Origin: a virus
Strand: one strand, 5' to 3'
DNA length: 64,000 nucleotides
Virus record (IMG/VR): IMGVR_UViG_3300020596_000023
Location: 1 to 64,000 of that record
Numbering within the stretch: position 1 is the first letter of the stretch; every line of letters starts with the position of its first letter. The translations under genes and the position numbers were made by a program. The notes under the pieces were generated by a model. The model saw only the letters and a program-made list of their open reading frames with translations, was not told the origin of the DNA and did no database searches. This document shows, one piece after another, positions 1 to 64,000 of the stretch.

Positions 1-111
1 TTGTCAAATGAAGAATTTGAACAAGGGTACATTGCACGTAACCCTAAAAACCACAATGATTTATGGTATGTGGCAAAGAAATATTTTGATGATAATCTTG
101 AGCCAGTTTAA
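1..111 (+). CDS. 3' end of a gene cut by the window edge
   Basis: An open frame runs in from the left edge and stops at TAA 109-111, leaving 36 visible residues, hydrophilic and ending in DDNLEPV. The first in-frame codon is TTG, but the gene almost certainly begins outside the window. The visible part is too short to recognise. It lies 38 bases before the next plus-strand gene and presumably belongs to the same unit. Confidence 0.6.
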   Translation: MSNEEFEQGYIARNPKNHNDLWYVAKKYFDDNLEPV

Positions 112-149
112 TTAAATTTCTTTTCACAATTTCTAAAAAAAACAAAAAT

Positions 150-584
150 ATGCAATTCTCAGTAAAATTTGAAAACCCCAACTCGTGCGAGTTGAGTGGA
201 ACAATAAAATCGCAGGTAGGTCTGCGACGGATATGCATCATCAAAGATTATACAGGATGCTGGGATCTTGATGAGCGGTTAATAACCGGGAGCATCTATC
301 CGGTTATTGTACGAGAAGTAGAAGTGCACATAACAAAAGAGGAGGCGCAAAGAGCAGGACAGTTATTTTTAGATAACTTTCAAGTTACTATAACCGTTCC
401 AAAAGAAAGTCTAAACGGCTTTTTCTTTCTGGACGTAGTGACAGAAACTGATAGTACTAATAACCAAATCCGGAGTGTCAGAATGGAATGGGTTATTAAT
501 AAAGAGAAGCTTTATGCTGCATGGGCAGAAGCTGGATTTCCGACGGACTGGAATCCAAACGGAGACAAAGACCAGCAAAGTTAA
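150..584 (+). CDS. hypothetical early protein, 144 aa
   Basis: The ATG follows an A-rich leader, usual for Bacteroidota genes. The protein is soluble, with alternating beta-type stretches, a helical segment near residue 65 (KEEAQRAGQLFLDNF) and a Trp-rich tail (WAEAGFPTDWNPN). No signal peptide, membrane segment or family motif is recognised. The gene ends just before a strong hairpin terminator (601-633), so it closes the unit that enters from the left edge. Function unknown. Confidence 0.75.
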   Translation: MQFSVKFENPNSCELSGTIKSQVGLRRICIIKDYTGCWDLDERLITGSIYPVIVREVEVHITKEEAQRAGQLFLDNFQVTITVPKESLNGFFFLDVVTETDSTNNQIRSVRMEWVINKEKLYAAWAEAGFPTDWNPNGDKDQQS

Positions 585-600
585 AATTAAAATTTTTTAA

Positions 601-633
601 GTAGTCGTGCCAATAGGTGCGGCTACTTTTTTT
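601..633 (+). terminator. Rho-independent terminator
   Basis: An 11-bp stem (GTAGTCGTGCC pairing with GGTGCGGCTAC, several G-U pairs) with an AATA loop is followed by seven T. It lies 16 bases after the stop of the 150-584 gene. Confidence 0.8.
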
Positions 634-659
634 GTTTAACACGAAAAAAAAAAAGAAAG

Positions 660-1094
660 ATGAAAAATCGCATACTGAAGATACTCCTAAGAGACAATCC
701 AAAACATTGGGTAGTATTAATACTACTGGCTCGTACGGTAGCAGAATATATCGTTAAGACCACGCCACGGGGCGCAACATTTATAGATCTTCTTGGAAGA
801 ACTCAAACCAGCGGAATAACATATAGCGACGTTGACGCATATGGCTATGTTGAGTTTTGGTGGGGCTATGATCCCATTGCTTCTGCAAATAGTAAAAACC
901 TTCAACGAAGAGCTATGAAAGCGTTTGAGGCTGAGCTCTTAGAACGTGTTGCAGCTTTAAACCTTGGAATAAACACAGAAAAACTTTATTTTACCCAAAA
1001 AGGTGGAAGAAAGCTTGACGTAGATGACATGAAAAAAATACAGTTAAAACGTGCGTTAAAACAGCTCTTACGAGAAAAATCTAAGTGTGTATAA
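660..1094 (+). CDS. hypothetical early protein, 144 aa
   Basis: The ATG follows a pure-A tract. The product is basic, with an N-terminal amphipathic or weakly hydrophobic helix (about residues 15-32), a central aromatic stretch (VEFWWGYDP, near residue 67) and a Lys/Arg-rich helical C-terminus (about 105-144) that could bind nucleic acid. No family is recognised. It stands alone between the terminator at 601 and the repeat-rich gap 1095-1313. Confidence 0.75.
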   Translation: MKNRILKILLRDNPKHWVVLILLARTVAEYIVKTTPRGATFIDLLGRTQTSGITYSDVDAYGYVEFWWGYDPIASANSKNLQRRAMKAFEAELLERVAALNLGINTEKLYFTQKGGRKLDVDDMKKIQLKRALKQLLREKSKCV

Positions 1095-1108
1095 GCCACA
1101 CCTACCAA

Positions 1109-1159
1109 CCTACAGTAATTCTGGAATTACTCTGGTAATTCTGGAATTACTAAAGTAGG
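1109..1159. repeat. nested palindrome / cruciform with a duplicated unit
   Basis: The 17-base unit GTAATTCTGGAATTACT occurs twice in direct orientation (1115-1131 and 1135-1151). Each unit is itself a near-perfect palindrome, and the pair is enclosed by CCTAC (1109-1113) and GTAGG (1155-1159). It can fold as two small hairpins on a stem or as one long hairpin. There is no T-run, so it is not an ordinary terminator. It could be a dimer-binding operator or a structured 3' end for the 660-1094 gene. Confidence 0.7.
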
Positions 1160-1201
1160 TTCTAAGATGTATCTACGATTGCGTAAACAATTTTTGTTTT
1201 G

Positions 1202-1302
1202 TAACGACACTTACAAGATCGTACTAATTTACTTAAATATCTACGACTTGAGTTAAAGTCGTAAAAATTTAATCTATAACGGAATTTACAAGATCGTACT
1301 AA
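1202..1302 (+). promoter_or_regulatory. direct repeats and hairpin upstream of the 1314 gene
   Basis: Two 26-base imperfect direct repeats (1202-1227 and 1277-1302) share the exact 17-mer TTACAAGATCGTACTAA at a spacing of 75 bp, about seven helical turns. Between them is a small hairpin (ACGACTT 1243-1249, AAGTCGT 1256-1262). The second repeat ends 12 bases before the ATG at 1314. This looks like a paired regulator-binding site or tandem promoters controlling the 1314-2169 unit. That role is inferred from layout only. Confidence 0.5.
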
Positions 1303-1313
1303 AACTAACTACT

Positions 1314-1580
1314 ATGAAAATTACTTTCATTCTAAGCCATCATGCGATACTTAGAATAGTTCAGAGGCAAATTGAAGATCCAAATAATACCGAACCTATT
1401 ATAGCAAACAGTAGGATCCGTAAAAAAATCTTATCTAATTGTACTATAACTAGATATGATTTTAGTACAGAATACTTTGTAACTAATGAAATTTACAGAC
1501 AAGTTTACGTCTGTAGAAAACTTGATACTGACCGGTATTTAGTTATTACCGCGTTCAGGATGAATCAAGACAGACCATAA
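1314..1580 (+). CDS. small basic protein, possible DUF4258/RelE-fold
   Basis: An 88-residue protein that opens with a beta strand and the pattern FILSHHAILRIVQRQ, resembling the HA..R...R signature of DUF4258 (a RelE-like fold). Its last third (YVCRK...YLVITAFRM) could be the closing beta hairpin usual in such small proteins. No antitoxin partner is evident next to it, so a toxin role is not supported. It is the first gene after the repeat-rich leader 1202-1302. Confidence 0.5.
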   Translation: MKITFILSHHAILRIVQRQIEDPNNTEPIIANSRIRKKILSNCTITRYDFSTEYFVTNEIYRQVYVCRKLDTDRYLVITAFRMNQDRP

Positions 1581-1592
1581 AAATAAAATAAA

Positions 1593-1826
1593 ATGAATGA
1601 GATCGTACAATATTTAGTAAGTATCGCAATAGCTATAATAATTATTTTAGCTGGAATAGTTATTATAGTAACTCAAGTTTCTAATGCAGTTGGCAGAATA
1701 AATAATCCGTTTTATACCGTAGCTATAACAATTGGTATAATTGGAATATTGTCTGGCTTAGTTGTAATAATTCTATTTTTTTTTAATCAAATAAAAATAA
1801 TGAACAATGACACTACAAGATGTTAA
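1593..1826 (+). CDS. small two-pass membrane protein, 77 aa
   Basis: Two hydrophobic helices dominate the sequence (about residues 6-28, very Ile-rich, and 42-66). The intervening loop is polar (SNAVGRINNPF). There is no signal-peptidase site, so it is probably an inner-membrane protein. Its 3' end overlaps the next gene (ATG 1807) by 20 bases, suggesting coupled translation. Small early membrane proteins in phages often affect superinfection or host envelope functions, but nothing specific can be assigned. Confidence 0.65.
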   Translation: MNEIVQYLVSIAIAIIIILAGIVIIVTQVSNAVGRINNPFYTVAITIGIIGILSGLVVIILFFFNQIKIMNNDTTRC

Positions 1827-2169
1827 GGATCATAATGCATTATCAGGGCCTATCAAAGGCACTCTTGATAAGTTCTGTGATCTATGGTATGCTATTGCCA
1901 TACGCGATGGTAACTCCGAAGAGGTTGCAATAAGAATAGCTTTAGATAAGCTAGGTTCAACAATGCTTGATATGTCGAAGAAAACTCACTACTACCTTAT
2001 TACTGTATTTGACAATAATGAGGTGAAACAATACGAAGAATCTGTTAAAGTTGGATCAAGCAATGTAGCTGATATAAAAGCTGCATTTACCGAAACTCTT
2101 AACAAAAAATATAAAGAGTGGAAGTTTGAGTGGTATCTTGGAGATCAAAATACATTCAAGAGATCGTAG
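1807..2169 (+). CDS. hypothetical protein, 120 aa
   Basis: A soluble acidic/basic mix. The first half (residues 1-60) is helical and the second half (61-115) looks like a beta-alpha-beta unit (HYYLITVFDNNEV ... WKFEWYLGD), resembling the small DUF folds common in Bacteroidota phages. It overlaps the preceding membrane-protein gene and is followed by a hairpin (2187-2211). No recognised family. Confidence 0.65.
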   Translation: MTLQDVKDHNALSGPIKGTLDKFCDLWYAIAIRDGNSEEVAIRIALDKLGSTMLDMSKKTHYYLITVFDNNEVKQYEESVKVGSSNVADIKAAFTETLNKKYKEWKFEWYLGDQNTFKRS

Positions 2170-2186
2170 ATAAACTAACAAACCTT

Positions 2187-2211
2187 AACTATACCCAACA
2201 AGGGTATAGTT
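2187..2211 (+). terminator. hairpin, probable terminator
   Basis: A perfect 10-bp stem (AACTATACCC pairing with GGGTATAGTT) with a 5-base loop lies 18 bases after the stop of the 1807-2169 gene. It is followed by an A/T-rich run (ATAATATTTATT) rather than a clean T-tract, so termination may be partial. Confidence 0.55.
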
Positions 2212-2239
2212 ATAATATTTATTACTAAAACAAAAACTG

Positions 2240-2392
2240 ATGCCAAACTTATTAACAGTAATATTACTTGTACTTATTTTAGTTTGTATTGCCGTTTCAC
2301 AAAAAGCTGTTGAACGTCAAAACATACTCATAGCTAAGGCTTTGTATGTCATAGCTATAATATTGGGTATCGTAATTTGCATAACAACCTAA
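2240..2392 (+). CDS. very small membrane protein, 50 aa
   Basis: ATG 2240 to TAA 2390-2392. The product has two hydrophobic segments (about residues 4-19 and 34-49) separated by a charged turn (QKAVERQN). The leader (ACTAAAACAAAAACTG) is A-rich like those of its neighbours. It lies between the 2187 hairpin and the structured stretch at 2397. Supported by start context and a clear double-TM pattern only. Confidence 0.5.
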   Translation: MPNLLTVILLVLILVCIAVSQKAVERQNILIAKALYVIAIILGIVICITT

Positions 2393-2396
2393 TCAA

Positions 2397-2461
2397 CACT
2401 CCCTGCTCTGCTATTGCTTTCGTGTAGCGTGATTTGTAGAATCTAGCATCAGGGAGTATTT
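2397..2461 (+). ncRNA. structured RNA element or complex terminator
   Basis: ACTCCCTG pairs with CAGGGAGT, enclosing about 48 bases. A second pairing (TGCTA with TAGCA) continues the stem inwards, and GATT-TGTAG-AATC can form a small arm near the 3' side. The outer strand is followed by ATTTAAATTT. It resembles neither a canonical tRNA nor a simple terminator. It may be a small structured RNA or the leader of the 2570 gene. Confidence 0.35.
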
Positions 2462-2569
2462 AAATTTGGTTTAGTCTAATTAAAGTTAGAATCAATTAAA
2501 TCCTCTAAGATTAAACGATATTGCTGTAAATTTTGAAAATATCTTACAAACTATAAACAACCATTTCTA

Positions 2570-2815
2570 ATGAGAAGTATCGAAAAAATCCAAGTAATTG
2601 TAGGTATAACGATCACTACAATAGCTTTTATGATTTCGTTGAAGGTAGCAGGAGTTATGCTAATTGCAACTCTTATAGTTTTATTTACAGAATTGCAAAT
2701 TGCAAAAAGTTCTAATCAACAAAAGATTGACGCATTGTTAAACATACGAGTGATCGTATTACTTTTGTGTTTATTCTTGTTAATTACTATCGCAGTAAAC
2801 TTTAAAAATTCATAA
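2570..2815 (+). CDS. membrane protein, 81 aa
   Basis: Three hydrophobic stretches are visible (about residues 8-24, 26-41 and 58-77) with a polar segment (QIAKSSNQQKIDA) between the second and third. There is no cleavable signal sequence. It starts after an approximately 110-base leader and stops one base before ATG 2817 of the next gene, so the two are probably translated together. Confidence 0.6.
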   Translation: MRSIEKIQVIVGITITTIAFMISLKVAGVMLIATLIVLFTELQIAKSSNQQKIDALLNIRVIVLLLCLFLLITIAVNFKNS

Positions 2816-2816
2816 C

Positions 2817-3254
2817 ATGAGTTACAACAAATTTATTCCATTGGTAATGTTGATGTTTTTATTCTTTATGGCATTTGAAACTTGCAATGCCCAATGCCAC
2901 GGTAATCGGTGGATTGTTGGAAACAACAATACTAGCGTATTCCAACAAGCACGCAATGGCATTAACGCTATTGTCATTAAAGATTCTGACTTTAATGTAA
3001 TCAAATTCAACCAACCGCTGATAGTAACTAACATCAAAGTTACTGGCAAATCTTTTAATAATCCTAATAATACAGTATTTGAATCTATAGATTTTAATGA
3101 ATCTGAAAACAATACAGATCAAATCTGGATTGTTGGAAAAGAGATCATTGAGGCTATTGATTCAGGTTGGTTTCTAAAGTTTAAAATAACACTTAAAATT
3201 GGAGATGAATATAGCATTATCACAATTTGCAAGTGTGCTGAGATTCGGGAGTAA
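2817..3254 (+). CDS. exported protein with signal peptide, 145 aa
   Basis: The N-terminus (residues 1-26) has a positive start, a hydrophobic core (LVMLMFLFFMAF) and a likely cleavage site after CNA, so the mature protein begins at QCHGNRW. The rest is beta-rich, with Cys residues in both halves that could form disulphides in the periplasm. No enzymatic motif is visible. A phage protein exported to the host envelope could modify adsorption or superinfection; this is inference. A strong terminator follows at 3279. Confidence 0.65.
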   Translation: MSYNKFIPLVMLMFLFFMAFETCNAQCHGNRWIVGNNNTSVFQQARNGINAIVIKDSDFNVIKFNQPLIVTNIKVTGKSFNNPNNTVFESIDFNESENNTDQIWIVGKEIIEAIDSGWFLKFKITLKIGDEYSIITICKCAEIRE

Positions 3255-3278
3255 GGATTCTTTTCATAGCGATTTACA

Positions 3279-3316
3279 ACAGCTTCGTAATAACAATTAC
3301 GGGGCTGTTTTTATTT
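3279..3316 (+). terminator. Rho-independent terminator
   Basis: ACAGCTTCGTAAT pairs with ATTACGGGGCTGT (two G-U pairs) around a short loop, followed by TTTTATTT. It closes the 2570-3254 gene pair. Confidence 0.8.
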
Positions 3317-3347
3317 AATAACAAACAATTAAAACATACTCGCCTGT

Positions 3348-3827
3348 ATGAAAAATAATACCAATTATTACTGGCCGGATTCTATGGATTCTGCTATTGC
3401 AGATAAAGTTGTAGGATTAGTTAGAACTTTAACAATCTGGAGTAGCTGTAGTCCACAAACTACTTGGGCTAAAGCTTTAGATGTTCCAAGAGCTTTAAAA
3501 GCTCTTCTGCTACAAACCGAACCAAAATCTTCGTATGCTTATGTAATGCAAACAGAATGCTGGTTTCCACAATTCATTGTGAAACTAGGATTCAAAAAAA
3601 ACGGGCTTGCATTAACACAAGCTACGTATCAGGCTGGTAGAGTTATAATACCAGATTATACTAAACTGTACAGAATTGAGTTTACCTCACAAGGTACTAT
3701 TCTAGTCTGGTATGGTGAAAATCATACCGATCTATTTAGGTACAGTAAATACGGGTTCAGTCATGTTACTGATACAAAGGATCAAAATTTAACAGTGTTA
3801 GAATTATTTCAAAAACAAACTAAATAG
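3348..3827 (+). CDS. hypothetical protein, 159 aa
   Basis: A soluble protein with several Trp residues (YYWPDS, TIWSSCS, ECWFPQF, LVWYGE). The centre looks helical and the C-terminal half beta-rich (residues 95-140). No signal peptide or known motif. The leader is A/T-rich and follows the 3279 terminator. The next small gene begins 6 bases after its stop, so 3348-4098 forms one unit. Confidence 0.7.
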   Translation: MKNNTNYYWPDSMDSAIADKVVGLVRTLTIWSSCSPQTTWAKALDVPRALKALLLQTEPKSSYAYVMQTECWFPQFIVKLGFKKNGLALTQATYQAGRVIIPDYTKLYRIEFTSQGTILVWYGENHTDLFRYSKYGFSHVTDTKDQNLTVLELFQKQTK

Positions 3828-3833
3828 TAAACG

Positions 3834-4001
3834 ATGGCAACACCAGCTAAATCTGACAAGATTGTAAAAAGGAAAACTTTGGTAGCAAAATCTGATTCTC
3901 CAGGTTATGAGACTATTAAAGTAAGTAAGGATACGAAAGATTCTTACAAGGAGGAAAAAAAGAAAAATCAACCTATTTCAACTAAACCTAAACCTGAATA
4001 G
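3834..4001 (+). CDS. small lysine-rich protein, 55 aa
   Basis: ATG 3834 to TAG 3999-4001. A highly charged, low-hydrophobicity, Lys-rich peptide (KRKTL ... KEEKKKNQP) ending in Pro-rich KPKPE, probably disordered. It begins 6 bases after the stop of the 3348 gene and ends 1 base before ATG 4003. Tight spacing and the intact frame are the only support. Confidence 0.5.
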   Translation: MATPAKSDKIVKRKTLVAKSDSPGYETIKVSKDTKDSYKEEKKKNQPISTKPKPE

Positions 4002-4002
4002 T

Positions 4003-4098
4003 ATGTGGTGGGAAGAATACAACTTAGAAGAAGCCTTCGTGGATTATTCTGAAATTTATCCTATAGAAAGAATTGAATCTGATTTGATACCGTTTTGA
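4003..4098 (+). CDS. very small acidic protein, 31 aa
   Basis: ATG 4003 to TGA 4096-4098. A strongly acidic peptide beginning MWWEEYNLEEAF. It is packed one base after the preceding small gene and ends 6 bases before dispersed element copy 1. Too short for family assignment. Confidence 0.4.
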   Translation: MWWEEYNLEEAFVDYSEIYPIERIESDLIPF

Positions 4099-4104
4099 CA
4101 AGAC

Positions 4105-4150
4105 GGAATCCAGCAGGCTTCTTCTTTCTACCGGCAACTGAAACAAGCTG
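4105..4150 (+). repeat. dispersed ~47-bp element, copy 1 of 7
   Basis: It contains GGAATCCAGCAGG, a pyrimidine tract, CTACCGGCAA and AACAAGCTG. It lies between the 4003-4098 gene and the 4203 gene. Its right end overlaps the stem of the 4141-4179 terminator. Orientation is defined as the strand reading CAGG...CTACCGGC; here that is the plus strand. Confidence 0.8.
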
Positions 4151-4179
4151 TAATTACCTAATTACGGCTTGTTTGTTTT
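4141..4179 (+). terminator. Rho-independent terminator
   Basis: A 16-bp stem (AAACAAGC-TGTAATTA pairing with TAATTACG-GCTTGTTT, one wobble) with a 2-base loop is followed by GTTTTACTTT. It ends the 3348-4098 unit and overlaps the end of dispersed element copy 1. Confidence 0.75.
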
Positions 4180-4202
4180 ACTTTAACAAAAGCAATTTAA
4201 CA

Positions 4203-4967
4203 ATGAAATATTTAACAGGCGATTCAAGATGGGTTACATTCTGCCCTAAATTTAGCAATTCTCTTTATTTAGATCAAGCTGGTCAGTTTGATGAAAGACC
4301 TCAAATAGTCACTGGCATTACTCAATTATTAGTATTACTGGCTATGCCAGTTCTATTAGTTTATTCAATTTATTATTTGTTTCTAATACCATTTATATTT
4401 TTTGGGTGGGGTGAATTATATATTAGTTTACCAGTTAGAACTGGAATACAAAGTTGGAGTAGTGCTTCTTGGGGATTCACTTATCACAGCAATACTGTAT
4501 GGATATATGTAGGTGGAGATGATCGTGGTAAATCGTGTAAAACCATAAAAATGCCATGGCATTCTTTTTGGGTAAGAACATCTACTAAATTAAAAAATGG
4601 TAATTGGTTTCATGAAACTATAGATAGGGAATTAGATTTTATGAATGAAGATATTATAGCAGTCGGTGGTTATGGTTGGTTAGAAAAAAACAAATATGTT
4701 GAAGTACACCCGTTTTTAGATAAATATAATAATACTACAGTTACTGCAACTGTAAGTATTATTAAAAGGGAGTGGAGATTTTATTGGCCTGTTTTGACAA
4801 AACTGTTTGTTAATAATGTTTTAACTATTATGGTAGAGTTTGATGAAGAGGTAGGTAAAAATAAAGGTTCATGGGAAGGTGGATTTGTAAGTTGTAAGTA
4901 CAAACTTAGAAAAGACGAAAGTGTGTTAAACTGTTTAAAAAGGCTGGAATCAAAACAACCATTTTAA
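4203..4967 (+). CDS. membrane-anchored hypothetical protein, 254 aa
   Basis: I place the start at ATG 4203. The frame stays open back to 4095, but that part overlaps the dispersed element and the terminator. Residues 37-76 hold two adjacent hydrophobic helices containing LFLIPFIFFGWG. The remaining ~170 residues are soluble and Trp-rich (FWVRTSTKL, GNWFHETID, EWRFYWPVL). The FGWGELYISLP turn recalls a membrane-protein type seen in Bacteroidota phages, but I cannot name the family. The next gene starts 2 bases after its stop. Confidence 0.65.
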   Translation: MKYLTGDSRWVTFCPKFSNSLYLDQAGQFDERPQIVTGITQLLVLLAMPVLLVYSIYYLFLIPFIFFGWGELYISLPVRTGIQSWSSASWGFTYHSNTVWIYVGGDDRGKSCKTIKMPWHSFWVRTSTKLKNGNWFHETIDRELDFMNEDIIAVGGYGWLEKNKYVEVHPFLDKYNNTTVTATVSIIKREWRFYWPVLTKLFVNNVLTIMVEFDEEVGKNKGSWEGGFVSCKYKLRKDESVLNCLKRLESKQPF

Positions 4968-4969
4968 TT

Positions 4970-5320
4970 ATGACCATAATAGAAGCTTTTGAATCAAACC
5001 CATATTTACCAAAGTTTATTCAATTTTGTATTGATCTAAATGAAGACATTAGCAGTTTAGATCAAGCTACTAATAGTCATATTTATGGACTGTTAGTACT
5101 ATGGCTGTCTACGGTAAATATCGGTATTAGTTTAACTAATACTGATATAATATCGTATTTCATAAAATCAGAACTACAAAATAAACTTGACATGGATTGT
5201 TTTTTATTTGAAAAACAATCTAGCTTTACTGTAATTAATCGTAAACCAAAATCGGAATTTATGAAAGTACTCATAGATGCCATAACTACACTAAAATATA
5301 TTCAGAATGATGACTTATGA
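4970..5320 (+). CDS. hypothetical protein, 116 aa
   Basis: A mostly helical, acidic, soluble protein with no motif recognised. It begins 2 bases after the preceding stop. Its last 14 bases overlap the start of the helicase gene (ATG 5307), so the two are probably co-translated. It might be a helicase accessory protein, from position only. Confidence 0.6.
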   Translation: MTIIEAFESNPYLPKFIQFCIDLNEDISSLDQATNSHIYGLLVLWLSTVNIGISLTNTDIISYFIKSELQNKLDMDCFLFEKQSSFTVINRKPKSEFMKVLIDAITTLKYIQNDDL

Positions 5321-6716
5321 CAATCTAACTGATGGTCAAAAGAGTGCGATTGAATCTATTAGAAAATGGATTCAAGAAGGTGCTAATGCTATGAGTTTTA
5401 CTGGTGCTGCTGGTACTGGTAAGACCACAACAATCAAGTTTCTGCTTGATATATTAATGGGTGAATACTCTGTACTGCTTTTAGCACCAACTCATGCTAG
5501 CAGAGGTATTCTATCAAATATGAGTGGTTACGATGTTTCTACAACCCACTCAGCATTAGGGCTTAGGCCTGATGTTGACCTTGCTGACTACGATCCAGAT
5601 AAGCCAGAATTTGCACAAACTGGAAAGTGTATTGTAAATAACTATGATATAGTTATTCAAGAGGAGGCAAGTATGATAAATCAAGAGTTAATGGATTTAC
5701 TAGTTAACTCTACTAATTGTATAATTTTTATGGGAGATGAATGCCAGCTTCCACCTATAGGTGCAGATTCTTGTCCAGCTTTAAGTTTAGAGTATAAGAC
5801 TACTCTAACTATGGTTATGAGACAAAAATCGAACAACACTTTATTAAAAGTGTTGAGTTTAATGAGATGTATTATTTCACAGAAATGTGGATATAATTAT
5901 CAAGATAACTCAGTTGAGTTAATTGAACAATTAGGATTAACTGGTATGCCTAGTAGCTGCTTATCATTAATTCAACAAGTTTGGAATAGTAATGCTAGTG
6001 ATGGTTCTATTTGTTTTGATCCAAAAGTACATCTATTAATAAAGGATTGGGAAATCTCTGATATAGATCGAGATAAGTATTTATTCACAGCTTTTACTAA
6101 TAAAAAGGTAGACGACCTTAATAGAATTTGTGCAGAACTCTTAGACATTAAACCATTCCGTGAAGGTTTTAGAGTAATCTTTACAAAAACTTTCAAAAGT
6201 GGAACTTTAGCAGATATTACTAATAATACTAGAGGTAGGGTATTACGAATTGATCCTACTATATTTCAGTATAAAATTGGTAAAGAAACTATCAATTGCA
6301 TTAAAATCATATTTGACATTGATGGTAAAGAGTATTCTGTATTAACTCCTACTACTGGAAATCTTGATAATTATATTATTAAACATGGAGATATAATAAA
6401 CGCTGCTAGCAAATCTAAGAAACAAGATAGTTGGAATGAATTTGAATGTATGATAGGAACAGTACAACCTTTTAAAGACTACTTAAACAAAGCGTTTTCA
6501 CAAGAGTTGGAATCAAGGTTTATATATGTTGATACTAGAAAACGTCCTAAACAATATATCAAGCCGGGCTATGCTATAACTGTGCATAAATCTCAAGGTT
6601 CCACAATCCCTACAATGGTTGTGGCAATTAATGATATTGCACAATCAAGAGACCTTGCAGATAAGCTACTTTATGTAGCTCTTAGTAGAGCTAGCGAAAA
6701 AGTTTATATCGTATAA
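5307..6716 (+). CDS. SF1B DNA helicase, Dda/Pif1/RecD2-like
   Basis: The 469-residue protein has Walker A GAAGTGKTT (residues 33-41), a helicase II/Walker B region around DIVIQEEASM (near residue 112), motif III-like MGDECQLPP, and the C-terminal motifs AITVHKSQGST and VALSRASEKVYIV typical of SF1B helicases such as T4 Dda. It should unwind DNA 5'-3' during replication or recombination in the host cytoplasm. The length is close to Dda (~440). Two ATGs lie at 5307 and 5310. A terminator follows at 6741, so it closes the 4203-6716 unit. Confidence 0.9.
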   Translation: MMTYDNLTDGQKSAIESIRKWIQEGANAMSFTGAAGTGKTTTIKFLLDILMGEYSVLLLAPTHASRGILSNMSGYDVSTTHSALGLRPDVDLADYDPDKPEFAQTGKCIVNNYDIVIQEEASMINQELMDLLVNSTNCIIFMGDECQLPPIGADSCPALSLEYKTTLTMVMRQKSNNTLLKVLSLMRCIISQKCGYNYQDNSVELIEQLGLTGMPSSCLSLIQQVWNSNASDGSICFDPKVHLLIKDWEISDIDRDKYLFTAFTNKKVDDLNRICAELLDIKPFREGFRVIFTKTFKSGTLADITNNTRGRVLRIDPTIFQYKIGKETINCIKIIFDIDGKEYSVLTPTTGNLDNYIIKHGDIINAASKSKKQDSWNEFECMIGTVQPFKDYLNKAFSQELESRFIYVDTRKRPKQYIKPGYAITVHKSQGSTIPTMVVAINDIAQSRDLADKLLYVALSRASEKVYIV

Positions 6717-6740
6717 AACTAAACAATTCCAATTAAGATC

Positions 6741-6776
6741 CTACCTCTAAGTTCCCACTTAGGGGTAGCTTTTTTT
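6741..6776 (+). terminator. Rho-independent terminator
   Basis: CTACCTCTAAG pairs with CTTAGGGGTAG (internal wobble) around a short loop, followed by seven T. It ends the helicase unit. Confidence 0.85.
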
Positions 6777-6797
6777 AACTAACAAAAACTTTTAAAA

Positions 6798-6825
6798 AGT
6801 AGTTAAGCTTTAACTACTATTTTTT
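6798..6825 (+). terminator. second hairpin with T-run / palindrome
   Basis: The 21-base near-perfect palindrome AGTAGTTAAGCTTTAACTACT is followed by A and six T. It lies 22 bases after the first terminator and 16 bases before the endolysin ATG. It may be a back-up terminator, or an operator for the 6842 gene given its position. Confidence 0.55.
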
Positions 6826-6841
6826 CACCAATTCTAATTGT

Positions 6842-7348
6842 ATGAAATCGGTCTATGGTTTATTATTATTCCTTTCAGGAATTTTTGTGGCTGGCTCTAA
6901 AAGTCCAGAACAAATTATCAGTTACATTAAAATAACTGATACTGTACAAGTGTTAGTACCTACAACAGCGGAAGTTTATTTATTAGCAAGATTAATTGAA
7001 TCAGAAGCTAGTAGATCACAAACCGGTGTTGAAAGAATATCAGGCAGAATAGCTGCCGGCAATGTTGTAATGAACAGGTTACGAGCAGATTTGAAATCTG
7101 GTAAAACCGTATCTCTTAAAAAGATAATCTACAAAAAAAATCAATTTTGTGGAATCAAGGTTAAAAGATTTCGAGATAAGCCAAGTAGAGAATCTTTGAT
7201 AGCTGCAACAATTGCACTATTAGATTTGAACTTACTGCCTGATAATATACTGTTCTTTAATTCTCCTAATGCTCCTAATATTTGGAATAAGACAGAATTA
7301 GTGGAATGGGCTAGAATAGCAAAACATTCATTCAAATATAGATCATAA
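6842..7348 (+). CDS. cell-wall hydrolase, SleB-type endolysin (Hydrolase_2)
   Basis: The 168-residue protein has an N-terminal signal/anchor (residues 5-18, GLLLFLSGIFVAG). It then matches the SleB/CwlJ hydrolase plan: ARLIESEAS (putative catalytic Glu55), AAGNVVMNRL (about 71-80), a QFCG segment (near 101), SLIAATIAL, and FFNSPNAPN near the end. This family cleaves peptidoglycan glycan strands. With an export signal it would act in the periplasm, as a signal-arrest endolysin or an entry enzyme. It sits in the early strand away from the virion genes and follows two hairpins, so it is separately transcribed. Confidence 0.8.
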   Translation: MKSVYGLLLFLSGIFVAGSKSPEQIISYIKITDTVQVLVPTTAEVYLLARLIESEASRSQTGVERISGRIAAGNVVMNRLRADLKSGKTVSLKKIIYKKNQFCGIKVKRFRDKPSRESLIAATIALLDLNLLPDNILFFNSPNAPNIWNKTELVEWARIAKHSFKYRS

Positions 7349-7352
7349 TACA

Positions 7353-7553
7353 ATGTCAACAAAAGGAAACACGCTTTCAATGACTATTGAAGTTGAATTG
7401 GGAGATGCTTTTAATTTATTACATGAAGAAGAATTCACTTGGTTTCAAAATGAAGTATTAGTGGGTAATGGAACTTTAGTGTTACACTCTGACGAAATAG
7501 GAGATATTATTGGAATTATAAAGAAAGTTTCAGATGTGCGGTATATCTCTTAA
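7353..7553 (+). CDS. hypothetical protein, 66 aa
   Basis: A small acidic protein. The start ATG 7353 is 4 bases after the endolysin stop. An internal ATG (residue 10) leads directly into the beta-rich part (MTIEVELGDAF...). The pattern ends in IGIIKKVSDVRYIS. No family recognised. It is the last gene before the first integron-like hairpin at 7563. Confidence 0.55.
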   Translation: MSTKGNTLSMTIEVELGDAFNLLHEEEFTWFQNEVLVGNGTLVLHSDEIGDIIGIIKKVSDVRYIS

Positions 7554-7562
7554 TATTACTTA

Positions 7563-7631
7563 TAACGTTTGGCAGCTAACTGAAAGTTTTTGTTTTTAAC
7601 AAAAATTTTAGTTAGCTGCTGTTAGCAAATG
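7563..7631 (+). repeat. attC-like hairpin 1, left end of accessory island
   Basis: It starts TAACGTTTGG and ends GCTGTTAGCAAATG. The arm CAGCTAACT pairs perfectly with AGTTAGCTG, an inner GTTTTTGTT pairs with AACAAAAAT, and the outer CGTTTG pairs with CAAATG, leaving unpaired bases between, as in integron attC sites. The ends resemble those of hairpin 2 (8200-8300): TAAYGTTTG at the left, GCTGTTA at the right. No integrase gene is present. A plain bidirectional terminator is the alternative. Confidence 0.4.
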
Positions 7632-7682
7632 TAAAATCTCCCTTTTGAGTGTAAGATGCTCGTAATAATAAGCAATAATAAA

Positions 7683-7892
7683 ATGGAAACAGAACAAAGA
7701 CAAAAATGTGTAGTAAGGTATCAAATTGCAACTTATTCGGGAGAAGAGGTTGTTTATTGTGATGCCAATGATGATAATGATGTTATCACCGCAAAAGCCA
7801 AACGCCAGATAAAGCAAAAATCAGGCGGTTCACTACCCTTTGGTTACGAAAGCTATAATATCATTGAGCGTGAAGATTACTACGGAGGATGA
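7683..7892 (+). CDS. small cassette-type protein, 69 aa
   Basis: ATG 7683 is preferred over the upstream ATG at 7656 because the first residues (METEQRQ) follow an AATAAA leader and the earlier extension looks like non-coding. The product is soluble: a beta-rich first half (VVRYQIATYSGEEVVYCDA) and a charged second half (AKAKRQIKQKSGG...ESYNIIEREDYYGG). It resembles small orphan proteins of Bacteroidota genomes, but no family or function is recognised. It is the first gene right of hairpin 1. Confidence 0.6.
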   Translation: METEQRQKCVVRYQIATYSGEEVVYCDANDDNDVITAKAKRQIKQKSGGSLPFGYESYNIIEREDYYGG

Positions 7893-7986
7893 GTGCGTTG
7901 GAGAAATAATTTTATTTCTGCTAACATACAGCTTTGCATAAATGGTGCTTATGGAAATAACTTTATCAACTTAAAACAAAATAACA

Positions 7987-8202
7987 ATGGCACACGAAAA
8001 CTTCAATTTAAACAAAACATCTCTTGACGAAAAGCCTGTAGTAGCTACTGTAGGCTTAACTAAAGAAGAGGTTGATGAATTACAACTCCTTAGATTCTTA
8101 CAAACAAGTAACGAAAGATACCTGAGTACATGGGAGTTTGATAGAATTGCAGAATTGAGTAGAAAAGAGTTTGAAAATGCAGGGTCGACCCATTGCATCT
8201 AA
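7987..8202 (+). CDS. small cassette-type protein, 71 aa
   Basis: A soluble, helical, acidic protein (TKEEVDELQLLRFLQ, STWEFDRIAELSRKEFENA). The leader is AACAAAATAACAATG. Its stop codon TAA (8200-8202) is the first triplet of integron-like hairpin 2, the tight gene-to-attC arrangement found in cassettes. Between it and the 7683 gene is a 94-base gap with one hairpin (AGAAATAA 7902-7909 with TTATTTCT 7912-7919). Function unknown. Confidence 0.55.
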   Translation: MAHENFNLNKTSLDEKPVVATVGLTKEEVDELQLLRFLQTSNERYLSTWEFDRIAELSRKEFENAGSTHCI

Positions 8203-8300
8203 TGTTTGTCGGCTTAGCAATGTCTGGTGGCATTGCACAAAGGTTCAAGTTTACAACAAGGCTTATTGCCACCGAATATAGCCAAACCGCTGTTATGTGC
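8200..8300 (+). repeat. attC-like hairpin 2 in accessory island
   Basis: Nested inverted pairs are GTTTG 8204-8208 with CAAAC 8283-8287, GGCT 8211-8214 with AGCC 8280-8283, and GGTGGCA 8226-8232 with TGCCACC 8267-8273. They are separated by unpaired spacers and end in GCTGTTATGTGC. GTTATG is close to the GTTRRRY core of attC sites, and ATCTAAT at the left approaches RYYYAAC. The layout and 100-bp size fit an integron recombination site. The call rests on folding and partial core matches. Confidence 0.45.
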
Positions 8301-8477
8301 TAGGCGGATTATCAGCACTAAATTTAATTTGAAACGAAATGAATGAAGAGCAAGCAATGGATAATCATTTGTTAATGGTCAAAAAGATGAACTATTTGAT
8401 TATGAACGAAAGTTCTCAAAATAACATATAAGTTGTAGCTTTACGTTGGTGGTGTTTCCACCATTAAACTACTAATC
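8203..8477 (+). other. gap with little coding content
   Basis: After hairpin 2 this gap holds only one possible mini-gene (8339-8431) and a small hairpin GGTGG-TGTTT-CCACC at 8448-8462 just before the 8478 gene. The sequence is less AT-rich than the phage backbone. No promoter could be defined. Confidence 0.4.
8339..8431 (+). CDS. possible mini-gene, 30 aa
   Basis: ATG 8339 to TAA 8429-8431, a Met- and Asn-rich polar peptide (MNEEQAMDNHLL...). The leader GAAACGAAATG is A-rich. It could be a remnant of a cassette gene or non-coding. Listed because it is the only frame in this gap. Confidence 0.2.
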   Translation: MNEEQAMDNHLLMVKKMNYLIMNESSQNNI

Positions 8478-8927
8478 ATGAAATTCTTAAACAAACCACT
8501 TCTCCTCTTCCAGTTTCTTTTGCTTCCTGTGCTATTAAGCGCACAGGATCCTTACAAGATTACCAATGAAAAAGCCATTGGCTTTGCAGCGATTGCGGCA
8601 GGATCTCTGATGGATGGGATCTTGGAAGGCTATCAGTTCGATGGGCGCAAGTCTTTTGAACGGAAATGGGGATCAGACCCTTATGGGTTTTGGGGTTCAA
8701 AATCATGGCAAGCAACGCATACGTGGTATGCCAAAACCATGGGCGTACCGGACTTTTACCACATGGCAGATGACACGCGAAAAATAGGCTACATCACAGG
8801 AGGTGTCATGATTGGTATTGGAATGAAGGATAATAAAAAATGGTGGCACTATGCTTTGGATATTGGGATTAGCGCTGTCGTAAGTGCTGGAGCAAAACAA
8901 GTAGGACTAATTTGGGTTAGGAATTAA
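8478..8927 (+). CDS. exported/membrane protein of host-like composition, 149 aa
   Basis: A Bacteroidota-type signal peptide (residues 1-22, LLLLPVLLSAQ-D) is followed by three moderately hydrophobic segments (about 33-46, 108-118, 127-141). Between them is a soluble stretch with FERKWGSDPYGFWGSKSWQ and DFYHMADDTRK. The SW...YH/DD pattern recalls a small membrane-protein type found in Bacteroidota phages and elements; I cannot assign it firmly. GC content is visibly higher than neighbouring phage genes, which suggests recent acquisition. It lies between the cassette-like hairpins and the terminator that contains dispersed element copy 2. Confidence 0.65.
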   Translation: MKFLNKPLLLFQFLLLPVLLSAQDPYKITNEKAIGFAAIAAGSLMDGILEGYQFDGRKSFERKWGSDPYGFWGSKSWQATHTWYAKTMGVPDFYHMADDTRKIGYITGGVMIGIGMKDNKKWWHYALDIGISAVVSAGAKQVGLIWVRN

Positions 8928-8953
8928 CTTCCCTGCACTGAGCTAATCTAAAT

Positions 8954-9001
8954 TAAAATTTTTACTATCGCCGGTAGAAGAAGAAAGTCCTGATAACTTC
9001 C
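8954..9001 (-). repeat. dispersed ~47-bp element, copy 2 of 7
   Basis: On the minus strand it reads GGAAGTTATCAGG, a pyrimidine tract, CTACCGGCGATAG and an A-rich end. It is intergenic, after the 8478 gene, and forms the left arm of the 8972-9020 hairpin. The 3' AARAACWG part is not conserved in this copy. Confidence 0.75.
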
Positions 9002-9020
9002 ATCTTCTACCGTTTTTATT
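8972..9020 (+). terminator. Rho-independent terminator built on dispersed element
   Basis: CGGTAGAAGA (8972-8981) pairs perfectly with TCTTCTACCG (9003-9012), followed by TTTTTATT. The left arm is the conserved core of the dispersed element, so in this copy the element doubles as terminator. Confidence 0.7.
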
Positions 9021-9040
9021 TACTTCAAAATAATTTCAAA

Positions 9041-9211
9041 ATGGATGAGATAAAATTAAAAAAAGCTATTACTATACTTCAAAAAAAGATCACAGACTAC
9101 AAGCATAAAATTTCATTAGATACATCAACTCCAAAATTACTTGATATTAATATAGCCGATGCAAAGTTGATAATAGAACTCTACAATTTTTACAATATGT
9201 ACAAACCATAA
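9041..9211 (+). CDS. small helical protein, 56 aa
   Basis: ATG 9041 to TAA 9209-9211. A coiled-coil-like, Lys/Ile-rich protein (KKAITILQKKITDYKHKI ...). The leader TAATTTCAAA is A/T-rich, and it lies 10 bases before the polymerase ATG, so the pair is probably one unit. No family recognised. It could be a polymerase accessory peptide, by position only. Confidence 0.5.
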   Translation: MDEIKLKKAITILQKKITDYKHKISLDTSTPKLLDINIADAKLIIELYNFYNMYKP

Positions 9212-9221
9212 TAATCGTAAA

Positions 9222-11564
9222 ATGACTCTATATCTTCAAAATGAATCTGATCAAACTATACAGCACCTTCATAAGCTCTTCAACGAATCTTATGAAGGTG
9301 TTTTTGTTTGCTTAGACACGGAAACTACAGGCTTAGATGTATTAAAACTAAGGCCATTACTAATGAGCTTAAATAGTAATTATGGTACTATAGTTTTAAA
9401 TCTAGCTAAACTCAGTAAAGACTTTATTAAATCTATATTTAATCAATATGGATTGAATAAAACGTATTTAGCTCACAATGCTAAATACGATGGTAATGTA
9501 ATGTATCACTATTATGGACTGGATTTGGATTGGTATTGCACAATGGTATCAGATCAAAAGCTTTCACAAGGATTAGGTTATTCTGAAAAAGATCGGCCTG
9601 ATGGAGTTAGATATAATTTATCTGATACGGCACAAAGACATCTAAAAGTTCCCGCATTAAATAAAGAGCAGCAATTATCATTTGTAGATTATTTAGGTTC
9701 TGAGTTTAGTGATGCACAGATTGAATATGCTGGTAAAGATGTAGACTATCTATATCCTATTATGAAAAATCAATTATTGTGTGCTGCTCAATTTGGAATA
9801 AAAAATCTACTAACTGAAAGTGAGATTCTGTCAGAAGTTTGTATTGCGGAATGTACTGGTGTTTTAATAGATAGAACTAAATGGATTAATATTGCTGAAC
9901 AAGTATATGCAGAGATTCAGAATATTGCAAAGGAATTAGACCAGATAGTAAAGACTAATAAAGTTCTGATTAAAAAAAGAGGATTTATACCATTGTCTGG
10001 TAATTACGATTTATTTACTGAAACTGATTGGGTAAGAGAGTTCTATCAAAATAAAAGCAGCAAAGCTAAACTAACTGCTTTATTCAATCAAGGAGTTAAT
10101 TGGGCCAGCCCTACACAAGTAACTTTTATTTGTGGCCAGCTAAACTATCCCCTACCTGTTAAAGATGAAGATATTTATTTAGTACCAGATATTAAAGTTA
10201 CTAATAACAAAAGAAAAGTTATAAGTAGTATTAAATATACTACCAAAAAGGACAAGCTAGAAGTAATGCTTCAAAACTTTGAGCATCCTAATAAAGAGTT
10301 TATTGAATTGATATTCAAGTACAACTCGTTACGAACGCTATTTGCAACTTATGGAGGTAAGTGGTTAAATAAGCTGCATAATCATAGAATCTATACTGCT
10401 TTTAGAACTATGTCTGCTGTTACAGGTAGGTTTCAATCAGGTGGTGGTACTAAATTACCTGATAAAATCAATACTCAGAACATTCCAAGTGCCGGAGATT
10501 ATCGGCACTGTTTTGTCGCTGACAAAGGTCACAGCCTAATCACAGCGGATCTTTCCGGAGCAGAAGTAATTATCCTTGCCGATAAAGCGAATGAGCAGAG
10601 TGTGTACGACAGAGCCGTTATTGACGATGATTCTCACAGCCCTGTAGCACAATATACATGGCAACAAATATATTTATTCCGAGCAGGGAAAGAGATGGGA
10701 TTGTGGTACGACGTAGCCAAGTTCAGGCAGGAAAAGGACAATCCTGCTGTCAAAGGATATTTTAGCCAGTATGGTACAATTGAAGCTAAAGAATGCTTTA
10801 GGCTATCTCAAGAACTTATAGTATCTAAAAAAGAGAATAAGCATATTAGAAACAAATTCAAGAGTTCCACATTTGGTGGAATCTATGGAATGGAATTTCG
10901 TAAGTGTGCAGAAACTCTTGGAATAGATTGGGAAGAAGCTAAAGTAGCTTTACAATCCATGAAAGATTGTATGCCTAAATGCTATGAGTATGTAGAATCG
11001 GAAGTTAAGCTTGCCGCTAAACAGGGTTACTCTATACTTAATAAATACGGTGGAAGTAGAATTACTTTTCCTTTAACTCAAGCATTAGTACATCAAAACA
11101 AAAATGCTTATGATAGTATTGATGCAATCAAAGAAGTTAAAGCAGTCCGTAATTATCCTATGCAGGGTACTCAAGCTGATATGATTAAGCTTGCAATAGC
11201 TAACATCAGAAAGCTTAGAAAGATTGGACTTGAAGTAACTCTATTATTACAAGTGCATGACGAACTGGTCTATCAGACACCAGAACAATTTGATGGAGTT
11301 TCAAAAGCTTGGCTAAATAATAAAGCCAATGCTTTTGAATTTACGATAAAGTACGAAAGAGAAGTAAGCTTTGATTCGGCATTAAAATTTTGTGAAAAAT
11401 ACTCAGATCATGTAGTTTCTATTAAAACTCCTGGATTAAGTATTAACTATAAAATCAGTAATGCTTTGACTATTCCAATAATCATGCTGTATTCTGCTGA
11501 TCTATATCTTGAGCGATTTACTATGGGTTCAAGTTTAGAGGTGCAGAAATATTGGCAGAAATAA
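9222..11564 (+). CDS. polA: DNA polymerase, family A
   Basis: The 780-residue phage replicative polymerase has a 3'-5' exonuclease domain, seen as DTETTGLD (Asp32, Glu34), LAHNAKYDG (Asp90) and YAGKDVDYLYPI (near 170). The polymerase domain shows TGRFQSGGGT, motif A ITADLSGAEV (Asp near 442), motif B RNKFKSSTFGGIYG, and motif C LLLQVHDELVY (near 675). There is no 5'-nuclease domain. It acts with the helicases and primase encoded downstream. Around 10,490-10,760 the base composition is GC-richer than the rest of the gene. The next gene overlaps its 3' end by 13 bases. Confidence 0.95.
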   Translation: MTLYLQNESDQTIQHLHKLFNESYEGVFVCLDTETTGLDVLKLRPLLMSLNSNYGTIVLNLAKLSKDFIKSIFNQYGLNKTYLAHNAKYDGNVMYHYYGLDLDWYCTMVSDQKLSQGLGYSEKDRPDGVRYNLSDTAQRHLKVPALNKEQQLSFVDYLGSEFSDAQIEYAGKDVDYLYPIMKNQLLCAAQFGIKNLLTESEILSEVCIAECTGVLIDRTKWINIAEQVYAEIQNIAKELDQIVKTNKVLIKKRGFIPLSGNYDLFTETDWVREFYQNKSSKAKLTALFNQGVNWASPTQVTFICGQLNYPLPVKDEDIYLVPDIKVTNNKRKVISSIKYTTKKDKLEVMLQNFEHPNKEFIELIFKYNSLRTLFATYGGKWLNKLHNHRIYTAFRTMSAVTGRFQSGGGTKLPDKINTQNIPSAGDYRHCFVADKGHSLITADLSGAEVIILADKANEQSVYDRAVIDDDSHSPVAQYTWQQIYLFRAGKEMGLWYDVAKFRQEKDNPAVKGYFSQYGTIEAKECFRLSQELIVSKKENKHIRNKFKSSTFGGIYGMEFRKCAETLGIDWEEAKVALQSMKDCMPKCYEYVESEVKLAAKQGYSILNKYGGSRITFPLTQALVHQNKNAYDSIDAIKEVKAVRNYPMQGTQADMIKLAIANIRKLRKIGLEVTLLLQVHDELVYQTPEQFDGVSKAWLNNKANAFEFTIKYEREVSFDSALKFCEKYSDHVVSIKTPGLSINYKISNALTIPIIMLYSADLYLERFTMGSSLEVQKYWQK

Positions 11565-12076
11565 ATAAACAAACTGTGGAACACATTGAAGAAATTTTAA
11601 ATGAAGCTGCGTTAATTATAGATCCTGAAATAAAAAATTATGACGCTTATATTTTTAAGAATTTACGTGATATAGTATTAGTAACTACTTTACCAAAGTT
11701 AGTAACTCAGTCATTAATTAAGTTGATTGACTTAGCTGAAACATTAAATGAACAAAATAAGGTTTTAAAAGAACAGATGAATCTAAACGAAAATTATTTA
11801 GATGTTCTGCAAAAAAGATGTACAACACTTGAAATTGAAGCTGACAAAGTTCAAATCAAACAAGCGGACAAAGTGCAATTCAACCATACCACATATGGTT
11901 ATCCTGTTAAGAATGGTGTTAGAGACGGATTACGTATAAGCCTAGACTATCACAAATTTTATACAGTCAAAGTAGTGTATACTGATAGAATTGTTGTGAC
12001 TTTAGAAGATACTGATTTAGAATTAGAAACTTTTCAAGACTTTATTAGAACGAAGTACATAAGAATTAAAGTTTAA
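11552..12076 (+). CDS. coiled-coil protein after the polymerase, 174 aa
   Basis: The likely start is TTG 11552, overlapping the polymerase end by 13 bases; no ATG lies in a better position. Residues 60-105 form a coiled coil (LIDLAETLNEQNKVLKEQMNLNENYLDVLQKR is its core, described here by region 60-92). The C-terminal 65 residues are beta-rich (DYHKFYTVKVVYTDRIVVTLED). Function unknown; a polymerase-associated role is inferred from overlap. A hairpin lies 12 bases after its stop. Confidence 0.6.
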   Translation: MAEINKQTVEHIEEILNEAALIIDPEIKNYDAYIFKNLRDIVLVTTLPKLVTQSLIKLIDLAETLNEQNKVLKEQMNLNENYLDVLQKRCTTLEIEADKVQIKQADKVQFNHTTYGYPVKNGVRDGLRISLDYHKFYTVKVVYTDRIVVTLEDTDLELETFQDFIRTKYIRIKV

Positions 12077-12087
12077 CTGATAATAAT

Positions 12088-12111
12088 TTAGCTCTACCTA
12101 AGTAGGGCTAA
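12088..12111 (+). terminator. hairpin, probable terminator
   Basis: A 10-bp stem TTAGCTCTAC with GTAGGGCTAA (one wobble), 4-base loop, follows the 11552-12076 gene. It is followed by GTTATTAAC only, so termination may be weak. It separates the polymerase pair from the helicase unit. Confidence 0.5.
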
Positions 12112-12134
12112 GTTATTAACTAAATTAAATTTAC

Positions 12135-13688
12135 ATGATTCATCTTGATGAAAGAACTCAACGACAAATACAAGGTCTTCAAAAATGGAGACTTAACAAA
12201 GGAATAGGTGGCCTAGAGTGGTCTACAGGTGTTGGTAAAACTACAGCAGCTATTTGGTTTGCCATAAAAACTACTAGGGAAAAACACCCTACTTGTTCAA
12301 TTGGAGTTGTAGTACACAATCCTAATATGAAGAAAACTTGGAAAGCTAATTTGAAACGCTTTAAAGTTGAAGATGTTGTAGTAGCTACTGCAAGTGAATT
12401 TATATCGGAAGCTTATAGAAAAGATCATCCATTAGCATTTGATTTAGTAGTTCTGGATGAACCTATGTCAATGATGGGTACAGAAACTAAACAAATCTGG
12501 TCAGGCACAATCATCGCAAAATGGTGGTTATGGTTAGATGCTAGTATGGATCGTGATAATCCTACGGTAAAAGAATTTCTAAATCTTTTCCCGATGGTAG
12601 ATTATATCGGAGAAAAAGAAGCTATGGCAAAAGGATTTACTAGTAAATCTATTATAATCAACTATGGTCTTGACTTACCGGAAGATATTAAAGTAGAGTA
12701 TGAAGAGCTATCTATAGAAATAGAAATACTCCGTAAGTCTTTCGGTAAAGAAGGTTTAGCTGCTGCTAATTGGTGTTTGTCAGGTAAATCAGAACAAAAC
12801 TCTAAAGGTGATTGGATAAGATTGCCAAGAGAAGTTATGGTTATGAAAGTTGCTGCTAGTTTAGGCTATACCAGTGACATATCTACTAGAATTGTACAAG
12901 AGCAAAACGAACTAAGAAAATTGGAGCTTATTAGAACTCAAATTGAATGTAATCCACAGTCTTTATTAGCTAAAGCAAGCACTTTAATGGAATTGACTCG
13001 TAAGAGAGTTTTTATGCTGTATAAACATGAAAGAAAGATTGAAGTAGCTAAAGCTATTATAAAAGCTTTAGTTGATAAAAAGATTATTTGTTTTTCTGAA
13101 AGCAGAGAGTTTATTAAAGACTTGACTAATCAACTTAATCTAGCTGATATAGCTGCTGTAAGCTGTTATTCAGATAGAGAGAATATGCCTATGGGAATGG
13201 GTATAGATGGACTGTCATTTTATCCAATAAGTGCAGATTTAGTTAAGTATAAATCAGGCGAGAAGAAAGGACAAACTAAAATGTTTGGAGATACTTCTTT
13301 AAATAATGCTGCTAAGTCAGATTTCAAATTTGGCATAGTTACTAAGCTTATATCAGGCAGATCAATGGTAAAAGGTTATGATGATCCTAAGATACAAATT
13401 GTAATAATTTGCTCTGGCAGTAGCAATGCTGATACATTTGTACAAAAGAAAGGTCGATCAGAAAGACTTGATGTAGATGATCCAGATAAGACTGCTGTAA
13501 CGATTTGTTTGTACTTTCAAAATACGGTTGATCAATATTGGTTAAATAGGTATCAGAAAAAGACGACTGTACCTATAACATCTTTAATTGAACCGTATCA
13601 TTCTGTTAACGATATTAAAAACATAATTGATGGCACAGGAAATTCAGACCAACAAAATGGTCAAGCTTTTAGCTCGATATTCAGCTGA
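12135..13688 (+). CDS. SF2 DNA helicase / SNF2-like ATPase
   Basis: The 517-residue protein has Walker A STGVGKTT (residues 30-37), an Asp-Glu box in LVVLDEPMS (near 114), and a second RecA domain with GRSMVKGYDD and VQKKGRSERLDV, a motif VI-like Arg pair (near 440). These are the marks of superfamily 2 helicases, and crAss-like phages carry an SNF2-type member in the replication module. Its role is presumably duplex unwinding or remodelling at forks or recombination intermediates. The next gene begins inside its 3' end. Confidence 0.8.
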   Translation: MIHLDERTQRQIQGLQKWRLNKGIGGLEWSTGVGKTTAAIWFAIKTTREKHPTCSIGVVVHNPNMKKTWKANLKRFKVEDVVVATASEFISEAYRKDHPLAFDLVVLDEPMSMMGTETKQIWSGTIIAKWWLWLDASMDRDNPTVKEFLNLFPMVDYIGEKEAMAKGFTSKSIIINYGLDLPEDIKVEYEELSIEIEILRKSFGKEGLAAANWCLSGKSEQNSKGDWIRLPREVMVMKVAASLGYTSDISTRIVQEQNELRKLELIRTQIECNPQSLLAKASTLMELTRKRVFMLYKHERKIEVAKAIIKALVDKKIICFSESREFIKDLTNQLNLADIAAVSCYSDRENMPMGMGIDGLSFYPISADLVKYKSGEKKGQTKMFGDTSLNNAAKSDFKFGIVTKLISGRSMVKGYDDPKIQIVIICSGSSNADTFVQKKGRSERLDVDDPDKTAVTICLYFQNTVDQYWLNRYQKKTTVPITSLIEPYHSVNDIKNIIDGTGNSDQQNGQAFSSIFS

Positions 13689-14205
13689 TTGGATGCAAGC
13701 AGGGTTTAGCATAATTGATTATCTATTAGTACATAAAAGCTACTATAAGATGTGCAATGTACATGGTGAATTGCAATTGCAAATTGCAGAATACTTCCGA
13801 CGGTTTCCAGATGAACGATCGCTTACAAATACAGATAAATTTAAACGACCTTATGCTGATCTGGCATTAGAGGTTAAAGAATTGATTCATGGTGTTGAAG
13901 ATTTTTATCTTCAATTAGTTAAAGATCTAAGATTTAGCTACCCGACTGTAAACAGTGCAAATCACAGATTACAACTAATTACGGATTTAAATCTTTGTGA
14001 TTTCTATAAGGTAGCTTTAGAGGATAATCCTATAGAAAATCACAATAGGATTATCAATCTAATTGCAAATACTAAAGAATCTTTGAACATGAGTATAACG
14101 AAGTTCTTGGATTTGTGGAAAGATCTGGAAGCAGAATACAATAACAAAGTTGCTGGTGGTTACGAAGTAAATACCACTTATGAAGCTTTAAATAATAATG
14201 TATGA
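13630..14205 (+). CDS. hypothetical replication-module protein, about 190 aa
   Basis: The start is uncertain. ATG 13630 overlaps the helicase by 59 bases, and ATG 13657 (MVKLLARYSADW) is a plausible alternative with 32 bases of overlap. The protein is helical and soluble throughout. It overlaps the DnaB-like gene (ATG 14202) by 4 bases (ATGA). Lying between two helicases, it may be a loader or accessory protein; that is inference. No motif recognised. Confidence 0.6.
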   Translation: MAQEIQTNKMVKLLARYSADWMQAGFSIIDYLLVHKSYYKMCNVHGELQLQIAEYFRRFPDERSLTNTDKFKRPYADLALEVKELIHGVEDFYLQLVKDLRFSYPTVNSANHRLQLITDLNLCDFYKVALEDNPIENHNRIINLIANTKESLNMSITKFLDLWKDLEAEYNNKVAGGYEVNTTYEALNNNV

Positions 14206-15329
14206 TTTTTGCAAATAGCGAAGACGCTGTATTACAAGCGATGAAAGAATTGAAAGATGAGAGAGATGGTACAGCGCAAGGTATAATAAGTAGGTATCCT
14301 GCTATGAATAGAGCCGTGAACAAGATGTTCCGGCCTTATCATATTTATGGTATAGCAGGGGCAACTGGTTCGATGAAGAGTTATTTGTTTGAGCGATTAA
14401 ACTTAGATTTTACTAATAGTATAATAGCTGTTAGCAAATCCGATTTTACTGCTGATACAATTAAATATTTATTAGACCGCTGTAATTTTGTTGAGCAAGG
14501 TGAAGAGGTTATACTATTTCCTCTAAACAATCAAAAGATCGCAACCTATACCTGTAATTTAGAATTGGCAACAAAACGACAATTACAAAGAAGATTAGGC
14601 GATATAGTAAAACAAGGTCTTAATTATATGTTATCATCTAAGCTCGATCCAATATCAAGCTTGGTTGGTAAAGATATATATATTAAAGTTACTGACGAAG
14701 AGTTAAAGTTGTATGAAGTCATACTATCTCAAATTCATAATCCAGTCCATCAGAAGTTTATAGATAAGACTCAACATTTAGAGTATATCTTAAATTCTAT
14801 TTGGGAAGATTTTGATAATAGTGATTACGATCAGTGCGTACTGGGTATAGATCATGTATTGCTATTAAAAAGATCAGAAGATGACTTTAGTGCTATGAAT
14901 AATGTTATTAGAGATTTGATAGAGTTTGCTAAATTAGGTACTACTATCTTTCCTATAACACAATTCAACAATAACTACAGCAAACCAGATAGGTGGAAGA
15001 ATCCATCTAAGCATTTCCCAGAAAGGGACGATATATACATGGGTGGACAATTTTTGCAAGGGGTAGATGCTATGTTCTGCATGATTCAACCAGCAGCCTA
15101 TAAATGTCAATTGTATAGTACTGCTAAATTACCTACTAACAAATTACTGCATGTATCTAATATTAAAGGTCGTGAAGGTAGTGAAGGTGATTTATGGTTT
15201 AAGAATTATATAGAGCATGGTGAAATAAGACCTTGTATTTTACAAAACTTTGGAGAATATTCTGAACTAACTGAAATTAAAGATTTGTATGAACAAAGAA
15301 AATTTGACCTCGACCGAGGACTTTATTGA
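14202..15329 (+). CDS. DnaB-like replicative helicase (RecA-fold ATPase)
   Basis: The 375-residue protein has a P-loop GATGSMKS (residues 53-60), in which the usual Gly before Lys is Met, a variant also seen in RepA-type ATPases. A Walker B-like strand ends in CVLGIDHVLLL (near 218). FPITQFNNNY (near 250) matches the DnaB sensor-type strand, followed by GGQFLQGVDAMFCMI. The N-terminal DnaB domain is missing, which suggests a short phage version. It overlaps neighbours on both sides (4 and 41 bases), so it is in the replication operon. An AAA_25/RepA-like assignment is also possible. Confidence 0.7.
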   Translation: MIFANSEDAVLQAMKELKDERDGTAQGIISRYPAMNRAVNKMFRPYHIYGIAGATGSMKSYLFERLNLDFTNSIIAVSKSDFTADTIKYLLDRCNFVEQGEEVILFPLNNQKIATYTCNLELATKRQLQRRLGDIVKQGLNYMLSSKLDPISSLVGKDIYIKVTDEELKLYEVILSQIHNPVHQKFIDKTQHLEYILNSIWEDFDNSDYDQCVLGIDHVLLLKRSEDDFSAMNNVIRDLIEFAKLGTTIFPITQFNNNYSKPDRWKNPSKHFPERDDIYMGGQFLQGVDAMFCMIQPAAYKCQLYSTAKLPTNKLLHVSNIKGREGSEGDLWFKNYIEHGEIRPCILQNFGEYSELTEIKDLYEQRKFDLDRGLY

Positions 15330-16119
15330 AGATGCTACTTTGATTGAAGCTGTTGAAGACCAACAGCCAATGCAAACAATGCTTCTAACTACACAGACAG
15401 AACTTGATCCATTATCAACTATGTCTATAGCTAAACGTGAGGAGTACGCTTATGCCGCAGCGTTATTGCAAAGTGAAGCTGTAAAAGGCTACACAAGAGT
15501 TAGTGATGTAATGCAAGCTATGGAAATAGCAGATTATTTACGTAAACCAATTGCATGGGTGTTAAACCACTTCACCCCGATAAATGGTAAACTAACTTCT
15601 GATAGTCATGCTGACATGATCTTAGCTCAAGAACGTGGATTGCAGCTAGAAATTATTTATAACTACAAGCCACTGCGCTATTTATTTGTAAACGGATTAG
15701 ATGAGCCTATAAAAGAACATCTAATAATGGATGATTCAAACTACCTAATTTTTAGAAATGCTTTAGAGCTTGAGCTAATGTCTGAAATACAACGTAAAAA
15801 TAAAATCGTATGTGTTTGGGCAAGCATGGATGATTCATCCATCTATGATAGAATTAGCCGGGTTAAAGGCACATTAGAAATAAATGGTAAAGTTCAAGTT
15901 GCCTATGGTCAATTCCTCTTTAGTGAAGCTGAGACAGCATTATTAACTTCCAAGAGTAATTGGAAATGTTATCCTGCTGACTGTTTATTAGCTAGATCTA
16001 AGAAGAGATTGAATAGAACTCTCTCCGGTTGGGTTACTTCTTTTTACAATACAGAGGAACTCGCTTCTATGGAAGATATTGCAATTTCTAAAGAAAGTAT
16101 TGCAAGCGACACAAAGTAG
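15289..16119 (+). CDS. RecT-like single-strand annealing protein
   Basis: A 276-residue protein. The centre matches the RecT/Bet style: DVMQAMEIADYLRKPIAWV (near 80), INGKLTSDSHADMILA (near 104), and in the C-terminal third NWKCYPADCLLARSKKRLNR ... YNTEEL (about 225-262), like the W..YP..ML.ARA...YT.EEL pattern of RecT proteins. It would anneal ssDNA for recombination-dependent replication. The acidic N-terminus (residues 1-40) is probably disordered. It overlaps the DnaB-like gene by 41 bases. A hairpin spans its stop (16110-16132). Confidence 0.6.
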   Translation: MNKENLTSTEDFIEDATLIEAVEDQQPMQTMLLTTQTELDPLSTMSIAKREEYAYAAALLQSEAVKGYTRVSDVMQAMEIADYLRKPIAWVLNHFTPINGKLTSDSHADMILAQERGLQLEIIYNYKPLRYLFVNGLDEPIKEHLIMDDSNYLIFRNALELELMSEIQRKNKIVCVWASMDDSSIYDRISRVKGTLEINGKVQVAYGQFLFSEAETALLTSKSNWKCYPADCLLARSKKRLNRTLSGWVTSFYNTEELASMEDIAISKESIASDTK

Positions 16120-16185
16120 TAATAACTTTGTGCTATCAATTTGTTACATCATTTCACATTTTTTATAACAATTAATATATTATTT

Positions 16186-16968
16186 ATGGCTAGTCTGAAT
16201 TTGATTGACGCGTTTCAAACGCAAGTAGCTCCTAAACCTACAGCTGCTAAACCTGTTAGTGTACGTCGTGACAGTACAGGTATTACGTTTTCCAGTATGG
16301 GTAAAAGCTATGTGACGGAAACTATCCTAAACTCATTCAATTGGGTATTAAATCGCATTGCATCTAAAGTAGTTGCTTTGCCAAAGGCCAGCGTCGGCCT
16401 TTCATCCAGTCTCACTGTGACAAATCCAAATGGCACGGTAAGCTTCGGCTATCTATTTGATGGAAACACCACAGCGAATGATGCTGCTAGAAAAATCGCA
16501 GATGTAAAGCAATCTGAACTGGAAGCTGGTGGTGCGACTAAAGTTAATCGGCAAAGCCCTGAATTTACCATCTTGAAAAATGCTGAACTCAAAGTATTTA
16601 CAGCCGAAGAAAAAGCAGTTCCAGAAGTAGGTTCAGTAGTTGTTTTCGGTAAAACTCGCTATGAGGTACAAGCTACTGAGCTTGCAACTTATTTCCGGGA
16701 AACGGCTGAAGGTGAACTATTTGGTTTGCACCCTGCAAAAGGGTTCATGGTAATAAATGTTGGAGAAAGTATGGTAATGGGTGTAGTTGAAAATGGCGAA
16801 ACTATTGAAGAAGGCGCAACTTATCTCAATGGTGCTGGTGTAGTTGTAGATTTCGAGCAATTGGTTGACAATGCTATCGCAATTGTTAAAAGTGCACCAC
16901 TTCGTGGAATCACGGTTCGTAACCGTAAGCCTAAAACTACGGAAGAAGCCGTAGTTGTCGGATCTTAG
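16186..16968 (+). CDS. abundant-type early protein, 260 aa
   Basis: The start is ATG 16186 (MASLNLID), not the longer frame beginning 16141, because the extension is AT-rich leader. A Pro/Ala N-terminus, a beta-rich body and an acidic-hydrophobic tail (TTEEAVVVGS) are visible. Codon use is more GC-rich than flanking replication genes, and it has its own terminator (16987), the layout of a highly expressed gene. It could be a DNA-binding or SSB-like protein beside RecT; no OB-fold signature is recognisable by eye. Confidence 0.7.
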   Translation: MASLNLIDAFQTQVAPKPTAAKPVSVRRDSTGITFSSMGKSYVTETILNSFNWVLNRIASKVVALPKASVGLSSSLTVTNPNGTVSFGYLFDGNTTANDAARKIADVKQSELEAGGATKVNRQSPEFTILKNAELKVFTAEEKAVPEVGSVVVFGKTRYEVQATELATYFRETAEGELFGLHPAKGFMVINVGESMVMGVVENGETIEEGATYLNGAGVVVDFEQLVDNAIAIVKSAPLRGITVRNRKPKTTEEAVVVGS

Positions 16969-16986
16969 TTTCGGATTTAGTTTTAC

Positions 16987-17025
16987 AAAATGGCTGTCAG
17001 GTATTTACTTGGCAGCCATTTTCAT
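16987..17025 (+). terminator. Rho-independent terminator
   Basis: AAAATGGCTG (16987-16996) pairs with CAGCCATTTT (17013-17022), with further TCA/TTGG pairing inside, followed by CATTT. It ends the 16186 gene. Confidence 0.7.
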
Positions 17026-17081
17026 TTACATTAGCAATCCTTTTAGTGTTTTTTATTGTACAATTAAAAACAAATTAATCT

Positions 17082-17828
17082 ATGTCTAATCAAAAGCAGT
17101 CTTTTGATTTCAATGCAGCAACAGAGCAACCTCTGATTAAAAAGCTGCCCTTACAGATCAGTTCGGAGACTCCAATTTTGTTGGTGAATTTCGTTGAAGC
17201 ATTTTTTACGACTGGGGTCAAAAAAGATCCTAACTTCAAAACCGGTGTAGCCCGACCTGCAAAAGATGTGCCGGTCACACCAGAGATGGTTACAGAAGAT
17301 TCATTGCGTCATTACATCAACTTTGTATTTGAGAGCGGTACGTTGTATCGCAGCAATGTCAGTACAATTGTGTGGGAGCCAAACCTGCAAATTGCAAACA
17401 ATGTAGTTAGGGCAATTTGTTTTGCTGTAACTGGCCAAGAGCCTGTAGTGTTCTTTAATATTAAGTCTTCTAAAGAGGGTGGGTATTCTTTGACATTGCC
17501 GGGTGAAGCTGAACCCACTTTAGTAAAGACAGCAGTTCAAGTAATTGAACAAATTGTCAATGCCATCGGCAAGATGGTAAAAGTCGCTCCTATTACGGTT
17601 TGGTTAAAGTTGAAGCGGAATGATGGCAATGGTGGTCGTCCAAATGAATTAGTATTTGGGCTTGGAAACTTTATTGCTACTGGCAGTGCTGATTGCCCTG
17701 AATTTATTCAACCAGCACCAAACGAAAGATTTGATGTAATTGAAGAAAATTCTGCTCGAACAGTTACTACCCCTGCTGCTGCTGCTATTGCAACAACACA
17801 CAAAAATCCTTTTGCACCTAAGCAATAG
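17082..17828 (+). CDS. abundant-type early protein, 248 aa, SSB candidate
   Basis: A beta-rich protein with a flexible Ala/Pro/Thr-rich C-terminal tail from residue ~215 ending NPFAPKQ, which recalls the body-plus-flexible-tail plan of ssDNA-binding proteins. However, the tail lacks an acidic tip. The codons are GC-richer than neighbours. It is flanked by terminators at 16987 and 17868, so it is a single-gene unit and probably strongly transcribed. No recognised family. Confidence 0.7.
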   Translation: MSNQKQSFDFNAATEQPLIKKLPLQISSETPILLVNFVEAFFTTGVKKDPNFKTGVARPAKDVPVTPEMVTEDSLRHYINFVFESGTLYRSNVSTIVWEPNLQIANNVVRAICFAVTGQEPVVFFNIKSSKEGGYSLTLPGEAEPTLVKTAVQVIEQIVNAIGKMVKVAPITVWLKLKRNDGNGGRPNELVFGLGNFIATGSADCPEFIQPAPNERFDVIEENSARTVTTPAAAAIATTHKNPFAPKQ

Positions 17829-17867
17829 TATTTGAGCAATAGCATTTTTAGCTAATTTATTTATTTG

Positions 17868-17900
17868 ATCCCCAACTTGAAACATAGTTGGGGATTTTTT
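17868..17900 (+). terminator. Rho-independent terminator
   Basis: A perfect 10-bp stem ATCCCCAACT with AGTTGGGGAT, followed by six T. It closes the 17082 gene. Confidence 0.9.
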
Positions 17901-17921
17901 ATTTCTACAAACTGATAAGTT

Positions 17922-19004
17922 ATGATTCCAAATACAATATATTCTAAGAGCGAACTTAGGAAGTACTTAAAAAAATTAAATATAGATGATATTGATCTGT
18001 ACTCTATTTATACTGGATATACTAGACAAGACATATTAACATCGTTATATAATGGTAAACATCTTCATTCTTTTATGAGGTCTGATTCTACACCATCGTT
18101 AGGATTTTATATAGGTGACAATGGTACTATACGATTCAAAGATTTTGGTGGAGATGGTGGAGATGTTTTTACAGTAGCTAATATACATCATAGAAAAGCT
18201 TTACAAGGTGGATTATTTGTAGAGCTTTTACAAGCTATATACAATGACGTACTAAAGAAAAACAATTATACTGTTTCTAAGGAGCAGATCACATTATTGC
18301 CAAAACAAAAAGTTACTGTAGATGTAGACCTTAGAGATTGGTCTAATTATGATTATCAATATTGGGTTAGAGGTTATGATTTTGACAGTTTAGAAGAAGT
18401 GGAATATTATTCTACTTATGCTGTTGATATAATCTATCTCAATGGTAAGTTCTATAAAAAGTCTTCTCCTAAGTTTCCAATTTATGGCTATTTAGTAACT
18501 ATGCTAAATGGAGACTTCTTTTGGAAATGTTACTTACCAAAACAAACTCCTAAATTTATTACAGGTGGTATAGGATTAGATTTTATGCCTTATGTATTAA
18601 ATGATTTGAAACCAACTGATCCACTAGGATTAATTAAAAGTAGAAAAGATGCTATGGTTGTGTATGACCATATACAAACTTTGTTAGTACCAAATTCTGA
18701 AAATTCTACTGGTATGTCGAAACAAGAATTAGGCTTATTTAAGAATAGAAGAGTTAATACTTATATTGAACAAGATGAAGGAGGTTTGATAGGTATCAGT
18801 CAATTAGAAACAAATTTGGGAAAAACGGTAACTCGCAGGCTTCTCCCTTCTACCGGCGACGGCAACAAACAGATCAACGACTTTGCTGAACTTCGTAAGT
18901 TCTTACGTAAAGATAAATTTAAAGAGTTCTGTCAATGGTATTTTCCACAACCAAAATTAACTTTAACTGAAATTCATAATTTCATAAATAAACTAAAACA
19001 CTAA
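17922..19004 (+). CDS. dnaG: DnaG-type DNA primase
   Basis: A 360-residue phage primase. The N-terminus has the CHC2-like beta layout HSFMRSDSTPSLGFYIGDNGTIRFKDFGGDGGDVF (about 45-85), but with no clear Cys zinc ligands. The TOPRIM part shows KSRKDAMVVYDHIQTLLVPNSENS (near 240), TYIEQDEGG (near 284, in place of FDxDxAG) and LPSTGDGNKQINDF (near 310, the KDxND-like element). It would make primers for the family A polymerase. Dispersed element copy 3 lies inside this gene at codons 303-317, without breaking the frame. Confidence 0.85.
   Translation: MIPNTIYSKSELRKYLKKLNIDDIDLYSIYTGYTRQDILTSLYNGKHLHSFMRSDSTPSLGFYIGDNGTIRFKDFGGDGGDVFTVANIHHRKALQGGLFVELLQAIYNDVLKKNNYTVSKEQITLLPKQKVTVDVDLRDWSNYDYQYWVRGYDFDSLEEVEYYSTYAVDIIYLNGKFYKKSSPKFPIYGYLVTMLNGDFFWKCYLPKQTPKFITGGIGLDFMPYVLNDLKPTDPLGLIKSRKDAMVVYDHIQTLLVPNSENSTGMSKQELGLFKNRRVNTYIEQDEGGLIGISQLETNLGKTVTRRLLPSTGDGNKQINDFAELRKFLRKDKFKEFCQWYFPQPKLTLTEIHNFINKLKH
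18827..18872 (+). repeat. dispersed ~47-bp element, copy 3 of 7
   Basis: It reads GGTAACTCGCAGG, a pyrimidine tract, CTACCGGCGAC and ACAAACAG on the plus strand. It is entirely inside the primase gene, where it encodes RRLLPSTGD. Confidence 0.8.
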
Positions 19005-19006
19005 AT

Positions 19007-19471
19007 ATGATTGTTAATTATTTGAAACATCAAAATAAGTTCATTGAACTCCTCCCAAAGAGTGATAATAATGATCCAGACGAAATTGGTAATCTAACTA
19101 AATTTCTCCGTGAAGCTGAGTTCAAAACTTTAGTTAGAAACATTTTCTTTAAATACAGAGAAGTTTATCCACAATTTAGACTACCTAAGAATAATAGCTT
19201 AGATTGGTTTCATAACCACTTTGCTTTATCATTCGATGATGAGTTAGTATTAGACTATGGTAATGTTTATATACCAAATTCTAATGTTGACGAAGATTGT
19301 TACAATTCTTTTCTATCCGTATTAGATTATCTTAATCCAGAACAAGATGCTGAATTTATTCTCAAACTCACAGAACCATCTGATAGGCAATTGGCCTATG
19401 GATGCAGGATTTACAATCCCCTTCTTGGACAATCTGGAAGAAATGCTGATTACAGAAAAGCAGCATTTTAA
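19007..19471 (+). CDS. hypothetical protein, 154 aa
   Basis: It starts 2 bases after the primase stop. It is helical in the first half and beta-rich in the middle (LSFDDELVLDYGNVYIP). No motif. Its last 125 bases overlap the uracil-DNA glycosylase frame, an unusually long overlap for this genome. The glycosylase N-terminus matches its family in the overlapped part, so both frames appear coding there. Confidence 0.6.
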   Translation: MIVNYLKHQNKFIELLPKSDNNDPDEIGNLTKFLREAEFKTLVRNIFFKYREVYPQFRLPKNNSLDWFHNHFALSFDDELVLDYGNVYIPNSNVDEDCYNSFLSVLDYLNPEQDAEFILKLTEPSDRQLAYGCRIYNPLLGQSGRNADYRKAAF

Positions 19472-20015
19472 TGTCTTTCCAAAACAAGCTAATATTTTTA
19501 AAGCTTTAGAAGAAACTAATCCAAATGACATTAAAGCTGTCATAATTGGACAAGATCCATATCCTACAGCTGGTCAAGCTATTGGAGTTGCATTTGCTAG
19601 TGATACTATGACTGCATCTTTAGATAAGATTGAAAAAGCTTTAAGATTGTTATTGTCTGACAGTAAATTTATACTAAGGCCGTCTATGACAGAATTTAGA
19701 AGTAAGGTTTTGCTTTTAAATTCTGCTCTAACTGTAAGAGAAGGAAAACCTAATGCTCACTATAGCTTTTGGCAACCATTTATGGTAGAGCTAATTAAAA
19801 CTATTACTGAGCTTTGTCCAGATGTCCCATTGTTCTTATGGGGTACACAAGCTTTGAAACTATTTGAAGTTGCTTTGAAAAAACATAAGTTAAATTCTAC
19901 TACTGTTTATATTTCAGAGCATCCAGCATTTGCTGCTAGAAGAGGTAAAGCTTTTGTCATCAATGGTGGTGACAAATTAATTAAAATTGTTTATGGAAAA
20001 AAGGCCTGTAGATAG
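19347..20015 (+). CDS. ung: uracil-DNA glycosylase, family 1
   Basis: The 222-residue protein has VIIGQDPYP (residues 65-73; E. coli Ung has GQDPYH), GQAIGVAFA, the ligand segment LLLNSALTVREGKPNAH (near 131) and FLWG, and a C-terminal EHPAFAARRG in place of HPSPLS. It excises uracil from DNA. The start at 19347 is chosen because NWPMDAGFTIPFLDNLEEML matches the usual Ung N-terminus; ATG 19398 is the alternative. It overlaps the upstream gene and, at its end, a 51-residue Cys-rich gene. Confidence 0.9.
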   Translation: MLNLFSNSQNHLIGNWPMDAGFTIPFLDNLEEMLITEKQHFNVFPKQANIFKALEETNPNDIKAVIIGQDPYPTAGQAIGVAFASDTMTASLDKIEKALRLLLSDSKFILRPSMTEFRSKVLLLNSALTVREGKPNAHYSFWQPFMVELIKTITELCPDVPLFLWGTQALKLFEVALKKHKLNSTTVYISEHPAFAARRGKAFVINGGDKLIKIVYGKKACR

Positions 20016-20148
20016 AACTAAGGTTGGTAAGAAAGCTGAAAAGAAGTTACAAAAAAAGACTTGTGCTTGCTTACAGACTAAATGTCTTTGTAAACTAACT
20101 AAATTAAAAAGAAATGACAAAGGAAGATTCGTTATTGAACCGCAATAG
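19993..20148 (+). CDS. tiny Cys/Lys-rich protein, 51 aa
   Basis: ATG 19993 to TAG 20146-20148. Basic, with a CACLQTKCLC cluster (near residues 24-33) that could hold a zinc ion. It overlaps the last 23 bases of the glycosylase gene and runs 35 bases into the next gene (ATG 20114) in another frame. Such double overlap is more likely if translation is coupled; but a non-coding reading cannot be excluded. Confidence 0.4.
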   Translation: MEKRPVDRTKVGKKAEKKLQKKTCACLQTKCLCKLTKLKRNDKGRFVIEPQ

Positions 20149-20746
20149 CTTATTGCTTGATCCAGATGAAAGAGACTTATTTAATCAGATATTAGAAGCT
20201 GACTTGGAAGAGTCTGATGAAGATCACTCTGATAATCTATCAATTTTGCAAGATCAACTATCTGTAGAATATATTGATAGATATATTAAGTTTATTAAAC
20301 TACTAGAAGCAGAAAGCGGAATTTTGAAAGAGCGAGCAAATACCTTTCAGAAAAGAACAAAAAACGTAGAAGCTAGAATATCCTTCTTAAAAGAACAGAT
20401 TTGTATTTTAGTTAATCAAGCTGGAACTGTTTCTAAAACTGGAACTAAATTTGTACAAGGAGAGATGTTCAAAGTTACTAGAATTATAACTACGTCTAAA
20501 CAAGTTAATGTAGAAGATCTTGAACCAAACTGTATAGAGTTTAAAGTTACTGCAATGGTTAAGACTAAAAACGAAGCTTTAATGCTTCGAGATAGTCTTG
20601 AAAATGCGGTTGTAGAATCTGTACCTATCAAAGATCAAGTAGACGTTATTGTTAAAGATTTAGCTGAAAGAGCTAAACGTACTGAAACTATTATGAGAGA
20701 ATCCGGTGTAACTGTTATTCCTTCATCTTATCCAAGATTCAGCTAA
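20114..20746 (+). CDS. Gp157-like coiled-coil protein
   Basis: A 210-residue protein with an acidic N-terminus (LEADLEESDEDHSD). A long coiled coil follows (about residues 55-110: helix with KERANTFQKRTKNVEARISFLKEQI), then a basic beta region (KFVQGEMFKVTRIITTSKQVNVEDL) resembling the siphovirus Gp157 layout, associated with resistance to phage-type nucleases or recombination. The C-terminus is helical. It shares its last base with ATG 20746 (TAATG). Confidence 0.5.
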   Translation: MTKEDSLLNRNSLLLDPDERDLFNQILEADLEESDEDHSDNLSILQDQLSVEYIDRYIKFIKLLEAESGILKERANTFQKRTKNVEARISFLKEQICILVNQAGTVSKTGTKFVQGEMFKVTRIITTSKQVNVEDLEPNCIEFKVTAMVKTKNEALMLRDSLENAVVESVPIKDQVDVIVKDLAERAKRTETIMRESGVTVIPSSYPRFS

Positions 20747-20982
20747 TGCTAAAATTCATTAAGAGGTTAATCAATTCAGGCAATCAAGATAGTGCGGCTA
20801 GTACTATTGCTAAAGAAGTTTTAGAAAAACAAGCTACTGTTAGTCATGAGCAAGCAGTAAGATTGAATACCGTAAGATACGGTGACCCTAAGGAAGCTAA
20901 GAAAGCTGCAAATGATTTATTAAAACCTGTTGACTCTAAAAGATCTCGATTAGATGAAACAAAAAGTAAACAAAAAAAATGA
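20746..20982 (+). CDS. small basic protein, 78 aa
   Basis: A Lys/Ala-rich, mainly helical and probably partly disordered protein (KEAKKAANDLLKPVDSKRSRLDETKSKQKK tail). It starts in a one-base overlap with the preceding stop and overlaps the next gene by 4 bases. No family recognised. Confidence 0.55.
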   Translation: MLKFIKRLINSGNQDSAASTIAKEVLEKQATVSHEQAVRLNTVRYGDPKEAKKAANDLLKPVDSKRSRLDETKSKQKK

Positions 20983-21266
20983 TAAAAATAAAAAGACTTG
21001 AACCATTCATAGTTACTTCTTGTGAAGTACAAAAAGGTAACATAATTTCTACAGAAGACATTTGTGTCACTAAAAAGATTGCTAAAGGTACACAACGCTT
21101 TGGCTTTATACCTTCTACATTAAATCAAGATGATTACAGTCTTGAACCCATTGATGTACAAGTTGATGGTAGAACTAAAATCAATTTGATTAAACACTGT
21201 ACAGACGGTATTATTGCTAAACTTACGGGTAAATACAAAATTTTTGGAAATGATGTCTCCAAATAA
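20979..21266 (+). CDS. hypothetical protein, 95 aa
   Basis: Beta-rich (KRLEPFIVTSCEVQKGNIISTEDICVTKK ... GFIPSTL) with no signal or membrane part. It overlaps both neighbours in the operon (ATGA at 20979; 17 bases with the next start at 21250). Function unknown. Confidence 0.6.
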   Translation: MIKIKRLEPFIVTSCEVQKGNIISTEDICVTKKIAKGTQRFGFIPSTLNQDDYSLEPIDVQVDGRTKINLIKHCTDGIIAKLTGKYKIFGNDVSK

Positions 21267-21693
21267 TTTGAAGTTGAATTACTGGTTTTATCAAGTTCCA
21301 GAAGACAACGATATAGATTGGGAAAATATAGGTTCAATGCTAAAAGATTCTATAAGAATGTTTTTGCAAGAAAACGTAGCTGAGTATATCGCTGACATAA
21401 CAGACTGTTTCGATAAATCAGAAGTTACTATAACTTCCCAATTTAAAGTTGAATCAGATTTTGGAGATTATTATGTTGATGGTGTTGTAGTTATTATTGA
21501 AATAGTATCGCAATGTTGCTGTCTTATTTCAGTATTAACTACAGCATTAATTGATTTGTATTGTTGTGCCGAAGATGTCAGAGATATGATAAGAGAACTG
21601 CACTGTGCAGAAGTTGACTTAAATCTTTATCCAACCTTAATTTATAATATCCATGTTGAACGTAATGCACAATCCACGACCTGTCTTAATTGA
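21250..21693 (+). CDS. hypothetical acidic protein, 147 aa
   Basis: The start is ATG 21250 (MMSPNNLKLNYWF); the frame opens earlier at a TTG but that would overlap the upstream gene by 53 bases. Acidic N-terminus, then a Val/Ile/Cys-rich segment near residues 75-105 (VVIIEIVSQCCCLISVLTTALIDLYCC) that could be a membrane helix, then polar C-terminus. No recognised motif. Confidence 0.55.
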   Translation: MMSPNNLKLNYWFYQVPEDNDIDWENIGSMLKDSIRMFLQENVAEYIADITDCFDKSEVTITSQFKVESDFGDYYVDGVVVIIEIVSQCCCLISVLTTALIDLYCCAEDVRDMIRELHCAEVDLNLYPTLIYNIHVERNAQSTTCLN

Positions 21694-22642
21694 CAAATTT
21701 GCAAGTCATACTAGATTGGAACTAGAAGTAAACATACCAGATGTTCAGCATATTTTGAATTGTAGTAGGACTAATTTCAATATTGTCAAAAAACCTTTGC
21801 TTATTCAAATTGGTCATACTATAGACGATAAATGTAAATTTTCGTTTATTGAGACTGGTAAGTTTATTTTAGGTAAAAAAGACAAACTTGATCACGTCTT
21901 TAACTCCGTTGTAACAAATCGTTACCATGTGATTCAGAACTCTGATATGTTAGAACTTACTATGAATATCATTAACGAGTTTAATAATCAGAACGAGTTC
22001 AAGCCATTTATTTATTATAATAGCGGTAGCACTCCTGATAGTTCTATTTGTTATTATAGTTTCAAAGTAACTGATATTGAATTGCCAATTATTGGTAAGA
22101 CTGATTACTACTTAGTTGTTGTAGCTAATCACAACAAGTGTTCTTGTAAAATTATGTTTACACCTGTTAGAGTTGCTTGTCATAACGCACTTGATCGAGC
22201 TTATAGAAGTTCCGGATGGTCGTTGCTCATTTCTCATAAATCTAAGATTTCAGATAAAAAATTACTAACTAACTTTAGTAATTTCTTTTTTAAGTCTGAG
22301 GATAGTCTTAAAAAAGACTGGCAAGATATGAATAGTCGTACACTTGAATTTGATACGTATAAGATTATTCTAAGAGAACTCTATCAAATAAAGCCTACTA
22401 TGTCAATCTACGATAAGAGCATTGACAAGCGAGTACGAAAGGCTATAACGGATTTAGCAGCCACATATTATGACGGACTTGGTCAGTCAAGTTTAGAAGA
22501 CCATACAGTTGCTAAAGCTGTATCTGCTATTACCTGTTATGAGCAAAATTATATTGATGATAAAAAAGTTAAGCTAAAGACTTTCTTTGAACCATTATTG
22601 TCTCATAAATTTTATAATTGTTTAAAAAAACATTTAAACTAA
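21653..22642 (+). CDS. DUF932-family protein (phage/plasmid-like, TIGR03299 type)
   Basis: A 329-residue protein. The family is suggested by the central TPVRVACHNALDRAY ... LLISHKSKI (about residues 172-195), matching the R-V-C-x-N-x-L ... H-K/T pattern of DUF932 proteins, which occur on plasmids and phages near replication or recombination genes. Biochemical role unknown. It overlaps the preceding gene by 41 bases, and its TAA overlaps ATG 22642 by one base. Confidence 0.6.
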   Translation: MLNVMHNPRPVLIDKFASHTRLELEVNIPDVQHILNCSRTNFNIVKKPLLIQIGHTIDDKCKFSFIETGKFILGKKDKLDHVFNSVVTNRYHVIQNSDMLELTMNIINEFNNQNEFKPFIYYNSGSTPDSSICYYSFKVTDIELPIIGKTDYYLVVVANHNKCSCKIMFTPVRVACHNALDRAYRSSGWSLLISHKSKISDKKLLTNFSNFFFKSEDSLKKDWQDMNSRTLEFDTYKIILRELYQIKPTMSIYDKSIDKRVRKAITDLAATYYDGLGQSSLEDHTVAKAVSAITCYEQNYIDDKKVKLKTFFEPLLSHKFYNCLKKHLN

Positions 22643-23193
22643 TGGGTATAACTGAAAAAACATTTGAGTTCCTGAATGCATCTAAAGATAGAAATAGCAT
22701 GACTAAAAAGGACTTGAAAAGATCAGCTTTAAATAGCCTTATGTTGATTGCAGAAGAGTTCGGAGAGTTGTTAGCTGCTTTGAATTTAGATGATCGCTTA
22801 CGAAAACGTATAGCTTGGCAGGTTTTTGAGGGTAATTCTTCAAAGCTTGTTAAAATAGATGTTCCTGAAATTGTTGATGCTCTTTGTGATCTCAAAGTAG
22901 TCATAAGTAATTTTGAGTATTTCTTGTACTTGGAAAAAACTGTAGCTAATGCAATTGATGCTGTTGAAGAAAACAATCTTACTAAATTCATTACTATGGA
23001 TTTTGTAGAAGCTAGTGTTGAAGCTTACAAAAAACTTGGCATTAATGTAATTGCTGTAGAAAATCCTTCTACACATTTATTTGCATTAATAGATTCTAAT
23101 GGTAAGATTCGTAAACCTATAACTTACATACCTGTCCAACTTCAAATAGATTTTACTACTATTAAAACTGTAGAAGAAATTTTAGAAAGTTAA
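22642..23193 (+). CDS. MazG-like / PRA-PH type NTP pyrophosphatase
   Basis: The start is ATG 22642, in TAATG overlap with the upstream stop. The metal-binding motifs of all-alpha NTP pyrophosphatases are visible: AEEFGELLAAL (EExxE, near 32-36) and EIVDALCDLKVVI (ExxD, near 77-80). LEKTVANAIDAVEENNLTKFI follows in the region where the family has its third helix. It probably hydrolyses a (d)NTP, which would clean or shift the nucleotide pool. A terminator follows at 23223. Confidence 0.65.
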   Translation: MGITEKTFEFLNASKDRNSMTKKDLKRSALNSLMLIAEEFGELLAALNLDDRLRKRIAWQVFEGNSSKLVKIDVPEIVDALCDLKVVISNFEYFLYLEKTVANAIDAVEENNLTKFITMDFVEASVEAYKKLGINVIAVENPSTHLFALIDSNGKIRKPITYIPVQLQIDFTTIKTVEEILES

Positions 23194-23222
23194 ATCAATT
23201 AGACAAAGTTTGTATTAATCGT

Positions 23223-23254
23223 AAGCCCGCTTGTGCAAACAAGTGGGCTTTTTC
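23223..23254 (+). terminator. Rho-independent terminator
   Basis: AAGCCCGCTTGT pairs with ACAAGTGGGCTT (one wobble), four-base loop, then TTTC. It ends the long 17922-23193 operon. Confidence 0.85.
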
Positions 23255-23277
23255 ATTTCACTAAAACTCAAGTCAAG

Positions 23278-23547
23278 ATGGTATTATTGTCAATAAATAG
23301 TAGAGTAAGATGTTGCTCTAGGCATAAAGAATATTTAGTACCTGTCATAGGTACATTTAAATTTCGCGAAACAGAGGCTTGGTGTCCTTATTGTGGAGCT
23401 ACTTATGAGTTTTTCGATGGATATTCTTATGCCGAAAAAAGTCTAATACTTACAAAGAGGTCAGAACTATTTGCCGAGTTATCTAATAATTATTTATCAG
23501 ATAAGGCAGAAGACTACGAGTATAACCAAAAACCAGATAAAGTCTAA
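23278..23547 (+). CDS. small Zn-ribbon-type protein, 89 aa
   Basis: ATG 23278 is chosen because the upstream frame passes through the terminator hairpin. RCCSRHKEY (residues 10-18) and WCPYCGATYEF (near 38-48) provide two pairs of Cys/His ligands in a zinc-ribbon spacing. The C-terminus is acidic. It could bind DNA or RNA; partner unknown. Confidence 0.6.
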   Translation: MVLLSINSRVRCCSRHKEYLVPVIGTFKFRETEAWCPYCGATYEFFDGYSYAEKSLILTKRSELFAELSNNYLSDKAEDYEYNQKPDKV

Positions 23548-23576
23548 TTAGCTAAATTTTTAAACATAAACAATTT

Positions 23577-24032
23577 ATGAAAACGTACATAAACAAATAC
23601 AAACTTCAAATGGTCAAAGACTCTGTAATAGAGTATTCTACACTTCCTACTACTTGTAGTAACGATTGTTTTGATATTCTTAAAAGATTTCTTGATCCTG
23701 CCATTACTAGATGTCAAGAGCAATTTTCAATACTAGGTCTTAACACAGCATTAAGACCTATTGGATGGACTGAAATTAGCCTTGGTGGTAGTGCTGAAAC
23801 AACTGTTGATCCTAAGATAGTATTTCGTGCAGCATTACAAGGCGGCTATACTAGGATCATATTATGTCATAACCATCCTTCTGATGCTATGAAGCCGAGT
23901 ACTGCTGATTTAGAAATCACGCAAAGTTTAGTAAAAAGTGGTAAACTACTTGACTTAATTATACTTGACCATATTATAGTAGATAGCGAACTTGAGAATT
24001 TTTACAGCTTTGCTGATAATAATTTGATTTAA
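23577..24032 (+). CDS. radC: RadC-like JAB-domain protein
   Basis: A 151-residue protein that is only the JAB/MPN part of RadC. It has the zinc motif HNHPSDAMKPSTADLEIT (H-x-H ... S ... D, near residues 98-115), preceded by GGSAETTVDPKIVFRAAL and followed by LDHIIV ... YSFAD. Free-standing RadC domains are common in phages and plasmids of Bacteroidota. Their substrate is uncertain; a role in recombination or antirestriction is suspected in the literature. Confidence 0.9.
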   Translation: MKTYINKYKLQMVKDSVIEYSTLPTTCSNDCFDILKRFLDPAITRCQEQFSILGLNTALRPIGWTEISLGGSAETTVDPKIVFRAALQGGYTRIILCHNHPSDAMKPSTADLEITQSLVKSGKLLDLIILDHIIVDSELENFYSFADNNLI

Positions 24033-24091
24033 CTGCACTTTAGAACTGAGAAAGAATTGAAACAATATTAATTAACATCAATTAATAAGTT

Positions 24092-24598
24092 ATGAGTAAT
24101 AAAAGTATGTTCCAATTAATTAAAATAGGTAGTAAAACTGAAATAAAAGAATTTGCTACTTGGGATGAATACCATGACTTTCGCATAACTAACTATGTCA
24201 GTTATGCTAGCGGAAGTTATGGTAGTGAAGCAGAACTTAGAATAGGTACTAAAATGCTAGACGATCCCTGTAAATTTTGTGGTAACCATGTAGTTACTAC
24301 TTATTATGAACCTATAAAAACTCAACTAAGAGAAAGATGTATTTGCTTTAGTTGTAACTTTTGGTATGAAATTGTGCAAAATAAAAACAATAAAAAACGG
24401 GTTTTTATAAATGGTAGTGCATATACGATTCAACCAGAAACTGAAAAAGGTAGTAGAGGTTTTGGTGGTAAACAGTTTACGATTAAAAAGTTTGATGAAG
24501 TTGAAATTATAATTACTACTAATTTATGGAGTAGTGGTGAAATACCAGAATATTTTAAAAACCAGTTACCAGACAATGCAGTTTTAGTAACAATCTAA
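24092..24598 (+). CDS. hypothetical protein with Zn-finger-like Cys pairs, 168 aa
   Basis: Cys pairs CKFCG (near residue 61) and ICFSCNF (near 88) fit a zinc-ribbon flanked by soluble regions. The remainder is beta-rich (VEIIITTNLW). It stands 59 bases after radC and 11 bases before the 24610 gene. No known family. Confidence 0.6.
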   Translation: MSNKSMFQLIKIGSKTEIKEFATWDEYHDFRITNYVSYASGSYGSEAELRIGTKMLDDPCKFCGNHVVTTYYEPIKTQLRERCICFSCNFWYEIVQNKNNKKRVFINGSAYTIQPETEKGSRGFGGKQFTIKKFDEVEIIITTNLWSSGEIPEYFKNQLPDNAVLVTI

Positions 24599-24609
24599 AA
24601 TTTACAACA

Positions 24610-24849
24610 ATGCTTGAATTTGATTTTCCGATACAACAAACTGTTAGCACTTTCTATAATGGAAGTTTAGTTATAAATGCTATGTCAAAACTAGAAGCTA
24701 TAGAAATACTATCTAAAATGACTTACGAAGAAGTACACGAAGCTGTAACTCTTTGGGAGATTAATTTAGACGTTGATAGTACTGAACCTATTGAAGTGTT
24801 TGATGAAACAATGAAAAGAATAACAACTAAAAAAATGGAAGATGACTAA
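24610..24849 (+). CDS. hypothetical acidic protein, 79 aa
   Basis: A small acidic protein with a beta-start and a helix (KLEAIEILSKMTYEEVHEAV), similar in type to the N-terminal ~60 residues of the 25200 gene product (both have a KLEA/LEEA helix followed by a W..D-acidic stretch), suggesting a shared small domain. It overlaps the next gene by 8 bases. Confidence 0.55.
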   Translation: MLEFDFPIQQTVSTFYNGSLVINAMSKLEAIEILSKMTYEEVHEAVTLWEINLDVDSTEPIEVFDETMKRITTKKMEDD

Positions 24850-25213
24850 ACAGGAACAGAAAAATAATCTTACAGCTTTTATGAGTAAGCTGCATTCTAC
24901 TAAAGACGAAATTATTGTAAAGTTTCAAAGAGACTTGATAAAACTGCTAACTTCTAAAGGAGATGACTATTCTAATTCAGATAGGTTATCAAACTTTAAA
25001 GAAGTAGCAGCAATGCTACATTCTGATCCAAGACTGGTTTGTTTGCAAATGATTGCTGTAAAAATTAGTAGGTTATCAAATCTGCTAAATACTAGTAAAG
25101 AACCTAATAATGAATCTGTAGATGATACTATAGATGATTTAAATGGTTATGCTTTATTGTTAAAACTAATTGATTTGGAACTTAAAAAAGAAGATGTAAA
25201 TGGAACAATTTGA
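24842..25213 (+). CDS. DUF1599-type (nucleotide-metabolism-associated) protein
   Basis: The 123-residue protein contains KGDDYSNSDRLSNF (near 39-52), KISRLSNLL (near 76) and ESVDDTIDDLNGYALLL (near 95), the pattern of DUF1599, a small helical family frequently encoded by phages beside nucleotide-modifying or nucleotide-salvage genes. The activity is unproven. It overlaps its neighbours by 8 and 14 bases. Confidence 0.6.
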   Translation: MTKQEQKNNLTAFMSKLHSTKDEIIVKFQRDLIKLLTSKGDDYSNSDRLSNFKEVAAMLHSDPRLVCLQMIAVKISRLSNLLNTSKEPNNESVDDTIDDLNGYALLLKLIDLELKKEDVNGTI

Positions 25214-25814
25214 ATTTGAATTGAGACAGCCATATACAGGTACAGCTGAATCTGTAATTAAAGTTAAGGCAAACAATCTTGAAGAAGCTACTGCTATTGT
25301 ATCAAAGTTAGCTTATGAGACTTTAGAAGAAGCAGCCGTTAAAACTGATGGATGGATTTATGACGTTGATGAAGCTATTGATACTATAGAAGTTTTTTAT
25401 AAAAATAACTTTGTGTGCAATACTAAGTTTTCTGAGTATGTAGCGGATTCTACTAATAGCGAAAAGTTACAAATTGGAAACTTAGAGGGAATTGAACTAA
25501 TTGATAAAGAGCGTAATGAACAACTAATTAAGCATGGATTTTCTGTAGAGTCCGATGTTGCTAATTACGGAGCATCTTCTCAATTTGGTGTTCTAGCTGA
25601 TGTTGCTAAAGCTTGTATAGGCATTCGATACTTTGACGGCAATCATATATCTTATATTAAAGAATTTCCTTTTGGTTGGCCAAAAGAGTCTGCTACAGCT
25701 ATTGCACATAAACCTTACAAAGAACGATTGATTATTGCCGGAGCTTTAATAGCTGCTGAAATTGATAGGTTAATTTACATTGAAAATTTAGACAATAATA
25801 AGACAGAACTCTGA
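25200..25814 (+). CDS. two-domain protein with phage ERxxQ/HG-type C-terminal domain
   Basis: Residues 1-75 look like the 24610 protein. The C-terminal part has DKERNEQLIKHGFSVESDV (near 101), ... FGVLADVAKACIGI, FPFGWPKESATA and KERLIIAGALIAAEIDRLIYI at the end. That pattern is common in a phage protein family (ERQRQ...WTPEHDD...WKP...AGALI.AEIERL) often linked to nucleotide metabolism; enzymatic activity is not established. It is the last gene before the convergent junction. Confidence 0.55.
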   Translation: MEQFEFELRQPYTGTAESVIKVKANNLEEATAIVSKLAYETLEEAAVKTDGWIYDVDEAIDTIEVFYKNNFVCNTKFSEYVADSTNSEKLQIGNLEGIELIDKERNEQLIKHGFSVESDVANYGASSQFGVLADVAKACIGIRYFDGNHISYIKEFPFGWPKESATAIAHKPYKERLIIAGALIAAEIDRLIYIENLDNNKTEL

Positions 25815-25871
25815 AAGAGTATGAATAGATTCTAGGAATAATAGTACTGGTAGTAAACCTACATTAATATC

Positions 25872-25910
25872 AATAACCCCAAAGTTCCCCAACTTTGGGG
25901 TTATTTTTTA
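25872..25910 (+). terminator. Rho-independent terminator, end of plus-strand module
   Basis: A 15-bp perfect stem (AATAACCCCAAAGTT with AACTTTGGGGTTATT), loop CCCC, followed by TTTTTA. The strongest hairpin in the window, after the last plus-strand gene. Confidence 0.9.
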
Positions 25911-26048
25911 GCCTCGACTGATTTGTATTTGAAGGGGTCTGAGGCTGTACAGGATTACTCAGGATAGACGATAAATTTATAGTAATGTATTGGTATGAAT
26001 CGAATTGAGATCGTGGAAGGTGTGGAAGATATGGCAGCACTGTTGGAT

Positions 26049-26096
26049 CAGTTTTTGCATGGTTGCCGGTAGAAGAGGAAAACCCTGCTAGATTCC
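26049..26096 (-). repeat. dispersed ~47-bp element, copy 4 of 7
   Basis: On the minus strand: GGAATCTAGCAGG, a pyrimidine tract, CTACCGGCAAC and AAAAACTG. Intergenic at the convergent junction. The first 13 bases differ from copy 1 by a single base. Confidence 0.8.
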
Positions 26097-26129
26097 ATTC
26101 TTACCCAATTCTTACCCAATTCTTACCTA
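26097..26129. repeat. three 11-bp tandem repeats
   Basis: ATTCTTACCCA occurs twice, then ATTCTTACCTA. The 11-bp period is one DNA helical turn, like an iteron, though three units may also come from slippage. Confidence 0.6.
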
Positions 26130-26133
26130 CCTA

Positions 26134-26165
26134 AAACAAAAAAGGGGTAGTATTTACACTACCCC
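26134..26165 (-). terminator. Rho-independent terminator for minus operon
   Basis: GGGGTAGT (26144-26151) pairs with ACTACCCC (26158-26165). On the minus strand it is followed by TTTTTTGTTT. It ends the virion operon, 34 bases beyond its last gene. Confidence 0.85.
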
Positions 26166-26198
26166 AACCTAAATAGAAACAAATTGAATTAGATCTTT

Positions 26199-29100
26199 TT
26201 AGTAAGACCGCCTATTTAAAAACCAAGATAAAGCTTCTTCCATATCTCTATCCATATTCTTTAACAACACTGCTAAGTCTTCAATATTTTTATAAATCTT
26301 AGTCTCATCTCTTCTTCGACCAGTTTGGTATCTTTCAAAATCTCCACCAGTTGCAAGACTATACCCATCTGCACCAAGCTGAGTTAGTAATATTATCAAT
26401 CTATTTACCATAGTTAAAGCAATACTAGGAGTTCTTAAAGTTGATAGCATCTCATTAGGATTTATAAAAGTTGTTAATTCTTTAAATCCTCTAATAGAGT
26501 AAAAACTAATTGTTACCAGTAAAGCTTTTACAGCTTCATCATCTTCATCTTCTTTCAAAGATGCTGCTGTCATGCCAAGTATGTACAAAGTTGTAGCAGT
26601 CATTAAATCTCTAGTAGTTTTCTTAAGATTCGATCTTTGCCAATCTTCTAACTTATTTACTTTGAGGTTTCTTAACTTATTGAGTTTACCTATACCTTGA
26701 AATGATAGTAGTTCCCATTTCAATATTTTAGCATCTCTGTACAATTCAGCTAATAGTCTTATGCTAGTTGTGTAATAACCTTCGTTGTAAACTCCTTGTG
26801 CTCTACTATAAAATTTATCATCTTCAATTAAAGCGTCATATGGAACTCTGGCTGAACCGAAGCTTCTGAATCTTCTATGAACACCTCTAGGAGCAAACTT
26901 TCTTAATAGCATTATTAGTTGCCCCCACCAAGCTCTTTGAACCTCAGCCTTCATGTTAGGATTGTATTGACCTTGCAGATCGGCATTGACATCTTTAATT
27001 AACCGGCTTACATACAATTCAATCTCTTCCGATTCATTCTGGAAAGTTAAATCACCAGTCTTACTAGTATATACTACCTTTGGATTACGAATAAGCTTAT
27101 TACCTTCTACAGTGTAAGCTTCGTCTAAAGTCATTGCTTTATCTACATCTTTAGTAGCATTGCCTTCTTTGTCAAGATAATTCTTATCTTTATCCAATAC
27201 TTTGATATTATTAAGCATTGCATAAGCAGCAGTTGATTGTAAGCCATGCTCTGCCATATTGGACATAAAGTGCAATCTACTACCCTTAAAGAATTGTAAA
27301 GCTCTAGTTGATTCTAAAAAATGACTACCTACGGCTCTCCAATCGGTCAAGATCGTAAACTTTTCATTTAATAAGTTAGTCTTGCTAGTTGATACTCGTT
27401 TGCCAATATCGTTCACAATATGCAAAGTATCACTGTAATACTTTACTTGAGCTTTTCTCAAATCTTTAGCATCAAAATGCCTACTAGCCGCAGCTTCTAT
27501 AAAATTGTAGATGTTACCCGTCATTAAGTTTGTACCAGCAGAATAATAATTACCAACCAGTAATACATCAGCAGTGTACTTACTAATTGCATTAGCAAAC
27601 TGGGACATTTTAAAGCTAGAACTAGTACTAAGACCATAAATTTTATCATCTATAAAAGATTCCAAAGCTTTATAAGAATTAGAATTTTTACCTTTTGACA
27701 CAACAGGTCTAGGTATGGATTTACCAGTTAAAGCATCTATGTAAGATTTAACTCCTTCTAATGCAGATGGTGCAGTTTTGACTACATCTCTTTCTGCTAT
27801 AGCAACTTTAACTAATTCCGCTGTAAATAGTATCTTAGATTTCTCCGAATAATTTTTAGCCATCTGGTAATTTAAGGCTAATATTGTAGGTATATCTAAG
27901 CTAGCTTCACCCTCTTTTGCTGAGAATCTGTAGTTAACTGGAACTCTTTTGTAAGGCTCACCTTTCTCATCAGTTAAAATAGAAACTTCACGATTAATCT
28001 GTTTAATAGCCAGACTAGAAGTATCTGCTGTAACTCCTGTTCTATCTGAACCATAACCAGGCTCAGTTGCTTCATCTCTTTTGAATCGCCCAAATTTAGT
28101 CTTGACATAATTAAACAACCCTTGTTCACCTACAATTTCATATATGGATTGCTTGGCTACTGTAGGAAGTTTTACAACTCTTGTGCGAGTTGAACCTGAT
28201 ATTAACCGATCATATTCCAATAAGAATTTATCCGATTCAGCTATAATATTATAATAACTATCATAAGCTTTTTTCAAATTAGGATCATTCTGAACCTTAG
28301 ACCAATTTGGATTCTTCCATTTATCAGTTGGCACTACTTCATCAAACTCATTCTTACCAGCTTTGATATATTCAGGTTTAAGAAAACTATCATACCATTT
28401 AGCCTTAGGCTTTACTTTATGGTATTGTTTGTTATTGGTTTTAAGAATACTAAATACTGGTAATGGTATAGGATTGTTAGAGTTACTACCAATAACATCA
28501 GCTACTGTAGTTTTAGCACTAGCTCTAAAATTCTTGTTAGGTTCAAATACGACATTGTTTCTAAAAAAATCTTTAAGAGATTGTACAGTTGTATTATTAA
28601 CAGCATTCAGAAAAGCTTCAAAAGAATCTTTAACGTCTGTTAATAAACGATCCGATTCGGATGAGTCCCAATTAGGATTAGTTTGATAGTCTTTGAACAA
28701 TTTAGTTTTAGCTCTGTAATCTTTGTTCAAATTTTTAACGATAACATCTTTATTAATTTGCTTGTAATAATCTTTGTAAAAGACTTTGCTAATTACATCA
28801 GTAGTATTAAGATCGAGGAACTCTTGTTCTTTGCCAGATTGTTTAGCAGCTTTTCGTGCAGCAGTAAATTCAGATTGTTTAAACTGTCTAGTATACATGT
28901 CTTTGAACAATCCTTTGAAGTTCGATACAGCTATAGCTATTTCTAATTCCATACCATCTTTACGAATACCATCAGTATCGTAAATGCTAAAGACTTGATT
29001 ATACTTAGCTTCAAGACCCGCAAGTAGCTTCGAGACTTCGGGGGGAAGACTTAATATATCAACTTTACCATTTTCTTTAAATGGTCTTAGTAAAGCTGCT

Positions 29101-31154
29101 CTTTCTTGTCTATAACTTAGAAAAATTTGTTCAGCTTCTGGGTATTGTTTTAGATAGTCTAATACCTTATAGTACTCATTAGTAAAAGGACTGTCAAAAT
29201 TGTTTCTGCTAAACTCTTCTGCAAGTATTCTTAACTCGTTTGGATCATTCTCTGATCCAGTCCGTAAAGCTTCGTAATACCTAGACCACAAATCTTTTTG
29301 AATAGAAAATACTTGTGGGTAGTACTCAGTAGTTAAATAAGCTTCTTTGCCTTTCGTAGTTACAAACTCACCAGTTTCTTCATTATAAGCTATTTTAGGT
29401 ACAAGCAACTCATCATACTTGTTAGCTTGATTTAATGTATCTCTTACATTCTTTTCATAATCAATTGTAATAGAATATAATTCTTTATAAACTTCCGTAG
29501 TAGCAGTATCTACAGCATAGTCAGCACGATCAATCATTTCAGAAACAATCTGAATTAAATCATCATTTAAGGCGTTTCTATCTAAGAACATTCGTTCAAA
29601 GAAGGATATGTCATTAGGAGAACTTTGAAGCAGACTTGATACTCTTTCAGCCTCTTCTTGCAATATTCTTTTTCTATTAGACTTTAATCTGCTAGCCACA
29701 AATTTCTTACGGTTTTCGTTGTAAGCGCGTTTTGTAGCATCCTTTTTATCAGCTTCTTTTAATTCCTTTCTATGAGCATTGTCATATTCTAATTGATATT
29801 GGCTTTCGTACTTAGCGCTGATTCTACCTTTACCCTTCTCTATTAATTTTTGAGATAAAAACATTGTACTGATCTTATTAACCTTAGCTTTTACAGATAG
29901 GTTTCTAGCAAGCAAATCAGCCATATAAGACTTGACAGTTTTAAACTTCCTTAAATTTTCATCACCAGCAAATAAATCTTGAAGCTCTTTAGCAAATTCA
30001 GTATCGTCTGACATTAATACTTGAACGTCTTCAAGATTATCAAAGACCCCTACGTATTGATAAAGCCTGTACAAGCTTTCATCCGTAACGCTAGATTCAT
30101 TTAATAAACTTAACTCTAACTTATTTATACGAGTTTCAACCAACCCAATCTGATTAGACATTTCTGCAATAAATCCTAATATTGCATTGACATTATGACT
30201 AGTTTTGTATTGTTCAAATAACTTCCTAAGATTTTCTAAATGAACATAGGAAGTTGAATTAGTCTTTTGAGCTTCTGTTAAGTTTGAAAAATAAATCTTA
30301 ATCTTTTTTTCAATAGAAGTTTTTAGCTTAGCAGTGAGTTCTACTAATGGCTTTAGTATTCCTTTAGCAAATCTCTGATCTAACATTCTTGTTTTTCTAA
30401 CACCTCTCAAAACTTTGACAAGCTCGCTTAAATCAGTATTAGTTAAATATGTATTTAAAAAGTCTTTTGATTCTGTTGGAGTAATGTTAAAAGTCTCTGC
30501 TATGTAATCCACTACTTTATTATAGAATACATCCCATTCAGGTGTATCTCTAAAATCCTCATTAGATAAAGCCAACATTAATAATTCATTATTAAAGTCT
30601 TTAGGACTTATTGAATCATAGACCTTACTCAACAAATCATTTAATGGTGTCTTTTCTGCCAGATTAATGCCAGCTGCTCTTAAATTTTCTGGTAAGATTG
30701 ATAAAGCAATTAAACCAGTACGACTGTTAGATTCAATCTCATTTATGTAATCTAAGTCTATAATAACATCAATACCAATCTCATCAATAGTTCCAATTAA
30801 GCCAGAGTTATTGGGTTTGGTCACAGCTGCTTGAATTGGTTCAATTTTGTTAGTTACTTCAGAAACTTTGACTTTACTAGAAAGACTACTCAATACACCA
30901 AAGACATTTGCTATAGTAATCTTAGAAGTATTTGATTTAGGTCTTACTACATCAGATAGACCTAATTTAACCAATTCAGCCAATTCAACTTCACCATTAG
31001 CATCCAATGGTATGTTTGGATAAGAATCTAAAAAGGCTTGAGATGTACTAACATCCCAAACCTTAGCAGCTATATTAGAACCATAAAGCTTTTTCAGCTT
31101 ATCGTACAATTGACTTGGTTCTCCACTCTTATTAAAAAAGTTACAACTCACCAT
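26199..31154 (-). CDS. large virion-interior protein, 1651 aa
   Basis: This is the last of the giant proteins of the virion operon. It opens with SCNFFNKSGEPSQLYDKL and AKVWDVSTSQAFLDSYP, an N-terminal signature seen on large cargo-type proteins of crAss-like and other large phages. Extensive coiled-coil and charged helices follow (about 300-780). A C-terminal segment (about 1540-1580) contains LYILGMTAASL, a possible membrane-active helix. No catalytic motif was found. It is 10 bases downstream of the 3770-residue gene and probably ejected with it. Confidence 0.75.
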   Translation of the reverse strand: MVSCNFFNKSGEPSQLYDKLKKLYGSNIAAKVWDVSTSQAFLDSYPNIPLDANGEVELAELVKLGLSDVVRPKSNTSKITIANVFGVLSSLSSKVKVSEVTNKIEPIQAAVTKPNNSGLIGTIDEIGIDVIIDLDYINEIESNSRTGLIALSILPENLRAAGINLAEKTPLNDLLSKVYDSISPKDFNNELLMLALSNEDFRDTPEWDVFYNKVVDYIAETFNITPTESKDFLNTYLTNTDLSELVKVLRGVRKTRMLDQRFAKGILKPLVELTAKLKTSIEKKIKIYFSNLTEAQKTNSTSYVHLENLRKLFEQYKTSHNVNAILGFIAEMSNQIGLVETRINKLELSLLNESSVTDESLYRLYQYVGVFDNLEDVQVLMSDDTEFAKELQDLFAGDENLRKFKTVKSYMADLLARNLSVKAKVNKISTMFLSQKLIEKGKGRISAKYESQYQLEYDNAHRKELKEADKKDATKRAYNENRKKFVASRLKSNRKRILQEEAERVSSLLQSSPNDISFFERMFLDRNALNDDLIQIVSEMIDRADYAVDTATTEVYKELYSITIDYEKNVRDTLNQANKYDELLVPKIAYNEETGEFVTTKGKEAYLTTEYYPQVFSIQKDLWSRYYEALRTGSENDPNELRILAEEFSRNNFDSPFTNEYYKVLDYLKQYPEAEQIFLSYRQERAALLRPFKENGKVDILSLPPEVSKLLAGLEAKYNQVFSIYDTDGIRKDGMELEIAIAVSNFKGLFKDMYTRQFKQSEFTAARKAAKQSGKEQEFLDLNTTDVISKVFYKDYYKQINKDVIVKNLNKDYRAKTKLFKDYQTNPNWDSSESDRLLTDVKDSFEAFLNAVNNTTVQSLKDFFRNNVVFEPNKNFRASAKTTVADVIGSNSNNPIPLPVFSILKTNNKQYHKVKPKAKWYDSFLKPEYIKAGKNEFDEVVPTDKWKNPNWSKVQNDPNLKKAYDSYYNIIAESDKFLLEYDRLISGSTRTRVVKLPTVAKQSIYEIVGEQGLFNYVKTKFGRFKRDEATEPGYGSDRTGVTADTSSLAIKQINREVSILTDEKGEPYKRVPVNYRFSAKEGEASLDIPTILALNYQMAKNYSEKSKILFTAELVKVAIAERDVVKTAPSALEGVKSYIDALTGKSIPRPVVSKGKNSNSYKALESFIDDKIYGLSTSSSFKMSQFANAISKYTADVLLVGNYYSAGTNLMTGNIYNFIEAAASRHFDAKDLRKAQVKYYSDTLHIVNDIGKRVSTSKTNLLNEKFTILTDWRAVGSHFLESTRALQFFKGSRLHFMSNMAEHGLQSTAAYAMLNNIKVLDKDKNYLDKEGNATKDVDKAMTLDEAYTVEGNKLIRNPKVVYTSKTGDLTFQNESEEIELYVSRLIKDVNADLQGQYNPNMKAEVQRAWWGQLIMLLRKFAPRGVHRRFRSFGSARVPYDALIEDDKFYSRAQGVYNEGYYTTSIRLLAELYRDAKILKWELLSFQGIGKLNKLRNLKVNKLEDWQRSNLKKTTRDLMTATTLYILGMTAASLKEDEDDEAVKALLVTISFYSIRGFKELTTFINPNEMLSTLRTPSIALTMVNRLIILLTQLGADGYSLATGGDFERYQTGRRRDETKIYKNIEDLAVLLKNMDRDMEEALSWFLNRRSY

Positions 31155-31164
31155 TGTGTTTTAT

Positions 31165-34100
31165 TTAACAGGTAACAGCATCTTCATCATAAGAATCCAA
31201 TCTTGAGCTATCACCAATATCTTCTATATTTCCAGAGTACTGATTCATGTAGCTAAAGAAAGCATTCTGTTCTGGTATTACACTAAATTGCCCAGACTCA
31301 GTTTTAATATAACCATTGCTTAATCTATTCACAGGTGTAAACCAAAATACGTCATCTACTTTGGCAACACTTGTTTGGATTATCTCAGTAGTATTACCAT
31401 CCTTTATAATAAAGGTATAGAAGTTAGGATTAAATCCTAATTCTTTCTTTTTAGCCTTGCTTAGACTGAATGTATTCATACCATTTATATCTCTAAAAGC
31501 ATCTCCTTCTGGTAATGTATTCTTATTGATAAAGTTAATCTTAGAAAGCTTAGGATCTTTCCAACCATTACGACCAGCTAAATCAATTAAACCTTCATAA
31601 GTTATTTCTAGTTCAGTTAATCCAAACTTAGAAGCTTGTTGTAAGCCATCTAACCAACCTCTTGTTAGTAATTCAGTAACAGGTATGTAATTACCAAAGC
31701 TATTACCAGAGAATGCAAAACCTTGAGTTATATAATTATACTTAATTAAATCTTCACCTAAATCTTTCAGAAACTCACTGTTTGAATTAAGTAAAGCTGC
31801 AAAGCTATCAGTTAGATAAGTATCTAAACCATCACTAAGATGAGGCTTATCAAATTTAATTTCATAGAAACTCTTAAGATTAAAATCACCTTCACTAATC
31901 TTTGGTGATAAATGATATAAGATATTAGTTTCTGAAATTGACTCTCTTAACTTGTACTTAATAAACCAGAGTTTATTAGCTGTTGATAACTGCTTAAACT
32001 CATCTATGTCCATTTTAGTATTAGTATTAGGGACAGCTTTTAGAATCCTAGAGATTTCCACATCAGTCATATCGTTTCGCAATAAGCTGAATGAAGCAAC
32101 TTCTACAATTTTCTTGTGGACTTCCGGAGAATACTTTGTTCCGTATGTATTAGCTGCTGTAAGCACCTCACCCTTTAAATCCAAGAAGTACTTATCTAAT
32201 ACCCTCAAATATGCTTCCATGTTGTCTCTATAAGTCTTAATAGACTTATAAGCATCTGTAGTATCCAGTACAGTTCTAACGTCTCTAGCTTCATCACCAT
32301 ACATGGAATATACAGTAGAATCAGAAGCATTTAGACTGTCATAGCTGTCTATGGATTTAAACAATTCAGGAATATTAGTAGCTTTGGTTCTATCAGGTGT
32401 AGTACCATCCATGACTTTTTTATAGTCGTAATTTATCTTAGTTAATCTATTCCAAGTTTTATATAAGCCAAGTTGATACAAGTATTGATTTTCAGCTTTT
32501 TGCAATTCCGCTATACTGGCTTTAGCAAACGACTTAGGTTTTTCATTCTTAAAGTAAAGAATAGAAGCTTCCATTTCTGCACTATTCAAGTCTACTGCCG
32601 GTATATCTTTATAAGCTACGTAAGGAGTATTGGTCAGCTTAGAAATATCTTTTAAAGCTTTCATATAAGCTTTAACAGGATCAACGGCTTTACCATTATA
32701 AATCATGCTATTCTGAGATGCACTGTAAGCTCTCATAATTACAGGTTGAATCAGAAGCAAAGAAGCTTCTTTTAATGGTATGCCTAAAGTGCGCATCAGC
32801 ATATAGTTTGAAGCCGTAGCTAAATTCAGGTTCAATAATGTTCCTTCTTTTACTATATCCAAAACGTTAGCTAAGGTCTTAGCCAATCCGATAGAAATTA
32901 AATCTCCATTAGGATCAGTAAAGTCTTGATTGTTCCAACCAAACTGCTTGTGGTTAATTGTGGCTTTGTTACCTTCAACAGCAACCTGCCCATACTTATC
33001 TTGCAAGTCTTTTAAATCGTATTTAGACAAATCGTAAGAAACCCCGATTAGTTCTGTAGTAGCTAACTTCAATTTCTGTACAATCGGAATCATACTATTA
33101 TAAACTGCTGCAATACCTTTAAGATGTGTACCCATCATGTTAGTAGAACGAAGTTTGTCTTGTGCAGCCAAGCTATTATGATTCTGACCATCCTCTACTA
33201 TATTCAGTAACTTCTTTTGTTCTCTAATAACTACCTTAATTTCTTCCACAGAAGACGGAACAATATGTTCTTCTATTTGAGAAGGATGTTCTATAATAGC
33301 TTTGTAACTGTCAAAGATAAAGTTGTTTAGTTCTTTGTTATCCCAATCTTTAACAGGTTTAGCTAAGTTGTACTTGATTGGATTGTTTTCTTTATCCAAA
33401 TATTGGAAGAGCAAGTATTCGCTATCTACGTCAAAATCATGGCCTGTCTGAGCTACTAATGCTGCTGGCAATACAATAGTGCTACCCACAGCTTCCGGTA
33501 AGAATCCAACTACTTTTAATGACAAAAAGCTATACTTACCTTCAAGAGGCGTTCTATGTCCTAGAATATTTCTAGCTTCTTCTGGTAACTCATTAATGTT
33601 AATCCTCTGACCATTTTCAAAAAACTTGCTAGTCCAAGCGGGTAGTAAACACTCAGTTTCTATATACTTACTTTTACCATCAGAAACTATTGATTGTTTC
33701 AGATTGATTTTACCAGTAGCCTTAATTCGTTCTACGATTTCAGTAGTAAAGCTCGTTGTATCAATACTATCAGTATCAATAAAACTACTAATAAACGAAT
33801 CAGACAATAATGTAGCATGACCACCGGCTATTGGAATCTTAATACCTTTCTGAATAAAAAGACTAATTAGTAAGCTTTGAAACTTATTACTAAAGCTTGG
33901 TATAGCTAAAGAAATAACAAAGTTATCACCAGCTTCATTGATTTTTAATAAGTCCTTATAATGATGCGGAAGATTGTTTTTATTCATGTAATCTTCCAGA
34001 ATTACAGCTACATTTTTAGGATCACTGATAGATTTAATTAATTCATTAGTACCTTTTGTAGATAATTCTGAGAACACTGATTGAATCTTTTCATGCAGTT

Positions 34101-37100
34101 CTTTACCAGTAAATGTGTTACCCTTAATATCAAATTCAACAGCATCAGGTATATTACTGAATAAAACTTTTTTAGCTTGAATTGATAACGGATTCGTGGT
34201 GTCTTTCAAATGTTCTGGAACATCCAATTGTACACCCCATTGCTCATTGTCTAATTCAAGTACATTCAGATTAGCAATAGTAAGTTCGTTAGAACTTAAA
34301 TTTTCTAAGCTTACTGTAGACACCCGTTTGTTGCCAACCTTAACAGCAGATTTGGTATAAATGTGAGATAAGTCTTTAGGGGCAACAGCTAATAATTGTT
34401 CTAATACTGTACCTTTAATTAAACCCGGAATCAATATTTGTACAGATGTTTTAATTTGTACATTCTCCATCGTATTAGTAACACTGTTATAAGATCTATT
34501 AGCATAGTAAGGCTTTAATACCTGAAGTACTTCTTTCAAATACTTATCGTTGTAGTCCCTACCAGCCCTAAGATCAGCTATAAGCTTTTGCATAGTCTTA
34601 CCACGAATACCCCGATCTTGTAAATACTTTTCAAAAAAGTCCAGTGTGATGAAACCTTGCCCATCTGTAGAATTTACAGATAAGTATGGAGACATCTTAT
34701 TATAAACATCTTGTTCTAACGCATTTTTAATTCCTGAACCAAATGCAACAGAATGGTCATAGCTTAAACTTGTATATTTCTTATTAGAGACTTGTAAAGC
34801 TTTAGCTAAGTTAACACTGTTTGGCTCTAGGGTGTCAGGTGTTATTATAACATCTGGCACAACTATATACTTACTACGTTTACCTCGATGCTTAGTTGAA
34901 AGATATTGGGTAGGTGAAATTAATTGCTTAGATCGTTTATTGTGATCTGTTATACTTTTGTATTCAGAATTATTACCATTAAATAAACTAGCAATCTCTT
35001 GTTGAGCTATAAAGTTATTTAGAACAAACTCATAAATCATATCAGATTCATTACTGTAAGAAGATTTCTTAACATCTTCTTTGAGATCACTAGCTATAGC
35101 AGAATAGAGGTTAAAGCTTTGAGCTACTTCAACCTTTACAAAGTTATTTATGAACTTATCCAGCAATCTACGTTTGTTTGGAGATAAAGTAGAAGTATCA
35201 TAAACTCCATTATAAAATATAGACAATGGAAAAGCTAGCTTAGATTCTTCACCTTTAAAAACTAACTGGTCTTTTTCATCCAATCCTATAATATCGCTAA
35301 TCTTTCTAACTTTACCTTTTTCCGTATAAGTCAAAGACAAAGTTTGAAATACTTGACCAGTTGGTAATCCATCAGCATCTATTATAATAGGATTGTTATT
35401 ATCATCTACAGATTTGTAGTGATGATTTACAAGAAGTTGATCTTTGACTTCATCAGATAGAATCGTAGTATCTGCAAATAATAACAGTCTAGCATTATCA
35501 GCTTTTCTTAAATCATGATAGATTATATTTAGTAAAGCATTCTTTAACGGAGTATTATCAATCAATTCCCCATTAACAATTCCATTATATTTAGGAGCTT
35601 TAATTACAGCTTGATTGCTACTATCTGATAAGGTTGGTAAACTGTAATAGCCATAAGCTTTTTCCTTTAAGTATAGAGCAAGCTTAGAAGCAGACCAATC
35701 TAAATCAGTAACACCATCATACATTTTACCTGTAAATGTATCAGCATCGGTAATTCCATTAAACCAATAGAATTTAAAGTTTTTAGCATTATTGTCTTTC
35801 AAATCCATAGTCTTGAAGTCAACAATCGCATTCAACCAGTTACTGTACTTCAAAGCATTGTCTTGTAGATAAGTTTGAACCATATCTACAATAGTATTAT
35901 AAGCGTTCATTTTATTTATAGTACGCTTATTAAATACCTGAGCTAATCTGCTAAAGAATTTATTTATAAACAAAGGCTTCTGCAAAGCATATTGCAAAGT
36001 TCGTTCAGCATTGTAAAAGCTTGGCTCTTTTAGATCTAAAAACACTTCTTCAAAGAATGCAGCAATTTCACCAACTCGTCCTTGCTCATCAAACGTAATC
36101 TTATCATGAATCAGAGTTTGATTAAACAATTCTTCGCCAAGCTTAAATATAGCTGCTCTAATTCTTTCAGCTATTTCAGGTTTAGTTCTAGTCTTAACTT
36201 CACTTTTTTCAAAGTATGTCGTATTACCAACAGCATCCAAAGCTAAATCTAATTGAGGCTTTGTTATAGTAATGCCTAAAGCTCTAAGCATGGATAACAT
36301 ATCTTTCTTAGTAGCAGAATCTACACGATCTTTGCTTTTACTCAAAGCTTGTCTAACTTTAATATTCCATTCACGAAACTTCTGAATCTTAGCAGAAGTA
36401 ATCAAGCTTTTTCCTTTATTGCTATTGTAAGATTCTACTACAACTTTAACAGCATCGGCCATACTATTAGTAAGTCTGTAACTAATAGTAGGAACTCGTA
36501 ATGCTAAAGTTTTATCAGTAGTATGAGTTAATTGAATTGAATTAACTTTAGGCTTATTGAAAGTTGTAAACAACTTCTCTTGGTATTCCTCATCAGTTTT
36601 AAGTCTTTGATAAATTAAAGCAAAGCTTGGATTCAATTTAGCTAACTCTAATATTTTAGACATCATTTCATCGATGTCAATAGAATCTGCTAATTGCGTA
36701 CTAAGACTACTGTAGATTATAGAGAAGTTTTCTACTTCTGGCAATTCCGCTAAGTTGTCTTTACTTGGCACGAAACTGAATATAGGGTTTCCCGAAGCGT
36801 CAAAAGTAAACTTAAACGAACTAATTTTCTCAGTTGTCATTAAGAATCGCTTCAATTCAAAATCAACCGTAGCTTTAGAACTTACTTTAGTCTGAGATGC
36901 ATCATCCCAAAGCTTACTCATTTGTTGTCGGGTTAAAGCCGATGTATCAATATTTTCATCAGAGCTTACATCAACTTTAAGGTTGTTCTTAACATATTCT
37001 ACAACTTTACTCCAATAAGTGTTATCGTTAGAATCTAACAGATTCATCAGATAAGTTGTAGTTTTATAGGCTATAGAATCTTCGTCTTTACCAATTAGAT

Positions 37101-40100
37101 TTTTAGCTAAAGTTAATTTGAACTGGTTTTTCAAAGTAGGAACTTCACCAGATTCAATCATTTCTGGAGTTATAGCAGATTTATATTTATCTCCATAAGC
37201 TTTAATAAATCTCATAGAAATTAATCCACCATATTGAATATATTTAAGTTGTTCGTCTGGCTTGAATATCGCAAAAGCATCTGGCAAAGCTTGACCTGTA
37301 GGAGCTTTAGAGAATCTGAGTATGTCTTGGTTTGGATAATTCATTTTAGCAGAGTTTTTAAAATCACCTCTACTAGCACTTTCAAACAGTAAATCAATAC
37401 GATCAATTTTACCAAAGTAAGTTTGAAGCATTCTATATAATTTCTCAAAAAATGCTTTTACCTTACGAGAGAATCCTTGTGGTTCTTTGCCAACTTGTTT
37501 AGTCAGCATAAAGCCTCTAAACTTCTCAGCTAAAAATTCTTCTACTCTAAGTTTGGAATCTTCTGTCAGTAAATCTTCTTCTAGTCCATATCTTTTATTA
37601 GCTTCTTCTAACAAATTCAATCTATCTGATTCATTCAAATACATATTGAATATAGCATGGAAAGCTTCGTGGTACTCAGTACCAACTATACTATATTTAG
37701 ATAGAGTTACAGCAGCTTTTCTAAATACTCCATAAACTACATCACCATTATCCATTAATTGTTCTGGTAATATTTCAATAGGAATTTCGTCACCTAGTAT
37801 ATTCTGGAAGTTTTCAATTTGAGATTGATTAGACTCAATTAATTCGTCTTTAGTAGAATTAGTAGAAGCTTTGAAGAATAATGCATCTGTGAGCAAATCA
37901 GTTAAATCTGAATCAGTAGAATCTTGAATAGAATTAGGATCAATTGAAGTGATAGCATCAACTTGAGAAAGATCGGAATTAACCGGGCTTTCCTCTTCTA
38001 CCGGCAATGGGTTAAGAACTGTATCACTGACTTTATCTTTCCTAACGTTCTTAGCTTCACTAACTTCCGTCTTACTCTCATCACTCCAAGTTTTTAATAC
38101 AACTCGAGTATTAACATTATCAACGCCATTATTAGCAGCAATCTTACCACCAAATAAAGACAGTATATTACCCTCAGAATCTTCTGTAGTTTTTATATTA
38201 ATTCCAAACCTATCACTATTCAAGATGCTATCATGAAGTTCTTGTTCACGACCATCTTCCAAATATAAGTTGTACCTTTTTCCAGACAGTACATCTTTAA
38301 GAGTGTCAGAAAATACTTCTCTATTAGCGTCATTTAGAACTAATATGTCTTTACCATTTATAGGAATCTTATTTCCAACATTGCTGTTATATTCCTCATA
38401 AGATTCGTACTTAGTTTTCTTACCAGTCCAAACCCTTTTAGTTAATCTGATCTCATCATTAGGAGCTACATAGATTGTGTACAACTCTGTATAATCTCCA
38501 TTTAATATTTCTATTCGACCTTTACTATTAGCATTTGGACCATGAACTAAAAACGTAGGAGCATATAGGTTATCTTTGGCATCTCGAACATTTGATCTAA
38601 ACAGAGTTATCCTATTAATAGCTTTTTTTATCTCAATCATTGAATCATCTTTAAAAGGACTTAACCCAGTCTTTAATCCTTTTATAAGTTGATTTAGTAA
38701 TTTAATAACGTCTGTAATTGACTCAGAATCTAATTTGTTACCGCTTATATATAATGGTATAGCAGTTTGAGTATCGTCATAGTCGGTAAAATCTATTGAC
38801 AAATTGGGGCTAGCTGGAACTAATACAAAAACATTACTTGAACTGTACAACATATCTTCATTGTACGTGGCACTAATGGACTTAGTGTCGTAGGCTTGAC
38901 CCTCACCGATGAGTGGGGATAATGTAGAGCTTACAACAGAACCGCCATCTTCGGGAATGTGGTACAGCCGTACAGACATAGCTTTGGCAATCCTGGACAA
39001 TAGAGAAAGCTGATTATTCCCAGTTTTTTTCCTTGCACCAGCAGATACTTTCTTTAATAAAATTTTACTATTTTTGTTTTTAGCAAAAGCAGTTCTAATT
39101 TTTACAGTCTCTAATAAGTTAACTCTACGAGCTAACGCAGCGTTTGAATTACCATCGGATTCAAGTCTGTTTATTTCTTTCTCAATAGAACTAACTCTAT
39201 TGATATAACCAATCAAAACATTTTTATAATAAACACCTATTGGAGCTTCGTTAGGGTCAGTTGATTTGAAGTTATCTTCGACTTCGGGTATTTTCAAATC
39301 AAGCTCAACTTGACCATCTTTTTTAATAATCTCTCTAAGCTCGTTAAGAGCTTTTACAGTTTTAGCATCGTTATCAGATATAACGATAGTTGTATCAGTC
39401 TCAGATACTATATCTGGATTGACTATACTATGCAAGTAAATACTTGCAAATTGGCTTTCATCTGATCTTTCCTGAGCTATTGAATCTTGTTCAGTTATAG
39501 CTTTGATAGGTTCTTGTTCTGTATTAGTATCAGTATTGTAAACTGGAACAAGTTCAGCAACTGTGTTTACTGTATCTAACTCTAATACAATCTCATCTGG
39601 AATATTATCTACAACTGGAACTTCCAGATTAATTGATTCATGTTCAGAGTTTAATTCAGTTGCAATAATTTCTCCAACTGTTGTAGTTGTTTCAGACTCT
39701 ATGACTTGTTGTACAATAGCAGAATTATCTTGAGTATCTTCAGATAACTCCTGAACAGTTAGTTCAAGTTGTACAGCAGATTTAACTGATTTAGTAGCTC
39801 TGGATTTTCTGGTTTTTTTAAAATTAGATTTAACGGATTTGGTAGCTCTGGATTTTCTGGTTTTTTTAGGATTAGCTATAACAGAGTTAAGATCAATTAT
39901 AATAGCTTGATTTTCTTCAATTGGTTTAATTAGTTCAATTGATTTATTTGCTTCATCAGAAACAATAGTTTCATCAGAAGCAATAGTTTCATCAGAAGCA
40001 ATAGTTTCAGAATCAGTAATAGTACTAATAATGTCATTTTCTAAATCAGTAGTATCAGCAATAGAACTCAAACTATCTTCTTCTGGATCAACTAACGTAA

Positions 40101-42477
40101 TGTTTCCAATTGCTTTACTACGATTAGTTAAGTTTATTCCAAGTCTGCGAGATAATTCAGATACCCTTCGTTTGGCTTTAGATATTAACGGTTCTTGATT
40201 TTCCTGTAATTCTTTTAAAGCTTCCTTTAAGATTTTGGCTTCTTCCTTATTCTTAGGGTTTAATTCAGCTTTAATTTCTTTTACCGTCTTACCTTCTTTG
40301 ATTTTAGTATCAATATCTAAAATCAATTTAGCTTTGCTATTATCTGCTTTTTTCTTGTCTTGAGCTTTAAAGGCATTTTCAACTTCTTTGATTCTATCTG
40401 GCTTTAAAAAGTCATTAGCAAGAATATCCAGTTGATTTGAAAACGCTGTAGCTATCTTAACCTCTGTCATAGCATCAACCGCAGCTTTCAAATCTTCTGT
40501 AACTTCACCTTTATAAACTAAGTCTTCACTTATTCCTTGTTGTCCTAATTTTTCAATAGCATTATACAATCTATTCTGATCTGGAAAAAACTTAGTTATT
40601 TCTGGATTGTTTTTTAATACAGATATAGCTTGCTTAGTAGATAACTTTTCTACAAGCAATTGCTTACTATTCCGTTCTACAGGATCAGAACTATTACTTT
40701 GTAAAATGTTAGTAGCTTTGGCTAAACCTGCTTGACTTAATTGATTGAAATAATTCTTGTCTTTTTCAGCTTGCGTTATAATATCAGCTAAAGCTTGCTT
40801 TATATGTGCCGGCTGTTTAGAATAGAATAATTTCTGATAAACTGATTTGTAACTATTTTCAGCAGCAGTAGCACCAGCTTTTAAAGAATAAAATACAACT
40901 TCATCTAAGCCAGTAATTCCATTAGTATTAGGATCAGATGTAACATTCTCTTTAAAGTTTTTGCTTGCAAAAGTATCCATGAGCAAATCCATGTTTCCAG
41001 TTTTGGAAGCAGCAGTACCCATATCAAAGCCAGACTTGTAACTCTCAAGCTTAATTTCTTCAGTAGCATCTTCTTTAGATAAACTACCATTGTTATAAGA
41101 TTTTACAATAGCTTGAATTCTAGTATTGGCTTCTTTGATAAAACCTAGCCTACTTTCGATCTCTCCAATCTTGGAACTGGTAGCAGCTTTATTATCTGCT
41201 TTATTCATAAATCCACCAACAACATTGAAAGCTTTACCGCCAAGCATTCCAAAAAATCCAGCCTCTAAACCTTTATCATCAAAAGCATCTTCTAAAAACT
41301 TAGTAACAACATTGTTACCTTTTTTACCTAAGTTAGTTCCAACTCTTTCTCCTGCTTGACTAGAAGCATAGTTTATCATTTCTTCTGGAAACTCACTAAA
41401 TCCAGAAGCTAATGGCTTCAAGTATTTTTCGATAATACCCGGATTATATTTAACCCCAGACTTTAAAACTTCGTTCTGAGCAACACTAACTTCTTTACTT
41501 ATAATACCAGTCCTAGTCCTACCTCTAATGCCTTTGAATATTCCAGCTACCTGAAATAAATCAAAAGCAAAATTCATGGTGTTTAACTTATAAGTTGTCC
41601 AACCTGATTTGTTTCCTAAAGCTTTAGCAAATTGTTCCCTAGTTAAATCTTTAGGAACTTCATTCTGTCCGTCTAAAACTTTTTGAAATTCCTCATCACT
41701 CAAATCAGCTAAGACTTTGTAAGAACTGTTCTTAACATTTACTGAAACCTCCGCAGCATCTCTCATAGATTCAGCATTACGCATGAATCCAGCAATTGTA
41801 CCAACTTCACCCCAATACTTAGTAGCATCACTAACTTTATCAGCAAGTTTTACAGTCTTTGCTAACCATCCAGCACCTTTAACTATACCAGTACCACCAG
41901 CTAACATACTAATACCGCTAGCTATAGATACCAGGTTTTGTGCCCACCAACCTGTATCTCCCCATTGCCAAGATTCGCCGGGATTCTTCTGATATATAGG
42001 AGCATATTCAGCACTTTTTTCTCTAATGCCTTTACCAAACTCAGTCATCCAATTACCAAACTCATATTCTTCTTTGGCTAAATAATCTGCAAGTCTACCT
42101 CCAGTAATATCTCCAAAAGCACCAACACCTTCAATTGTACCACCTATCAATTCACCTACCACAGCTTGATTTAAAAATCCCCAAACTTGGCTACCCTTCG
42201 TTTGTTTACTTGCTCTAACTTTATCTAAGCTATCCATAGTATATACACCATAAGGCATATACTTTTCATACTCTTTAGGATCAATTGTAGTATTTGATCT
42301 ATCATCAGATAAAATAGCACCTGTCTCTACATTAGGACTAGGAGTAGACAAGTTCTTCTGCAAGCTTGTACCTAATCTTGTAGGATCCGGTCTGACATCT
42401 TTAACTAAAGTCTGATTATCAAATCCTGTATTTTTATTCAAGCTTAAACCAAGCCCAGTACTTCTCTGCTTTCCCAT
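31165..42477 (-). CDS. giant virion RNA polymerase fused to zincin-type protease and internal virion protein
   Basis: A 3770-residue single frame. Residues 1-~560 include several glycine-rich hydrophobic helices (SIASGISMLAGGTGIVKGAGW near 185), as in ejected internal proteins. About 560-800 is coiled coil. About 800-1000 is acidic low complexity with SDETIA repeats and a basic KKTRKSRATKSVKS repeat (about 870-900). HEAFH (1603-1607) is a zincin metalloprotease site. The C-terminal half holds the RNA polymerase core: GKYSFLSLKVVGFLPEAVGSTIVLP followed by TGHDFDVDSEY, with Asp3014/3016/3018 as the DxDxD magnesium site of YonO-like crAss-phage RNAPs. It is presumably packaged and injected to transcribe early genes. 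Copy 5 of the dispersed element lies within it. Confidence 0.85.
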   Translation of the reverse strand: MGKQRSTGLGLSLNKNTGFDNQTLVKDVRPDPTRLGTSLQKNLSTPSPNVETGAILSDDRSNTTIDPKEYEKYMPYGVYTMDSLDKVRASKQTKGSQVWGFLNQAVVGELIGGTIEGVGAFGDITGGRLADYLAKEEYEFGNWMTEFGKGIREKSAEYAPIYQKNPGESWQWGDTGWWAQNLVSIASGISMLAGGTGIVKGAGWLAKTVKLADKVSDATKYWGEVGTIAGFMRNAESMRDAAEVSVNVKNSSYKVLADLSDEEFQKVLDGQNEVPKDLTREQFAKALGNKSGWTTYKLNTMNFAFDLFQVAGIFKGIRGRTRTGIISKEVSVAQNEVLKSGVKYNPGIIEKYLKPLASGFSEFPEEMINYASSQAGERVGTNLGKKGNNVVTKFLEDAFDDKGLEAGFFGMLGGKAFNVVGGFMNKADNKAATSSKIGEIESRLGFIKEANTRIQAIVKSYNNGSLSKEDATEEIKLESYKSGFDMGTAASKTGNMDLLMDTFASKNFKENVTSDPNTNGITGLDEVVFYSLKAGATAAENSYKSVYQKLFYSKQPAHIKQALADIITQAEKDKNYFNQLSQAGLAKATNILQSNSSDPVERNSKQLLVEKLSTKQAISVLKNNPEITKFFPDQNRLYNAIEKLGQQGISEDLVYKGEVTEDLKAAVDAMTEVKIATAFSNQLDILANDFLKPDRIKEVENAFKAQDKKKADNSKAKLILDIDTKIKEGKTVKEIKAELNPKNKEEAKILKEALKELQENQEPLISKAKRRVSELSRRLGINLTNRSKAIGNITLVDPEEDSLSSIADTTDLENDIISTITDSETIASDETIASDETIVSDEANKSIELIKPIEENQAIIIDLNSVIANPKKTRKSRATKSVKSNFKKTRKSRATKSVKSAVQLELTVQELSEDTQDNSAIVQQVIESETTTTVGEIIATELNSEHESINLEVPVVDNIPDEIVLELDTVNTVAELVPVYNTDTNTEQEPIKAITEQDSIAQERSDESQFASIYLHSIVNPDIVSETDTTIVISDNDAKTVKALNELREIIKKDGQVELDLKIPEVEDNFKSTDPNEAPIGVYYKNVLIGYINRVSSIEKEINRLESDGNSNAALARRVNLLETVKIRTAFAKNKNSKILLKKVSAGARKKTGNNQLSLLSRIAKAMSVRLYHIPEDGGSVVSSTLSPLIGEGQAYDTKSISATYNEDMLYSSSNVFVLVPASPNLSIDFTDYDDTQTAIPLYISGNKLDSESITDVIKLLNQLIKGLKTGLSPFKDDSMIEIKKAINRITLFRSNVRDAKDNLYAPTFLVHGPNANSKGRIEILNGDYTELYTIYVAPNDEIRLTKRVWTGKKTKYESYEEYNSNVGNKIPINGKDILVLNDANREVFSDTLKDVLSGKRYNLYLEDGREQELHDSILNSDRFGINIKTTEDSEGNILSLFGGKIAANNGVDNVNTRVVLKTWSDESKTEVSEAKNVRKDKVSDTVLNPLPVEEESPVNSDLSQVDAITSIDPNSIQDSTDSDLTDLLTDALFFKASTNSTKDELIESNQSQIENFQNILGDEIPIEILPEQLMDNGDVVYGVFRKAAVTLSKYSIVGTEYHEAFHAIFNMYLNESDRLNLLEEANKRYGLEEDLLTEDSKLRVEEFLAEKFRGFMLTKQVGKEPQGFSRKVKAFFEKLYRMLQTYFGKIDRIDLLFESASRGDFKNSAKMNYPNQDILRFSKAPTGQALPDAFAIFKPDEQLKYIQYGGLISMRFIKAYGDKYKSAITPEMIESGEVPTLKNQFKLTLAKNLIGKDEDSIAYKTTTYLMNLLDSNDNTYWSKVVEYVKNNLKVDVSSDENIDTSALTRQQMSKLWDDASQTKVSSKATVDFELKRFLMTTEKISSFKFTFDASGNPIFSFVPSKDNLAELPEVENFSIIYSSLSTQLADSIDIDEMMSKILELAKLNPSFALIYQRLKTDEEYQEKLFTTFNKPKVNSIQLTHTTDKTLALRVPTISYRLTNSMADAVKVVVESYNSNKGKSLITSAKIQKFREWNIKVRQALSKSKDRVDSATKKDMLSMLRALGITITKPQLDLALDAVGNTTYFEKSEVKTRTKPEIAERIRAAIFKLGEELFNQTLIHDKITFDEQGRVGEIAAFFEEVFLDLKEPSFYNAERTLQYALQKPLFINKFFSRLAQVFNKRTINKMNAYNTIVDMVQTYLQDNALKYSNWLNAIVDFKTMDLKDNNAKNFKFYWFNGITDADTFTGKMYDGVTDLDWSASKLALYLKEKAYGYYSLPTLSDSSNQAVIKAPKYNGIVNGELIDNTPLKNALLNIIYHDLRKADNARLLLFADTTILSDEVKDQLLVNHHYKSVDDNNNPIIIDADGLPTGQVFQTLSLTYTEKGKVRKISDIIGLDEKDQLVFKGEESKLAFPLSIFYNGVYDTSTLSPNKRRLLDKFINNFVKVEVAQSFNLYSAIASDLKEDVKKSSYSNESDMIYEFVLNNFIAQQEIASLFNGNNSEYKSITDHNKRSKQLISPTQYLSTKHRGKRSKYIVVPDVIITPDTLEPNSVNLAKALQVSNKKYTSLSYDHSVAFGSGIKNALEQDVYNKMSPYLSVNSTDGQGFITLDFFEKYLQDRGIRGKTMQKLIADLRAGRDYNDKYLKEVLQVLKPYYANRSYNSVTNTMENVQIKTSVQILIPGLIKGTVLEQLLAVAPKDLSHIYTKSAVKVGNKRVSTVSLENLSSNELTIANLNVLELDNEQWGVQLDVPEHLKDTTNPLSIQAKKVLFSNIPDAVEFDIKGNTFTGKELHEKIQSVFSELSTKGTNELIKSISDPKNVAVILEDYMNKNNLPHHYKDLLKINEAGDNFVISLAIPSFSNKFQSLLISLFIQKGIKIPIAGGHATLLSDSFISSFIDTDSIDTTSFTTEIVERIKATGKINLKQSIVSDGKSKYIETECLLPAWTSKFFENGQRININELPEEARNILGHRTPLEGKYSFLSLKVVGFLPEAVGSTIVLPAALVAQTGHDFDVDSEYLLFQYLDKENNPIKYNLAKPVKDWDNKELNNFIFDSYKAIIEHPSQIEEHIVPSSVEEIKVVIREQKKLLNIVEDGQNHNSLAAQDKLRSTNMMGTHLKGIAAVYNSMIPIVQKLKLATTELIGVSYDLSKYDLKDLQDKYGQVAVEGNKATINHKQFGWNNQDFTDPNGDLISIGLAKTLANVLDIVKEGTLLNLNLATASNYMLMRTLGIPLKEASLLLIQPVIMRAYSASQNSMIYNGKAVDPVKAYMKALKDISKLTNTPYVAYKDIPAVDLNSAEMEASILYFKNEKPKSFAKASIAELQKAENQYLYQLGLYKTWNRLTKINYDYKKVMDGTTPDRTKATNIPELFKSIDSYDSLNASDSTVYSMYGDEARDVRTVLDTTDAYKSIKTYRDNMEAYLRVLDKYFLDLKGEVLTAANTYGTKYSPEVHKKIVEVASFSLLRNDMTDVEISRILKAVPNTNTKMDIDEFKQLSTANKLWFIKYKLRESISETNILYHLSPKISEGDFNLKSFYEIKFDKPHLSDGLDTYLTDSFAALLNSNSEFLKDLGEDLIKYNYITQGFAFSGNSFGNYIPVTELLTRGWLDGLQQASKFGLTELEITYEGLIDLAGRNGWKDPKLSKINFINKNTLPEGDAFRDINGMNTFSLSKAKKKELGFNPNFYTFIIKDGNTTEIIQTSVAKVDDVFWFTPVNRLSNGYIKTESGQFSVIPEQNAFFSYMNQYSGNIEDIGDSSRLDSYDEDAVTC
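37975..38021 (+). repeat. dispersed ~47-bp element, copy 5 of 7
   Basis: Plus strand: GGAATTAACCGGG, a pyrimidine tract, CTACCGGCAATGG and AAGAACTG. It is inside the giant RNAP gene (minus strand), where the reverse complement encodes LPVEEESP. Confidence 0.8.
39779..39868 (-). repeat. 48-bp tandem repeat coding for a basic 16-residue unit
   Basis: Two copies of a 42-base block (39779-39820 and 39827-39868) at 48-bp period differ by two bases. They encode KKTRKSRATKSVKS twice in the linker of the giant protein. Confidence 0.75.
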
Positions 42478-42479
42478 AT

Positions 42480-44903
42480 TTAGTTCTTACGAGTTTGAAG
42501 ATAAACTGCTCTTTGAATATCATCTACAGACCTGAACAATATTCTTTCTTCTATTGGTGAATCTTCTGATACAGTAGGATTTAGAATAAAATCTGTAGCA
42601 TCACCTAGATTCAAATTACGATCTCGATCTACCATAGTATTATTACCATCTTCTGCTAATTGATATACAGTATTTGTGCCAAGTGGTAAACCATTCTCAT
42701 CTTTGTAAGTATGTCTTTTCTTTATAATTCTGTATTCACCTGACCCAATTTTAATAAGAGCAGATACAGCAGGTTTAGTATCAACTTTACTTTTATCAGT
42801 AATAGCTGCTAATTGTGGAGTCAATTTTGTTTTACTTAATTGTGGATAAGTTGCACTAGCAGCCATGTGTAATCCTTGTTCATACGAAGGTGTGTTAGGC
42901 TTACTAACATTCATTAAATATTCACCAACTTTTAATCGTTCTTCACTACCACCACTACTAGGCAATACATACTGTTGTGGTAGTAATTTCTTTCCAGTCT
43001 TACTATCAATCACATTTATCATGTGAGGAAACCCAGAAGCTAATTCACCATCAGTAATAGTAGATTGAATTTTTATATCACCTTTTTTTACTTCTGGAAA
43101 AGTTTTATAAAGATGTTCTAAGATCTCATCAAAAGGTTGACCTGTTTCTGCCATCTGGTATTCACCTCCATTTTCAATCATGTGTCTACCAATCAATTCA
43201 TTTACTTTTCTAATTGTACCAGACTTTTGACCCATATCCGGCTCATCCAGAATATTGAAAGTTTGACCTTTAGGAGCATTAGGATCAACTGACTTTTTAT
43301 TTACATTATCTTGAAATGATCTAGCTTGATCTATAATTTTATTCTGAATAGAAATCTTTCTACGATTAATCTCATCTATTGTAGTACCACCCCAAATTTG
43401 AGGCATATATACCTTAGGAACTTTCTTATCCTTACTAGTATAAGGCTTAGTCAATTCCTGTATAAACTCAGATTTACTAAGTTTAGGAATACCAGATTTT
43501 TCACCTTTCTGAACTTTATACTCTTTCAAATAACTTTGATAAGACTTATCAGCATTTAAGTTATAGTCAGGAGTTTCTTGATAAGCCATAACTTTACTTT
43601 TATAAGTTCCTTTAGCTACAGCTAATTCAGATTGTAACAATCGTTGTTGTTCTTTCAATTCATCGTAGTTACCAGCACCACCTTGTTGGTTCTGAGTTAA
43701 AGCTCTTTCTATTTGTTTTAGTTGAGCTTCTTTAATTTTAATATTATCTAAGATTTTCTCAATTGGAACTATCTCTTTTGCAATAATAACACCTTCATTG
43801 CTAATAGTAAGACTAGCATCAAATGTTTTATCTCTAGCATCAGTACGATCTTGCTTATACTTTTCTAGCTTCAACCTATTAGAAGCTTCAATACTTTCCA
43901 TTAATATATTATCAGTAAGATATTTTGTATCAATGCTGGTAAAACCTGCCTTATCAGCAGCAGGTAAAATAAATCCATCAGCAATTTGAGAAGATAGAAT
44001 TGATTCAGCAAGTCCTTCTAATAATGCAGGACTAGCTTTAGCTTTATCAGGATCAATACCTTGAGATATTAAAAACTTAGTAAGTTCTTCATCGGTTATA
44101 CCAAGTTGTTCAAACATGTCCATATCAAATGGATTACCATTCGATATAGTATTAACTTTAAACATTGCTTCTTCCTTAATCAATTCTGCATAAGCTGGAT
44201 TAGTTTTTACAACCATCCTTAAAGCATCTACAACTTCATTTTCATCTACATAAGTTTGATCTCCTACTCGTAGATAACCTTTAGGAGTGGAGATATACTC
44301 ATGCTTGTTGCCTTTACCATCAGTCCAAGTCAAAGGTTTCTTACTCTCTTTCCAATCTTTTACAAGATTCATCATATCTGTAGAAATATCTTTGTTCTCT
44401 ACAGAGTTATAACCTTGAAACATAGTAGTAGGTTTTCCTGTAACAGGATCAAATTCTACAGTACTATTTTGATTTTCAGATAACGCTAAAGCTCTATCAT
44501 ATTGGGTTTGTCTGATGCCATTCTCCTTAGCACCAACTCGTTTAGTTTGAGTTTCCCTATATTGGTCATAAGCAGTTTTATCTCTCAAAGCTGCTCTAAC
44601 AGTATCGTTCTCATCAAACTCTGTTACTACTTTAGTCAACTCTCTTCCAATATTTTCATAGTCAGGTCTTTGAGATAAAGCATCTAATTTAGATCGAGTA
44701 GTACCTACTACTTCATCTACTAAAGGTTGGTAAGGATTACGAACATTTAAACCTTTCAAAGCTGAATTAGCTGTTGATAAATTAGCTTCATTAGTCCGAT
44801 ACCTTTGATCTAATGTTTTACCTAAATCATCCAATGCTTGAAAGTTCATTGGAACATATGTACTCATAGGTTCAGCATAGCTTAAATCCCTTAACACTGC
44901 CAT
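42480..44903 (-). CDS. virion cargo-type protein, 807 aa
   Basis: Two bases upstream of the giant RNAP gene. Soluble and highly charged, with helical regions (LKGLNVRNPYQPLVDEVVGTTRSKLDAL near 50; a coiled coil at about 385-440 with IKEAQLKQIERALTQNQQ). The C-terminal third is mixed alpha/beta. No signal or membrane part. Its place between the muzzle-type gene cluster and the RNAP giants matches crAss-like phage cargo proteins, which line the interior of the head-tail region. That role is from position. Confidence 0.65.
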   Translation of the reverse strand: MAVLRDLSYAEPMSTYVPMNFQALDDLGKTLDQRYRTNEANLSTANSALKGLNVRNPYQPLVDEVVGTTRSKLDALSQRPDYENIGRELTKVVTEFDENDTVRAALRDKTAYDQYRETQTKRVGAKENGIRQTQYDRALALSENQNSTVEFDPVTGKPTTMFQGYNSVENKDISTDMMNLVKDWKESKKPLTWTDGKGNKHEYISTPKGYLRVGDQTYVDENEVVDALRMVVKTNPAYAELIKEEAMFKVNTISNGNPFDMDMFEQLGITDEELTKFLISQGIDPDKAKASPALLEGLAESILSSQIADGFILPAADKAGFTSIDTKYLTDNILMESIEASNRLKLEKYKQDRTDARDKTFDASLTISNEGVIIAKEIVPIEKILDNIKIKEAQLKQIERALTQNQQGGAGNYDELKEQQRLLQSELAVAKGTYKSKVMAYQETPDYNLNADKSYQSYLKEYKVQKGEKSGIPKLSKSEFIQELTKPYTSKDKKVPKVYMPQIWGGTTIDEINRRKISIQNKIIDQARSFQDNVNKKSVDPNAPKGQTFNILDEPDMGQKSGTIRKVNELIGRHMIENGGEYQMAETGQPFDEILEHLYKTFPEVKKGDIKIQSTITDGELASGFPHMINVIDSKTGKKLLPQQYVLPSSGGSEERLKVGEYLMNVSKPNTPSYEQGLHMAASATYPQLSKTKLTPQLAAITDKSKVDTKPAVSALIKIGSGEYRIIKKRHTYKDENGLPLGTNTVYQLAEDGNNTMVDRDRNLNLGDATDFILNPTVSEDSPIEERILFRSVDDIQRAVYLQTRKN

Positions 44904-44904
44904 A

Positions 44905-46488
44905 TTACATTACTTTAGGTAAGTATTTAGAAAGAATACCACTAAGACCATTTGTAGGATCAGTTTGTGGAGTATTTGTACTATAACTAGAATTACTAGT
45001 AATTCCAGTTTTCTTATACTTTTGCAAGACAGTTTCAAATGGGATACCGGCTTCTAAGTCTTGCATTGCTTGTATAATATTACTACGTTCCAATACACCA
45101 GTATCAGCATATTTAGTTAATTCAATAAGCATAGTTTGCCTATCTCTAATAGCCATGTTTTTATCTCTCTCACCCATCCTCAAATCTTCTGTAAGATTAG
45201 CAGCATTAGCACTAACTCTAGTAACAATATCATCCTTCTGTTGCATCTGCATTAACTTATTTTGATTGATCAAACTAGTATTTGCAACTCTATTCTGATA
45301 TTCTGCTTGGAGGCTTTGATTAACTAAAGCATTCTCCTGATTAACTTTATCTGTAGTTAATTGATTTTTCATACCAATACTTTGACCTCGCAATTGACCA
45401 AGTCTTGCAGCTAATACGGAACTACCAGAAGTATTACCAGTAATAACATTACCATAGTTCTGTTCTGAATTATTTACGTTAGCAATCATACCACTATTAT
45501 CATATTTGGTACGAAGCTTAGGAGCTTGAGTTAGAACTGGATCAGGCACTTGTACTGACCTATTAGTTAATAACAGATTAGTTATGTTATCTACAAATGG
45601 AGATACTTTATTCAAGTCTAATCCAAATTTACCTTTAGGCATTTGTTGTTGCATCATTGCTTCTGCTTCTTGTTGAGCAGCTTGTTTCATCTGCTCTTGT
45701 GTATTGAACAATTCAATCATCGGATTTTCAGAAACTTTTTGAGCATTCCTGAAACCTTTATTTCTTTGCACGTAAGTTTTACCTTTTTTGCTATCAGTGT
45801 CAGCTTGAGTTCTAACCATTTCTTCTGATTCAAACTTGTTAGACTCTAATAACTCTTTTGCAAGATCCGCAAAAGTTTTATTAGTACCGGGAACAGCCAT
45901 ACTATTAGAAAATACCTTACCTTTATAAATAACTTCACCACCTTCCACTTCTGCCTTCATTCCTTTATTCATAAGAATTACACCAGTATTACCATCTTTA
46001 TTAGAATCTTCTTCGTGAGTATCACCTACAACTTTTATACCATTTGAATTTAGCTTCTTCAAATATCCACTGGAAATAGCAATAGGTTTAGCATCACCCA
46101 TATCACCACCATAATTGTAATACCCTTTAACGCCTAAACCCTTTGTAGGATAGTTTCTCATGATTTCAGCACTACGATCTTGCTCTATAAGCATTTCCTG
46201 TTGTTTTTGTAACTTCCGTTGTTCTTCTGCCTCTTTCTTGGCTTTAAGTGCATCAATCAAGCCTTTGCCAAGACCCAAAACTCCACCCGCTATTGAACCT
46301 ACTGGGCCAAAAGAACTGCCAGCAGTAAAGCCCTGTAAGCCCTCCGATAGTGCTGATGTGGCTACTCCTAAACCTGAATTGTTCTCGTCTTGAACCCTAC
46401 TATTTTGAGTAGAAAGCAATTGACTTAGAACCATACTTAATGATCCTAAGTCTCCACCATAGTTATACTTAACAATCTTTTTCATCAT
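44905..46488 (-). CDS. virion interior protein with Gly-rich segment, 527 aa
   Basis: Residues 45-85 contain a Gly/Ala-rich hydrophobic stretch (SEGLQGFTAGSSFGPVGSIAGGVLGLGKGLID) typical of ejected proteins. A coiled coil (AKKEAEEQRKLQKQQEMLIEQDRSAEIM), a middle beta region with AEVEGGEVIYKGKVFSN and a Gln/Met-rich part (AAQQEAEAMMQQQMP) follow. Its start codon overlaps the TAA of the upstream muzzle-type gene by one base (TTAATG). Cargo or ejection protein is the best guess. Confidence 0.6.
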   Translation of the reverse strand: MMKKIVKYNYGGDLGSLSMVLSQLLSTQNSRVQDENNSGLGVATSALSEGLQGFTAGSSFGPVGSIAGGVLGLGKGLIDALKAKKEAEEQRKLQKQQEMLIEQDRSAEIMRNYPTKGLGVKGYYNYGGDMGDAKPIAISSGYLKKLNSNGIKVVGDTHEEDSNKDGNTGVILMNKGMKAEVEGGEVIYKGKVFSNSMAVPGTNKTFADLAKELLESNKFESEEMVRTQADTDSKKGKTYVQRNKGFRNAQKVSENPMIELFNTQEQMKQAAQQEAEAMMQQQMPKGKFGLDLNKVSPFVDNITNLLLTNRSVQVPDPVLTQAPKLRTKYDNSGMIANVNNSEQNYGNVITGNTSGSSVLAARLGQLRGQSIGMKNQLTTDKVNQENALVNQSLQAEYQNRVANTSLINQNKLMQMQQKDDIVTRVSANAANLTEDLRMGERDKNMAIRDRQTMLIELTKYADTGVLERSNIIQAMQDLEAGIPFETVLQKYKKTGITSNSSYSTNTPQTDPTNGLSGILSKYLPKVM

Positions 46489-49400
46489 TAAATGTTTTTA
46501 AATCTAGTACCAGCAATACTAGGCTTTATGTCCAAACCAACTTCGATTATAGTCATCTCAATAAAGTTTGCATTAGTTATAACCAATCTAACTATGATAT
46601 TATTAGATAAAAATGGTCTAATATTCATAACCTTACTAGCATTTAAATTTGCAGTATTAGGTTCGTCAGTAGCTAACAAAACTGCATTATCAGGATTAAT
46701 TACAGTATCTCTGAATTTACCAAATATCCAACCATCACCCCTTTTAGCTAAGTTAGTATTGCCAATACCCGGCAAGTTAGTAACTCTACTTAATTGAATT
46801 AAACCACTACTTTGATTCTGATTGTAAACCATTATTTGATTAATAGTATTAGTATGACTAATGTCTTTATCAGAGAAAGCTTCTGTTAACCAACTTATAT
46901 TAGCTATCACCAAACTCTGTTCTGTATTAGATAGGCTAATATCAATGTAGCTGTTATAACTAAAACCATAGTAGTAACCTCTTAAATTTGGATTCAAATT
47001 GTGTGCCCACAATCCAAACAGTACAGTAGAAGGATTATTATAAATAGCTCTTAAACCTCTAATGCTAAACATATAAACAGTGGGAAAACAATCATGCTTA
47101 CATACCCATTCTTGTCTAGCTAAATCGTAGCTATAAGTATGACCAGCATTGACTTCCTTACCATCGCTAGCTACAGTTGTTATAAACAATCTATGAAAGT
47201 CTTTGTCATAACCAACTGTAACTCCTGAACCATTAAAAGGATTATCTAAGTAACTTACAACTCTCTTAAAAATAGTTTCAAACTCCCATCTGATAGCATT
47301 AGTCAATTCTTCTAATTGACCATTAAATAAATAAAATCTACCAGTAGTAGCATCAAAGAAAACAACTCCATTAGGACATACTATACAACTCCATTTACTT
47401 TTACTACCACTAAAAGCTCCATCACTTTCAATAACAGGTTTAGGCTTTTGTAAAAATAAGTCTGCACCATATAAAGCTACAGCACTATCACCAGTCTCAA
47501 GAACTTCCTGTGGATCAAAATAGTAAGTACCATATTCAGTAGTTACAAACAATCCATTATTATAACTTCTGACATTAGTAACTACACCAGTATTACGCTC
47601 CATTTCGGAATAGTCGTTAGCTCTAAATGTTCTGAATCGAATCATTGTAGATTCATCAGCTTGAACTAAGCTTCTAGCTATTCGATATGGAAACTTACTG
47701 ATAGTATCGGTGGAACAAGTAGTATCTTCCGCACACCCCTTTTTGACAAATCGCCGGTAGAAGGAGAAAGCCTGTAATTTACTGTAATCACCGTTGTATC
47801 CGTAGTAGTTGCCATGCCTTAAATATTCGATCTCATCAAATGGTGTTTCTACAGGTACAACATATTGATGTAGCATACTCTTAGGATAAAACTTTTCCCA
47901 ATCTTCTGTACCTTCCTGTCTTAGCCAAAGATTGGCAACATCATAAGCAGGTACAGTATATAATGCACCTACATAAGGATTAATCAATCCACTAGGAGTT
48001 GGCATTACATTGTGAAGCTTAAAACTATATTGAGCTATAACACAATCTCCTCCATGAACAAATCCTACTTCTAATGATGGTAAGAACGTAGTACCAGTAA
48101 AAATCAATTCTTGGCTATAATAATTATTATACAAGTCAGGTCTATAACTATAAAGGCTAGCCATTAATAAACCATGATCTGTATTAATCATAGTATTATC
48201 AAAGTCAACTTTTAAAGTTTCTTCACCTAACAAATTAGAATCAGGATCACCACTAATTAAAACATTCTCAGGATAATACTGAGTATTAGTAATCTTTCTG
48301 ATTGCTTCATAATCATTATCATCTATAGTATCTTGGAGCATTCTATAATATGATAAAGCCCCATTAATAAAACTATGATCTGCTTCAACCCCTGGACTAG
48401 TTTCAGGAATACTTATCTTAAAATGAGTCTTTAGATAATTAGCTGTAATAGTAGGAGTAGTATTTAATAAACTAAAATTGTGAAACCTAAAGCTTTCAGC
48501 ATGTTCTACAGCAGTATGACTTAATGGAAGAGCAACAGGATCAACACTGTTATACTCTTTGTTACTGATATAACCTAAAGCAATGTGACTACTATTAGTA
48601 AAGTCTCTTTGAGCATAAAAGATACCCCAATAACAAATCTGAGATTTCAGTTCATTTGGAATAATTACATTACTTATGTCCAACCTTAAAACTCTAGTAC
48701 ATAATCCATCAAGATCAACAATAGCTCCATCAAAAAATACATCATTGCCAAACCGTCTTTTGATATGTTCAAGACTTGGAGTCTTATGGTGTCTTACGTT
48801 TTCTCCTGCAAAGTCTGGAAAACAATCTGGATAAGTCTCAGTAGCATTCTCCCAATAACCCATAGTTCCATCAGCCTTAGAAGTATCAAAGACTTGAAAG
48901 AACTTAACCGCATTTCCTAAATCATTTGCAAGTTCCATTTGAGATAAATGAACAGCAGGATTAGCAGCAATAATATTTGCTAATAACGCTGTCTCATCTA
49001 AACCAGTTAAGTTAGTACTAGGTCTTGATAGAAGATCAAAATCATTTTCAGCAGAAGTATTTTCCCAATCTGTAGTGCTTGCAACTCTACCGGGAATATG
49101 TAGTATGTTCCATACTCCTTTATGAGTATAGAATCCTATGTACATTGCATAGACTTCATCGGGAAAAAAGCCTTGTAAACTTACTTGACGATTAGGGTCT
49201 TTATAACTTTCATCAGGTAAATCAGATTCAATTCCAATTGGAAATTCGTAATTCCAGTTAATTATAACAGCGTTAGCAATCTCTTGCAAGCTTTCAGGAT
49301 CAATACTATCTTCTGTAAGATTTCCTAAATACAATCTCTTATCAAGTATTGTACCAGTTTCTGCTTTGGTATATTTAGCATTTACTCCTAAAACTTCTTC

Positions 49401-50336
49401 AATACTTATAACTGAATCAACTTGACCAGTTACAATATATTCCATGCTACTAGAAATTATATCAATTTCTAATTCTGTAAAAGCTGATACAACTCCTCCA
49501 CCTGTTCTAACTACACCTACAACTAATTTAGGGTAGTTAGTATCTATGTTAGTAAATACTAGTCTTATACTTTTACCAGTCCTGATAGTGTCTATTGTAG
49601 CATCAGAGCCTTCAAAATCAATTATGGTATAATTATCACCTGATACATACGGGTTAGTTTCAGTCGAAAGATGAGAGTCAATTAAAGCCTCATAGATGTT
49701 AATCGTAGTAGCTGTTATAAATGGATCAGTTCTACTACCATCAATACTTTCATATTGAGTAAATACCGAATAGTTGCCAGTTAATAATTGACCTCCGGAA
49801 TTTCTAATTGTCACCGAACTTATCTGAGGTGGGCATGTGTCTGGAATCAATTCTAACAAATTTATGTTAGCTTCATCCACAATAAATTTAGTTGTAGGAT
49901 CAACTTCAAATGGTAAGCAATCTAAATTTATTGATCTTATATTATTAGCATTAGATGTAACACCTTCCCACCACACTAAAATCAAATCACCTTTAAAATT
50001 ATATTCATATACTCCTTGAATTGGAGTAGTTACTGTAAATATTAAAGTAATCGATTTTAGAACATCAGTCCTAATATTATTCTTAACTCTACTAATTGTG
50101 CTAACAGATTCAAAAACACCTGACACTAATTCAATGTTGACTGAAAATAAAATATCTTCTATAGGTGTTGATATAAACCCTGTAGAAGCTCCAACTTTAT
50201 TAGTACCAATTTGTAAAGTACCCGGTTCATTAGTTTTGCCAGTTTGATATTTATTTACTATATTTCTGGCTTTAACTAAACTACCTATAGGTCTTTCAGA
50301 TTTATTAGTACTTGTTATAAGACCGATAGGTTTCAT
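46488..50336 (-). CDS. tail stabilisation / muzzle-type protein, 1282 aa
   Basis: A long beta-rich protein starting MKPIGLITSTNKSERPIGSLVKARNIV. It has many receptor-like loops, ending in IVRLVITNANFIEMTIIEVGLDIKP. Size and position directly downstream of the neck-type gene agree with the P22 gp10-like stabilisation / crAss muzzle protein at the tail tip. One-base overlaps tie it to both neighbours (TAATG at 50336 and 46488). Element copy 6 lies within it and encodes QAFSFYRR. Confidence 0.55.
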   Translation of the reverse strand: MKPIGLITSTNKSERPIGSLVKARNIVNKYQTGKTNEPGTLQIGTNKVGASTGFISTPIEDILFSVNIELVSGVFESVSTISRVKNNIRTDVLKSITLIFTVTTPIQGVYEYNFKGDLILVWWEGVTSNANNIRSINLDCLPFEVDPTTKFIVDEANINLLELIPDTCPPQISSVTIRNSGGQLLTGNYSVFTQYESIDGSRTDPFITATTINIYEALIDSHLSTETNPYVSGDNYTIIDFEGSDATIDTIRTGKSIRLVFTNIDTNYPKLVVGVVRTGGGVVSAFTELEIDIISSSMEYIVTGQVDSVISIEEVLGVNAKYTKAETGTILDKRLYLGNLTEDSIDPESLQEIANAVIINWNYEFPIGIESDLPDESYKDPNRQVSLQGFFPDEVYAMYIGFYTHKGVWNILHIPGRVASTTDWENTSAENDFDLLSRPSTNLTGLDETALLANIIAANPAVHLSQMELANDLGNAVKFFQVFDTSKADGTMGYWENATETYPDCFPDFAGENVRHHKTPSLEHIKRRFGNDVFFDGAIVDLDGLCTRVLRLDISNVIIPNELKSQICYWGIFYAQRDFTNSSHIALGYISNKEYNSVDPVALPLSHTAVEHAESFRFHNFSLLNTTPTITANYLKTHFKISIPETSPGVEADHSFINGALSYYRMLQDTIDDNDYEAIRKITNTQYYPENVLISGDPDSNLLGEETLKVDFDNTMINTDHGLLMASLYSYRPDLYNNYYSQELIFTGTTFLPSLEVGFVHGGDCVIAQYSFKLHNVMPTPSGLINPYVGALYTVPAYDVANLWLRQEGTEDWEKFYPKSMLHQYVVPVETPFDEIEYLRHGNYYGYNGDYSKLQAFSFYRRFVKKGCAEDTTCSTDTISKFPYRIARSLVQADESTMIRFRTFRANDYSEMERNTGVVTNVRSYNNGLFVTTEYGTYYFDPQEVLETGDSAVALYGADLFLQKPKPVIESDGAFSGSKSKWSCIVCPNGVVFFDATTGRFYLFNGQLEELTNAIRWEFETIFKRVVSYLDNPFNGSGVTVGYDKDFHRLFITTVASDGKEVNAGHTYSYDLARQEWVCKHDCFPTVYMFSIRGLRAIYNNPSTVLFGLWAHNLNPNLRGYYYGFSYNSYIDISLSNTEQSLVIANISWLTEAFSDKDISHTNTINQIMVYNQNQSSGLIQLSRVTNLPGIGNTNLAKRGDGWIFGKFRDTVINPDNAVLLATDEPNTANLNASKVMNIRPFLSNNIIVRLVITNANFIEMTIIEVGLDIKPSIAGTRFKNI
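47737..47783 (-). repeat. dispersed ~47-bp element, copy 6 of 7
   Basis: Minus strand: AGTAAATTACAGG, a pyrimidine tract, CTACCGGCGATTT and an A-rich end (AAAAAGGG). It lies in the muzzle-type gene, sense orientation. Confidence 0.75.
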
Positions 50337-50968
50337 TAGCCTCTAGTTGATGGTAAGTTAAATATTCGCTTGTTTGCGTAGAAGGATTCTTCCGGACTTG
50401 GAGTATTACAAGCATTCCTAGCTCTACTCCTATAAATTTCACATAGTTGCATTAATTCAGGATAACCAAACATAGGATGCTTTAGACCTCTTAAAGTCAA
50501 GTATGTAATAACCTTATAAGAAATATAGTCTAGCAAAGGTTCTATTGCTGGTATCTGTAATTGACCACTAATTGTCGGATAATAGTGAATATCTACATGA
50601 CCACTTTCTGTACCAAACCATACATAAGGATACTCTAAGTAGTAGACATTTACTCTATAATCAGCAACAGCAAAGTTTCTAGTTCCTTGTAAAGATGGAT
50701 TGTAAAACACAGGAGCTAATATGTTATTGCCAATCTGCAATTTATCTAAAGCTTCAAAAGTACAAGGTAGTTTCAGTTTGTAATTAGCTATAACTGAATC
50801 AGCATCTACAACTATACCAAAAATATCCTTATTAGCCATATCTCTAAAACAACCTAGAACCCATCCATCTAAGTCACCTCTCCAACCATCTTCTGTAATA
50901 CCAAAGTTAGTTGCTAGTCTGGAAACAAACGTGTCAAGACTAATCCGTTTATGAATGCTTACGCTCAT
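50336..50968 (-). CDS. neck/tail adaptor protein, P22 gp4-like position, 210 aa
   Basis: A 210-residue mixed protein with aromatic beta region VWFGTESGHVDIHYYPTISGQLQIP (near 116) and a helical C-terminus. The HYYP...G...IP...LDYISYKVITYL pattern is typical of phage neck/tail-tube adaptors. It starts 20 bases inside the preceding gene and ends in TAATG overlap with the muzzle gene. Assigned as head-to-tail or tail-tubular component by pattern and position. Confidence 0.5.
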   Translation of the reverse strand: MSVSIHKRISLDTFVSRLATNFGITEDGWRGDLDGWVLGCFRDMANKDIFGIVVDADSVIANYKLKLPCTFEALDKLQIGNNILAPVFYNPSLQGTRNFAVADYRVNVYYLEYPYVWFGTESGHVDIHYYPTISGQLQIPAIEPLLDYISYKVITYLTLRGLKHPMFGYPELMQLCEIYRSRARNACNTPSPEESFYANKRIFNLPSTRG

Positions 50969-51746
50969 ACTTTTGGTATGTTAATGCTAGATCAGGATTT
51001 GCCTGTATAGCTTTTGTGAAAACTCTTAGAGCATTAAGATTATCTACAGTTCTTGTAAGATGATAACTACCATATTTTATATAACTCAAAGTGTAGTTAT
51101 TCAATTCCTTACAATACTTAGGTCTATACTGTATTCTTAACCACGGCTTAGGTTTATCGTAATATTCAAAGTACTTCTGACCATCAAGACAATCCTTGCT
51201 ATACACTTTAATACCCTGAGCTTCCAAGGCTTTTTTATTCCTAAAGCTTTTGACTCTATCTAATAAAAGTCTAGGCTTATCATTCTCATCCAGCTTAACT
51301 CGTGGTATATAGATTATAGCTTTTAAATTAAAAAAGACTTGACCATTCCAAGTAAGACAAGGTTCCTTACTTTTATGAATCAGTTGTTCTAGTATCCATG
51401 AATTATAAAAAGCTAAATTAATTACGTATTCTTCATAAGTTAAGTTATTAGCTATACCGTAATAAGCTAATTTATCTTCTAACTCATTTATATTTACTTT
51501 ATAACTATCCCTGTCTTTAAGCATCCGTTCTGACAAGTCTGACTCCATCTGCCCAATTAAAGAATTAATTCGTTCTATCTGATTTTTATAAACTTTGTGC
51601 TGTTGTACTAATTCAAATACTTTTGAATGAATGTATCTTTTGAAAAATACGTAAGCTTCTTTGTTTTCTCGAATCTTACATAAAGAAACTTTAAGTCCAA
51701 ATCCGTTTGGATTAATTTTAACCTTGACCTGATTCTGAATTTGCAT
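50949..51746 (-). CDS. structural-module protein, 265 aa
   Basis: Basic and helical. A coiled coil (about residues 45-80: KNQIERINSLIGQMESDLSER), then Lys/Arg and Tyr-rich C-terminal half (LRIQYRPKYCKELNNYTLSYIKYGSYHLTR). It overlaps both neighbours (20 bases at 50949, 29 bases at 51746). No family recognised; its place in the tightly overlapping neck cluster makes a virion or assembly role likely. Confidence 0.55.
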   Translation of the reverse strand: MQIQNQVKVKINPNGFGLKVSLCKIRENKEAYVFFKRYIHSKVFELVQQHKVYKNQIERINSLIGQMESDLSERMLKDRDSYKVNINELEDKLAYYGIANNLTYEEYVINLAFYNSWILEQLIHKSKEPCLTWNGQVFFNLKAIIYIPRVKLDENDKPRLLLDRVKSFRNKKALEAQGIKVYSKDCLDGQKYFEYYDKPKPWLRIQYRPKYCKELNNYTLSYIKYGSYHLTRTVDNLNALRVFTKAIQANPDLALTYQKYERKHS

Positions 51747-52377
51747 AGGATTGAGTGTTAGTGTCTTTTGCTTGCTGATAACTACCTAATATTGTCTGAT
51801 ACGCCAAAGCAACTAAATCGGCAGGATAAGGTAGTATATCATCGTCTGTTAAACAATTAGCAGATCCTTGATTAACTTCTTCTACTGATTGTGGATCAGC
51901 AAAAGCATGTCTAATCATAATATACTTAGGCATAACTGAGTTAAACACATAGATTCGATTATCACCATAGGTATACCGAATATGTTCTTTACCAACTTCA
52001 TTACAATGAGCATATCGCATGTTATTATAATCCGTGTAAGTAAATCCATATTGTCCATTAGGATTACCTACATAATTAAACGGTGCATGAGAATGAACAG
52101 TAATTATTGCGGGAACGTCTTGAACTGATCGTAACATAATAGTAGGATCAGAACTTAAACCAACTTGATCTAAAACAGCATTATAAGATTCTAGCGTTAA
52201 GTACAAGCTTTGCAAAGCGTCTCGTCTTAAACTAGGAACATTACGTTCGCTGTCTCTTCTTAATAGTAATGGCATTAAAGCTTTGAATCGTTGTTTAATC
52301 AACTCTACAAAACTATACTCTGTAGCTCTTCCAAGCTCATGAGCTATACCATAACCAAACTTGTTTAATGTTTGCAT
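51718..52377 (-). CDS. structural-module protein, 219 aa
   Basis: A soluble protein with helical N-terminus (LIKQRFKALMPLLLRRDSERN) and a beta centre (AIITVHSHAPFNYVGNPNGQYGFTY ... IRYTYGDNRIYVFNS). PYPADLVALAYQTILGSY is near the end. The type is conserved in crAss-like structural clusters next to the neck proteins, but I cannot fix its role. It is the first gene after the hairpin at 52396, so possibly the head of the neck/muzzle/cargo operon segment. Confidence 0.55.
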   Translation of the reverse strand: MQTLNKFGYGIAHELGRATEYSFVELIKQRFKALMPLLLRRDSERNVPSLRRDALQSLYLTLESYNAVLDQVGLSSDPTIMLRSVQDVPAIITVHSHAPFNYVGNPNGQYGFTYTDYNNMRYAHCNEVGKEHIRYTYGDNRIYVFNSVMPKYIMIRHAFADPQSVEEVNQGSANCLTDDDILPYPADLVALAYQTILGSYQQAKDTNTQSYANSESGQG

Positions 52378-52395
52378 CTTGTCTTAATAAAGTTT

Positions 52396-52415
52396 GGGGA
52401 GTATTTCTACTCCCC
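52396..52415 (-). terminator. hairpin between minus-strand units
   Basis: GGGGAGTA pairs perfectly with TACTCCCC around TTTC, between the genes at 52452 and 51718. On the minus strand it is followed by AAACTTTATT, so it may attenuate rather than fully terminate. Confidence 0.5.
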
Positions 52416-52451
52416 TTACCAAAACTAACAAATTATAATCCCATGTACTTA

Positions 52452-52826
52452 TTATTCTGTTAATAGTGTAGGACTACCCAAAAGCAAATCGTCAATTGTA
52501 GCATTTTTAGCTTCGATGATTTGATCTTTCTTAGCTATGACTTTTGTAGACTTAACTTGATTATTAATCAGCAAGCCTATAAAATTGACAACACCCATAA
52601 CACTGGCAATTACAACTTTAATAGAATCAGTTATCCATGCAATTCCATGATCTGCTGTAAGTAGCCAAAAGCCTACACCACTAACTGCTGTAAGAATTAC
52701 AGTAATTGTAGCAAACAAATTCTTATTGTTTACTTCGAGTTTATCTACTAGTCCTTGAATAAAACTAGTAATACCTCTACCAACTGCGTTGATTTGTAAA
52801 AACTCCAAAATTCCCTGAAGTGTCAT
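52452..52826 (-). CDS. two-pass membrane protein, holin candidate, 124 aa
   Basis: Two hydrophobic helices (about residues 38-57 and 69-88) separated by TADHGIAWITDS. An amphipathic N-terminus and a charged coiled tail (KVIAKKDQIIEAKNATID) complete a class II holin-like layout. No enzymatic motif. The next upstream gene is also membrane-anchored, so the two could form the lysis or envelope unit. The endolysin itself lies far away on the plus strand (6842). Holin is a guess. Confidence 0.5.
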   Translation of the reverse strand: MTLQGILEFLQINAVGRGITSFIQGLVDKLEVNNKNLFATITVILTAVSGVGFWLLTADHGIAWITDSIKVVIASVMGVVNFIGLLINNQVKSTKVIAKKDQIIEAKNATIDDLLLGSPTLLTE

Positions 52827-52844
52827 ACGATTGATGTTTAGTTA

Positions 52845-53405
52845 TTAAGAATGATGAAACAGATATTTAATTTTTAAAGCTCTACTTGGAAAATCCCCAT
52901 AAGGATTACCACCCCTAAGTTTTTCAAATGTTGCTACAAATAGGTACAACTCTTTATCATTTTGTTTTACCACGGCACAACCTATAGCTAATGAATCATC
53001 TTGTTTTATAAGATCAGCTATATCACCATCTAAAGTTTCTACAAGTATTATACAGCTTTCCTGCATAAAACAATTTAAAATAACCTGTGCTGTAGAAAGA
53101 TCAACTAGCCGTCTTGTCAATCGTTGCTTCCAAGACTTATGATTACTATACCTCTCATCCACCAAGCTTATATAAACTGGATGACCTAATTTTGGTACTC
53201 CACCATTATTTTCAACCCGTAGTACTGCTACTCTATTGTAGATATTAGTATCGTAAGCTTCTGTTAATAACTGAGCTAATTGCAAATAACTTTCCATGTA
53301 TTTTTTAAAAGCTATTCGTTTTAAACCAAATTTAATTAGAGGTATCATAATTATTATAGGTATAATGATTAACCAAACAACTAAAGCTTTTTCATTTATT
53401 GTCAT
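52845..53405 (-). CDS. N-terminally anchored membrane protein, 186 aa
   Basis: One strong hydrophobic helix at residues 8-26 (LVVWLIIIPIIIMIPLI), then a soluble alpha/beta domain with a Lys/Arg stretch (HKSWKQRLTRRLVDL) and an LVETLDGDIADL strand. Downstream gene 52452 is also membrane-bound. Function unknown. Confidence 0.6.
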   Translation of the reverse strand: MTINEKALVVWLIIIPIIIMIPLIKFGLKRIAFKKYMESYLQLAQLLTEAYDTNIYNRVAVLRVENNGGVPKLGHPVYISLVDERYSNHKSWKQRLTRRLVDLSTAQVILNCFMQESCIILVETLDGDIADLIKQDDSLAIGCAVVKQNDKELYLFVATFEKLRGGNPYGDFPSRALKIKYLFHHS

Positions 53406-53441
53406 ACAGGATCAAATTTGCAATTTCGCTCAAACCTACAA

Positions 53442-53666
53442 TTAGATTGTAGGTGCATTAGTAGAGTGGTCACTAATTGGTATTACAGTCCAACCTAGAA
53501 TTTCAGGATTAATCAGACCTTTGCTTTTAGCTAATTGTAAACAGTTAGCTACAGTAATAGAATTTGATTTAACCTCAAAAGTACAAGCTTCTCTTACAGT
53601 TATTGTAGGAAACCAAGTTTGTTTCTTTTTAACGTCAGAAACGACAGACACAAGGAAATGTACCAT
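53442..53666 (-). CDS. hypothetical protein, 74 aa
   Basis: A small soluble protein (VKKKQTWFPTITVREACTFEV ...). Its stop lies in a small hairpin (CCTACAAT/ATTGTAGG, 53435-53453). It begins 112 bases after the tail-fibre stop; that gap has no gene. No family recognised. Confidence 0.5.
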   Translation of the reverse strand: MVHFLVSVVSDVKKKQTWFPTITVREACTFEVKSNSITVANCLQLAKSKGLINPEILGWTVIPISDHSTNAPTI

Positions 53667-53777
53667 AGCAGTTTAAATTGTTATAGAGCCAACTTGAGAT
53701 GTAAAATTATTCACAACTTCTGCGTTAACTCCGTTAGTAATAAGTATAAACCTTTTTTAGCTGTTACTATTGCTATG

Positions 53778-56576
53778 TTAGTATTTTATTACAGAAGCCC
53801 TAAAAGTTCCACTTGCAGGATCAATAGCAGATCCTGTGGAATTGTAAGCTTCAACGCTTACCGTATTTGTTGCGGATACCCACGGTTGACCAAAAATTAA
53901 GCCAGTAGATTTACTGCCATTATCTATGCCAACCAGAACGACATCTCCAATCGCCGCGCCAGTTACCGTAATTGTTAAAGTTTCGGTAGCTAAAGAAGCT
54001 ATGCTGCCGTAATTCAATACCCCGGTTCCAGTTAAAGTTTTACTTAAAATATGCCGAGTACTTCCGGTTGTTACAAAATAATTAGTGCCATTAAACTCAA
54101 CTGCACCGTTTATAGGTGTGGTTAAGTTTGTGCCAGAAGTAAGTTGTACTGGTGCAACTAAGGTAGTTCCAGCGGCTAAAGTTAATCTTGATGTTGGTGT
54201 AATGCCAAGACCTACTAATCCACTTCTATTAATTATCATGTGTTGATTGTAAGAATCACCACCATTACCAACTTCAAGAATATTAAGTTCTTGGGTTCTA
54301 AGATGTGTACCAGAAGCAACCGATGGTGCGGAACTAACAGTAAACACAGTTGTAGAAGATACGGCTATTATTGTCCGGTAACTTACGTTAGTTGAGACAG
54401 TTCCCATAAGCGCAATACCTTGACCAACGGCAATATTGACATCTGGTGTAGTTATAGTTATTACTGCGCCAGCCGCAGTCCAATTATCTGTTAGAACGGT
54501 TGTTAGACCTTGTACTCTTAATTGTGCAGTTCCTCCGGTAAAATGTGTCAAAGCTGTTCCAAAATTTGTAGAACCTGTTTCTTGCGCACTAGGCCCATTC
54601 CCAAATATCCAAGTATCTACACCGCCAGAAATAAGATGCCTCCCAACAACTCCTGCATTGGCATGAGTAGTTCTAACATTGTTTCCTATACCTAAAGCTC
54701 CTCCACTTGCTACAACTTCAAATCCGATAGCAATACCGGGTGAACTTACTGTATTAAATCCACCTAAGACTAATCCATTAGCAGCATTAAAATCATTAGA
54801 TACTCCAACCGCAACTTTTGTATTAAAAAAGCCACTGCCGGTCTGTACATTGATTAACTCGTTTATTACTCCTGTGATTCCTGTACCTCTAACAAAAAAA
54901 CCAGCAGAAGCATTTAATCCTGCGGTAAAAGGTGCAAACCCAATTTCGCCAAAAATAGTAGAAGAGCCGGCTGGTACACCCGTTTTCCAACCCGTTCCTT
55001 CAACTACTATAACGGGCGGTGCTTGATTTACCGCTAGTGTAGCAGCAGTGGTGTTTCTAAGATGGAAGCTTTTGGCCTGAGTATAAGCCGCTCCTATGTT
55101 ATTCATTGTAAGCGTAAGCTTGTCGTTTATATCTACCGTGCCGCCCGACGTGGCAGAAATTATGTCGCCTGAATACGGTCCACCGTTTATCGCCGCCGTT
55201 AAAGCCCACCGCCCCGAGGGGTTAGCCGGACCCTGAATCGGCGTAACGTTTGCTCGAAAAGCGACCGCCTGACTTGCCGCAGTAATATCAGTTTTCCAGC
55301 CATTCCCCTCCCAAGTTGTAGACGGAGAAATCTGTTGCGCAGCGGCCCCAGCGGCGATTGGGTTCCGAAAAAGAGCCCCCGTCGCATCGAATTTATACTC
55401 ATGCCCCCCGACCATTTGTAACCCCAAACTGGAGTTTGCCGGAATCGTCGCAACCCGCGCGGTTGATGCGGGGATAGCGCCGTTAGCGGAATAAATAGTG
55501 TTAGATGCGGCAACCGCTACCGAAATGTCGTGCGGCGTTGCGACCTCGGTAGTATCTATTCGCAAAACCCCACCCACTATATCCGAGCCAAAACCAACCG
55601 CCATTTCGGTAACTACATTAGCCGAGGTGTACCCGCCTAATTTCGTGGCCGTACCGGTTAAAGTATTTAGTTTTAAATTCCCGCCTACATGAAGAGTTGC
55701 CTGTGGCGCTGTTTGGTTTATTCCAACTCTGTTATCGTTTCGTACTGTTAAAATTTCAGTATTTGCTGCATTGCGCAGCTTTACTACCGCTTCGAGAGTA
55801 TCAGAAGTTGCGCCTTTTATAGTAAGCTTGTCGCTTGCATAAGTAAAATTAGGGCTTCCAATAATCTTACCATTGGAATTACCGTACAAAACCTGAGTAT
55901 TTGTCACAAGCCCTGTCGTAGTTGTAGTCTTAGGGATAGAATCTAAATTGGGAGTTAAGAGTTCTAAAGCATCAACAGCTTCTTGCATATTGGTTACAGC
56001 AACTCCACCAATGGTATCTACTATACGAATACTATCTGCAAGTAATGATAAACCTAAACTATCCAAATCTACAGGTACTATGCTTTGAGTCAAGTAGAGC
56101 TTATTACCTACAAGATAAGGATATTGAAGCTCATCATATTTATCAACAACGCTGGTATGTATAGCTATAGCTTGTTTTGCTACCTCTGATAAACCTAATA
56201 GAACTGCTACAGGCAATGAACCAGTCTCAGATTGAATACAACCTACACCAGTATCAAACTCTACAGTACCATCTGTTAAAGCTTCAACATCAACACTAAT
56301 AGTACTGCCAACAGCAGAATTAATTTCTAAGATTTTAAATCGTCTACCACTAGCATCCCATACTATATGACCTATTATAACTGAGTCTACAGTATAAACA
56401 CCAGCAGGATCATTTAAAAACCCAGATACAATCAAACCTTTGGCTCCACCTGGCCCACCCGATGTTGGTTGGACAACTACAGTATACAATGCAGCCATTT
56501 TAGTTTTCAAGGTATCTTGCGAATAAGATACAGTTACACTCAAAATAAAACTCAATAAAAGCAATAGCTTTTTCAT
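53778..56576 (-). CDS. tail-fibre-like protein with signal peptide, 932 aa
   Basis: Residues 1-20 are a clear Bacteroidota signal peptide (LLLLLSFILSVTVSYSQ), unusual for a virion protein. An internal Met (MAALYTVVVQ, residue 28) could be the original phage start. The rest is a Gly/Thr/Ala-rich repetitive beta shaft (about 300-930) with many short strands, like fibre proteins. Bases ~55,040-55,660 are GC-rich (visibly >50%), unlike the flanks, suggesting acquired receptor-binding sequence. No chaperone domain is seen. It may bind host surface glycans or be an exported adhesin. Confidence 0.65.
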   Translation of the reverse strand: MKKLLLLLSFILSVTVSYSQDTLKTKMAALYTVVVQPTSGGPGGAKGLIVSGFLNDPAGVYTVDSVIIGHIVWDASGRRFKILEINSAVGSTISVDVEALTDGTVEFDTGVGCIQSETGSLPVAVLLGLSEVAKQAIAIHTSVVDKYDELQYPYLVGNKLYLTQSIVPVDLDSLGLSLLADSIRIVDTIGGVAVTNMQEAVDALELLTPNLDSIPKTTTTTGLVTNTQVLYGNSNGKIIGSPNFTYASDKLTIKGATSDTLEAVVKLRNAANTEILTVRNDNRVGINQTAPQATLHVGGNLKLNTLTGTATKLGGYTSANVVTEMAVGFGSDIVGGVLRIDTTEVATPHDISVAVAASNTIYSANGAIPASTARVATIPANSSLGLQMVGGHEYKFDATGALFRNPIAAGAAAQQISPSTTWEGNGWKTDITAASQAVAFRANVTPIQGPANPSGRWALTAAINGGPYSGDIISATSGGTVDINDKLTLTMNNIGAAYTQAKSFHLRNTTAATLAVNQAPPVIVVEGTGWKTGVPAGSSTIFGEIGFAPFTAGLNASAGFFVRGTGITGVINELINVQTGSGFFNTKVAVGVSNDFNAANGLVLGGFNTVSSPGIAIGFEVVASGGALGIGNNVRTTHANAGVVGRHLISGGVDTWIFGNGPSAQETGSTNFGTALTHFTGGTAQLRVQGLTTVLTDNWTAAGAVITITTPDVNIAVGQGIALMGTVSTNVSYRTIIAVSSTTVFTVSSAPSVASGTHLRTQELNILEVGNGGDSYNQHMIINRSGLVGLGITPTSRLTLAAGTTLVAPVQLTSGTNLTTPINGAVEFNGTNYFVTTGSTRHILSKTLTGTGVLNYGSIASLATETLTITVTGAAIGDVVLVGIDNGSKSTGLIFGQPWVSATNTVSVEAYNSTGSAIDPASGTFRASVIKY

Positions 56577-56607
56577 GTTATTATATTAATTAGGTCAATC
56601 AAATTAG

Positions 56608-57237
56608 TTAAGCCATTACAGCTACAAAATACCAACGAGTAAAAGCATTCAATCCCGGTACAGTCAATTCAACCATATTACTACCAATTGCAGTAAACTG
56701 CTTTTGTGGGGTATTATCGTTGTCTACAATATTGGGCAAACCGCTACTAGGAATACCTACATCTTGTGCAGAAGCATTCACAATTTGCCATACACACAAG
56801 TAAGCAGTATTTGCAGTAGGATTAATTGAAGTATCTCCCCAAACTATACGAACAGTAAAACTTCCTGCATTTAATATAGAGGTAGCTCCATCTACTGTAA
56901 AGCCTTTAAGAATTGTATCTTCTGGAATAGTTATAGTACCAACACCACCAGAAACTGCATAAACTACATCTGTTGAAGTAGCTGTAACTGTACAAACTAA
57001 CCCTGCACCACCAGTACCAGCAATATATTTATAATCAGTAGAAGCAGTAATAGGCCCTAGAAGAGTATCTTCAAGACCTTCAATTAATTCTAAGATGTTC
57101 AACATTACATCTTTGACATCAGTTGCAGAAGCTACATCGTCTTTACCAAACCGTTCTTTTAACATAAGTCTCAAGTTTGCTAAAGTCTTATATCCATTTA
57201 TAAACAAGTTATTAGCTTGCCTATTAAATCCTGCCAT
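56608..57237 (-). CDS. small structural-type protein, 209 aa
   Basis: N-terminal helices (residues 1-60: LMLKERFGKDDVASATDVKDVMLNILELIEGLED), then a beta-sandwich-like C-terminal part with Gly and Thr (GTGGAGLVCTVTATSTDVVYAVSGG). This resembles a base-plus-knob organisation in minor fibre or decoration proteins. It lies 31 bases upstream (in transcription order) of the fibre gene, so it may be a fibre attachment protein. Confidence 0.55.
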   Translation of the reverse strand: MAGFNRQANNLFINGYKTLANLRLMLKERFGKDDVASATDVKDVMLNILELIEGLEDTLLGPITASTDYKYIAGTGGAGLVCTVTATSTDVVYAVSGGVGTITIPEDTILKGFTVDGATSILNAGSFTVRIVWGDTSINPTANTAYLCVWQIVNASAQDVGIPSSGLPNIVDNDNTPQKQFTAIGSNMVELTVPGLNAFTRWYFVAVMA

Positions 57238-57239
57238 TG

Positions 57240-57605
57240 TTATATGATTGTAGTAGTGATAAAAGTGTCCATGTCGTAAGCTGACCAGACTGCATCAAGA
57301 TCATAACCAATTTGACCTAATTGATCTTTTAAAATATTGTAATCAAAGTCCTCTTTTACTTGAGATAGAGTTGTGTATGGACTTACAAATAATGTAGATT
57401 TCCATTCAATTATCTTCAATCGGATCAAATTTTGAATAGCTACTAAAGCTAAAGACTTGATCTTAACATTCTCAAATGGTCTACCTAATCTATCTGCATC
57501 AATCTGAAAATTCAGATCACTATAATATAATGTCTTCAAGATTTGCATAGCATCTGCATCAGCTTGATTCAGATAATCTAGGTTATTTATATTAGGAAAT
57601 TCCAT
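57240..57605 (-). CDS. hypothetical structural-module protein, 121 aa
   Basis: A mainly helical protein (NLDYLNQADADAMQILKTLYYSD ... LIRLKIIEW). It overlaps the upstream gene by 14 bases and ends 2 bases before ATG 57237 of the next. Role unknown; a small neck or fibre-assembly protein from position. Confidence 0.55.
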   Translation of the reverse strand: MEFPNINNLDYLNQADADAMQILKTLYYSDLNFQIDADRLGRPFENVKIKSLALVAIQNLIRLKIIEWKSTLFVSPYTTLSQVKEDFDYNILKDQLGQIGYDLDAVWSAYDMDTFITTTII

Positions 57606-58134
57606 AGTGACTGTTTAAATAGGTAAAGTGATCTGTAGCAGCATCTAACCATTTACCTAAAGTAATTATGCTATTATTTAAATCAGCAGTAAGTACAGTA
57701 AACATAAAGCTGTTTGTAAGTACTGAGTTCATCAGAGCTAAATAGCTAAAGCTTATATGTTGTGCCATCAAATAGCAATGCTGCAAATGCGCATTAGCAT
57801 CAAACAGATAACCACAGTCACAAGCATAAGTAGTACAAGCCATCTGTTCAATCAAATATCTACCACTACTATTCAATCCAGCAATTATTGCTACAAATAC
57901 AGGTATGATATAGCTACCTAAATAAGTATCATCACTTGTCCTATATTCATCAAATACATACATACCATCTTCAAGCGTTATAGATAATGTACCAGAAGCA
58001 GATATACTATCCGTAGTTTCTATAACTTCTAAAACATAGTTATCGCTTAACTGCTTAATTTTAATGTAAATACCATAAGCATTATCATTGACAACACTGT
58101 AAGTATTATTAGATGGATTAGTTATTAATAGCAT
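57592..58134 (-). CDS. hypothetical structural-module protein, 180 aa
   Basis: ATG 58134 is used; a TTG two codons upstream (58140) is less likely. The N-terminal half is beta-rich and the C-terminal half helical, with Cys-rich ACTTYACDCGYLFDANAHLQHCYLMAQ (near 98-124). The Cys cluster suggests metal or disulphide. It overlaps the next gene by 14 bases. No family name. Confidence 0.55.
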   Translation of the reverse strand: MLLITNPSNNTYSVVNDNAYGIYIKIKQLSDNYVLEVIETTDSISASGTLSITLEDGMYVFDEYRTSDDTYLGSYIIPVFVAIIAGLNSSGRYLIEQMACTTYACDCGYLFDANAHLQHCYLMAQHISFSYLALMNSVLTNSFMFTVLTADLNNSIITLGKWLDAATDHFTYLNSHYGIS

Positions 58135-58151
58135 AATCAATTTGAATTGGA

Positions 58152-58174
58152 GGGGCTAGCACATCACTAGCCCC
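58152..58174. terminator. hairpin after the 58202 gene
   Basis: GGGGCTAG pairs perfectly with CTAGCCCC (7-base loop) in the gap between the 58202 and 57592 genes. No T-run on either strand, so it may stabilise mRNA ends or slow transcription. Confidence 0.45.
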
Positions 58175-58201
58175 ATTGGATAAACATCGTTTCACCTATG
58201 A

Positions 58202-59248
58202 CTACCCTCCAATTGTTTGTTCCGAAGGTGTTGAGAACAATACAGCAGCAATTGTGTCGAAGCTGGTTAATACTGCTGTAGCAGGAACAAATGCAATCAA
58301 GTAGTTTCCACGAGTACCTTCTGCACGTTGAGCGCCACCCATGTCACCGCTATTAGCAGAACTAATTTCATAAGTAGTCAAGCCAACGGCTGTATCTACT
58401 TTAGTAGGAATCATTTCATCAATTACGGAAGGTGCAGCAAACCAGAAATTCTGATCTACAGTGCCAGTAAATACACGACCTTGCGAAGATACTTGAGCAT
58501 CTTGTTCGTATTGGCGAAGCTTGTTATACAAGTTTGTACCAACTTGACCCGGACTGCTAGATTCAGTAGTGCCATCCCAATGACGTTGAGCATTAGCAAG
58601 TACACCACTTGCACCAACTTCAAAGATACGAGCATTGTCAATTGCAGTAAAGCGGATACCTGCAACATTCGTAGTATCCATAATAGCTACTGCATTTGCA
58701 ATACGACCTGCATCAGCATTTACCAAAGCAATAAGCCTATTTGTAAGAGTGATGAAAGTATCAGCAGCAGTTGCGACAACTTCATAAATCTCTACATTGC
58801 CTACCAAGTTTTGGTGTGGATAGCTACGATCTGTTATAGTAACACTAGCGACATCCCCCAAAGCAATAGTAGCGGGCAATGCCATAGCTGCGATAAGAGT
58901 ACCACCAATTACTTGGTTGCGCAGAACAAATGCAACAGCAGCAGTTTTAGCTCTCCGAGCATTACGACTAATCATAGTAGTATGACGAAGAGTGCCAGCA
59001 CTATCACGGTAGTAAATCTGGAAGCTGTTGCTTGTAATCAAGTCAGCAGCCGTTGTACTAGTTAGTACTAACGTTTGCGTATCGGTTACAATTGCAATAG
59101 CTCCTACTGCAAGTAAAGTTCGTACCTCATTCAGTGTAGCGCAAGTGCCACCACCAGTTTTAGCGAGGTAGGTAGCATTAGCAGCACCGACTAACCAAGT
59201 TGGTTCTGCTGATTTATTGTGCCTATAGTTAGGCTCATACATTGCCAT
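58202..59248 (-). CDS. abundant-type structural protein, 348 aa
   Basis: Rich in Ala/Thr/Gly with GC-richer codons than most of the genome, like the capsid gene, which suggests high expression. Alternating beta strands and small helices; TVDQNFWFAAPSVIDEMIP near 255. No signal or motif. Candidates are capsid auxiliary/decoration or tail component. A hairpin follows at 58152. Confidence 0.6.
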   Translation of the reverse strand: MAMYEPNYRHNKSAEPTWLVGAANATYLAKTGGGTCATLNEVRTLLAVGAIAIVTDTQTLVLTSTTAADLITSNSFQIYYRDSAGTLRHTTMISRNARRAKTAAVAFVLRNQVIGGTLIAAMALPATIALGDVASVTITDRSYPHQNLVGNVEIYEVVATAADTFITLTNRLIALVNADAGRIANAVAIMDTTNVAGIRFTAIDNARIFEVGASGVLANAQRHWDGTTESSSPGQVGTNLYNKLRQYEQDAQVSSQGRVFTGTVDQNFWFAAPSVIDEMIPTKVDTAVGLTTYEISSANSGDMGGAQRAEGTRGNYLIAFVPATAVLTSFDTIAAVLFSTPSEQTIGG

Positions 59249-59268
59249 ATAAAAATGGTTTAATTTTG

Positions 59269-60375
59269 TTATTGAATTGTTCTTAAAATCTCTGCTCTAG
59301 TTGATATTGCTGCAAGCTTTACAGCTTCCTTTACTACTTCCATAGCAATGAATCGTTTGTTACCATAACTTACACCTAAGTCCAAACCCTGATTAATCTC
59401 ATGGTCTATTAACTTAGGCAGTCTTAAATATTTCAATTCGTATTGAAACAGATTAAACTTGTTATAATGAAAAGCTAGTAGATGTTGGCCTGACATGCTA
59501 CAATAAGGTGAAGACTTTTTTACTTTAGTATAAGGATCATCTGATCCTACACCTTCATATTCATCATCTAAAAACCTTACGTTTTCAACCCATCTGGAAG
59601 TGCCAGTACTAATTTGCTTACTTAATACAAACGATTGTTTTACAATAGAATCTACTGCTTCAAGTCCAGTAGTATCTGTATAAGTAACAGTCATATCAAC
59701 TAAAGATGTAGTCAAACTATTAGGCTTTTGAACTAAAATGTAACTGTCTTTAACATACAAGTCAGCAAACCGTTCGTAGTAGACTTCTACAAAATGTGAA
59801 GCATTACCACCGTATTGCAACAAGTATCTATTAAAAACCAATGGATACAAGTTTATATCAGAAAGCCCTGTAATTGACAGAGTTACTAATCTAAACATAT
59901 CAGCATCACCTACCGGTGCACCTATATCATTATTAACAGTACAATTGATGTAAAACTTACGAAGCTTCTCACTAATAGTAGTTGCTGTAAGAGTTGCATT
60001 TAATTTAATTACCCAATAATTAAAAGTACTACCTACTGTAGAAGTACTTCTATCAGAACAATAAGAATTAGAATTTAATCTAACTCCTATTGTCCTATAG
60101 AAATCTTGTGGAAAGAATCCACGTACAGCCCTGTCATTGAAAAGATATAACGGATTGGTGTAAAAAGATTGTAGACTTTGCAACAACTCCGCAGCTACAA
60201 CATTATCACTATAACCTAAAGTAGTTTTATCAGCAGGGAAATACTTGTCAATGACAGATAACTGACCATAGTTCAGCCATTCATCTATCTTATGATTTGT
60301 GAACGTAGTGTTCTCAAAGTCACCACTTTCTTGAAGTAACATTTGAAACTGTACGTGAATTTCTTGCCAAGTCAT
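59269..60375 (-). CDS. connector/neck-type structural protein, 368 aa
   Basis: The N-terminal helix TNHKIDEWLNYGQLSVIDKYF (near 26-46) resembles the KIDEFLNxAQ helix found in phage neck proteins. The middle is beta-rich. The C-terminus is helical (AMEVVKEAVKLAAISTRAEIL). It lies 11 bases from the preceding structural gene. Connector role is suggested by this motif and by position two genes after the capsid gene. Confidence 0.5.
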   Translation of the reverse strand: MTWQEIHVQFQMLLQESGDFENTTFTNHKIDEWLNYGQLSVIDKYFPADKTTLGYSDNVVAAELLQSLQSFYTNPLYLFNDRAVRGFFPQDFYRTIGVRLNSNSYCSDRSTSTVGSTFNYWVIKLNATLTATTISEKLRKFYINCTVNNDIGAPVGDADMFRLVTLSITGLSDINLYPLVFNRYLLQYGGNASHFVEVYYERFADLYVKDSYILVQKPNSLTTSLVDMTVTYTDTTGLEAVDSIVKQSFVLSKQISTGTSRWVENVRFLDDEYEGVGSDDPYTKVKKSSPYCSMSGQHLLAFHYNKFNLFQYELKYLRLPKLIDHEINQGLDLGVSYGNKRFIAMEVVKEAVKLAAISTRAEILRTIQ

Positions 60376-60386
60376 ATCTACAAAAG

Positions 60387-61349
60387 TTAGTTACTACCGT
60401 TAGTCATTTTCATCTTCAAAAACGAGTAAGTTTCCGCATTAACCGGAGTTCTTAGCCACTGCACCGCTGACATCATATTACTACCAATACTTTGGTTATC
60501 GTAGAACAATGCACCGCTATTATCTGCTCTCTTAATAATATCTTTCGATACCAACCAATTAACCAAAGCTTCATCAGCCAAACTATTGGACTCAACTACT
60601 CGAATGAATTCTACTGGATTTTCTTCTACAAAATCATAGATGCTAATTAAAGCACTATCCTTATCGTTATGAGTAGGACGATTTGCAGCTAACAATACCA
60701 TATTCATCTTATCAATATCCAACGTGACCTCTGCTCTAAGTTTAGAAGCTTTATCTTTAATGCGAATTGCAGTAATTCGGTTTTCACGAACTTGCACTTC
60801 TGTAAATAAGTAAAACTTAATGAAAGTACCTTTATTACGTTCCTCATAATTATTAGCTACAGTAGCATTTACTAGACACATGCGAAATATTGCATAGTCC
60901 CTAGAATTAAGTGGAACTAACTTATCATCAACAATCTTAAATCCTACTTCTAACGGATAGTGCGAACGAGTAGAAACTTCAATAAGAAACCCTTTCCAGT
61001 AATCTTGAACAGACTTAGTATAAGTAGCTTTGTCGTAGTCAATACCTAGAATATCTAACATGATTTCACGTTCTTCTTCTAAACTATCAAACACTTGACG
61101 AATACCTTTACCTTTCTGAGTCAATGTTGGGCCAATCTCCAACCATGATTTATAATCATTCTCGATTTGTCTACTACCTTGTTTTACAATCGGTAATACG
61201 AAGTGAGTTTCTTTAGCTCTAACTTCAACAATACAAGAATTAATTACTTTACCAATAAACGGATTATCTGCCCCGGAAAAAACAAGCTTAGGCTCACTTA
61301 TATTAGTACTACCTTCCGCAGAAGTCTGTACTTTTTGTGTTACTGCCAT
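60387..61349 (-). CDS. structural-module protein, 320 aa
   Basis: Directly downstream of the capsid gene (39-base gap). An alpha/beta protein with VEVRAKETHFVLPIVKQGSRQIENDYKSW near 43 and a helix-rich C-terminal third. No hydrophobic segment. In crAss-like phages, proteins at this position belong to the capsid/head-vertex set; I cannot be more specific. Confidence 0.55.
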   Translation of the reverse strand: MAVTQKVQTSAEGSTNISEPKLVFSGADNPFIGKVINSCIVEVRAKETHFVLPIVKQGSRQIENDYKSWLEIGPTLTQKGKGIRQVFDSLEEEREIMLDILGIDYDKATYTKSVQDYWKGFLIEVSTRSHYPLEVGFKIVDDKLVPLNSRDYAIFRMCLVNATVANNYEERNKGTFIKFYLFTEVQVRENRITAIRIKDKASKLRAEVTLDIDKMNMVLLAANRPTHNDKDSALISIYDFVEENPVEFIRVVESNSLADEALVNWLVSKDIIKRADNSGALFYDNQSIGSNMMSAVQWLRTPVNAETYSFLKMKMTNGSN

Positions 61350-61388
61350 TACTATTAAGTTTATTTTAGTTTTTAAAATCAGTCTCTA

Positions 61389-62891
61389 CTAATAACCGAA
61401 TGCGGTATAATCTGGTTGGAACTGAACTGACCAAGTGTCATTAAACATAACCAAACCTTGAGTGCATAAGAAGTGAACACTTGTACGATCTGTACCAGTA
61501 GCAAGCTGCAAGTATTCTCCATTACCCTTGTAATTCAAGAACCCTGTCTTACTTACATCTGCCATACCTTGTTCCAAGCCTTTAACTTCACCACGACCAG
61601 CTTCCGACAACAATTGTAAGTTGCTTTGACCATCATAGTCAGAAGCATCTACAATGTAGGCTTCATAACTTGCAAGACTACGACCACTTACAGGGTGAAT
61701 TGGAGCAGCATCAGCATAACCAGACTTATTCAAAAATTCCAATGGAACCAATACATAAGTAGGGCCATCAATATGCTTGTAAGCTTGAATGTAGTTACCC
61801 AAAGTCAAACGACCTTGCACTTCACTCAAGAAGTCTTTACTAGTATTAGCAGATACTAATTGGAAGATTCGAGAATCAACCATAGCATTATGCCATTCCT
61901 CAGCAAAACCACCACCACAGAAAATTGGAATAGTTTGATTGCCATCATCAGGCTTACCACGGAAAGTTGCACCAAGAATCCTATTGATATAAGATTCCGT
62001 CAAAGTTGAGTAAGTCAATGATTGTGTAATCTGCTGCTTCAAACCGGGAGCAGAAGGAACATAATCATTACTGTAATCATCAAACAAGTGAGTTGTACCG
62101 TCAGCAGCATAGCTATATTCAGACAAGAACAATTCCATGTGTTTGTCTTTCTTAAATTCCAACCATTGCTGGAACTCATACCAAGACAACCAGTAGTTAC
62201 TGTTATTACCCATAGTATCAACAAAGTTAAATTCTACCACTTTGTTGGCAATGTTACCTGCCATGTGATAAGACTTACGCAATGTGTTGATACAGCCCTT
62301 CCGACGACCCGGAGTTTGAACATGTCCGTAGTTGCCAATAGAATTAGCAACACTAACTTTACCCGGACCGACTTGACCCCAAATTGCATTAGGTAAAGTA
62401 TCACGATACGGAATAGTAGCACCTGGTCTAATTGCCATCAATCGGTAACGATACCGACTTTCACTAATACGTTTTGGTGTATCTTGTACACGACAAATTA
62501 CACCTGATGGAGAACGAACAGAAGTTTCATAGATAAACCAATCGGTTTTGAAATCCAGAATAACTTCCATACCACCACCAATAGTATCGGATGAGGCGTA
62601 ACTAGAAGCAGCTACAGCCTCAGTTTCTTTCATAGCACCAATAACCGGATACTCAAAGAAATGATTGTGTACTTCTGCTTTACCAATTCTACCACCACCT
62701 TCTAGCATTGCTAAGAGAGGAAACATTTTAGAACTATCATTCCAATTTCCCATCAACTTAGTAATGACTGGCCTCAACAAGTCTGGTTGAGACATATAAG
62801 CAGAAGTCAGGTTATTAACTGAGGTAAACTTATCTGTATTGATTCCCTCAGCATGTACCGTGATCCTACTATGCAGATCATTTGCTGCCAT
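61389..62891 (-). CDS. major capsid protein, crAss type
   Basis: A 500-residue protein with the appearance of crAss-like HK97-fold capsid proteins: helical N-terminus (NLTSAYMSQPDLLRPVITKLMGNWNDSSKMFPLL), E-loop-like Gly segment, then LSWYEFQQWLEFKKDKHMELFLSEYSYAADGTTH (near 220-255), NRILGATFRGKPDDGNQTIPIFCGGGFAEEWHNAM, and a C-terminal AxFGY end. Length fits crAss MCPs (about 490-510). It forms the icosahedral head. Codons are GC-richer than surrounding genes, in line with high expression. The scaffold-like gene lies 33 bases upstream. Confidence 0.9.
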   Translation of the reverse strand: MAANDLHSRITVHAEGINTDKFTSVNNLTSAYMSQPDLLRPVITKLMGNWNDSSKMFPLLAMLEGGGRIGKAEVHNHFFEYPVIGAMKETEAVAASSYASSDTIGGGMEVILDFKTDWFIYETSVRSPSGVICRVQDTPKRISESRYRYRLMAIRPGATIPYRDTLPNAIWGQVGPGKVSVANSIGNYGHVQTPGRRKGCINTLRKSYHMAGNIANKVVEFNFVDTMGNNSNYWLSWYEFQQWLEFKKDKHMELFLSEYSYAADGTTHLFDDYSNDYVPSAPGLKQQITQSLTYSTLTESYINRILGATFRGKPDDGNQTIPIFCGGGFAEEWHNAMVDSRIFQLVSANTSKDFLSEVQGRLTLGNYIQAYKHIDGPTYVLVPLEFLNKSGYADAAPIHPVSGRSLASYEAYIVDASDYDGQSNLQLLSEAGRGEVKGLEQGMADVSKTGFLNYKGNGEYLQLATGTDRTSVHFLCTQGLVMFNDTWSVQFQPDYTAFGY

Positions 62892-62924
62892 ACAATAAAA
62901 ATTAAATTAGGTTATAGAATACTT

Positions 62925-64000
62925 TTAAAATACCAATTTAGATACATCAGCTTTTACTTCAACCCCACCATTTCCAGTATTTATTCTTTGTGTTGGTGGT
63001 GCAGTAGTTTGTTTAGTTATAATAGCTTTAACTGTACGTCTTGTAGTATCAGAAGTAGCTTTTACTAAAAGCTTATTAAAATCAGCTAATTTAATTTTAC
63101 CAGTACTAACTGCATACCTTAGATATTTCTCAGCAAGGAAATGCTCATCAGTCATAACTTTACTAAACTTAGCTTCTTCTGTTTCACCATTTTTAGGTTC
63201 GGCTAAAAACTTATAAAAATTAGTAGCATCGGAAGCTTCCAGTTTAAATCCGTTCAAATCCAAACTATTTATCTTAGATTCAACTTTACCCCAATAAGCC
63301 TTACGATCTGCTAATTCTTTAGATTGTTGTATACTAGCTTTTTCAACCTTCAATTGATCTTGCTCTTGATAGAACTTAGTCAAAGACTCTTTAGCAGTTT
63401 TATAATAGTCTGAAAGCTGTTCGGTGTCTCTCAAAGCCGTATAGATGCTCTCAGGGTCTTTCACATGAGCGACATTGGTAAGGAAATGTAGCACTACAGA
63501 CTTGGTTTGATCTGCTGATGGTGTTTCTGATATGCTTCCAAAATCAATCCTGTCATTATTATTACGAGCCAAAAATTGATCCACTGTGCCGCCACCTATT
63601 AGATGTAGGATAAGATCAGAAGCTATTGGGTTGTCTTTACCTAAGTCTTCAATAGTTGCTAAGGTTTGAGCTTGGCCAACCTTTGTGACAATATCAATTA
63701 AAGATTCAGCCGAACCGTTAAAAAACAAGCTTCTCTCTTCTACCGGCAATAGTGAAAGAACAGGTTCAAGTCGTTCTTGCACTATTTTGTTTAAAATAAT
63801 ATGATCTACATTTACATCTTCATTTAAACCAACTTCACCAGTCTCTTCATTAAAACTAAATTCTTCTTTCTTTGCAATAAGAAAGTCTTTACCATCTCGT
63901 TGTACAAACAAGTTACCATCTGCACCAATTATGTAAGGTAATTCATCAGTAGTACTAGTTTCTCCAGTAGTCTCAAGACTATCAGAAGTATCGGTACTAT
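62925..64000 (-). CDS. scaffold-like capsid assembly protein, 5' end cut by edge
   Basis: The frame is open to the right edge (first full codon at 63998) through an acidic Ser/Thr-rich stretch. The TTG at 63911 is not a convincing start. The visible ~358 residues are acidic and helical, with a coiled coil at about 210-260 of the visible part (TKFYQEQDQLKVEKASIQQSKELADRKAYW) and a flexible Thr/Pro C-terminus (ITKQTTAPPTQRINTGNGG). Its position immediately before the capsid gene and its composition fit a scaffold. Element copy 7 lies inside, encoding SLLPVEERS. Confidence 0.6.
   Translation of the reverse strand, partial: STDTSDSLETTGETSTTDELPYIIGADGNLFVQRDGKDFLIAKKEEFSFNEETGEVGLNEDVNVDHIILNKIVQERLEPVLSLLPVEERSLFFNGSAESLIDIVTKVGQAQTLATIEDLGKDNPIASDLILHLIGGGTVDQFLARNNNDRIDFGSISETPSADQTKSVVLHFLTNVAHVKDPESIYTALRDTEQLSDYYKTAKESLTKFYQEQDQLKVEKASIQQSKELADRKAYWGKVESKINSLDLNGFKLEASDATNFYKFLAEPKNGETEEAKFSKVMTDEHFLAEKYLRYAVSTGKIKLADFNKLLVKATSDTTRRTVKAIITKQTTAPPTQRINTGNGGVEVKADVSKLVF
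63717..63763 (+). repeat. dispersed ~47-bp element, copy 7 of 7
   Basis: Plus strand: GTTAAAAAACAAG, a pyrimidine tract, CTACCGGCAATAG and AAGAACAG. It lies in the scaffold-like gene, antisense to it. The left end is the most diverged of the seven copies. Confidence 0.75.

Follow-up and report, generated by a model that had tools for sequence, protein, structure and literature searches.

What does a sequence of about 48 bp do when it is repeated seven times along a phage genome in alternating orientation? The question is raised by the first 64 kb (hereafter, the window) of a 73,196-bp IMG/VR virus record. The source is a distant crAss-like phage, whose TerL is ~26% identical to Crassvirales TerLs. 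The window also encodes a crAss muzzle protein, a protein with an MCP family match, and the product of a giant gene with homology to the cr3_1 RNAP genes.

Seven copies of the element in the window phage

The preliminary description of the window had reported seven dispersed copies in the order +,-,+,-,+,-,+. Their coordinates, order and consensus all proved correct. The complete 73,196-bp record contains the exact core, TTCTACCGGCRA, 7 times, and the reversed control pattern 0 times. The remaining 9.2 kb of the record beyond the window was scanned and contained no eighth copy. In a position-weight scan, the seven copies scored 40-49 bits and the best other sequence ≤10.5 bits. When CTACCGGCRA was searched with up to one mismatch, 11 matches were observed against 1.8 expected; no shuffled sequence reached 11. 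The element is ~48 bp long, from about -22 to +25 relative to the core, with the layout CGGWA-N5-CAGGCTT-Y5-TTCTACCGGCRA-N6-AARAAC. Of the seven copies, three are intergenic and four genic, the latter divided equally between sense and antisense:

4104..4151, plus strand: copy 1, core TTCTACCGGCAA at 4126-4137, intergenic, upstream of the Acb3 gene, 41.8 bits
8954..9001, minus strand: copy 2, core at 8968-8979, intergenic, upstream of the DNA polymerase gene, 39.8 bits
18826..18873, plus strand: copy 3, core at 18848-18859, sense in the primase gene, in a variable loop near the 3' end, 48.5 bits
26049..26096, minus strand: copy 4, core at 26063-26074, intergenic, at the convergence of two gene blocks, 43.3 bits
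37974..38021, plus strand: copy 5, core at 37996-38007, antisense in the 3770-aa RNAP-homologous gene, 49.1 bits
47737..47784, minus strand: copy 6, core at 47751-47762, sense in the muzzle-protein gene, 45.3 bits
63716..63763, plus strand: copy 7, core at 63738-63749, antisense in the gene between MCP and portal, 46.1 bits

Copy 7 is unchanged in the near-identical contig L063. The element has no match in Rfam, and a tRNA search found none. Given four plus and three minus copies, the probability of strict alternation is 1/35, which is weak when taken alone.

Occurrence of the element in crAss-like phages

The window copies are one lineage's version of a dispersed crAss-like phage element with the prototype YYCTCTACGGGGGA. 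A scan of relatives had been suggested together with the preliminary description, and it revealed that the element is not confined to the window phage. More than a dozen other crAss-like genomes carry it, among them Carjivirus (crAssphage), Diorhovirus, Delmidovirus and Whopevirus, with copies both inside genes and in intergenic DNA. With refined models, 18-35 sites per genome were detected on both strands, compared with few or none in Markov-shuffled genomes. A mismatch-tolerant search of related records gave two genomes in which TTCTACGGGGGA occurs at least a dozen times. When dispersed 11-mers were searched for without bias, a motif of this kind ranked top in many crAss-like genomes:

CCTCTACGGGG: top dispersed 11-mer in Diorhovirus cr3_1, Delmidovirus cr11_1, crAssphage ZA and Carjivirus communis
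CCCTTTACGGGCC: top dispersed 11-mer in Whopevirus
CCCTCTACAGGGG, CTTCTATTGGGG, CCTTTATGGGG and others: top dispersed 11-mers in uncultured genomes

The Crassvirales element is characterized by the core YTTCTAC-GG, many copies, presence on both strands, even spacing on each strand, and an insert-type primase in the same phage. The window phage has all of these traits, with TTCTACCGGC, seven copies, a coefficient of variation (CV) of same-strand gaps of 0.19, and a primase with both extra segments. In the case of the Crevaviridae, cr127_1 carries ten copies of a different, longer element, TTTCGGAACACCTCYCGCCCTTGTGGCCATTAAACTG (GCCCTTGTGGCC); the evenness of the ten Crevaviridae copies (W02) was not significant (p=0.13). 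Judging from the letters, this element may be related to the dispersed element, and the window version may link the two forms, as the CGGAA and AAAC flanks in cr127_1 resemble those of the window copies.

No convincing array was found in the half-genomes of crAss001 (CTCCTTCTGGAG) and phi14:2, or in cr116_1, FPSV-S29, G013 and G015. The candidate motifs of G008 and G010 (CAGGTACNGG) were overrepresented, yet unevenly spaced, and were not counted. Exact-pattern scans of IMG/VR with the window version returned chance matches only, with the pyrimidine tract absent. The search pattern TTCTTCTACNGGGGRA was dropped as too permissive. Single-protein searches for relatives of the window phage returned one near-identical 16-kb contig only. 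The open-licence papers, searched also with the motif strings, contained no description of the element; to the extent of that literature, a genome-wide array of phage sites evenly spaced on both strands is previously undescribed.

Spacing of the copies on each strand

Same-strand gaps were more regular than expected from uniform placement in all ten genomes compared. For nine of them, the CV of these gaps was 0.19-0.59 (Fisher p~3e-20 against uniform placement), and shuffling the strand labels alone also destroyed the evenness (p~4e-14). The tenth genome, G048, had a CV of 0.37. Four held-out genomes, fetched later, gave CVs of 0.42-0.48 (p~2e-10). The mean same-strand spacing is ~4-11 kb in the relatives and ~20 kb in the window phage, for which the CV of 0.19 corresponds to p=0.015. 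Among the pooled gaps, 3% were shorter than 0.25x the mean (22% expected) and 2.4% were longer than 2x the mean (11.5% expected). Since both short and long gaps are depleted, the pattern is a spacing rule and not merely a loss of close direct repeats.

Copies on opposite strands are largely independent in position and are not repelled; they can stand 26-40 bp apart. A slight attraction between strands was observed at close range, where 37 of 39 neighbours less than 500 bp apart were inverted, and very close inverted pairs numbered 33 against 13 expected. Strand switches were above expectation in the other genomes tested, significantly in most. The strict alternation noticed in the window thus persists in relatives as a tendency; it is not the primary rule, because alternating orientation results from the even spacing on each strand independently.

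Location relative to genes and turnover of the sites

Of the sites in three annotated genomes, 34 are in sense and 30 in antisense orientation, while the intergenic ones number 22, ~3x the expectation; the genic sites occupy several reading frames. The lack of gene-strand bias, together with the several frames, indicates selection on DNA. The earlier suggestion of selection at the DNA or RNA level therefore holds for DNA; an RNA role was rejected because of the lack of gene-strand bias. Between genera, most sites are at non-homologous positions, yet their co-location is still ~10x chance, which points to turnover of sites within an inherited system. The spacing persists across genera while individual sites are gained and lost.

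One presence/absence polymorphism was found in crAssphage. The copy is present in BK010471 and, judging from a full-length 551-bp match, probably in two other records. In crAssphage ZA and others, it is replaced in frame by a patch of ~26-35 bp that is 9 nt shorter, and the flanks are ~98.6% identical. It had been suggested that the element might be a mini mobile element, and the polymorphic copy fits such an origin insofar as presence varies; it is, however, an in-frame patch replacement with a length change of only 9 nt and not a clean 47-bp insertion. The concerted, lineage-specific sequence and the even spacing also argue against a mobile element or clean insertion, which we consider very improbable.

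Bacteroidota DNA was also proposed as a place to look for the motif. Among 147 Bacteroidota genomes, a sample in which the actual phage hosts were not included by name, the crAssphage version gave 55 matches, no more than the reversed control. The motif is thus not enriched there, and the element is not host DNA.

Primase, ligase and other candidate readers

The proposed reader of the element is the primase of the window phage, whose gene is listed below together with that of RecT:

17922..19004, plus strand: DnaG-like TOPRIM primase, matching phrog_12622 (E=1e-12), supported by alignment and by Toprim/CHC2 family matches, and co-varying with the motif
15289..16119, plus strand: RecT homologue, found by jackhmmer from the W04 RecT (E=1.6e-68), co-occurring with the element and belonging to a rival pathway

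The N-terminal domain of the phage primase is of a degenerate, cysteine-poor CHC2 type. It contains extra segments common to element-bearing phages, both of which are present in the window phage; G007 has the motif and lacks the first insert. A PDB search with the single primase sequence gave no match, and the primase profile gave weak matches to DnaG and T7 primases.

IMG/VR was searched separately with each of two primase types, and the long loci were then examined for the motif. It was present in 17/17 loci with the insert-bearing primase vs 0/37 with the other type. In all 17 insert-type loci, the motif was the top dispersed word, with 3-11 generic matches per locus compared with 0-1 in the control. 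This association is confounded with lineage, and the divergence of the motif was therefore compared with that of individual proteins in 14 genomes, using partial Mantel tests controlled for TerL (several tests, with uncorrected p-values). Motif divergence tracked that of the primase (r=0.38, p=0.004-0.011), the ligase (r=0.43, p=0.001) and, weakly, SNF2 (r=0.27, p=0.03). In the same 14 genomes, there was no significant tracking of RecT, the PD-(D/E)XK nuclease, the Dda-like helicase, portal, MCP or RNAP, and the IHF-like protein was not significant either (r=0.23, p=0.09).

The ligase adjoins the primase in gene order. When the ligase was controlled for, the primase was not significant (p=0.12, 14 genomes), and the two signals are inseparable with 14 genomes. 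Primase and ligase are the first and the last enzymes of lagging-strand synthesis. Of the two parts of the primase, the N-terminal one, whose equivalent in DnaG reads the template sequence, follows the motif slightly more closely than the C-terminal one. A ligase homologue was searched for in the window phage, and none was detected.

Proposed role and rival explanations

Our preferred explanation, to which we give a little less than an even chance, is that the phage primase reads the element and that synthesis of the complementary (lagging) strand is initiated there in a strand-specific manner. A site exposed as single-stranded template would be recognised by the phage's own DnaG-like primase, which would lay a primer there. 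New fragments would then start at fixed places every few kb on each strand and not at scattered trinucleotides. Since any region can be crossed by forks or displaced strands of either polarity, sites would be needed all along both strands. Selection on each strand would maintain one site per ~4-11 kb (~20 kb in the window phage), wherever the sequence tolerates it, and the two strands would be nearly independent under this selection. Binding by the primase, action of the element as a single strand, and the start of synthesis at the sites are the steps that we infer. A replication-linked site was among the roles listed in the preliminary description, and the per-strand evenness and the co-variation with primase and ligase support it as the best explanation.

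The functionally nearest known kind of sequence is the ssi site. The plasmid RSF1010 has long strand-specific sites, ssiA and ssiB, at which the dedicated RepB' primase starts complementary-strand synthesis, with one orientation per strand. Like these, the element is oriented and occurs on each strand; its copies are evenly spaced per strand and nearly independent between strands. RSF1010, however, has two sites on a small plasmid and the phage genomes have 7-35; its primase is archaeo-eukaryotic-type, whereas that of the phages is DnaG/TOPRIM-like; and its ssi sites form a clear hairpin, while the hairpin support for the element is inconsistent, with pairing covariation positive in W04, BK and G012 and not in W03 and G009. 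The triplets recognised by DnaG and T7 gp4 primases occur everywhere. They resemble the element as (proposed) template sequences for a TOPRIM primase, but the element is 12-47 bp long and rare. The RepB' primase family is covered in PMC4538821 and PMC4434180.

Several observations weigh against the initiation-site explanation. The link to the primase is correlational and partly phylogenetic, and the ligase fits equally well. No ligase homologue was detected in the window phage, and G007 is without the first primase insert. The intervals, at 5-20 kb, exceed the usual length of Okazaki fragments, and known DnaG-type primases read about three bases, compared with 12-47 in the element. The excess of close inverted pairs (33 vs 13) is not predicted.

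Chi-like sites would be an oriented signal for a helicase-nuclease that protects DNA ends and starts recombination, with the host AddAB, or a phage RecD/Dda-like helicase with the PD-(D/E)XK nuclease and RecT, as the reader. Both orientations would have to recur every few kb, and the even spacing per orientation fits this. Homologues of RecT, the Dda-like helicase, the PD-(D/E)XK nuclease and DUF932 were found in 10/10 element-bearing genomes compared. Chi (RecBCD/AddAB) is a host-genome signal of 5-8 bp; the element shares its orientation and its recurrence every few kb but is phage-specific, much longer and variable by phage lineage. It is not host Chi, because Bacteroidota genomes are not enriched in it, and once phylogeny is allowed for, its divergence shows no significant relation to that of RecT, the nuclease or the helicase. 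We regard a Chi-like role as unlikely. Site-specific nicks in virion or replicating DNA, introduced by a nickase of the phage and resealed by its ligase, are a distinctly unlikely alternative. The ligase is the best tracker of motif divergence, and the element resembles the nick sites of T5, the phiKMV group and tf in being dispersed and strand-specific with a lineage-specific consensus. Phage tf has 14 nicks per genome at the long dispersed consensus TACT/RTGMC, and this phage and its relatives have every site on the same strand (PMC3517423), whereas the element is on both strands, with independent even spacing, in every genome. Opposite-strand copies 26-40 bp apart would break the duplex if both were nicked, and the window phage is without a detected ligase.

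A binding site for a DNA-organising, segregation or packaging protein, e.g. the phage IHF/HU-like proteins, was another suggestion. The dispersed, lineage-specific and mostly evenly spread copies agree with it, but such a role does not require separate evenness on each strand with independence between strands, and the IHF-like protein did not significantly track the motif. Its probability is low, marginally below that of nicking. It is highly improbable that the element serves the virion RNA polymerase as a promoter, terminator or RNA element. Such a polymerase is carried by crAss phages, and some copies could, by sequence, form C(UACG)G-type hairpins; sense and antisense sites are, however, similarly numerous and mostly inside genes, and Rfam gave no match.

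Implications for crAss-like phages

Few human-associated viruses are as abundant as the crAss-like phages, and little is known about how the latter replicate. Any model of crAss-like replication must account for the hard physical rule set by a strand-resolved, even array of phage-specific sites. Many crAss-like phages might, with a probability somewhat lower than that of the initiation-site explanation itself, use a primase with an expanded domain and co-evolving, evenly spaced 12-47-bp sites on each strand, giving fixed Okazaki-type fragment ends. We know of no fixed-fragment replication of this kind in any cellular or viral genome. The element would serve as a genomic signature for placing contigs in the crAss-like phage group. 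It would also be one of the few examples in which a dispersed recognition sequence has changed in step with its reader throughout an entire lineage.

Element copy 1 and the Acb3 gene

The ORF listed as 4095-4967 of the window matched Pfam PF25187 (E=2e-21), the family of the CBASS inhibitor Acb3. The ATG near 4203, downstream of the listed start at 4095, is likely the start of this gene, and element copy 1 is intergenic because the start is placed there.

4203-4967, + strand: Acb3 gene (Pfam PF25187), with the ATG near 4203 as likely start

A terminator-like hairpin (ACAAGC...GCTTGTTTGTTTT, 4140-4185) directly follows element copy 1. Element copy 4 is abutted by 2.8 copies of an 11-bp tandem repeat, ATTCTTACCCA, at 26097-26127.

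Element copies and repeats in other genomes

An element copy at BK010471.1 68494, inside a crAssphage tail gene, was found to be polymorphic for presence or absence, and this polymorphism arises by in-frame patch replacement. The crAssphage fragments observed in small contigs (e.g., C17, C27, C35, C44, and C47) of the Chitinophaga silvisoli NZ_QTJV01 assembly (G050) appear to be contamination.

A longer dispersed element of ~40 bp, TTTCGGAACACCTCYCGCCCTTGTGGCCATTAAACTG, occurs at 10 places in the Crevaviridae genome cr127_1 (MT774393.1), including close inverted pairs. GATGAAAATGG is overrepresented in two phage genomes, G014 and W06, with 7-10 dispersed copies.

The giant gene

31165-42477, - strand: 3770-aa gene

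In the Diorhovirus genome cr3_1, the matches to this single gene fall in two distinct giant genes, which suggests a fusion. The crAssphage homologues are annotated as RNA polymerase (RNAP) and RNAP-associated protein.
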